Shown: piece by piece, positions 1 to 64,000 of the stretch
How positions within the stretch are numbered: the stretch's first letter is position 1
Layout of the letters: every line of letters starts with the position of its first letter
The notes under the pieces: generated by a model
What the model was told of the DNA's origin: nothing
Databases searched by the model: none
What the model saw: only the letters and a program-made list of their open reading frames with translations
Position numbers and translations under genes: made by a program
Origin: Cloeon dipterum
Lineage: Eukaryota > Arthropoda > Insecta > Ephemeroptera > Baetidae
Direction: 5' to 3'
NCBI RefSeq assembly: GCF_949628265.1
Contig: NC_088787.1
Coordinates: forward strand, 14,312,501-14,376,500
Length of the DNA: 64,000 nt

Positions 1-125
1 GGTAGTTTCGCCTCGGTGTAGCGCGAAGTGCCTAATGCACGAGCCTTTGCTCATAAAAACGCGTTCGCACGCGCTGCATTTGAATTTGCCCTGGTGCTCA
101 ATCACGCAAAGCGACCGCGCCAAGC
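1..125 (-). CDS. BTB gene A, alternative zinc-finger 3' exon 4 (partial, cut by window edge)
   Basis: Read on the minus strand, an acceptor (CCCTGCCAG) ends just before base 125. The frame opened by one incoming base plus GC reads LARSLCVIEHQGKFKCSACE and continues into one complete C2H2 finger (C-x2-C-x12-H-x3-H, ending IRHFALH) and a GETT linker before the window ends. Acceptor phase and the first-finger layout match the other zinc-finger exons of this gene. The nearer-consensus acceptor a few bases upstream (GCCGCACAG) would put a stop in frame, so it was not used. The exon continues outside the window, so its number of fingers is unknown. Confidence 0.72.
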
Positions 126-562
126 CTGGCAGGGACCGAGCTTTCCTGTGCGGCAAGTCTGTAAACAGTTAAGTGAACTTGGTTGTAGACAAATGGCATC
201 ACAAACATACAATTCATAACATACTAGCTAATTGGCCCCGCTGGGAAATGCTCTCTAGCTTCAGACTCATCTGAGTTTGCCACAGACTTGCGTGTGAAAA
301 TATGCATTCGATTAGGGTCTTTGATTGATCTGTACTCTCCACGAGAAAAGCAGCGTAGTACTTGCACTCATTATTATTGAAGGTGTGTAAATTCGACTTA
401 AAAATTGCCAGATACGTCAGGCAAATATATCAAATATGTAGCCTAGCCTTAAAAAAAAGAATAGGAAATTAGTAGTTTAGCGTGCTCGGCACGGGAATGT
501 TTGTTTTCTAGGAAAAGGCACAACTGATTCTTCGTCTCTTTCTCTTTTAGAGTGGCTGTAGT

Positions 563-903
563 TCACGACTTTTTCGATTGATCACCGCGGCTTCGCTTTA
601 GATGGACGTGGTCCATGTGGTATTTGAGCTGCGTCATGTTGCAAAGCTGCTTGCCGCACAGCTGGCACGTGGTCGAGCCAAGGTGGAACGGAAAATGCGC
701 TTTCAGGTTGACCAGCGTGTCGAAAACTTTGAAACACACTGAGCACGTCGTGCGGCCCAGGTGGAAATCGAAATGCCTAACACACGAGCTGCGGTTTTTG
801 TATTTGCGTTCGCAAGCGCTGCAATAAAATTTGCCGTCCTTCTCTATCACTCTAAGATCGGCGGCCGTCGCGTCAGGTTCCGCGGCGTACATGAACTCGT
901 TTT
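563..903 (-). CDS. BTB gene A, alternative zinc-finger 3' exon 3 (three C2H2 fingers)
   Basis: The exon starts after GTGTTTGCAG and codes about 113 residues to its own stop. It opens ENEFMYAAEPDATAADL, then has three C2H2 fingers: CSAC...H-x3-H, CSVC...H-x3-H and CQLC...H-x4-H. Fingers 1-2 and 2-3 are joined by short linkers, LGRTTC and LGSTTC. A basic tail follows. It would serve as the DNA-binding C-terminus of one splice isoform of the minus-strand BTB gene. Start phase takes one base from the last common exon (2868-2803). It lies 143 bases beyond its neighbour at 1047-1345. Confidence 0.85.
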
Positions 904-1046
904 CTGCAAACACCCACAAAACACACGGTTTGATCAGTGGAGCAAGAGGAGTGATGTGTTTAAGACTTGGTTTATTGCGTTTTAGGCGTAAAGGCGGCCG
1001 AGTCACTCTCGGCACAGAATTCACCGACAAGCGAGCGAGCGTCTTA

Positions 1047-1345
1047 TCAAATTTGGTGAATCTGGTGCACACGTTCGAGGTGCACCTTCAGGTAAAACTC
1101 CCTGCCGAACTTTCGCTGACACACAGGACACGTGGTGGTGCCCAGGTGGACGGCAAAGTGCTGCTTGAGCGCGTCCTCATGACCGAAACTCTTATGACAG
1201 ATGGAGCAAGTGGTTTTCCCTAAGTGGGTTGCGAAATGCCGCACGCACGAGCTTTTATTCAAAAATCGCCGGTCGCAAACACTGCAAGAAAACGCGCCGT
1301 CCTTCATTATGACCTTGAGAGTGCTCGAGTCCAACGGACCAACGT
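1047..1345 (-). CDS. BTB gene A, alternative zinc-finger 3' exon 2 (three C2H2 fingers)
   Basis: The acceptor TGTTCGCAG precedes base 1345. The exon reads DVGPLDSSTLKVIMKDGAF and then three C2H2 fingers: CSVC...HFATH, CSIC...HFAVH and CPVC...HLERVH. The stop follows almost directly after the last finger (HQIHQI). Finger 1 shares the LNKSSCVRHF stretch with its neighbour exon (NRSSCVRHF there), which suggests tandem exon duplication. Length 299 nt leaves remainder 2 on division by 3, as the phase-1 donor of the common exons requires. Confidence 0.85.
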
Positions 1346-1629
1346 CTGCGAACAGGCCAACCCACAGCTTTTAATCCTCACAAGCAAAATCTATCTAAGC
1401 AAGTTGGTTTGGTGGTTTTAATAAAATTATCGAGTTCTACCAAGTTGGATTCCGTGTAAAAATCGTTTTATTATTAAGTCTTTCTCAGAGTTTACACATT
1501 AAGGGCTGGTGCGAAATTAGACAACACAGCTTGATTGGATTGCATCTATAGCGTGCGTGCTCCTTCTTTTTCAAGTCCATATAATCGTTTATTTACAGAG
1601 CACGGTGTCATGCAGTATACGAGCGCTGT

Positions 1630-1907
1630 TTAAGTCGTTCCAGTCTCACACTTAAGAAACGCGTCGCCTGAGGGGATGCCGTGCACGTGGCGCAAGTGTC
1701 TTTTCATGTGGCTCTTTCGACTGAGCACGTAGCCGCATATGTAACATTTTGAGGTGCCAAAGTGGATGGCCATATGCTTTTGACATGAATCACGGTGGTT
1801 AAATGACTTTCCGCACAATTTACAAGTAAACCGTGGTAATGTTCCTTCCTGAACCTCATGTGTAATAAATTTTGATGCCATTGAGTGAAACGAGTGGGCC
1901 TTGGAAC
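1630..1907 (-). CDS. BTB gene A, alternative zinc-finger 3' exon 1 (two C2H2 fingers)
   Basis: First zinc-finger exon after the common region of gene A. The acceptor is TGTGTTCACAG. The product starts GSKAHSFHSMASKF and has only two C2H2 fingers: CKLC...HMAIH and CYIC...HLRHVH. By position they match fingers 1 and 3 of the three-finger exons, so the middle finger seems lost or never gained. It ends in an acidic, threonine-rich tail. About 0.9 kb of intron separates it from the common exon ending at 2803. Confidence 0.83.
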
Positions 1908-2802
1908 CTGTGAACACAAAACCAACTCATTTCACTTCAACGCATAACAAGTATTTTTTTTTCACTATTTTTTACTTTAAACCCTTTTCAATTGACTCGG
2001 ATCTCAGTTCGCGTTCACTCATCTCTTTCAGTTAACAGGACCAGTGCACACTTTAAAAGCGTTTCAATCAATTGGATAGTCACATCCAGTGCCTGTGCAC
2101 GCTTTCTCATAAATCTCTACGCCTGACTAGTGACGTTTGAAACTGGGTCCCTATCCAAATGCCTGTCTGATTCTTATCCTTAGTTTTCTTTTTCATTTTC
2201 GTATGCCTAGCAAGTTTATCGTTAGGAAAATATGCCCATGTAAAGAATACAAAAATAAACTAGCACACACCAAAACAGAGGAAAGGCGTGGTTCATTTGC
2301 GTTCAATCAGTGCCCTTCTACTTTGGAGAGAAGCAAATTCCTGACTCACTAATCAAATGCATGTTCAATCATGACATTGCGTCATTGGCAAGTACATTTT
2401 TTATATAATTTTGTCTGTCAAGAATTTCCCAAGTGGGGGCCATTTTATCATTAACTGGCATCCAGGAAAACCAAGCATGCTAAAGTGAAGTGTTTCTAAA
2501 AAGAGACCGCTACTAAAAGAAAACTCTTTCAGCTAAACCCTTATCCTGAACTAAAGTGATGGGAAGGTGTGTTAAATGGGAGGAGAAATCACTTGCAGCA
2601 CACCAATTTTTCCCAAATCCAGTAGATAGAGAACCTGGCCACAGTCTATCTCTCATTGTAAAAAGGAACTGATTTTGTAGGTTTGCATTGACGCAGAGAA
2701 ACATATGGAGCCAGCCAATTTGAACGGAAATAAGGAGCAGAATACCGATTTTGTTAAAAAAGGAATGAACCACGCCATGAGATGAATAAAATTTCGGCCT
2801 AC

Positions 2803-3959
2803 CTTGGATTCCTTCCTGTCCCATGCTTTCGTTTGATGGTCCTGCCATAACAAAGTTGCTCATATCACCTGCGCACATTACATTATTGATCAGTCTTTAT
2901 TAATTGTCTCAAACCAATCAATGTTACCAGATTCAGATGTTGACAACATATCCATAACGTTTCCACCAAATAAGGAGTGGTCAGAGTTTGATGCTCTGCT
3001 TCTACTCGTTGAGGTGGTTAAAATTAATTGATCACTTTTCTGAATTTTAGCAATAATGCTCTCCTGCTCTTCCACTGCGTCATCAGCACCCGAGGCCTGC
3101 TCATCGTCGTCATCGTCATAATCAGGTTCTGTTTTCAAAGGCACTTCATCCATTTGGTGTGATTCTCCTTCCTCTCCCTCTCCTCCCGAGTTAGCACCTG
3201 CTGAAACTTTAACATTGCAAGATGTCAATTGAAATTCCACATCAAAGATTAAACACGTACCTTGCGCAATTGCTTGTACTTCAGCAGGGCTAGCTGTTCT
3301 CGATGGTGATTGCCATTTTCTTTTCTTAGCTGCTGCGGGGGGACCTGTTCTTGTTGGCGTTGATGTTCTTTCGTCTGATTGGTATGGAGACGGGTGTCCA
3401 TCCTCGTCAAACTGAACTTCAGGGGCAGGTACTCTATCATCCTGCAGGAAAAACATCAAAATTTGCAACAAACTCGACAGAAACTTAAACCGATTGTACC
3501 TGTTGCTTGGCAGTCTTTTTAGTCTTGGTTTCAGAGTCTTTGTTACTGTTTGTGAGACCCTGAACTTGCAGCAGCTCTGCTGTGTGAAGGAATGATGCTA
3601 ACTGTTCTTGCTCCACGTTGACCTCTCCATTGTACATGAAGTCGACCAACGCCATGAGATCATCATGTGTGACATTACGGAAAATTATAACAGGGTGTTG
3701 GCAAGGATTTTCCTGAAATATTGACGGTGCATGTTAGTAATATTGTTCTGCAACCAGATAGAAGAAACAATAATACCTTGAATAAGTCTTTGAAATAGGA
3801 ACTGCACGCTGATAACAGCATTTTGTGGGCTGGGATTTTTTTTCCTTCGCAGCTGAGCGTGACATCGATCAGGTCTTTGTCACTCCGTAGAGATTCGAAA
3901 GCACTTGTCATGTGCCGTACATAGTTGTTCCATCGTAACGAGTACTGCTGACTCGCCAT
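2803..3959 (-). CDS. BTB gene A, common 5' exons (BTB/POZ domain and acidic linker)
   Basis: Five coding exons, 3959-3777, 3712-3500, 3441-3261, 3197-2928 and 2868-2803, sum to 913 nt and leave one base for the zinc-finger exons. Residues 1 to about 115 are an insect-type BTB domain: [13 protein letters not shown] at the start, the [20 protein letters not shown] dimer core, then [10 protein letters not shown] and [14 protein letters not shown]. Such domains homodimerise transcription factors such as Tramtrack, Broad and Lola. A basic KKRKW stretch (possible nuclear signal) and an acidic D/E-rich region follow. The ATG has a strong context (CCACCATGG) and sits 4 bases after an acceptor, so a 5'UTR exon lies upstream. 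Exon 4 has a possible tandem acceptor (CAGCAG). Reading through the 2928 donor would give a short BTB-only protein ending at 2890. No exact orthologue is assigned. Confidence 0.87.
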
Positions 3960-4264
3960 GGTGGCTGTAAACAAATTAAAAAACATCTGTCAAGTTATTT
4001 ATTTCGAAACAAAAACATTAACTAACTGATAGCGTCTATGTTAAAATAAGTCGTATTCTCGTATTTACAAGCTTCGCTTTTAATGTGAGACTTGCGTAGA
4101 TTCCAATTAAATTAATATTTGATAATATTTGATACATTTGAGTTAGAAATTAAATGATCACGAACAACGACCAATGAATCAAGTGTGCTACGTCACGGCG
4201 TGGGCTCCCCGCTAATGGGCACAGAATCCGGAGCCATGTCAGCAACGATATCGAACGAGCGCCG

Positions 4265-4334
4265 GCCGCCATTTGATTGAGCCCCATCCGGGGTCTCCGA
4301 GAGCCGCCATTTGGGTACATACGCCAAATGGAAA
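4265..4334 (-). promoter_or_regulatory. Gene A promoter-proximal YY1/Pho-like motif cluster
   Basis: On the minus strand CAAATGGCGGC occurs at 4275-4265 and 4313-4303, and a related CCAAATGG on the plus strand nearby. The motif fits the YY1/Pleiohomeotic consensus (AAnATGGCGGC). The stretch after the second site, AAATGGCGGCCGGC followed by CGTTCGAT, also occurs in front of gene B. The cluster lies about 0.3 kb upstream of the BTB start codon, as expected for a promoter or 5'UTR exon. The transcription start itself was not located. Confidence 0.5.
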
Positions 4335-4349
4335 GTTTCACGGGAACTA

Positions 4350-6543
4350 AAAAAGTAATGAAATCTGGGACCCCAGGTACAAAGCTCTTAAAAATATAAA
4401 ATTTTGGGTGAAAAATAATCAGTAAATTACTTTTTGTCAGTGACTCGGGTAACTCAGAGGAGAAAACTCAAATTCTGAGGAACGCTAATGGGCCTCTGGG
4501 CCTGAGCGTCACTATCGGCGGGGCAAGCGGCTTTTGAGGTCGATTGCCCGCGTGAAATAACTTGGCTCTTGCGAACTTACAACTCGGTTTGAACGATTAA
4601 TTTTAGCAAATATGCATGCAACAACAATTAAGGAAATCAATTCTTACCCTAAATTCACTTTTGGCGACTTATTCTATGCAAAAATTCGTGTTTGCCGTCC
4701 TCCGCCACATAAAAGATCCCGCTCCGTCAACAATTTTCTCAACGACCAAGAACAGAGTGTAACGGGAGTTTGCGGAGTGCGCTTGCGTTGGAAGCAATCT
4801 ACCAATAGCCTCACTATTCAAAGTCACGTGATCACTCAATAGCAACGCAACTTCCCTTTTTGCGACTTTTCTCTAAAGGATCCTTTCCAACGAATCAATG
4901 ACTAAATGGCCGCTTTTACTGACAAGACCGTCCAAGTGACCAAAGCATTTTGTTCTTCTGTGACGTCAATTTAATTTCAATTCAGTAAATAATGATGATT
5001 CCTATAGTAGCTCTAACACAAATTGAGCATTAAATGAATGTTGTATAAAAATGATTTAAGAATCATTTAACGTGCGTGCCTGGTGAAATGGGAGATGCTC
5101 AGCTTAAAATCACTTCAGATGAATTAATATCTTAACTCTTTCACACGCAAAATGTGGGTGCGAAGTGTAGTGATCAAAACTGCATAATTATATTCACAAA
5201 ATCTACAGGGAGCTAAGCAGTTCCTGCAGTTTATATTCGTGTATAAAAATGCACTAAATTTGATGTTGAACTTCAATTTAAATGAAAGTTCAAGTGAAAA
5301 TTCATGTCACTTTTGTATGAGACCAATTGAATATTGGTTTATTACAGGAAACTTTATTTCATTTATTTCCAGTCAATGTCAGTCTTAATTGGTGCAGTCT
5401 TAGACGAAAGTCATCAGTCACAGCCTCTACAGCATAGAAAGAACCTGCAAAAATATATTTATTTAAAAAGCTGTCAATAGCTGCCTTACGCAAAATGATT
5501 TACACCTTTTTAAGCAAAAGATAGGAAATCTGAAAATAATTTTGGTGTTTCATAAATATAATTTTAATAAAACAAGTATTTTAATTTAGAGCTGATAATC
5601 AAATATAATTTTAATATTTTTTCGACCTAATGTTAGAAATGATTTTTTACTTGCCTGTCACTATAGATAAGAAACCTGCGTTTTAGTCTGCAAACCTAAC
5701 TTGTCCTCAAAATTAATGATGGATGTAAAACATTGGTTAACATAAAATTGATAAAATTCTAGAACGTCCTTGTAATTTTTGTTGTTTATTCCCTTGCACA
5801 GTTATTTTACAGATTAAGGATTTTATAGCTATGGTTACATTATCCTTTTGTTTCACACAGTGTGCAATCTTCCTACTCTTAAAAGTTTCCACCACAAAAT
5901 CATAACCCTCTTGATTGCCAATCAATTTCCTACAGCACAAGGGACCTGATTTTAGGAAAAATTCTGCTGTGGTAACTTTTAAATGCGGAGTACACAGTTA
6001 AGTGATGGTCTTAATGTATGCCTTAAAAATAACAAAAATTTTAGACCCCCCTTCAAATGCAATAATCCGGGAAGCTGGCACAAAACACTGAAATTGCCGA
6101 GTCTACACAAAACTGAGGTGTAAAATATTTTCAGCACAAATAGTAAGTTGCGAATTGACATTAAAACATTAAAATGTGTCACGTGTTTGAAAAGAAGACC
6201 TACAATCTTATAGTCGCGAGTAAGCATTGAAGTTCCCTGCGTTTAGATTTCTCAGATTTGATGATAAGTAATTCTTATGGAGAAACAACGAATGGATCTT
6301 GTACATTTGGTGGTGTAGAAGACATTGGTAGGAGAACTGTCTCTAGCTATCCTGGTTTGCTAGCTAGCTATAAAGACCACTATTCTGCCTCATCCTCTCA
6401 CTGTCTCATCCTTAATAAACCTAGCCCCACATAAAGAAAGGTATCAATAAAATTCTCTCAAAGAAATTAAAAGTTTCTGGACCTCTCCTTAGCTTGAACA
6501 GCCCCTTGACAGAAGCGAACTTACCATCTGATTGCGGGAACTT
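4350..6543. other. Non-coding stretch between gene A promoter and hnRNP gene
   Basis: About 2.2 kb without a convincing reading frame. It should hold the upstream part of gene A (possible donors GTAAGT on the minus strand at 4580-4575) and the 3'UTR of the hnRNP gene. The sequence is AT-rich from about 5 kb on. I see no RNA gene or transposon here. Confidence 0.5.
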
Positions 6544-9635
<3,092 letters not shown>

Positions 9636-9639
9636 TTTC

Positions 9640-11480
9640 GGATCGAATGGGACGGTATTTTATCAGTAGATTTCAAATTGAAAACTTGAATTTGTGATTC
9701 CGATAAAAATATCTCTTCCACGCAAGCGTTCGGTTCAGCACACAGTCACCTCCCCTTGTTTTGCTTGATGCCTGCCGTCGGCTCCAAACCGGCGTTTATA
9801 ATTCACTTGCGCCATCATGTGGCGATGTCAGTAAACAAATATTTAACTTTACTGGAAGATTATCGATCGCCGTGGCGCCATAGTTCTATAAGAAGAGTAT
9901 AAATAATGCTCTCCTTACGAAGTACAATGCATCAGGAGACCAGCAAGGCATTAAGAGACATCAATCTATCTCCCTTCTGTTGATCATAATTAATAAAAGT
10001 TGATCGATCCCTTCATGCATGCAGCAGCTACAGCTAGTCGAGATGTGCGCTAATATGACACTAATAGGATTTCTCCAATTTCAAAGTTTGTCATGTCTGT
10101 GTGCTACGACGATGAAGAGTCAAAAGTCTCGCTGTATTAATATAGCCGCAGCAGGATGACCAAACTTTGACAACATTAAAAATTTATATAAATGTACTCA
10201 CTTATTTTCAGTTAGTTGTAATAATTTCAGTTTGATTATTTTTTAACATAAAATGAGATAATAAGAAATACACAATACCCATAATACTATGAAAATTGCC
10301 TGTATAGATAATGATTATTATAAATAACTCATCCCTTTTCTATCATATTTTTTTGATTATATAAAATATGATAGAAAAGGGATGAGTTTAAAAACACATA
10401 CGAAAAAGTAAAATAAAAATGTTTTCTTTAACTTCGAGCTAACGAAAACTAAACGAGTTGGATGCAAATTTCGGTGTTGCAAGGAAAATATTAAAAATGA
10501 GCCGTCCCATAGATAATAATTCCAAATTGTACATATTACAAATAATTATATCATTCATATAAAAATAAAAACTGAATATGAACACAATAACAATTATTCC
10601 CTTTAATTTTTTTGCAATGATGATCTTTTAATCTCTGTGCTTTATTTCGAAGATTTTTTTACTCTTTCACTTAATGGATTGTATGGAAATGAAAACCAAT
10701 AATTCTAACTAATTTATTCTTATGACTTTTTATCTTATTTATGTTAATTATCCATGAATTGTTCATAAATTTACCGAATTTATAAAAATAATTTTTCGAA
10801 TTTTATTTTACATAGACGTGATTAATTTTTCTTCTCAATTAGTATGCGATTTAATTCAATGTGAGCAATGTGTGAAGTAATAATAAACATGTCGAATGAA
10901 TAAAATCAATATTGAGGGAGATTAGGAAAATTCTGTTGAACGACAGCATAATTCTGTTCGCGGGGGATAATATCAAATATGACGGAAGTGACGCATGGAG
11001 GTCATTTGCTTTAGTCACGTGACTAATTGCCTCCCTCGTGATTGGCTCGGTTCGATTCCGGTAACCGCGGCGTTTTCGCGTTTGCGCAAGAGCATTGAAT
11101 TTATTGAAACTTTCATCGCTTGGAGACTGAAGTTTTCACGGGCGACAGGGAATTCATTTTCTTCCCGATGAATCGATTGCACCTCGGCCCGGAGTAGTTC
11201 AAAACGTAAATAATTAATCAGGTATGGTTTCTCAACTATGAGACGATGCGTTAGTGAAGTTTCCGTCTTTATTTCTACCTCTAATGTGTAGCGCCAGGGC
11301 CCCGGACCTGAGCGACATTCGCCCGCCTCTCCGAATGCATACATTCGGCGTGGCGTCTTTGTAATAATAGAAAACTTTTTTATGTTCATATGCACTCGTC
11401 ATGGAAAATAGCAATAGTAGATACAATAGTACGCACAAAGTTTGTTATTCAGTTTTCGTTTGGCTTGATTGCGAATAATT
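9640..11480. other. AT-rich intergenic region with one long hairpin
   Basis: Upstream of the hnRNP start codon lies a moderately GC-rich 5'UTR/promoter stretch (to about 9.85 kb). From about 10.1 to 10.95 kb the DNA is strongly AT-rich with no reading frame of note. The only clear structure is the perfect inverted repeat at 10326-10388, listed separately. The part after 11.0 kb becomes GC-richer towards the gene B promoter. Confidence 0.5.
10326..10388. repeat. Perfect 26-bp inverted repeat with 11-nt loop
   Basis: Bases 10326-10351 (starting AACTCATCCCTTTTC) are exactly reverse-complementary to 10363-10388, with an 11-base AT loop. A transcript would form an uninterrupted 26-bp stem. A recent foldback element, a small RNA precursor or a mutational palindrome would all fit. 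No gene covers it. Confidence 0.8.
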
Positions 11481-11485
11481 TTGGG

Positions 11486-11603
11486 CCAAATGGGCTACGG
11501 GCGGTGCGCGGGGCACCTACTCAAATGGCGGCCTCGGGTCGGGTACTCAGCGGGGCCTTCCAAATGGCGGCCGGCCAAGCTCCGGCGGCCACCAAATGGC
11601 GCA
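11486..11603 (+). promoter_or_regulatory. Gene B promoter-proximal YY1/Pho-like motif cluster
   Basis: CAAATGGCGGC occurs at 11522-11532 and 11561-11571, with weaker forms CCAAATGGGC at about 11486 and CAAATGGCGC at about 11593. Core spacing is about 30-40 bases. The block shares AAATGGCGGCCGGC and CGTTCGAT with the mirror-image block in front of gene A. It lies about 0.3 kb before the gene B start codon, the same distance as in gene A. Assignment to YY1/Pho is by motif only. Confidence 0.55.
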
Positions 11604-11833
11604 CCGTTCGATCCCATCGGCCACCGTGTACTGCCTATGGAGGCCTTAATCAATGTCGTTATTCTATTTTTATGACATCGACTGGCGTTCCATATTGAAA
11701 GGAAAATTATTTTTCACGTCATTTTCCACGTTTTCGAATTACACACATTTCACTCATTATGTCATGTATATACATTTAGGCCAAACATGTTTGTTGAGAA
11801 ATAAAATTTCAAAAATATTTTGTTCCAGCCACC

Positions 11834-12930
11834 ATGGCGAGTCAACAGTACTCGTTACGATGGAACAACTATGTACGGCACATGACAAGTGCTTTCGAAT
11901 CTCTACGGAGTGACAAAGACCTGATCGATGTCACGCTCAGCTGCGAAGGAAAGAAAATCCCAGCCCACAAAATGCTGTTATCAGCGTGCAGTTCCTATTT
12001 CAAAGACTTATTCAAGGTTTGCATTGTCGGGAGTAAGGTTGATTAGTATTTTAAATTTTTACTTAACTCTAGGAAAACCCTTGCCAGCACCCTGTTATAA
12101 TTTTCCGTAATGTCACATTTGTTGATCTCGTGGCGTTGGTCGACTTCATGTACAATGGAGAGGTCAACGTGGAGCAAGAACAGTTAGCATCATTCCTCAA
12201 CACTGCTGAACTGCTTCAAGTACAGGGTCTCACAAACAGCAGTAAAGATCAAGAGAAATTTAGAAAGACTGCCAAAGAGGTAATTAACAGAAGCAACAAA
12301 CCAGTAGATTGGCACTTTAAATTTAATTTTTGTTCCATTAGGACGACAGAGTACCTGGTTCCAGTTCTCAATTTGATGAAGATGGCGAGGAAAGAACGAC
12401 GACGCCAACTAGAACAGGTCCTCCTGCAGCCAAGAAAAGAAAATGGCAGTCGCCAAGCAGAACAGAAAGTCCAGCTGCTCTCCTCGAGTCCCAAACTGCG
12501 CAAGGTTGGTGTTTCCTCAGTTTTGAAACCATAATTCATTAATATTGATTTCCAAACCTCTTTAGTGAGTTCTGGTGGTGACGAGGATTTGCAGACTATT
12601 GATCAAGTGCCTTTAAAAACTGAAACGCCAGAATATGATGATGAGGATGACGTGCAAGCGGAATCTGGAGGGGAGGACACAACTGATGAACAAGATATTG
12701 TCCAGAAAATCCAGAAAAGTGATCAGCTGGTGTTGACATCTAACAGAAATAGGACTTCCAATAATGAACACTCGCTTTTCGGCAACAATTCTATGGATAT
12801 GGACTCTGGTAAGTTCTGCTTCATTGATTTTGAATACAGCATTAATTAACGTTCATCTTTGCAGGTGATATGAGCAGTTTTGGTATGGCTGGACCATCAA
12901 ATGAAAGCATGGGCCAAGATGGAATGCAAG
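11834..12930 (+). CDS. BTB gene B, common 5' exons (BTB/POZ domain and acidic linker)
   Basis: Five coding exons, 11834-12016, 12073-12279, 12342-12504, 12566-12808 and 12865-12930, sum to 862 nt with one base left over for the zinc-finger exons. The first 61 residues are identical in protein to gene A. The second BTB exon differs at a short patch ([11 protein letters not shown] versus NVTHDDLMALV). The later part has [14 protein letters not shown], an acidic block ([15 protein letters not shown]) and a conserved GPSNESMGQ close to the last common donor. The product should be a nuclear BTB transcription factor whose DNA specificity depends on the 3' exon chosen. The start has CCACCATGG four bases after an acceptor, as in gene A. 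It resembles lola/ttk/broad-type genes; no one-to-one orthologue is claimed. Confidence 0.88.
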
Positions 12931-13777
12931 GTAGGCAAAATCGTCTTCTTTGAACTTCCAGGCGTGACTCATTCCATCCCTGAGTTTGAAAATGCTGTTC
13001 AATACATGGCATATCATATATTTTTACTTTGCTTGACTGAAACATAGCCCTAACTCAAATATCAGTACTCAATTTCAGGAGAAAGAACCTGAAAGGCTTG
13101 GAATATTTCTAGATCTTGGAAGGCTCTAATCTTGCTAGGGCAATGCTTACCCGTTAAATTAACACTTATTTCGTTTCACTTGTTAGGGATTAGCGTGGTG
13201 ACAGGCAGGTTAACAATTTTTGACCTTGCCGTAGTATGTTTGGCTATCCTTGATTATTAGTGATACATCCAAGTCTCAAAGGGGGAAAATTAATACTAAC
13301 CATCCTAACTCTATTAGAATTTTCAGTCAAATTCTTTTCATGCTACTTTTCTTGGATTGCAAGTACTGATATTCCCGAATGAGTAACGCCTGTTTTATCG
13401 TTTTGGTGTGTGCTAGTAATTATTTTCCTTGATGGGCATACTTTTTTCATAATCCACCAAATATAATAGTTCTTACAAAATACACAGTTTACTTGCATAA
13501 TAGCATAGAAATTTAGGCAGGCATTTTGAAATTGAATTGCGTAGATGAACTTCGGGTCCGAAAGTAACTTGGCACCGTCCATGCATTGAATAACACTAAA
13601 TAACGGAAATCTAATTGAATGATTGGGAGTTGACTCATGTGATACAAATCACGGCGTTCAAAGTGTGGAAAGAGCCCTCTGTCTCTAGTACGTTGATCTA
13701 AAACCGCACATATTATTGTTCTGAAACATCAATGAATTGATTCTTTTCCCCCATTTATAAAGGCTGTCGTTTTGCAG

Positions 13778-14139
13778 GTTTTGTGTGGCGGAAAGAGCGC
13801 AAAACGAAAGTATACGAAACGTTTAACGGCACATTTCAGTGCAGCGTGTGCGGGAATTCATTTCAGACGAAGAATCAAGCTTATTACCACTATTACAACA
13901 AGCATGAGTGTAATAACCCAAGTCCGTGCGCACGAAAAACTAAAGTTAACGACTTGAAAAACGGTCTGTTCGAGTGCAGTGAGTGCGGTGAGAAATTTGA
14001 GACGAAGAGCAAAGCTTACTATCACACGCGCTTCCATGACGCCAAATCCGAAATTGTTTGTCGCCTTTGCAAAAGACAGTTCAGCACCTACGGTAATTTG
14101 CAAAATCACATTAAGAACTTCCATCAGTATGGCCAATAA
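13778..14139 (+). CDS. BTB gene B, zinc-finger 3' exon 1
   Basis: Acceptor GTTTTGCAG, about 120 residues to TAA. Three C2H2 fingers: CSVC...H-x4-H, CSEC...H-x3-H and CRLC...H-x4-H. Fingers 1 and 2 are separated by a long basic stretch (more than 20 residues) instead of the short G-K-T-T-C-type linker of most other exons, and both carry a QTKNQAYYH/ETKSKAYYH motif, which points to an internal finger duplication. The intron from the last common exon is about 0.85 kb and shows nothing else. Confidence 0.85.
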
Positions 14140-15077
14140 TGAAAGAAAACTCACCTGTGAGGGTGCAGTATTATAAGTTTTGTGTATGTTCCCAGGGACC
14201 TAATTTTGTTTATAATGGATTTAAAATTCTAAAATTTTATACATAATATGTGAAATAATTAAGGAGGTTGTCGCATTGGAATGGAATTAGATCTAGTCCC
14301 CGTGGTGAAATGTAAGACCCAGTTGTATTTAAAGGGCGACCAAGATTTTTTTCAGTTTTTCCGCTACTGAGTAGACATATCTGCTTTTAAGCTAACGTAA
14401 CCAAACTAAAAATCTTGAATGAAGAGTTTTTTTGCATTTTGTATTGAAATATTCTGGTTCCAAAGTCGGAGACAGTTTCTGTCCAATGTGAGTGACCTCC
14501 AATTTAAATAGCTATGTTGTAAAAAATGCACATACTATTGGACAATTGAATGCACTCAAACTTAAAATTTTCCTAATTTGTCTTATGTTAGTTTTAATTA
14601 TCAGTTTAAGCCTGGCTCTCGATGATTAAGTCAGTGGCGGCTTTATGCAATAGCAATCATGCTGAAATTTGAAGTAGTCAAAATGTATACAGAAATATCA
14701 ATGAAACTGATGAGATTACTACTTGTAGTTATATGCCAACAATGTAGCACAAATATACGAACTTAAAAGCTTTTTTATAAATATAACTATACATATTGTA
14801 ATAAAAATGGATGGGTGACCGCCTTTATATCGGCTGCATGACTCTAGGCCGACTCGCTTCTTGCTGGTTTGCACCTTGCCAGCACGCGTGATTTGGCTTC
14901 ACGGGACGAATGTCTAGCGTTTCAAAAGTGCGCGCCCTTCCGGTCCACGGGACAAGAATAAAGATAGCAAAAAAAAAAACACCAATGGTATCGATTTTCC
15001 AATCACGTAAAATGAAAAATATGAGGAAGTTTTAAGTTACATTTTGCATTTACATTGGTTTTTATTTTAATTTGCAG

Positions 15078-15637
15078 AGCAAGAAACATGGGTTCCTGCT
15101 ACTTTGACAGACTCAAACGTTTGCGAAGATCCCTTAGGAAATCTAGACGCTTTTGTTAAGCAGGAAGTAGTTGAAACTGATTCAAACAATTTCAATCCAA
15201 ACGAAAAATTTCTCTTCGTGCAGTTGGAGAAGAACTGTGCCATAGACAAATTAGCACAAGCTAATTCTGTGCCTGGAATTTCCATAACTGTGCCAAAAGT
15301 GCTGAAAGTAATTTCGCTGCCCAACAACACATATGCATGCAGCAAATGCAGCAGGACTTCTATGTCAAAGAAATCTATACGAAATCATTACGGCAGGGTC
15401 CATGATCGTCAGCTGCCTTGCACTGTTTGCTTAGAAAAATTTACTAGCAAAAAGATGCTCCGCGAGCATTTACTGGCGCACTCTGGTCTTGTCAGGTGCA
15501 AACTGTGTGACAAGAACTTTGAGAGTTTTGCTTTGCTCAAAGTCCATTTCGCTAAGCACAAGAAAGTAAGAAGGAGAAAGAAACCCGCTCCTAAGTCGAA
15601 TCCTACCGTGTCTGGTCCTGCGATCAATATTGCATAG
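15078..15637 (+). CDS. BTB gene B, zinc-finger 3' exon 2
   Basis: Acceptor AATTTGCAG, about 186 residues. A spacer of about 90 residues rich in Asp, Glu, Asn and Val precedes three fingers: CSKC...HYGRVH, CTVC...HLLAH and CKLC...HFAKH. The tail KKVRRRKKPAPKS is strongly basic and could be a nuclear signal or add DNA contacts. The 0.9-kb stretch before it holds a GC-richer patch (about 14.81-14.96 kb) of unknown nature. Confidence 0.85.
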
Positions 15638-16063
15638 GCCCGCCTAAAATGATACTTCTTGTTGTTGTTGTTTCGGTTTCGCATTACTTTGTATAAGAAG
15701 TACATGTTAGAGTTAGTTAGAAGATAAAATATTATCAAATGTTTTTTTTTTACCAAACTACATTTCATTTGGTCTTTGTAACAAAGACTATAAGGATCGA
15801 TCGAAGTGCTTGGCACATAATTACCTGCATTTGTGTAGATCGTGCAAAACGTTTGAATGACCGAAATCTTAGATTGATGGAGAACATCCTTTTGAGCAAA
15901 CAACCAGACATTTACAGTGTATACGATATTATGATTTGATTCGAATTAAAACTTATTTAAACTTTTTTTAAGTGTTTGTTGAAACTTTACTAACAAATTA
16001 ACTTCAGTGAGTGGGGTGACTAGGCACATAGTTCAAATTTTAAGTTGGCCGTCGCTTTTGCAG

Positions 16064-16611
16064 AAACGGTCGACTACCCAGGTGTGTTAATAGATATGGC
16101 AGCTAAAATGTTTAGCCCGCGACCGGAGTTTGAACCACGCATCGTGCCTCTGGTCGACGGGACATATTCATGCAGCCTCTGTAATAGGACTTACATCAGC
16201 AAGATGCTTTGCAAGTCTCACCTCGCGTATCATCTGGGGAAAACGATGTGCCATATCTGCGACAAGGTTCTCTCCTCTATGCTTAATCTCAGACGCCACA
16301 TCAACAACTTGCACGGAGAACAAAGTCCTCTCGCAATGAAGATTCCCTGTAAAATTTGTCGCAAGATGATGGTCCCTCTCTCTCTATCTTGCCACATCAA
16401 ACTGAAGCACAAGATTGACCCTGATGTTCTCAAATTGAACCTGGACCCAGTTGTGCTCTTGGACAAAGAAGAACTAGCATCGGAGCTCGCCCGAAGAGCA
16501 AATCTCTTAGAAGCAGAGCCTGAGGGCAGGCCTGCAAGCGTCGTTTACAAGGGCCATGGGGTTTGCAAAATTTGCTCCAATAGGAAGTCATGTGCTCACT
16601 CAACATATTGA
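16064..16611 (+). CDS. BTB gene B, zinc-finger 3' exon 3
   Basis: Acceptor CTTTTGCAG, about 182 residues. Three zinc fingers are complete: CSLC...HLAYH, CHIC...HINNLH and CKIC...HIKLKH. The third has a shortened loop (CRKMMVPLSLSCHIKLKH). A further CKIC pair near the C-terminus (CKICSNRKSCAHSTY) has no proper His pair, so it is a degenerate fourth finger or a different small metal site. A leucine- and glutamate-rich segment of about 50 residues separates it from finger 3. Confidence 0.83.
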
Positions 16612-16962
16612 TTTGCACAGGAAAGGAATTGCGTTGCCCACAAACGATTTAAAGCCAGTCATTTGTTGTTTTAACTGTCATTATAATTTATTTTTCCATT
16701 TGACCTTGGAACATTCAAGGAATTGTTCTCTAATTCGACAGCCTTCACAATACACCGGGTATTTTGCACTTGAAACATTCTCGAGCTATGAGTGGATACA
16801 TACCACGAACCGCAAAGTTAAGCCAGGATCGGCCCTTACTCCGCAAAAAAGATAAAAAAAATGCAAAATGAAAAGTCACTACTTTAAGCATTTCAATGCG
16901 ATTTCTTTTAAATTAATTTGCCTGATTGTGCCAAATTCTGAGAGTTGCTTTACATTTTGCAG

Positions 16963-17378
16963 ACCCCGATGAAGATCTCCCGGTCGCATCAGACATGGTG
17001 GCAATTCATCACAGCATTTTTTACGCGGGGGCCAACGCGGACGTGTCCGAGATGAAAGCGACAATGCGAATTATCGAGAAGAACGATAAATTCATTTGTA
17101 GCTTTTGCGAGCGCGAGTTTTCTCAGAAGGAGAGTTGTCGGTCACACATGGCGTCGCACTTGGGCAAAACAACGTGTAACATTTGCAATAAGTCATTCAG
17201 TCGAATAAATGAACTGAACCGTCACCTGGCCGTGCACGAGGGCAAAACGGTGTGTAAAATATGCTGCAAGGTGCTCAGCAGCGGCAAAAGTCTGAAGCGT
17301 CATCTCATTTACGTGCATGGTGCCCAGCAAAAACAACCGTCAGTGCAAATTAAGGACGATACCAATGACTCGCAGTGA
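16963..17378 (+). CDS. BTB gene B, zinc-finger 3' exon 4
   Basis: Acceptor ACATTTTGCAG, about 138 residues. The lead-in DPDEDLPVASDMVAIHH is acidic. Fingers are CSFC...HMASH, CNIC...HLAVH and CKIC...HLIYVH, joined by LGKTTC and EGKTVC linkers. A short polar tail ends in NDSQ. An AATAAA polyadenylation signal follows at 17434, so this exon probably ends its own transcript. Confidence 0.87.
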
Positions 17379-17572
17379 TCCTGCCAACCCCGAAATGTGA
17401 TGTGACTTTTCTTGAGCCCATTTCTTGTGTCTGCAATAAAACATTCTCAGATCTGAAATTCCAGATATAGACTGACTCTAATTTTAAATGCACAATGACA
17501 AAAGAAGTTATTCCCATAACTGATTTGAGATAACTGAGGAGATCAAGTAGCTCATTTTAGATTTTTTTGCAG

Positions 17573-18039
17573 AGCTTGTGTCTCCATTCAACGAAGTGTC
17601 AGAGCCGAACGAAAATATTAACTTCGTCTATACCGATGCCGATCCTCTTGCGATTGATGAACCGAGGAATTTTATTAACAAAGACGAGTTGGTCAGCAAC
17701 CAGGACGGCCGATACTCCTGCAGCATATGCAACCGCGACTTTGCTTCTCAAAGGCTTTATCATTCGCACCTTGACAAGCACCAAGAGTTGACCCCTAGCA
17801 TAAAGTGCAATAAATCGTTCAGCACAGTTAGAAAACTCAACTTGCGCATGGCGAATCGCCGAAAGACGCTCAAGTGCAATAAATGTGGCAAAACGTTTAG
17901 CACTTCCTCTTTGCTCAGACAGCACTTGGACATACACAAGGGTAAGAACTGGTGTAATCTTTGCAACAAGGGTTTCAGGCTTCAGCGCCAAATTCAGTTT
18001 GATAAAGTATTTAAAATTGATCCACCAACGCTAGACTAG
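17573..18039 (+). CDS. BTB gene B, zinc-finger 3' exon 5 (partly decayed fingers)
   Basis: Acceptor TTTTTTTGCAG, about 155 residues with an open frame. Finger 1 (CSIC...HLDKH) and finger 3 (CNKCGKTFSTSSLLRQHLDIH) are intact. Finger 2 (KCNKSFSTVRKLNLRMANRR) has lost one zinc cysteine and both histidines. Finger 4 (CNLCNKGFRLQRQIQF) has the cysteine pair but no histidines. The frame stays open and an AATAAA follows at about 18064, so it may still be used, with weaker or altered DNA binding. Confidence 0.78.
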
Positions 18040-18377
18040 TAGCAGTTAGTGCGTTTTTATAGCAAAATAAAAGCTCAATGCATTTGACAAGGTAAAGAAG
18101 GATTTTTTTAAAGAAGCGTGTCGGCAAACATTTCTCTAACCTGTCGTTTCTCACAAGCAAGGTGCGGCTTGGTTGATACTTAAAAGGGGTAGGTTCCATG
18201 TTCATGCAGCGAGAAACTCTTATTTTTGCTTCTGATAATCGAGACAAGCGGGCTTTTTTGGTATGTCCCGATGCAAACATAATTTTCATTGCATCCAAAC
18301 TTTTTCGGTGATGAGTCTGACGCACAGAGAAAGAAAGCGGAAGAGAGCTAATCGGAGGCGCTTTTTGGTATTTTCAG

Positions 18378-18721
18378 ATGGACCGGATGTGCATTTCCTT
18401 TTGTCCGGCGGGTACGAGTCGGCGCCGGCGTCGTCAGGCAAAATCATTTCGTCCCAGGGCAAATTCATTTGTTCAGTGTGCAATCGCACTTTCTCGCACA
18501 AGCGGTCGTGTTGGACACACATGGCCATGCACAACGGCCGCACCACGTGCTCCGTTTGCCAAAAGACGTTCAGCAGTTTGTCCATCTTGAGAGCGCATTA
18601 TGCGAAACACGAGGGCAAAACCGTGTGCTCGATCTGTAACGTGAGCGTCAGCACGGCCAAAAGCTTGAAACGCCACATGACCAGCGTTCACAACATCCCA
18701 GCAGACGAGTCCAGCTCGTAG
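18378..18721 (+). CDS. BTB gene B, zinc-finger 3' exon 6
   Basis: Acceptor GGTATTTTCAG, about 114 residues. Starts DGPDVHFLLSGGYES and has three C2H2 fingers: CSVC...HMAMH, CSVC...HYAKH and CSIC...HMTSVH. The linkers are NGRTTC and EGKTVC. Finger 3 reads CNVSVSTAKSLKRH, lacking the usual aromatic residue after the second cysteine. The layout is closest to exon 4 at 16963. Confidence 0.87.
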
Positions 18722-19437
18722 CGAACAGCGGACTTGCAAGTTATTGGCTCAAATCAGTGCTAAAGACAGACGATATGATTTTGGCCCACACGTGGGGTGA
18801 CAGCCAGTGAATCCGATTGAATAATTTACTCCTATCACCTCCTGCCCTTGGCTACAATATATTCTTACGATTAATCAGCAAACCAATTACCAGGGAAATG
18901 GAAATTTTGACTGAAACTAATGCAATAACGCTATACTACTATGTATAATTCATATTGTACTTCTGATGATAATGGAAGCGCAAAGCCCTAGTGCGAACGA
19001 CAAAATGGATCTGGCCTTCTTTGTGAGAAACCCCAAACTCGATGTTTAATTATTTTTAAGTTTGTTACAACTCGCGGAAGATCCCTTGGCTAGCTTAAAG
19101 CACAATAATGAAAACAGCGAAAATACAAAAAGACCCGTTGCGTTATTCCATGTTGAAAAATCAAAATAAACAACTTATTGCTTTGGAGGACTATTTTACA
19201 GGCATGTTTTATTCCGTTTTATCAAACATTCTCAATTTATCGACGATGATCCGTCAAAAAGCCGCCCAAGGTTTTATCGATTTGAAATTACGCTGCAGTA
19301 TTTGGCGCATGACCTCTCAACAGAACTCGCGAGGTGGGTTAAAGATTGGTTTTGAATTAACCTAAAGTAACAATTCAATTAATGAAGTCGTGTGGACGAG
19401 AAGCGACGATGATGACCTTTTGTTACTTTGGTTTCAG

Positions 19438-19823
19438 GGGAGCTTGAAATGAGCGAGTTCGTAATTAGAGAGGAGGACGAGGAAGGGACAAAAATGAACT
19501 TGGCGCAGTTAGAGGCCGTGGGGGTGCGAATGCTAGAGGCGGCCAACGGCCGTTTCCTGTGCAGCGTGTGCCACCGCGACTACACCAACAAGGGCGCGTG
19601 CGTTTCTCACTTGCAGACACACGCCGGTCACACGACCTGTGGCGTCTGCGGTAAAACTTACAACTCGATGGGCGACCTGAAAAAGCACCTCAAAGTGCAT
19701 CAGGGCAAGACGGTGTGCCCTGTGTGCGGCAAAGTGTGCAGTCGAATTTCAAACTTAAACGCGCATTTGAGAAATGTGCACAAAGTGAACGTGAACTTGT
19801 CCTCACAGACGAAACATGAATAG
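19438..19823 (+). CDS. BTB gene B, zinc-finger 3' exon 7
   Basis: Acceptor TTGGTTTCAG, about 128 residues. An acidic lead-in (REEDEEG) is followed by three fingers: CSVC...HLQTH, CGVC...HLKVH and CPVC...HLRNVH. Linkers are AGHTTC and QGKTVC. The short tail ends SSQTKHE. GC-rich codon use in the fingers contrasts with the AT-rich DNA around it. Confidence 0.87.
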
Positions 19824-20277
19824 TTATCGGCCACAGTTGTTTGCAACGGTTTAACTCTTAAGCGATTATTCACATTGTGGTCATTTAAAATGATAGAAAT
19901 AAAATGTTGACTGGTTTGTTTTAAGCAGTGGCCTACTTTGCGAATATCAAACGGAAGTATTTTTATTCCTACAACCCCGGAAATCATGGAAAATTCTTGG
20001 GAAATTCAATGATTTGGATGCGCTTGATTTTATTCTTGATTTTATCGATTAGTATTTTAACTCTTTAATTATTTAAAAAATATGCCCCAATTCAAGCAAA
20101 TATTTGACGTGAAACTTTGCAAAAATTGCGAATACCGTGGAGTATTAATCAACAGATTGCAATTTATTGTCAGTGAACCCCGAAATCACCATTTATTTAA
20201 AAATGATCATAATGCACTCGCAAATCATTTGAAACTTCAGTCAGACAGTGAGTGATGTGCGTTCTTCCCGTTTGCAG

Positions 20278-20684
20278 AAAATGAAAATGGCCCATTGATT
20301 TATTCGTCACACGAGCCCCATTGGCCGCTGCAGGACCCGCCGGCCACGTCGCTGCCCCGGTTTGAACCAGAACCAGCGAACCCTTTAGTGGTGAATGTAG
20401 ACAGGGACGCAGGGATTGTGGTACGCGATGGACGTTTCAACTGCGTGACCTGCGGAAAAAGTTACGCGGACAAGAGAAGCTGCAAATTTCACATCCTATC
20501 GCACCGCGGCGAAACCACTTGTCATATTTGCAACAAAGTGTTCGCTCGCTTAGAGAATTTGCGACGCCACCTGCATAAACACGAAGGCTCTATTCGATGT
20601 CCCATGTGCTCCAGCACTTTCAACAGCAAATACACGCTCAACAGCCATTTCAAACTGTGCAAAGAACGAAATAATCCGTGCTGA
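20278..20684 (+). CDS. BTB gene B, zinc-finger 3' exon 8 (last finger C2HC)
   Basis: Acceptor CCGTTTGCAG, about 135 residues. Lead-in SSHEPHWPLQDPP, then fingers CVTC...HILSH, CHIC...HLHKH and CPMC...HFKLC. The last finger uses Cys in place of the final His (C2HC). The next exon, at 21156, has the same lead-in pattern (SREPYWPQEDP), the same C2HC ending and the same intron sequence before the acceptor, so the two are a tandem duplicate pair. Confidence 0.87.
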
Positions 20685-21155
20685 GAGATCGCAAAACTCA
20701 CTTTGATTAAAAGCAAGTGGAATCAGTTAATGGTACCACAACGTCGACACTTGAACAAATAGAATCTTATTATTGGTTGTTATTCATTGGTCGGATATGG
20801 CAACTGTTTATTACACATATTTATTTCCGCTAACCGACTTAAAAACTCTGGCAATGTTTTGTAACAAAAGAGCAGTTATGGCTGATATATGTTCCCTTCG
20901 GTTATTTCATTTCTTAACTATCGTATTTAGAATGGTCTCCATAACTGTCGTGCCTCGCAATATCAAATTGCTGGCGGGCAAAAGCACTAATAATTGCAGA
21001 AATGTCGCATGCGACGTACATTATGAGCTAGAATACTTTCATTTTTCTTTAACCCAATCGAAGCCTGTATTCAGTTAAAATTAAAAAGTGCATTGTCGCG
21101 TGCTGCCTTACTCTCTCGTCTGTCAGTAAGTGATGTGCGTTCTTCAAATTTGCAG

Positions 21156-21565
21156 ACGAGGATGAAGTATCTTTGGTTTTCGAGTCGCGCGAACCCTATT
21201 GGCCGCAGGAGGATCCGCTGGACTTGTTAGAGTCCGGGCTGCCGCCTCCGCCGCAGCAAAATGAGCAGTCTGTGCACGCGATCGGCATGGTGGTGCGCGG
21301 AGGCCGATACCACTGCCTCTTCTGCGGCAAGGGGTACTCCGACAAGAGCATCTGTAACACTCACATTCGCTCGCACCTCGGCGAAACCACGTGCTACATC
21401 TGCAACAAGACGTTCGCACGCACAGAGAACCTGCGACGCCACTTGCAAAAGCATCAGGGCAGCATTCGGTGCGCTCGCTGCTTCCGCACTTACGGCAGCA
21501 AGTACTCACTCAGTTCCCACATGAAAATGTGCCTCGCTGATAAAAACTCTTTTCCGCCCAATTAG
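21156..21565 (+). CDS. BTB gene B, zinc-finger 3' exon 9 (last finger C2HC)
   Basis: Acceptor AAATTTGCAG, about 136 residues. Fingers are CLFC...HIRSH, CYIC...HLQKH and CARC...HMKMC, the last again C2HC. It aligns along its length with the exon at 20278 (for example FARTENLRRHLQKH versus FARLENLRRHLHKH). GC content is clearly higher than in its twin, mostly at third codon positions. An AATAAA lies at about 21799. Confidence 0.87.
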
Positions 21566-22140
21566 GCAATTAGGTCTGTGCTTGACCAAGACTTAAAACG
21601 AATTTCATCTTAAAATACTACATATTTTATGCGGTTGGTGTTGTACTACTAGTTATCCTCTGATATTCACAAGCGACTGTAACTACTTTGTCAAATTGCA
21701 ATCTTATATTTCCTTTGCGAATAGGTCAATATTTTAAACTCAATTTTTTTCTATTTCACATAATGCGACGAATATAGTTATGACAAACTGAAAATTTCCC
21801 AATAAAACCTGAACTGTGAATGCTAGAAACAGAATTTAAATCGTTTTACTGAACTACACTAATTTGTGAAAAATGCAAGGTGCTTTGGAGCTCAATTTCA
21901 TGTGTAAAAAAATAACCGACAGGATATACATGGTTTCCTGTAATGAACAGTTTGGATTGCCAGGTTTCGAAGGGGACCAAAACACCAGCAAAAAAAAACT
22001 GTGATATAAACGTAACACCGGTTGTGGGACCAAATTTCCAAAACAAGCCCCCCATTGACTGACAGCAGGAAAACGCCCCATTGCCAAAACCAAATAAGAC
22101 GCTGTGAGTTGGTTGCTGATGGTGCACTTCTTTCTTGCAG

Positions 22141-22472
22141 ATGCGATCGCAAAATTGCGCCTGAAATGGGAAGGAGCCGACGCCGGCAGGCAGCTCAAGC
22201 CCAAGTTTTACATAATCGAGAAAAACGGGCGCTTTTCTTGTAACGCGTGCAAGAAAGATTACTCGGATAAGAACAATGCGAAGAAGCACTTGCGCTCGCA
22301 CGCCGGCGAAACGACGTGCCACATTTGCCACAAGTCGTTCGGCACGGTGCCCCGTCTCAATTACCACCTGGCCATGCACGAGGGCAAGACGCGCTGCCCC
22401 GTCTGCTTCAAGGTGTTCGGCTGCGTCTACAGCCTCAAGGGTCACCTCAAGTCGGTGCACCGCCTCCAATGA
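22141..22472 (+). CDS. BTB gene B, zinc-finger 3' exon 10
   Basis: Acceptor CTTTCTTGCAG, about 110 residues. Lead-in DAIAKLRLKWEGAD, then fingers CNAC...HLRSH, CHIC...HLAMH and CPVC...HLKSVH. The stop comes three residues after the last finger. Finger 1 shares DYSDKN with the YSDK/YADK of the two preceding exons, so it may belong to the same duplication series. Confidence 0.86.
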
Positions 22473-23690
22473 CCGCCCTTCCGCCCCTCGCACTCCTGCG
22501 GCGGCAGATCCACCCGCCGGCATTGATTTCGTTCCAAACGACGACCGCCGCGCGGGTTTCCTTCCTGCCTCACGCAAAATACAACTATCGAACTACGCAT
22601 ATTATTAAGATAGGGTTGACCGTTTTAGGCGCTGTTTCAGTTTTGTCAGGGGTCCTTAACGTTGGAAGCAATTTTCTTCTGATTGGGAACCTTAAAAAAA
22701 TACATTTTTGTCGTATCATTCAAACAGGCTTTTATTTTTGCTTAAACTCGCAAAAAGCCGTCTAAAACGTTCAACCCTGCACACTCATAATCAGCCCTTG
22801 GTTCCTAAATTTACTCAAACTGGATCAGATGAGCTTTGCTTTTTAAACTTTTTATTTGTTAATTCCTAGTTGAGGTTTTGCGCATTTCGGACCGGAAATT
22901 GAGCAGTTCCTTGTCTATTTTTGAGCGACGATCGAAAGTTCCTATCATAAGAGAGATACGCCTATTTTTGTGCAAAGTGGATGCATCCACCCAGCGAGTT
23001 TCTTTGAGTATTTTTCAATTAACATATTATTACGTCTGAAATGCACGAGCCTCCAACTACGCTGGAGCAAATTGTGCCCGCTTTAGGGAATTTTGCTGCC
23101 ACATTTACTTTGGCGTCCTTATAGAGGTGACTGTGAAAAGAAAGTCTTGTAAATGATAGCTAGACTTTGGTGATTGATTGCTTATTTTCCGCTTCTTTAT
23201 AGTAAGATGTTAATACGTTTAAAAACGAATTATTATTAAATGATAACGTTACGCATTATCATGCCAATTGTGGGAATAAAGTGATAGTTCTTGTTAGCAT
23301 ACATAGACCGTACTGGTGGTTTTATTTTGTTTGTCACTGAGAGAGTAATAACATAAGCCACCCTTCCATTCCGTTCTTTCTGCGAAGAACGACGAAATAC
23401 ACTTCCAAATTCTGGCTCTCAATTAAAGCCTGGGTATTTTTCCTTTGTTTTAATTTGGATACTAGATTGATTTCAACTGGTACTAAAATTAACACACAGT
23501 TTACACACAATAATTGTGGAACCTGCCCTTTACTTGTTAGAGAGCATGCTAGTTGCACATTTCCGTCCCCAGGGTTGCCTGTTTTGTACAAAGTGGTAAA
23601 GCAGCTGTCCAAGTTAATAATTAGAAATTAATACCCGATGTTGATTTTGAGTAGCCAAAAGTAAAGTGAGACGTTCTGGTGTTTTTGCAG

Positions 23691-24037
23691 AATTAACGAA
23701 GCGCCGGCCGCTTAGTGCAGAGCAGGAGTCCCGCTTATATCTGTCCAATCTGCCGTTTGTTGATATGCGCGCCGTCGAGGTTAATGGCCGCTTCATATGT
23801 AGCTTTTGTGGGCGGAATTACTCGCGCAAAGACGACTGCAAGACACACATGAAGTCGCACCTCGGGAAAACCACGTGCACGGTGTGCAAAAAAACCTTTT
23901 GCACAGTGTCGCACTTAAAAAAGCACATGGAGATGCATTCGGGACGCACCAAGTGCAACGTCTGCGGCAAACTGTTCAGTAGTGTAGGCAACCTGCAAAC
24001 CCACCTCAGGGTGGTCCACAACACTGTCTCCTATTAA
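23691..24037 (+). CDS. BTB gene B, zinc-finger 3' exon 11
   Basis: Acceptor GTTTTTGCAG, about 115 residues. Begins ELTKRRPLSAEQESR, then fingers CSFC...HMKSH, CTVC...HMEMH and CNVC...HLRVVH with linkers LGKTTC and SGRTKC. A plain three-finger member of the series. The next zinc-finger exon is 2.6 kb away, the largest gap in the array. Confidence 0.87.
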
Positions 24038-24039
24038 AT

Positions 24040-26636
24040 GCTCGTCCGCTCCACGGGCAGACGTTGCAGCCGACAACCAGCAGCTGTGTGAAAAACTTAT
24101 CTACCTAATAATGAGTAGTATTACATAATGTCAGGACGTGAAAAATGCAGCCTTTTCACCTTCTTGATTTTCTTACGCCTCCGCAACTCTGCCAAATATT
24201 TATACGAGGAGATTACAAAAATTTCTGTTCCAACTGAATATAATATTTTTGATGGATTTTAACTTTGATCCAATGATTTTGATCTTCCACCTCAGCACAT
24301 TGACGCTTTGAGAATAATTTTGAGGACAATAGATATTAAAATTATTTTTATTTCGTTAGGTTAAGTATATGAGACATCAGAATTTTTTATTTTAATCGAA
24401 TCTTGATTTAATTTCATTTGCAAATTCACCTTAAGCTCGCACTAAGGTTGCCAGGGTGGTCATAAAAGATACCAGTATTTTTATATCTGTCATCTGGCAA
24501 CCTCAAGTTGCGATTGATACGATGTCTTTTATGCCTATTTCAAAGAGTGCATGAAAATAACACAGTCAAGTAAAGTTACAATCCTGATTAAATTTCCTCA
24601 AAGCTTGGAAGAGCTAAGGTTCCTAGACTGACAAAATACTATGTAACCTATATGGAAATGAGTTGAGCAAGACACTATATGAAGTATGAGGGAAAACGGA
24701 TTTAAACTCGCTGTTTAAAAGATGCATCTAGACCTTATTTCGTCTTCATCAATCATGGGACTCTTACCGCCTTTGAATCCCTGGTAAAAGACAAAAAGAA
24801 AGGAATTTTAAACGTCCAGGAAAGTCCGTTTTCCGTACCAAACCTCCGCAATAAAACGGAGTTTTGTTTTTTTCCATTGGTGGTTGCAAGATATAAATAA
24901 TTCGATGGATTAAGTTAAAATTTAATGCAGCTACCTCAGCGAAAAGTAAATCACGCCAAGGTTCTTGCATTGAACTAAATTATTTACTAAAATAATTTGA
25001 ATGTTTTCAAAGGCGAATCGATACTTGTTCCACATAATTTAGATAACTCATAACCTTGAAGCTGTGTGACAACTTATGCAGGCCAGAAGTGATCCTCATG
25101 AAAGTAATTCTAGATTAACATATTATATACAAACTTAATGATACGAATATATTATGATATACGATATGATACATGGTATTTAGTATACAGAAATGTTCGC
25201 CTTCAATATGTGACGCTGAACTTTGTCTAGCTTAAAAAACGTACGCATTTAGTTTTAATGTCGGGTGTTTTATACGTAATTTTGTTCTACGTGTAGGCAA
25301 TAGTTTTGATAGCAACTTTGGTTTGTAAGCGCTTGTTCATTAAACTCAGGAACCCAACATGCGAATAATATTATCCTCTTTTCATTATTCGTCATTTCAC
25401 CTTGATTAATTAGCAGAAGCTGTTTCTACCTGTCACATTGACCCAATGTGATCACGTGAATTTATCATTCTTTCAGTGCACCGACAGAGCAAAAACCCCA
25501 CTACAAAGCAAATAATAAAACGGAATGAGGAAAATTACCAGAAGTTCAGTCATATAGCTCGAACTTGACGTGAACAGTGAATGGAAAATTTTTAAGACTG
25601 AATACTCAGACAAAGCTGGCACTATATAAATCTCACGAATACGTTAGAACGTTTCATCTCTTGCAATCCTCGCTAAAATCTTCACTGAATAGCAAAATAC
25701 TGTTTTTTTTTTCTTAATAATCGTTACCTTCTGCCTGAAATTCCTCTATCAGTGGTGCCTTTCCCAAATCACGTGCGTTTTAATAGTCAGGCACGCGGAT
25801 AATGTGTGATAAAAAATATCATGCCTCCAAAGCAAGCCTCACTAATCAGCAAGCCCGTAAATTAATAATCAGCCCTTCTGCCGCTAAGGAGAGTAGGCTG
25901 CCGCTATGTGAGTTAAGCTAACTTAACTATAAAAGCTGCGCCAACCATTAAATGTATGCTGGGTCCTCCCAGCTTTCTTTCTTTTTTTGTAATATGATAA
26001 TGACTGACAAAATAGATTTTATGTCTCCCATAAGCAAGCAAATAAGTAATGAATGACTCAAGGTGCTTTAAATCTGAACAAAATAATGTGAAGCTCGCTG
26101 TTTCGGGCCCGCAGTCCTCATCAGCAGAACTTAACATGTTAAGCGAAATTCTGAATCATTGCGGTCGTTGTGAAACGTCCGACTGGATTCATCACTGAGT
26201 GACCTTTTAATTATGGTTTCTTTTCCTTTTTTTCTCAAGAGTTGTACATCATAAATCATTTAGAAAAATCCACTAAAACAACGTACTAGCCGCCAGAAAA
26301 AGGTCAGCTGAAAATACGGAGCATAAATTGTTGCCAGCCTGAACCCTCTTTATTTATTTTATTTTAGTGCCTCATTGTTTGCTTGCTTAATCTTATGTGG
26401 TCGATTTTTCACTCTTTGTTTTGAAAAATCAGATAAATTTGGAAACAAAAAACTGGCTTTGTGCGCATCCAATATTGGTGCATTTGCAGAGTTTTAAGCA
26501 AACCCTAAATATAACGATGAAACTATATATAAAAAGCACTGGCTCTTGGAGTAAAAAATCTCCAAGTGTTAGATTAAAACTTAGATAGGATTGCGGTTCG
26601 CGAATGAGAGCACTAATGGGCTGTGGCTTTTTGCAG
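24040..26636 (+). other. Long intron gap in the gene B array
   Basis: About 2.6 kb between zinc-finger exons 11 and 12. No reading frame here looks like a finger exon. A short inverted repeat sits at about 24443-24508. The stretch is mostly AT-rich, with a few GC-richer patches around 25.9-26.1 kb that I could not identify. Confidence 0.45.
24443..24508. repeat. Short foldback element (terminal GGTTGCCAG / CTGGCAACC)
   Basis: AAGGTTGCCAG at about 24445 is mirrored by CTGGCAACCTCAA at about 24495, and the inner arms pair imperfectly. The total is about 65 bases, consistent with a very short inverted-repeat element or a hairpin. No target-site duplication was seen with confidence. Confidence 0.5.
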
Positions 26637-26848
26637 AGGCGCCGCGTCCGCTGTGGAGCGATAGCGAGGGCAAATTCATATGCAGCCTGTGCGGCGCCAA
26701 ATTCATGCACAAAAGCTCGTGCATGAGGCATTTCGCGGTGCACGAAGGCCGGTCCACTTGCCCAGTGTGTCTAAAGAACCTGTGCCACCCTGATGCCCTG
26801 AAGAAGCACTACCTGCGTCACCACGCGCCTCATATGACGCAGTATTGA
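26637..26848 (+). CDS. BTB gene B, zinc-finger 3' exon 12 (two fingers, shortest)
   Basis: Acceptor GGCTTTTTGCAG, about 70 residues. The lead-in is only EAPRPLWSDSEGKF. Two fingers follow: CSLC...HFAVH and CPVC...HYLRHH, with linker EGRSTC. Finger 1 (FMHKSSCMRHF) resembles the gene A fingers at 1047 and 563 (KSSCVRHF) more than most gene B fingers. It is the smallest module in the array. Confidence 0.84.
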
Positions 26849-27245
26849 CTCGCCCCTGGCCTATAAATGCAGTGAAATAACATTCGCATTTGAGGAAACG
26901 TTTTTAAGTCTCCCAGTGTAATCGTCATAATGTGTTTTGTTTTAATTTATTCTGTGGAGAACCAAAAAGCTGTCAGCAGTATTTTAAGTAATGCATTTTT
27001 GCCACTCTGTGCGAATTTTTTACATTCCATAAGTGTACATGTAGAATTACAAGCGATGAAATAGATTAGGTGTTATAAAAAAATAAACAATAACGACGGT
27101 CTGGACAAGGAGGAAAAATAAAAATATCCGGATTTGATTTCAATGAAAAATAGCGAGGTCTTATTGATGACACAATTTTAACATATATAGTGAATTCGGT
27201 GACACAAGCAGACAGTTGTGGAAACTGAAGTCTTTTTTTTTCCAG

Positions 27246-28261
27246 ACATATCCACCAAATGCGAGGACTATTCCGAGGACTTTGCCAATAACAGTGCGGG
27301 CCAGAGCGAGATCTGGCAAATCGTACACAGCTTTTCCATCTCCAATGACCAGTTTGAGCAAAGTATCGTGCCGAAGTCCTGTCATCCGCGTCGCAGAGTA
27401 TACACAGTGTTCAAGCCGGCTGACAACTTAACCAACAGTCCTTATTACGTTGAAGCCGATGCCGAATTTACTGATGATGATGATGATGATGAACCACTGC
27501 CTGCAGAGTACGAATCTCTGACAAATATCGAAGAAATTGATTCGGAATCTGGCCGGTCACTCCGATCGGCTAGTTTAAACAGATTAGGGGAAATGCAGCC
27601 AATTGTAGATCTGGGCCTTCGCCTCTCTGTTAACGATAATGAGCTAAATGCGCGTGATTCCAAACCTCAAGTCGCTGATGCTTTGAACGGTGACGCGGAA
27701 TTCCAAAGGAGGCTGGAGCCCAAATCAACGTGGCAGGTTCCCCAAAATGACATGACATTGAAGGTGGAAAGAAAGAAGCCAGGGCCAAAACCAAAGAAGG
27801 GTCCGATAGACCAAAATAGTGGTAGAAAAAAGCCAGGACCGAAAGCAAATGACGTTACACCAAAAATTGCTAGGAAGAAAGCGGGCGCAAAGCCGAAATC
27901 AAACCAAGTGGAGAATGTCTCAAAGCCAAACAAAAAGTTGGTCCGCAACGAAAATAAAATCTCCAGTCAGATTAGGAACGAGAAATGCGAAAAGAAGAAA
28001 TCTGATCAAAAGTCAAAGGTGGATAGGAAAACCGCAAAAGCAAATGCGAAGCAGGGCAAGGACTGGCTGTGGGTGATTGAACGCAATGACCAATTTGTTT
28101 GCAACAAGTGCGCTCGCACATTCCCCACCAGAACACACTGTTTGACACATCAGAACAAGCACCGGATGACTTACTGCTGCGTCAAATGCAACCGCTGCTT
28201 TATCAGCAAACCTCGTCTTTTGAGGCACAGGCTGGCGTATCACTCCAAATCAAGGAAATGA
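27246..28261 (+). CDS. BTB gene B, zinc-finger 3' exon 13 (long, basic repeat region, two fingers)
   Basis: Acceptor TTTTTTTCCAG, about 338 residues, by far the longest module. An acidic first part (DDDDDDE about residue 80) is followed, at about residues 175-220, by three lysine-proline repeats: ERKKPGPKPKKG, GRKKPGPKAND and ARKKAGAKPKSN. These resemble AT-hook or linker-histone-type minor-groove binders without matching the strict PRGRP core. A long Lys-rich stretch and two C-terminal fingers follow: CNKC...HQNKH and CVKC...HRLAYH. An AATAAA follows at 28326. The exon could give an isoform that combines finger binding with non-specific DNA contacts. Confidence 0.85.
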
Positions 28262-28509
28262 GCCCCTGTAACCAATTCAAACAAATGTAGTTCAAAACTT
28301 TTAATTTCCAACAGACTTATGAAGGAATAAAACAATTTAATTAATATTATGTGACTATGAATAAAACGCTAGATAAGCGTAGCCGTGCTTTTTATTTTAC
28401 CCTGCCCTTGCACTCATGTCACACGCACTTAATCGCATGAATACACACAAATTAGATATAAATTTTACTGAACTTTCGATAGCATTAAATATATCCATAC
28501 TTTTTACAG

Positions 28510-28853
28510 CTGAGGACGATGTAGAACTGATCGAATTAGACGAAGAATACGTTGAGGGAGAGTATGAAGACGAACTGGATGATGAGTACGGTGAAGAATA
28601 TGAGACTGAAAACGCCGATTATTTTGCTGGATATCAGGGTGCTGACAATCCGGGAAGCTTGGACGATAACGCATCTCACGCTTGTGAAAAGTGCGGCAAA
28701 CTGTACAAAAGCAAGACATCCTTGATCCACCACTACAACGTCCACTTGGGCAAGACAACATGTCCAGTGTGCAACCAGGTGTTCAGTAGAAGACCGTACA
28801 TGCTCAATCACGTGCGGCAAAAACACCCTCAAGTGGACAAGCCATACGAGTGA
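28510..28853 (+). CDS. BTB gene B, zinc-finger 3' exon 14 (last, acidic, two fingers)
   Basis: Acceptor ACTTTTTACAG, about 114 residues. The first 40 or so residues are intensely acidic and Tyr-rich (ELDEEYVEGEYEDELDDEYG), a possible activation or interaction segment. Two fingers follow: CEKC...HYNVH and CPVC...HVRQKH, linker LGKTTC. It is the last zinc-finger exon I can see before the next gene, 0.6 kb away. Confidence 0.84.
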
Positions 28854-28859
28854 ACGGAA

Positions 28860-29459
28860 AGACAGACTAAAAAAAACTAAGCAGGGTCCCCGTAGATCGG
28901 TGTTTTCTTGCACACTGCAGAATCTGAGATAGTTTCATTTACTTAATGCGTAGTAATCGGTGCACATATCACGTTGCTCCGTCGTTAAATTTTTAACAGT
29001 TCAGATAGCAAGAATATTACTATGAGAATTTAGTTTTCTTTTCTGTTCTACTTAATACACGCTAAACTCTGCCAAATTTACTTATCTGTACTAGAAATTG
29101 TTAATTTAAATTAAGTTAAGTTGACAAATCTTGCTAAGATCTGACGTAATCTGAGCGATAAATATTAAAGTTGATTAAAATTATGCTTTTGTTTTTAAGT
29201 TAAAACGCGTATTTAAGTAACTGTGTACAGTGTACAGCATCATTCTGGTAGTATTAACCTAATTTAAGACCATATATAAGTTAACTATTCAGTGCCAACA
29301 GTATAGGAAACAAGCGATACAAAACCATTAAAACTAATGTGTTATCTTATTCGCTTTTTGAATGTTTTATTTCTTTTTATAAATACCAACGGCCCATGGT
29401 TTTATATTATTGAATGCCTACGATTGACTATATAGCTGAACACGAAGTTGGATCTCTCA
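28860..29459. other. 3' flank between gene B array and CFAP97-domain gene
   Basis: About 600 bases of AT-rich DNA with no reading frame of note. It should hold the 3'UTR of the last gene B isoform and the 3'UTR of the convergent minus-strand gene. Confidence 0.5.
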
Positions 29460-30382
29460 TTATAACTTTTGCAGCGCTTTGCATTCGCAAAACTCTGAAT
29501 CAATTATTTTTGGTGCATCACCAATTCTTTTAAGGACCACTTGAGTGTTGTTTGGGTAGCTAACGCTCACCTCAAGTGGGCCACGAGTGAACACAACCTT
29601 GTTTCCAGAGAGAGGTCTCAGTCTGACTACCGGCTTCGTCTTGTACTTGCTGGGATGAGCACTTTTTCTCGTCTTGCCTTTAGCCGACTTGGGTCTTTCC
29701 CTCTTCACTACCGCAGCAGTTTCGCACTCCTTCGAACAGATCGTAGATTGGCCCTTCTTCAAAAATTCCTTAAAAAACAAATTCATTAATTTTAAGCTCT
29801 CTGGTTAGATTTTGTAAGAGATTGGTACCTTCTTCGATTTCAACTGTTCGTATTCCTTCTGCATCTCCCTAATCCTGCAAGCTGTGCACTCTGATCTTTT
29901 TTCATGAATGTCAGGAAATTTCAAGCATTCGTCACTCAACCTGCGATGGCCCAGAACAGGTCCATATATTCCAATACGCCCTAGAAAACTTCAGGAAAGA
30001 AAACAATATAAATGGTTCAGACAATTCTATAAACTAAAATACCCTCCAGGCGGATCAGTAAGCCATCGGTTGTCCAAACGACTTGTGCTCATGATCGCAG
30101 CCATTCTCTGCAAGAGACGAATGTTATCCTTCTCAATTTTCTCTGTCCTTTCCTCTTCAAATTGCAGCTTTTTTAGCTTCAGTGTAACATGACCCCTTTC
30201 CTTAGGGGGACCTGAATCGATGACGGCTTTTGCAGACTTGACCTAATCCAAAAATATAGAAAATTTCATCTGTGTTGAAAAAAGCCGAAATTGAAAATAA
30301 GGTTAATAACCTTTTCTTTGTGACTGTTGAAGCGCCGTTGCTGCCACGGGCGAATCAAAAGGTTTTCCCTCCGAGTGAGCAT
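29460..30382 (-). CDS. CFAP97-domain protein
   Basis: Four exons, 30382-30311, 30242-30043, 29988-29829 and 29768-29460, give 246 residues. The first 85 or so match the CFAP97 (KIAA1430/Hemingway) domain: RPWQQRRFNSHKEKV, DSGPPKERGHVTLKLKKLQ, then EEERTEKIEKDN and LLQRM. Family members are linked to cilia and flagella, in insects mainly sperm and sensory cilia. The second half has a Cys-containing TACRIREMQKEYEQL stretch and a basic tail not recognised as a domain. The acceptor of exon 3 is TTCCTGAAG, 7 bases before a nearer TAG; only the former keeps the frame. The start lies about 300 bases from the divergent TTI2 start, so they may share a promoter. Confidence 0.83.
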
Positions 30383-30682
30383 GATTATGTATTTTTATGG
30401 TTAATCTCAATAATTATTTAAAAACACAAAACACGTCGAAAATTCTTCAAAGCTAAAATAGTGACACATCACGGACTGGTACGATGGTCACTAAACTCGT
30501 TTGCAGCAATTGGCGCCGTCTCCGTGCCAACCAGCCGCTCAGCCAATAAGGAGCGAGCAATGCAGCAAAAAGTAAAAGACGATCGCAGATAAACACAAAC
30601 AAAGCAATATGTTTTGAGTCGGCTTTAAAAGTGAGAATTTTCCGTATTAGAAACTTAATTTTCTGTGAAAGAAGAACTGACC

Positions 30683-33600
30683 ATGGCTTGGGCAGCTATT
30701 CAGGAGGTCTCAGAAAGGCTGATTTTACCGAAACAAGATCAATTCGAAGACAGGCCTTGCTGCCAGGAGGATTTTTCTGCGCTGATACCTGAGATTGACA
30801 GAAATTTCCGTGCGCTGCTGGACGGTGTGAATAATTTGCCTCATTTTTCGATTGAAACGATGTCGACAGAAGAAAAGTCAGCTCTCGCCAGTATAGTGTT
30901 GGTCTGCGGAGAACATTCGGCAGAAAAGCCGTGGACCTCAAATTTCTCAATTGAAAGCAGCAAAAACATTTCGCTTGTGCTTTGCAAACTTGGCAACTTT
31001 TCAAAGCTGGAAGAACTGATTTTGAACCCAATAATTTTGAAAATGCTTCTTAATTCTCTCTGCCCAAAAATGGAACCAAATTCGTGGAAGTGCAGACCAG
31101 CAACAGTCCAGTGCTTTGGTTGGGTTGTGCTAAAAATAGTGGTAGGCATATTCGTTGTTTGCTCTTCGTTCAAAAAAGATATTAACATTTATTTTTGTTC
31201 AACTTCAGCCTCCGACATTTGGTGAGGTGTTGCCAAGGATATTTCCTGCCAATTTAGTCATTTTAGATGACTGGGAAACTGAATACAAAATTTTTGGCTG
31301 CCAACTGATGGTACATTTAATAAACAACGTGGTGAGCTACCTTTTACTAAATATTTTACTTCAATTTTGATTTTTTCCGTGGCATTAACTTGTTGAAATA
31401 AAGTAATACGTAGAAGCAAGTAAACAATTTTTTTCTTTTTGGATTTCAGACAAAGGCAGAATTGCAACGTCAGCAGTTTGACGACGTTGTTTTTGACATT
31501 CTTCAGAGACTAGTTTATGAAAGAGAAGCAGTAATTGTGGTTCAGGCTATCAAATGCATTGCAGCTTTGGTTACTAAAGTGGACCACAAGTACAATCAAC
31601 CATTTGAGGTAACATTTAATTTTTTTATCTAAAATCAAGCATTTACGCTGCCTTGAAATTTACTTTCGTCAAACGAAGTTAAAATATTCGCGTTTGAGTT
31701 TTTTCTCTTTTAAAAGCAGCTTTAACTATTAAATAGTTGGGTTTTGCGCTTAATTATAATGGTTTTGGCTTTTCATCAGCGCGCAGCTATACACAATCAT
31801 GCAAAAATCAAAATTATCGTTTTCTCACACTATACTTGAGAATAACATGGAGTGCTGAGAAGTGTGGGAGTCTGAACGAGAATTGTGATTTTTCTAGAAA
31901 ATTTACACATGCAACTAAAATCCTAGAGTTTTTTAAAAGACCGTAACAAACAGGCGTGTAATTAAAAAAAATCTCTAGGAAACATTTTGTAATAATGTAA
32001 ATTCCCTAATTTGGAAATTTACCCATATCCCGGCCACCAATTAAGAAGTTTTTTTATTGATGATTGAACTAGTAGTAGTTCATTAAGTTGATTGTTTTTG
32101 TGATATTTAGGAACAGTTTATCTGCACAATGTGCAATCAAGAAATCAAGACCAAGGAACAGTTGTCGGATTTCTCGAAAAATTAAACGGTTTGGCTATGA
32201 TTTTTCGCTCGATTTATCCAACAGTGTGCTAATTTAGAAGAATAATTCCCTAAATTGTGAAAAAATCGATAGTTTACAATGAAGAGATGCTCGCCGCTTG
32301 ATTAGCCTGCAAACAATTGATCCGATTTTCTCACAAATTTAAACGGCAACCTGGCAGATTGTTAGCTTTTTCTTCATTTTTAGATAGCATTTCAACTAAA
32401 GTTAAAAATGATCTTTTAAAAATTGACTTAACATTTTTACTTTTAAAAGGTTAATTATAATAGGAATTAGGAAGATCAATCCTTTCATAAATTGCTCTTA
32501 TTTTAATTTTCTCTACATCAGGTCTGTTTAGATAAAATTTACTTGAATAAAATTATTATTTCATTTCAAATACATATTAATATTAATCATAAAGATGAGT
32601 TTATTGGAATGCCAGCCAGCAACCCCTAGCAGAGCTGAAATGAAAAAGCCGCGGTAAAGGAAACTGCGGGACCCATAGTATCAAATTTTTTCTTCGTTAC
32701 AAACGGTCGAAAAGTTTCCATTATGTTCTCAGTTGTCAACAATGTCAACTTCTTAAAAAAATAGTTACATACTGCAGGATTATTTGCTAGAGTATCGGCT
32801 TTTCGCTGTGAGCTGTTACAACGAAACACTACATGAGAGAATCTCTAGTCGTCATAGAGGTCCTGTGGCGCAACGGATAACGCGTCTGACTACGGATCAG
32901 AAGATTGCAGGTTCGAATCCTGCCAGGATCGATAATTTTTTTCTTGCAGCTACTTTTTCAAGATTATTTATTTCTGATTTTTTGTGCATCGCTCATGCTT
33001 AAAAGAAGATGTGTGTAACTAAAATATAACTATCTATAGCATATTTTTAAACAATAAACTAGCATAATTATTAGGCCACATCCAGAATTAAGAACTTTTC
33101 TAGTTCATCATGGGAGAGGTTAGCCTGATGGTTTAACAATATTAATTATTCTGCTCTTAAATTTCTTCACGCCATTAATTAATTGAAACCAAGCCTTATT
33201 TGTTTTTTTGTTATCTATGATGAACAAACAAAATTTTTGCAGTAACCTGATATACTGTAAAGATGTTAGGACATATAAGTAGTATACTTTTTAAAGTTAA
33301 ACAATCTTATTCCCACTCTTAAACTTGTAATGACATCATATATTTATGAATAAAAATTATGTTTTCAGATAGGACGATATGACAAAGTACTCAAAATTCT
33401 GCTGTTTCAAATGGAGTTTGAGCAAGGCTTGGAATTGAGGAAGGCTTACGTGGAGTCCCTTCTTCTTTATCTCGAAGCTGGATCCGTCTCACTAATTCTT
33501 TGGTCGCAGAGGATCCTGAGAGTCATATCTGAATACTTGATGATTGAAGACGCGTCTGGCGGTGCTTCTCAGTTACTTGCGCTCAAAGTAAGATAAGCAA

Positions 33601-34482
33601 ATATCAGCTCAGGACTAAATCGTAGTTTTTTAAATTTTAACCATTCTTTATTCGTTGGTACAAGCCTCTATGATAGCAGATCGTTCGTGCCGCGGAAATG
33701 CGATAAGAGATGGGCCATATATCCGCGGCACGAACGAGATGTACTTAAGGTGTTAATAAATTTCTGTTGTAATTAGAAGCAGCTTCTTTGGTGCATAGTG
33801 ATAGTTTTAACGTGTTTCTGCTATAGTTTCCGCTGCAGGTTGCAGACCGAGATGGAGCAAATTTGGAAGGAAGGGCTGCAACCTGCTGCCGAAACTAGTA
33901 GAGTAGGACATTTCTGTAGAAATATCGAAAAATATTCATCCGAGAAAGCCGCTTCTTACCTCAACAGAAAATCGTTCTTTGTATATATTTCATTAAAAAA
34001 TTAGACTTAAATTCTTTAATCAGCCACCCTGTTAGAATTCCCCATCATCCTCTTGTTAATTTAAGAAAAAATAATTACTCGATCCTGGCAGGATTCGAAC
34101 CTGCAATCTTCTGATCCGTAGTCAGACGCGTTATCCATTGCGCCACAGGACCGGTTGAAACGGCATTTTAGAGACTAAAGCAAAAATTTTCTTGCAGGCT
34201 CTGTTGGTGTTCCTCAAGAAGACATGGCCCCGTGCCAACAGCAATGCCAACCAGACGCTAACTATTGTGCTGAGATTGCTGTTGGGTGCGACAAAAAGAG
34301 AGCCCTCCATCGTAATGAAAAAGGACGTCAAGTGCCAAATATTGGATCTCATCAAAGAGTGTCTGCAACTCCTAAGCAGCCTCGCTCCAATAAAATGCAG
34401 AGAACTCTTGAAAGGATTGGAACAAGTGCCGGCTGGTGACGAGTTTTGGTCAGTGTTGAACTCAATTCCAGAGCTGAAATAA
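30683..34482 (+). CDS. Tti2: TELO2-interacting protein 2
   Basis: Subunit of the TTT complex (TELO2-TTI1-TTI2), which with Hsp90 stabilises PI3K-like kinases such as mTOR, ATM and ATR. Five exons, 30683-31141, 31209-31331, 31450-31608, 33369-33587 and 34198-34482, encode 414 residues, the expected size range. Family signs are the helical-repeat character, the PPTFGEVLPRIFP and LDDWETEYKIFGCQLMVHLI segment at about 154-190, VYEREAVIVVQAIKCI, and the C-terminal LVFLKKTWPR region. The start at 30683 has context GACCATGG. Introns 3 and 4 (1.8 and 0.6 kb) are large for this gene and hold two tRNA genes, a dispersed repeat and hairpins. Identification is by remembered family pattern. Confidence 0.85.
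32105..32385 (+). repeat. Dispersed repeat, copy 1 (in Tti2 intron 3)
   Basis: Shares many blocks with bases 60355-60640 in the same orientation: ACCAAGGAACA, TTTTCGCTCGATTT versus TTTCCGCTCGATTT, GCTTGATTAGC, and AACCTGG. Also shares blocks with 37415-37650 and 61840-62070 in the opposite orientation. The copies are old and gapped. No coding capacity is visible. Confidence 0.65.
32859..32931 (+). tRNA. tRNA-Arg (anticodon ACG)
   Basis: A 73-base cloverleaf without intron: acceptor GGTCCTG pairs with CAGGATC (one G-U), discriminator G. Anticodon stem TCTGA/TCAGA closes the loop CTACGGA, so the anticodon is ACG. The T-arm reads GCAGGTTCGAATCCTGC, a full B box. An oligo-T pol III terminator follows at about 32936. 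It lies inside Tti2 intron 3, sense to the host gene. Confidence 0.97.
33681..33737. repeat. 16-bp inverted repeat hairpin in Tti2 intron 4
   Basis: Bases 33681-33696 (TCGTTCGTGCCGCGGA) are perfectly complementary to 33722-33737, with a 25-base loop. The arms are GC-rich in an AT-rich intron. It stands next to a second, longer hairpin (33821-33901). Confidence 0.8.
33821..33901. repeat. Imperfect 25-bp inverted repeat hairpin in Tti2 intron 4
   Basis: Left arm 33821-33845 and right arm 33876-33901 pair over about 25 positions with a few mismatches and a 30-base loop; the inner 12 pairs (TGCAGGTTGCAG) are nearly perfect. Further out, AGAAGCAGCTT (about 33776) and AAGCCGCTTCTT (about 33947) can also pair, so the whole 33.77-33.96 kb stretch could fold back. 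It may be a foldback element or a small-RNA precursor. Confidence 0.65.
34080..34152 (-). tRNA. tRNA-Arg (anticodon ACG), antisense in Tti2 intron 4
   Basis: Differs from the tRNA at 32859-32931 by a single D-loop base (CAATGG versus CAACGG). Same cloverleaf, anticodon ACG, and a T-rich terminator (TTATTTTTTC) follows on the minus strand. It stands opposite to the host gene, so the two tRNA genes form a 73-base inverted repeat around Tti2 exon 4. Confidence 0.97.
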
Positions 34483-34589
34483 AATTATCTCTATTTTGTT
34501 TGAAAGAAACAGTTAAATCACTTTCATTTCGCTCATTAGATTTATTTCCACGCCTCAATAGCACAATTTTTGATTAAATCACTCAACTT

Positions 34590-35087
34590 CTAAGCGCATT
34601 TCATAAGTCCTGCGAAAATAAAACATCCTGCGACAAACACACCTAAAGCGATGTACACGATCTGCATCATGGACTGGGTCATCTCGTCCAGTCTGTTTGG
34701 CTGCTGCTCCAGCGATTCTTTCACCGGCTCTCCGATCATGTAGGTGGTGATTTGGAACACGTGCCCCTTGAACTCCAGGCTGAACAAGCTTCCATTGTCG
34801 ACTTCTTCGTTTACTGTGACGATTTTCAAGACGCAAAACGACGAGTCGTATTCGCCCTTTTCGACCCCCATGTTGAGGTATTTGGTTGCGAATTTGGACT
34901 GCATGATCGTCTCGCCGTCCTTCCTCCACTTACAGTCTTGGTTTCTTCCATCGCCCAGCACAGGTTGCTTCAGCTTATACTCCCGGTAGGGTTCAAGGTC
35001 GGACACTGTGCGGAAGTAGCTCAGGGAGGTGGCTGTCGAGATGGCCACCAGTCCAAGCAGCGTTAAAGTGGTCAGTGTGGTGGCCAT
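34590..35087 (-). CDS. Predicted single-pass membrane protein, family not recognised
   Basis: One intronless frame of 165 residues with a strong start context (CACCATGG). Residues 1-20 (MATTLTTLTLLGLVAISTAT) form a likely signal peptide. A luminal or extracellular part of about 120 residues has two cysteines (DCKW, SFCVLKI). A hydrophobic segment at about 142-162 (IVYIALGVFVAGCFIFAGLM) is followed by only KCA. The layout is that of a small type I membrane protein with a minimal tail. It lies tail to tail with Tti2, about 110 bases from its stop. I do not recognise the family; a fast-evolving arthropod secretory-pathway protein is possible. Confidence 0.75.
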   Translation of the reverse strand: MATTLTTLTLLGLVAISTATSLSYFRTVSDLEPYREYKLKQPVLGDGRNQDCKWRKDGETIMQSKFATKYLNMGVEKGEYDSSFCVLKIVTVNEEVDNGSLFSLEFKGHVFQITTYMIGEPVKESLEQQPNRLDEMTQSMMQIVYIALGVFVAGCFIFAGLMKCA

Positions 35088-35384
35088 GGTGCCAACTCTT
35101 GAACAGCTTCATTTGCCACCGCCGAGCTTCAAGACGGCGTGCTTCTAATCTTATCTTTGGAGCACCTTTTCTGGTTGTGAAAATGCTGCTTTTTGTGATA
35201 AATGGAGCATATCAATCCTTAAAATTTTTATTGGTCTTCTCTTACGAGGAAAGCAAACATTTGACAAGGCCCATAAATAAGTAGTGGTGAACAGGATTCG
35301 AAAAGCACGTTTGGTAGGCAAATATTGCAGGCCTTGAAAAATGTTGTAACTTATGCACTCAATCGAGCACTTTTTATGGTTTCA

Positions 35385-35401
35385 GAGAGAGAGAGAGAGA
35401 G
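35385..35401. repeat. (GA)n microsatellite
   Basis: A run of GA dinucleotides (about eight units) between the membrane-protein gene and the Abi 3' end. Confidence 0.8.
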
Positions 35402-35590
35402 CTTGAATTCAAACTACCGGCTTGAAAGATAATGTGTTTTATTTTAATATAAATAGCAGTGCAAAAGAAAACACAATATTGCTCAAACAATATGGAAAAT
35501 AGCATACACATTGCAATGCACCAATGGAATAGTTATCGATACAGCGGGTTGGATTTTCTAATTACAAGAGTAGTTTAAGTTCTGAGTGAG

Positions 35591-38454
<2,864 letters not shown>

Positions 38455-38528
38455 TCACGTTAACTGGAGGCAAAATACAATTCGTGTGCGCAAAGCATAA
38501 AGCAAAAAAGGTAGCGATTCAAGGCGAT

Positions 38529-38816
38529 TCAGGTTTTTGTGGAAGCCAAATCGCCGGCTGGCAAGACGTAAAAGGAAGAAGGCAAACTTGTTTTGACGGC
38601 GATCATCGGCGGTAAGATGTCGGGAGGTGGCGAAAGATCAGGTTCCTCAGGATGGTTGAGGAGAGGAGGCGGAGGAAGATCAGGTTCATTAGGTTCGTCA
38701 GGGGGAGGAGGAGGTAAACTATCAGGTTCGTCGGGATCGGGGTCTGCGGGAGGGGGCGGCAGGTCGTCGAGAGTAATTTCGAACTCGCTGAAGTCGATGT
38801 CCAGATTAAAATCCAT
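38529..38816 (-). CDS. Possible proline-rich acidic small protein or 5' exon upstream of Abi
   Basis: An open frame of 95 residues begins MDFNLDIDFSEFEITLDDLP and continues with repeats of the type DEPxxPDLPPPP. Codon use and the repeat make it look non-random, but Pro/Asp/Glu repeats also arise from simple DNA. It lies only about 110 bases above the Abi start and on the same strand, so it could be a separate small gene, an upstream frame in the Abi 5'UTR, or a coding alternative first exon. No good donor inside it joins in frame to Abi that I can defend. Confidence 0.35.
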   Translation of the reverse strand: MDFNLDIDFSEFEITLDDLPPPPADPDPDEPDSLPPPPPDEPNEPDLPPPPLLNHPEEPDLSPPPDILPPMIAVKTSLPSSFYVLPAGDLASTKT

Positions 38817-38899
38817 GCTGCGCAGCCACCCAAAAAGCGAGCATGCAGAGTAGCGAAATCCGAAAATGAAGAACTAAGATTCTGACACAAGCTGAGCTG

Positions 38900-41800
38900 A
38901 GGGAAAATAGGATACTACTGTGACCGACAAAATGTTATCAAATTTCCACCACACTCAGCAAACGACGACTTCCTGCATACTCGCTTCTCGCCTGCGCCTG
39001 ACACAAGTCTGAGGGGACAGCGATCTCGTAATGCTTTGGGGCGTGACTCTTGTTATGACTCGATTTTCAGATGGGGCACGACGAAGATAGAAGACATTTT
39101 TATCCCAAACCAACGATTCAATTTGAACGCATTAAAAGCAATTATTGTAAGACGAGGAAAGAGATAAAAAATATGTAGCATGCATATAAATAGGTTCAAA
39201 CATAACAGGATGAAAGGGCGTTTGCTTTGCGGTCTGCACAGTTAAGCGTACATACTGTTGATAGCGGAAACATACCCATTCCGAGTATTTCCTCTTACGA
39301 GAACATGCAAGATTAGTCGACCAACCCACCAGAGTTATGGAAAGAATTCCACATAGCACAGGCTTTACTGGGCTATACTTATTTCCACTTCTTACAGCTT
39401 ATTTTCCGGTGAAATCTATTGACTGATTAGTGAAATGACGCCATTTTGAATATTTATCGCAACAGAAGTTGCGTTGCAGCTGGTTGCAGCCAACGTAAAA
39501 TTACTTTAACTGTCGCAATTGGCATGAAAGAAAAAAGACATTTACGTCCATCTGTTAATCATTATAGTTATCAGAAAATATTATTTTATATAATTTATGC
39601 TGGGCTTATCAAAATGAGAAATATGCAAACGTTCGCTATTTTTAATTTAGTTGGTAGCACTGTTACCTTTTCAACGAGAAATAGCGCCTTCAGCACCTGC
39701 AGAAAGATAAAAGATAGTGAAGAGCGCTGACAGATCAACTAAACACCATAATATTAATCATATTAATATTTAAGAAAGCAGATTAACTATGCAATTCAAC
39801 TTAAACAGAACGCAGATACTCGATACTCGCTTTCTTCAAGACAAATCTGAGGCATCGACATAAAATAATTTGAGAGGAAATTTCAGGGACAATAAGTTAT
39901 AAAAATTTGTGAAATTTCGGAAATTTCAAAGAAATTGGAAAAATTATTTAAGATTAGGTATTAAAATAATTTTACTACATATTTATTGTGAAGTTATCTG
40001 TATCATTTTAATTAGTGAGTTGAGAATAAACCTAGAAAGGTATGAAATGTTTATTATAGTGTTAATTTTTTGTTATATTCATTAATCTTCTCAAGAAAAA
40101 TAAATAGATATTTTTGAGCAACTGAAAATTTTGATCTTTTAAAAAATAAAATGCACAATAGTCGTAATAATAAGCTTCAAATTTTGCATTTAATGGTCTT
40201 CCCTTAGTAAAATGAGAATTAAGTGAGAAATTTCAATTAATTGTGCATTTTTAGGTGTGACATCAATATATTGTTGTATGATTTTAATTAATTACTCATG
40301 ATTAGGGCGTACTTGATATGACGTTGAAACTGGTCGAGAATTAAAACGACGAAATTGAAACAACGAGGAAGAAGCCTGGTTTTGTTTTTTCTCAACATAA
40401 AAGTGAGAAATATTTGCAACAAATCAATGTCACTTACTATACCGCTGACGACTTATAACAGAAATCCTTTTTTAAATCTTTCATCTGTTTATGCTTTCTG
40501 CTTGATATAATTTACTTGATGATTAGCATTATTTATGAACTTGTGTTAATATGTATAGTTGCGGTTTGTTGAACTAATCAATCGATAATTATTATGTTTC
40601 ATTATTGAAGTTTCTACTTTTTGCAATGGTGGGTGTGGTAAGAAATACGTATAGTTTTATTTTTATTTTCGACTCCCTAAACAGGAGCAATTTTTTATTA
40701 TTTTTTACAGGTTTAATTTGTACATTCATTTGCTGCCGAAAGGGAAACAAACAAAGAATTTTGAATGTCTCATAATTTACAGTTTTCTCATATCAATGCA
40801 TTAATTGTGTTTCTTCTACTCAAAAGAAATGATCATCATCTTTAAAATTCTACAACATACAAAGGAAATTTCTTGCTTTAATTTATTAATTATATCTTCA
40901 CATTCAACTTTAGCATTAGGAACAAAAATCGAAACAGACAATTATGTATTATTACTTTCCATTCGTAATTAGTGCTTAAAGTGCTCGTGGCAGTATTGTT
41001 TGTACAACTAAAAATAATTTTTGCAAAGTAACACAATACCAGAAGCGCGGAATATTTTTCTTCGCCGGAGGAAAAGCACAGCAAAATTTCATTTTACAGA
41101 TTCTGTGTGGATTTTGTGATTCTTGATCATCGTTCACCGTTTTCTTTGAATTAGCTTAAGAGGAGGGAATTGCAACACGTTTGACGTGAATCTTCATTCA
41201 ATTTTTTAATCACTTGTAATTGAGGGGTGGTGGGGGTCGTATACAACTGGACTACGGCAACGCGGGTGGAGGAAATTCTGCTTTGGGTTTGAGCCTCGAA
41301 CGATGTATAGGATTGTCTTCTAAAAAATTTGCTGTAGCAAAAGAAAGAGAATACAAAAATAATTGTTTAACGAGAGACGCGTGTGTTGCTAATTTGCAAA
41401 AATTATTCCAGGGAAAATCAAGCGACTTTTTACATAAATACAGAACCAGAGAGGAAAATGCAGCATTTGTCAAGTAATTCAAATGAGTCGGCGTGTTTTG
41501 GGACTTCTGTCGATGAGTATGAAGAGAGTGAAATGCGCCGAATTCCAGGTGCATGTTTGCTCGCACTATTATCAGGGCAAAGAGTAAAAAATACTGTCCA
41601 GGTTGGCACATTTGAGGAGAGGTCGTAAGGGTTGGGCTGCTGTTGTTGTTGATACGTAAATGACCGGGAAGAGAACGCCTTCTCGCTCATTTCGTCAACC
41701 CTCATGCACAAATTTGGCCTGTTACAAAAGTGCTCGCAAAACAGACTGAGGAAGGAAAAACGAGGAAAAGTAATGTTGAATTCGCAAAAGAGTCGAGAGG

Positions 41801-42626
41801 AAACTACAAGTTAGAAAATCTGCATTTTAACAGTAGTTTGTCGTTTTCATTACAGTGTATGAGATCTAGGGATATTTAAATTTTACCCTTCGTGAAAAAT
41901 TATCATCATCTTCAGCATCATCCTACAGCAGCAAATTTACACATTTTTAATGGCATCACCAGCTTGCGCTTCTTTACAGCTTATTTCACATCGGAAAATG
42001 CTTTCCTACCATTCAGATTGTATCACCATCATTATCATCTCATTCTCGGTGAAGACGAAACAAAACTAAATTCGCTCGCTCGACAACAAATTAGTTACCG
42101 TCATAGTAACTCACTACTGACATTATTAACTGGAAAAATCAATCACTAACTAAAAAAGAGTAACGCCCTGAAAATAGGGTTTCCAAGAAGTCACTTTCAG
42201 CACAATCTGTTCATCAATCAACAAAAATTATGCTCATGAATGCGTGTGTGTGTGCATCTGCAAATCAATCAACACATTTATCGCTGAGGTCCATTTTGAT
42301 TAAGTTGGTCGCACAGACACACACACGCACAGAAATAAGGAGGTCGAGGGCGCCAGCGGACGGCCCGCGCTTCTTTGGAAGACGAGGGCGCTCGGGGCAG
42401 CATGTTTACGCAAAACAACAGGACAACAACTCGGGCGCACACTTCATTTTTGGCTTGCAGTGTGTATGTGTATGTGAGTGAGTGTATGTGTGTGTGTTTT
42501 TGCACAAAATCAGGGTTAATACAAATGGGTGGGACACGTCGTTTTAGTGGCATGGCTTGAACACATAAGAAATGTTGCTGAAGTGGTGGTGATGGGGGAT
42601 GATTTGGCTCAGCACGCCGGGTGCTT
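38900..42626. other. AT-rich region between Abi and roadkill
   Basis: About 3.7 kb. The first 0.2 kb is GC-richer and should hold the Abi promoter. From about 39.4 to 41.2 kb the DNA is AT-rich without coding signs. From about 42.2 kb it holds TG/CA-rich runs and is probably the roadkill 3'UTR. None of the short open frames here looks like a gene. Confidence 0.5.
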
Positions 42627-57338
<14,712 letters not shown>

Positions 57339-60300
57339 AATATTTTTCCACACTTTTGAGGGTCGGGCGACGTGTCCTAAGGGTGCTGGCTGGCTGGGCT
57401 CCGCGATCGGACACCCCACTCGAACCAAACTGCACTCTCTTGAACCGAACAACTCGCTATATCTGACTCTCGCGTGGCACAGCGAGCCTTCCTTGCTACG
57501 GAATCACAGCCGGAGGAGCAATCACCACTTTATCCACTGGCCGCTCACTGGGCTCTGCATTGGGACACTCGCACCAGGCAGGAGCGTGCAAATGCTAGCG
57601 ATAGATAAATGCGACTGAGCGAGCAGCAGCCGATTCCCAGCCAAGGGCTGACTCTCTGCCAGGCCCCTCCACCAGCGGCACCAGTCGCCGATGCTGGCGC
57701 CACCTGTCCGCCACGCCCCCAACCCGCCGCGGCTGAGAAAGTGGAACGATCGACTGGCTGGCTCACGGCTCACACAGGCGGCCACCCACAACCGTTTGCA
57801 CCGGGCCCTTCGGTGCTCATCCCGTATGTCGTGCCCTCCGCCTCCGCCTCCGCCGCCGCCACCGCCGCCGGGGTGCCCCTCTTTGGCCAATTTTTGTCAT
57901 TGAGCAGCACGAGCACATCGATCGCCGGCCGCCTCGCTGCATGCAACACTTTATTTTTCTCCACCCCGAAACGATGGCCCAGTTTGAAAACGAGGCCTCT
58001 GCCCCATAATTTCCGGCTACGTCATTTTTAGTATTTCACCGTAACTGTACCTGGGATTTCAATACCCTTCAGTTTTGTGTGGGTTACTAAACTGTATCGC
58101 GACATTAACTGTAACACGCGACCTTTCTGCGCTGCTCAAGGAAACGCTTCAACAATCAGAGATTACTTTATTGGTGCAATTAATGACCCTTTTTTATTTT
58201 TAGAATTTTGCAAACTTCGCAGAAAATTCTATGTCTGCCCCGAATTACAGTCCATTACGCAAGGACGATAATCGGCGTTTAGCAAATTTAAAAGGTCACT
58301 TCAACAGCATTCGGTGAAAGGGTTAATGCGTTATGAAAATCATTATAATTAGGATGGAATATAATATATGGAGCACGCACGCAGCTCTCTTCGCGCAGGA
58401 GGCGCCGCTCAAATTTCACATTTTCTTCCGAGAGATTATTTTGTGGCGTCTCGAGAGGGAGAAATTAAGCTCTGCAGAGAGTGCAACTTTTATTTTTCTA
58501 CTTTCAAACACTCGCCAACAAGCAAACCACTCACAATCTCCCCTGCACCGAGTATTTTCTCTTTTGATTTAGAATTGCGTTGAAAGGTCAGCAGCGCTGG
58601 TCGCGTTTGCTGCCAGCGTGATCCACAAGTGAAACTTGGAAATTAGCATCACTCAAATCACCAATTGATGCTGCACTATTAACCTAAATGATTTGTTCGA
58701 TTTGCTGCACAAACGGAATTATTCCGGTTATGGAGTGTTGTTTTTGTTCGAACTGCGTACGGTGACGTTTTTTTAGAGTCACAAAACTGCAAAATGTGCT
58801 TTTGTAACCAAATAAAAATGCGTGACTTCTTATAAATATTATGAACGCTGCCCCATTTTATTATCTATGTTTCTGTTATTGGAGAGGCAAGTAGCATAGA
58901 AGCAGAACCTTGTCGAGTTCACATTTTTGTTTCTGGTTCTATGACCAGATAAAAAGTTAAAAAGAATTCTTTGAAAAACAATAGTGCTGGCCCATCTGAC
59001 CGGAAAAATACAACAAGCCTGGATATTTCCAGCGTCAATGAACTTAAAACATGTGATTATTTTGTTCGCGGGGAAGCCACCTTGTGAGCAAGAGCAATGA
59101 AAGCAAGAGTATGCGAAACGCGGCATCCATCAAGTCTGCCTTCCTTGTTCCATTTTGTTTGAAATTCTTTGCGGGCGCCGATGCCAAAGCTGCATCTGTT
59201 TCTGACGTTTTCTGTTTTGTTGTTTATTAATTGGCTAATCCGCGGTCAGCGACTCAGTAAGCGACCGCGGGGCCTGTTTCTGAGTGATGATGTGATGGAT
59301 TTATGTTTGACACGCTTTCCGTCTCGTTTTAAGACGCACTTGACAAATGGCCCGTGTTTATTTATGATCCGCGTTTGGAGTAATAATGTCGCATGCCAGC
59401 AGCGCAGCTCTCGCCAGTGCACCAAAATTGTGCAAATAATTTAATTAAGTCGAGCACGGCGACTATCGGGAGCATGTCTCTTAGAGGGTCATCTCGCTCT
59501 CTAGAACAGCCACTCGTTAGTACTTTTCTTCTTCCACCTAAATTCCAAAGCGGATCTCTTTAGAAATTTGGCAGCAGAACGCGAGGTGTATCATTTGTTT
59601 GTTGACTTTCCAAGTTGGAATATGTATATTAAAGGATGGACGCGTGGGAAAGAACAAACAAAGCTGCAGCTGCGCCTCAGAATTTAATAATTACCGAACG
59701 AAACAGGTCCGACATTTTTACAATCGCTTTGTAGCTGGCAACAACGAGAACATTAAACTAAAAACGGCGGCTCGTAAAATAGTTCAAAAACGAAGCAAAA
59801 GAACGGCGTTTGAGTACGTTATGAGAATGAACCAAATTTATCTCCAGTTCATTACTGAGCGGGGTAAAACATTATTTAATAAACCTGCAGGTTTGCTCTT
59901 CTTTTAAGTTTGAACTCCTTTGGATATTTAGTAATGCGCAGGTGATTGTACCTAACGGATTATTCTTTTTTCCTGGTCTTGATGAACACTATACTCGATG
60001 TAACTTATCAAAATGTTTTTTTACCTTACCTAATTTTTTCACTTCAAATCTTACATTGTTGTATGATATAGTTATCTTTAAGTGATGATTGTCCAAAAAT
60101 GAAAACCATGAACAACATAACTTACATGTGGAATATATGCCTATGATACATACATTGAACTATGAAAATATTTTAAATCATAATACATAAAATTGTAAGA
60201 ATTGTACGTTGTAAATATTTGTTGGTTTTCTTTCTCCAACACTGGAGAGTAAATAATTAAAGTAGAGCTTTAAGGGCCAACCACAAGGAATATTTTGCAT

Positions 60301-60354
60301 TGTTGACAATAACAAGTAGTTCACTGACCGAGCTTATTGTTTGTGAAATATACA

Positions 60355-60640
60355 TAGCAACAGTATATCTCTACAATGCGCAATAATCAAATTAGGACCA
60401 AGGAACACATTTTGCTAAATTTGTTGAAAATCAAACAGTTTTGTCTAAGATTTTCCGCTCGATTTCAATCCCTGTCGTTGCGGTCTATTCAATGATGAGC
60501 GAATTATGAGCTAAATTTTCCGTCTGGTGGAATAAATCGAAATTTCCAACAAGGAGATGCCGCTTGATTAGCATGCAAATTTCTCAAAAATTTAAAAGGC
60601 ATAACCTGGGAAATTTCAAGCTTTTCTTGATACATCGTAT
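60355..60640 (+). repeat. Dispersed repeat, copy 3
   Basis: Aligned by eye to copy 1 over about 280 bases: ACCAAGGAACA, TTTTCCGCTCGATTTC, GAGATGCCGCTTGATTAGC, ATGCAAATTTCTCAAAAATT and AACCTGG. Same orientation as copy 1. Confidence 0.65.
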
Positions 60641-61001
60641 ATTTAAATTTTGTCCAGGCATAGCCTTTCCATCGCATTGATCTTCAAAATTGTGAACTTA
60701 ACCCAGTTAATATGTGCAAATGCTAACAATTAAAAAAATACTGGTACATTTCGAGCTGAATTTGCTTTCCGACCTGAATACGGACCCCACGCGGCGCCCC
60801 CTCTGGTTGGTAGTGGCTGCTTTTAACCTCAATACCGGCGTCTCTGCTGAAATATTACAATAGAATGCGATTTACGCACACGCATCTATTACGCTGCTCT
60901 AGGTGTTGCAATTGGAGGTGCTAAGGTCAGCTCAATTAGTGCATCTCGCAGCGGGGTGACGCTTTGGTGCGAGTGAGGCACGTACACTATTACTAGACAC
61001 A

Positions 61002-61016
61002 CGCGCGCGCGCGCGC
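61002..61016. repeat. (CG)n run
   Basis: Seven or so alternating CG units inside a GC-rich island, preceded by ACACA. Such DNA can take up the left-handed form. Confidence 0.8.
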
Positions 61017-61839
61017 TCACAAAAAGCGAACGAGCAGCGCGCTGTGCATTTTCTCGAGGTGAAGGCGACAGGAACAAGCGGGAAAACGCGTTCAGGACAA
61101 ACGATTTCTCCGCAGCGCACCGGGGCGGCCAGGGCTAGGCTGAAGGATTCGTTCGTGTGCTGAAAGGTCGGCCGAAGAGCGCCCTAGTCATCCATCCTCA
61201 GCGAGCATAACCTCCACGTGAGGTGAAAGCCCAGCTCTAGCTGCGACTATCTAATTGCGGCACGCGCGCACCTTCTACATCCCATTTATTTTCGTATTAG
61301 CATGCTCTCTGCTGCAAAGAGGATCTCGTTTCCATCACTTTCCTGCGAATTTCACGCATTACAGCGCCCGACCTTTACCCCTTTTGACACACAGAGCAGC
61401 AGTTTCGAAAGCGACACGACCAAATTGGATCTGTTAATTTGGTTAATTCACCAAGACAAATCTGATAAACTGACCAACTTCTTAAGTAGATCAATAACAT
61501 TTGATCGCAAATTAATTTTACTTTAAAGGATTGACGATAGCATTTAAATTCTATATTATAACGATACAAAAATTGCGTTGCTCCCACGTCCAAGAACAAA
61601 ATTGAGACTAAAAGAATAAAAAATTTGCAGTTCAATTTGATCTAGCCACAAGCAAGGAAATCATTCTAAATGAAAGAATTTTACTGCACTTACCGTTGAT
61701 TTTATCCAATGCCAAATAACTTGGCACACGTCAATGCTCCATTTTAAAGTAAAGTTTTACAGAAAATTGGCGAAAAATCCTTTTTACCTTTACTTGAAAT
61801 ACTATCTAAAAATAAGGAAAAAGCTAAAAATTCCTAAGG

Positions 61840-62070
61840 TTTTGCCGCTTTGACTTTACGAGTAAATCGGCTCGAAATTTTGCATACTAATCTAGCAGCG
61901 AGCACTGGATTCCAACTGTCAAACCACAGTTTATGGTATTTTCCTCAAAATTCGTACGCCATTGGATAGATCACGACTATAGGGATCGAAATTAAGCGAA
62001 ATATCGATGGAAAACCGTTTAATTTTTCGAGAAATTTGGCAGAATCTGAAATTAAACTGCTCCTCAATCC
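61840..62070 (-). repeat. Dispersed repeat, copy 4
   Basis: Opposite sense to copies 1 and 3. Shared blocks are TTTTGCATACTAATC, CTCAAAATTCGTACGCCATT, GGATAGAT and ACCGTTTAATTTTTCGAGAA; the last is nearly identical to the reverse complement of copy 1 (CTCGAAAAATTAAACGGT). Confidence 0.65.
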
Positions 62071-64000
62071 TGATTTCACTATTTCACATTAAACTGATGC
62101 TAAATTTCACAATCAATAAACCTAATGAACTACTTGCTAGAGTCCGAAATGCAAAATTTTCTTAATGGTCGGCCTGTTAAGCTCTACTTGAACAATGATC
62201 AAATGATTTTGACATTTTTATACAAATATTATAATCACAAACTTTCATTATCTAGTCAAAAGAGCTCCCTATATAAATAATTATAGTATTGAGACTTAAA
62301 TATTGCGGAAAAAAGTAGTACTGAAATATCTTAAATATTGTTAATATTTTTGCAATGCAGAAGCTTCTGTAACACATTTTTATCTTCAGTTTTTAATGAC
62401 CTTTGACGTTTTGGTGGCTTCAAAACATTTCTCGTTTATTATGTGTGCTACTTCTAAGATGCATAACTCAAAGCAATCAAATGAGAGTTCACTCACAGGC
62501 TGAAATGTTCTGAAAATAAGAGTGTTTACGTCGAAAGCTCACGTCCCGTCGGTTAACACATGTGTGGGAATGCAAACTGGAGTTTTAATTTTCGCTTACT
62601 GCTGCTTTGCAGCGCCGAGAGAGACGAGTCAGCGGTTTCGAGTTTAATTTTATGGCTAACTTGCACACCGCTGCAAAACGAGGCTTGATTTATTCTTTCT
62701 CAATCAAACCTTTAATGAGAAGCTTGCACCGAGTTCAATGCGCTTAAAAGAAGATTCCCTTTAGTTATATGAAAATTCAATTTAACCGTGGATGACTTTT
62801 CTAAAGTGGAAACCAGTGATGCGTGAGAATCTCCATTGAAAAAAGAGTTACACGTTGGTGTGGAAAGAAAAGATCATTGATCACACGAGCAGAGAGAGAG
62901 ATATATGTTTCTGCCCTTGCTCTGCAAGTAACCCCGGCAATAATCACCGGTCTTGGAGGTTTCGATGTAAAAAAGCGCGCTCGCGCATGGAGGAAGGATA
63001 AACACAGAGAAGGCGAAGGTTCCGTGAAGTGGCTCATTACCGAATCCGCAGTAATCGAATGCTGTCATTGTGAATCACGCACTTATCGCTACACTTCCCC
63101 GATAAAAATCGTAAAGATTGCGACCAAACTTGCGGCCGGGACTCCGTTTGTAGAGTTAACATATATAGAAATCTACATATATGCTAACTAGGCCGAGCCG
63201 TTCCAAATTTTTTATTTATCATAAACTTCTTTAATGTATAATTTGTTGAGATCTAGAAACATAATCTAGAGATTCTGTTAATATAACGATAAGCTAATTA
63301 GTAACTACTTTTCTTTGAAATGTTTAGCTGACTATTAAATTGAGGACTTGGTTTGATTTAATATTAAAACTATAGCAATTTGAAAAAATACAATTCGTTG
63401 CCATAAAATATTTTCAAATAAAAATGCTGCTCTATAAACTTTTTGACAAAAAAATGGTTAGAATTATGTGCTAAAATAAATTTCTTTTAACTAATCAATG
63501 AAATTGAAATAATGATGTCACAGTTCATTCTGACCACTCTAAAAATTCAATGTGTGTTCCTTACCAATCAAATATATTTTAGTAACAGCTGTACATAAAA
63601 ATTAATCTAAGATTGAAGTAAAAAAGGAAAACTAACATGAGTAAGAATATCGTAAGAAATCAAGCAAGGCTTTAATCATTGTGAAGTTGGTTATCCCCCA
63701 AGTTTGCACAGAGCTCCTGCGTAACTGAAACCCAAACTGGACAATTGCACATCCCGATGCAAGAGCAATTATATCATAGAGCACAATCAAGCCTCACAAA
63801 TGCCTCTTAATTGATGTTATTGGGTCGGTATCGAGTGAAACTGACCTCTGGGCGTTCTTCCTCATCACTCTCGTTGACAAGAGTGTTTCAGTGCACAATG
63901 TCTGGGGTGGGTGTAAAGTGAAGCGAAGCCCGTTCAATGCGGTCTGGCTGCGACTGAGCGACAGATTAGGCGCCGAAATCAATGTCTCGCGGCAGTGAGG

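Follow-up and report, generated by a model that had tools for sequence, protein, structure and literature searches.

Two neighbouring BTB genes of the mayfly Cloeon dipterum, each followed by an array of C2H2 zinc-finger 3' exons: one repertoire or two?

Two BTB genes (A and B) lie in inverted orientation in the genome of the mayfly Cloeon dipterum, and each is followed by an array of C2H2 zinc-finger exons that fit in frame behind either BTB module. Are these exons one repertoire, joined across the two strands, or two arrays, each bound to its own gene? The pair allows one to ask, in a natural setting, if a tail belongs to its own head only, and if cross-strand joining arises between adjoining compatible arrays, a question raised by mod(mdg4).

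The coordinates given below are positions in a window of 64,000 nt of Cloeon DNA; negative values lie before its base 1. Very probably, A and B are paralogues that encode arthropod BTB factors, putatively of the Tramtrack type, and each gene splices an array of alternative 3'-terminal exons of its own in cis. The BTB head and its linker would be joined to one C2H2 tail at an invariant phase-1 junction with a spare G, the choice being among 14 tails for gene B and 18 for gene A. Since one head would receive one of many C2H2 tails, each gene would give a family of factors with a common head and differing DNA contacts. Tail choice would proceed through alternative splicing with polyadenylation; the products presumably act as transcription factors and may form multimers, assembly into hexamers being a mark of TTK-type BTB domains (Bonchuk 2024).

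BTB heads and finger exons

As originally predicted, gene A (minus strand, 2803-3959) and gene B (plus strand, 11834-12930) point away from each other. The pair had been described as head-to-head: the genes are indeed divergent but do not directly adjoin, since an RRM ORF (8304-8789) and glycine-rich ORFs lie between the BTB heads (minus strand, 6630-8789). These ORFs are outside the system and we take them to be hnRNP-like.

Each gene has five common exons. In gene A these are coding exon 1 (3777-3959; ATG and first part of the BTB domain), exon 2 (3500-3712; rest of BTB), exon 3 (3261-3441; linker), exon 4 (2928-3200; acidic linker) and the last common exon (2803-2868). In gene B, coding exon 1 (11834-12016) and exon 2 (12073-12279) encode BTB and are followed by exon 3 (12342-12504), exon 4 (12566-12808) and the last common exon (12865-12930). 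The totals are 916 nt (A) and 862 nt (B), with remainder 1 in both cases; the common exons do end, as announced, with one spare base, a G. The BTB/POZ match (PF00651) reaches 93.3 bits against a cut-off of 20.5, and C2H2 is also detected in Pfam. The N-terminal motif is YSLRWN in A, B and a further paralogue, C, and YSLKWN in paralogues D and E; these motifs are close to FxLRWN, the definition of the TTK type (Bonchuk 2024), from which all of them depart by an aromatic Y at the place of F, and D and E also by K instead of R.

Finger exons were located by a C2H2 pattern scan. At least four had been claimed for gene A and 18 are found, all on the minus strand: three complete and one cut within the window, and 14 (A05-A18) wholly before base 1, out to -15227. 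A01 (1630-1907) is an old tail, of a type shared with bees, whose tails match it with 58-60% identity over 53 residues. A02 (1047-1345), A03 (563-903) and A04 (1-158, cut by the window start and ending at -155) have reciprocal best hits in the mayfly Neocloeon (P0019, P0018 and P0023, respectively).

The 14 finger exons claimed for gene B are all recovered by the scan, on the plus strand and within the window. RefSeq joins are found for B02 (15078-15637; P0008), B03 (16064-16611; P0003), B04 (16963-17378; P0002), B09 (21156-21565; P0004) and B13 (27246-28261; P0009), the latter having a long basic linker. B05 (17573-18039), one finger of which is degenerate, belongs to RefSeq model P0001, which leaves it by an internal donor and then runs on into B06 (18378-18721); B06 also has a Neocloeon reciprocal best hit (P0007), as have B10 (22141-22472; P0006, 96%), B11 (23691-24037; P0005, 87%) and B14 (28510-28853; P0013). 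B07 (19438-19823) and B08 (20278-20684) are predicted as B tails from sequence only. B12 (26637-26848) groups with A02 in the tree, and B14 with A06; B12 also has an 83-nt inverted match to A04 (76%). For B01 (13778-14139) two acceptors can be considered, both in phase 1: 13778 fits the start of Neocloeon tail P0015 and 13763 scores higher. The tails of the Cloeon loci carry mostly two or three fingers.

The junction and the ownership of the tails

The best-scoring AG acceptor is in phase 1 in all 32 A/B finger exons (chance 1/3 each, p ~5e-16), according to a simple score of our own in which all three phases were allowed and the search was confined to the stretch before the first finger in which the frame stays open. 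The expectation of phase-1 acceptors and of lengths with remainder 2 thus holds. It must be noted that these are one property and not two.

The same G-codon junction occurs in 74/74 Neocloeon tails and in 48/48 hymenopteran and thrips tails (the distinct ones among 65 outgroup tails), and the highest-scoring acceptor is likewise in phase 1 in 25 of the 31 finger exons of genes C, D and E. Frame compatibility is a family-wide, inherited property of the junction, and for that reason it does not argue for A-B joins. The claim that any finger exon fits either BTB module stands as far as the frame is concerned; as a pointer to between-strand joins it does not.

Among the matches listed, Cloeon RefSeq models cover at least 7 of the 14 B tails and at least 1 of the 18 A finger tails. 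Head B is spliced to seven tails (exons from 15078, 16064, 16963, 17573 (into 18378), 21156 and 27246); head A is joined to one finger tail (~-1646) and to one non-finger tail near -10.05 kb. The remaining A/B tails are supported by their sequence, by a relative in Neocloeon or by an older Cloeon model, P0024, which chains A01-A03; the tails without any model are probably used as well. The rule of one tail per product is broken in some models: B05 and B06 are linked in P0001, as are A14-like and A15-like fingers in P0017 of Neocloeon.

It could be proposed that A and B are one locus by trans-splicing, fingers of either strand being attached to the BTB head of either gene, in the manner of mod(mdg4). 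This is unlikely. The A/B junctions would allow it, being frame-compatible, and the absence of cross-strand joins from the models is no test, because gene-model pipelines, to our knowledge, do not report them. However, the compatibility is family-wide and inherited, and the best hits between the two mayflies point the other way. The comparison of 63 Cloeon tails with 74 Neocloeon tails (at least 18 A, 10 B and 46 C tails in the models) gives 29 reciprocal best hits: 11 A-A, 8 B-B, 9 C-C (21 C tails in Cloeon), one C-B and no A-B. Ownership is kept in the two species, i.e., tails stay with their own head. For two of the 32 A/B tails, A10 and B12, the best match, a non-reciprocal one, belongs to the other gene, but the scores are almost the same. 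As for mod(mdg4) itself, PMC4667647 describes that exons of the two strands are joined in Drosophila and in Danaus; it reports trans-splicing of the mod(mdg4) type in Diptera and Lepidoptera and relatives spliced in cis in Tribolium, Apis, Camponotus and Daphnia, and the term Ephemeroptera is absent from it.

The contact residues are mostly conserved. Contact positions were compared in the 29 reciprocal pairs minus A06, A14 and C20, in which finger numbers differ: 87 of 92 are identical in Cloeon and Neocloeon for A (9 of 11 pairs) and 70 of 88 for B (8/8 pairs). Gene C changes more: 54/80 contact positions are the same in 8 of the 9 C-C pairs, and its 21 Cloeon and 46 Neocloeon tails give no more than these 9 reciprocal best hits. 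Within Cloeon, every A and B tail has a distinct contact set (18/18 for A, 14/14 for B). An arms race with fast-changing fingers is not supported by these values for A and for most of B. Slow change is not the rule throughout either: contacts are poorly kept in B02 (4/12), B13 (3/8) and B09 (8/12).

History of the pair and identity of exon 1

Cloeon has at least five paralogues (A-E), with 63 finger exons found. Mayfly A-E form one clade (support 99/96) with Ephemera outside; in one BTB comparison, the outgroup BTB rows come from 3 of 8 loci. The separation of A, B and C is younger than the branching-off of Ephemera and older than the divergence of Cloeon and Neocloeon.

An inverted duplicate of the entire design had been suggested. 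This holds for the heads. Inverted duplication of the whole array is not favoured because the grouping of finger exons by locus exceeds that obtained with shuffled labels in both a two-species and a Cloeon-only tree (5 changes in the latter vs. 10.5 in shuffles), the two trees being poorly resolved. The two-species tree holds 114 of 137 tails and the Cloeon-only tree 31 of the 32 A/B tails (at least 2 fingers, core of up to 110 residues). B12 and B14 fall among A exons, and the two-species tree contains near-copies from both species, by themselves enough to cluster the labels.

Exon 1 of A and B forms a 202-nt inverted repeat with 98% identity. Only 2 of 61 codons of coding exon 1 differ, while the adjoining intron is unrelated; exons 3-4, introns and arrays are strongly different. 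This raises the question of how the heads of paralogues stay alike. General synonymous constraint is not favoured as the cause, because in this exon 22 of the 48 codons for identical residues differ between A and C; a constraint that acts on A and B in particular may be responsible. It could also be imagined that A and B are one trans-acting repertoire, whose heads are actively kept identical and receive tails of either strand. In that view exon 1 looks as if copied via spliced RNA or cDNA, and two heads with 32 finger tails would supply one pool of co-assembling factors. We regard this as quite improbable.

It is very improbable that the finger exons represent zinc-finger genes of their own beside two BTB genes. 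Each finger exon has its own stop, often with a poly(A) signal, and the older model P0104 contains the B07 and B09 fingers without a BTB domain. The enrichment in poly(A) signals, which also speaks for alternative 3'-terminal exons, is weak (26/32 within 500 nt past the stop vs. 62% at random points, p 0.017). The phase-1 acceptor in all 32 exons and the RefSeq splicing of tails onto BTB heads in two mayflies argue against separate genes. An assembly artefact, suggested by the 98% identity of the inverted exon 1 copies, is hardly credible, given the strong divergence of exons 3-4, introns and arrays, the presence of both genes in Neocloeon and the location of P0024 (A tails) and P0104 (B tails) on a contig of 1,239,537 bases, taken as a single contig of another assembly. 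The original prediction had named independent genes and assembly error as its refutations; neither is supported by the RefSeq joins, by Neocloeon or by this linkage. Neocloeon A and B models are on contigs that differ in length (8,372,279 and 9,041,796 bases).

Comparison with known systems

The likeness to lola and mod(mdg4) that had been announced is confirmed: the common BTB exons receive one C2H2 3' exon out of many, some tails being assigned from sequence. Broad-complex, tramtrack and fruitless of Drosophila, likened here by description, also combine a BTB head with alternative finger tails, in far smaller numbers than the Cloeon arrays. Nothing on these mayfly BTB arrays or on this locus was found in the literature, judged by titles and abstract openings.

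In Drosophila lola, a single BTB head is combined with numerous alternative C2H2 3' exons, and 17 of its 20 isoforms carry different C2H2 fingers (PMC11426971); many TTK-type genes combine a BTB head with alternative finger tails (Bonchuk 2024, PMC11426971). Cloeon differs from lola by its five paralogous loci, its inverted neighbouring pair and its mostly two or three fingers per tail. Trans-splicing is reported for lola, whereas A and B are known from sequence and gene models. In the same way, mod(mdg4) of Drosophila and Lepidoptera has a BTB head, ~30 tails and exons of both strands in one region (PMC4667647, PMC11426971). Its tails carry FLYWCH and those of Cloeon A/B C2H2; FLYWCH was found neither in nine proteins scanned nor in the precomputed domains of the 120 matches listed. 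Moreover, the opposite-strand array of Cloeon has its own BTB head.

Outside mayflies, the closest relative among the matches is a gene of hymenopteran, thrips, termite and katydid species, which has the same BTB head and several isoforms per species. NCBI names it automatically 'broad-complex core protein isoforms 1/2/3/4/5(-like)', 'bric-a-brac 2-like' and similar. Compared by eye, its models share one contig size in each of Frankliniella occidentalis, Thrips palmi, Leptopilina boulardi and Camponotus floridanus, thus apparently one locus, vs. five loci in Cloeon. One splicing design (common head, many DNA-reading tails, fixed phase) can therefore be multiplied across loci, here including an inverted neighbouring pair. 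In Hylaeus anthracinus the models fall on two contig sizes, which may come from clustering.

Organization of the BTB genes and their finger arrays

In each of the divergent BTB genes, A (minus) and B (plus), five common coding exons form the head; their layout is identical, and both heads end on a spare base, G. C2H2 finger exons lie downstream of each head, on the strand of that head. The BTB heads with finger-exon arrays put forward in the original prediction are real, and larger than first described: 18 finger exons for gene A (A01-A18) and 14 for gene B (B01-B14). By C2H2 scan, all those of gene B are inside the window; for gene A, three complete and one cut exon are within it and 14 lie wholly before its start. 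A phase-1 acceptor was chosen in 32/32 A and B finger exons (p ~5e-16), using a simple acceptor score of our own that was free to pick any phase. For B01, a lower-scoring acceptor, also in phase 1, matches the site used by the Neocloeon triangulifer tail (i.e., alternative 3' exon) P0015; for A06, the RefSeq model P0030 uses a lower-scoring acceptor, likewise in phase 1.

An RRM ORF and glycine-rich ORFs (minus strand) are localized between the two heads, thus A and B are not direct neighbours. The window also contains two tRNA genes on opposite strands (32859-32931, plus; 34080-34152, minus) and a gene with BTB and SPOP-type BACK domains (Pfam; 43157-43708, minus), unrelated to the finger arrays.

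Searching Cloeon's own genome located three additional heads with finger arrays: (i) gene C (contig C5, 9.127-9.155 Mb), with 21 finger exons found by scan; (ii) gene D (contig C2, to which the window also belongs, 27.56 Mb), with 8; (iii) gene E (C2, 10.56 Mb), with 2. Of the 31 finger exons of C, D and E, 25 have a phase-1 site as their top acceptor; genes A-E together have 63 finger exons found. A-E form a single clade in the BTB tree (100/100), the sole tree used for placing D and E; support is 99/96 once Ephemera danica (Ephemeridae, represented by the one protein found) is included, as sister. In the whole-common-region tree, Ephemera falls outside A, B and C (99/98), and the two Baetidae, Cloeon dipterum and Neocloeon, pair for gene A (93/95) and for gene B (90/92). 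The mayfly clade reached just 62/89 in an earlier common-region tree, in which barnacle rows and the long branch of gene D were included. The matches listed contain no D or E of Neocloeon. When compared by eye, several models per species appear to share one contig in four hymenopteran/thrips species; those of Hylaeus anthracinus show two different contig sizes.

Lola and mod(mdg4) already exemplify this kind of design. As far as listings allow to judge, no description was found in the literature of the variant seen here, with its expansion to five loci and an inverted neighbouring pair.

Joining of heads to tails

The mechanism is most likely alternative 3'-exon use inside each member of a gene family that has expanded in mayflies: each BTB head would take one alternative 3' exon from its own array. 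Head-tail joins were taken from public gene models, not from RNA reads. Head B is spliced to seven tails across six RefSeq protein models, one of which, P0001, passes through B05 into B06. B05 (with B06 in the region 17573-18721) has lost finger residues, and its internal donor splices to B06 in that model. Head A is spliced in RefSeq proteins to A06 and to a fingerless tail (P0037), whose DUF4806 match is sub-threshold (19.6 bits vs. a cut-off of 25). This non-finger tail is placed within the gene A finger array, at about -10.6 to -10.05 kb, i.e., before the window (stretch L010). In two older predicted proteins, A01-A03 are chained after part of head A (P0024), and B07 and B09 fingers occur without BTB (P0104). 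Neocloeon tails retrieved were 18 for A, 10 for B and 46 for C, and its gene C model numbers reach X50.

It had been proposed that any finger exon is compatible in frame with either head. This compatibility is present, and the codon of the first residue begins with G in 74/74 Neocloeon tails and in 48/48 distinct hymenopteran/thrips tails. The trait is therefore old in the family and by itself no argument for A-B joins.

Comparing 63 Cloeon with 74 Neocloeon tails gave, as reciprocal best hits, 11 A-A, 8 B-B, 9 C-C and 1 C-B pairs, with no A-B. A10 and B12 have their best, non-reciprocal match in the other of these two genes, with nearly equal scores, and several C tails have theirs in B. In the two-species tail tree, the A label changes 7 times (26.6 when shuffled) and the B label 10 times (21.9), none of 500 shuffles being as low in either case; starred inner branches are just 20/109, and species pairs aid label clustering. 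B12 and B14 are placed amid A exons. The Cloeon-only tree of 31 A/B tails (starred branches 5/28) gives 5 label changes vs. 10.5, again with none of 500 shuffles as low. Given this clustering of locus labels, each array seems to have expanded for the most part inside its own locus, starting from some ancestral tails that were shared. Of the old tails, A01 stands out most clearly (58-60% over 53 residues with bee tails; 76% over 58 with Ephemera). The single long tail A06 is the best match of five Neocloeon gene A tails (P0031, P0032, P0033, P0035 and P0036), which looks like lineage-specific exon multiplication.

Likeness of exon 1 in genes A and B

Only 2/61 codons of coding exon 1 differ between A and B, and 0/21 comparable fourfold sites, whereas 44/88 identical-residue codons differ in exons 3-4 (Fisher, 1.2e-10). 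The exon forms a 202-nt inverted repeat (98%; 3775-3976 and 11817-12018). Within exon 2, codons 1-41 have two synonymous and three amino-acid differences, and the likeness stops sharply after them. Slight similarity is kept in introns 2-4; in intron 1, as in the upstream 200 bases, it is not above shuffles. With ordinary conversion, the 60-base intron would be expected to have been transferred too. The exon 1 identity may be due to copying by way of spliced RNA, to two distinct tracts or to a constraint peculiar to A and B. Residue 28 is Lys in Cloeon A and B and Arg in Neocloeon A and B, as concerted evolution would give, at this one site.

Finger contact residues

Finger contact positions are numbered -1, 2, 3 and 6. 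Contacts unchanged between Cloeon and Neocloeon are 87/92 for A (9/11 pairs counted), 70/88 for B (8/8) and 54/80 for C (8/9). The exceptions within B are B02 (4/12), B13 (3/8) and B09 (8/12); the C-B pair retains 3/16. The contact sets are all distinct among the 18 A tails, the 14 B tails and the 21 C tails. This fits mostly stable, differing putative DNA targets.
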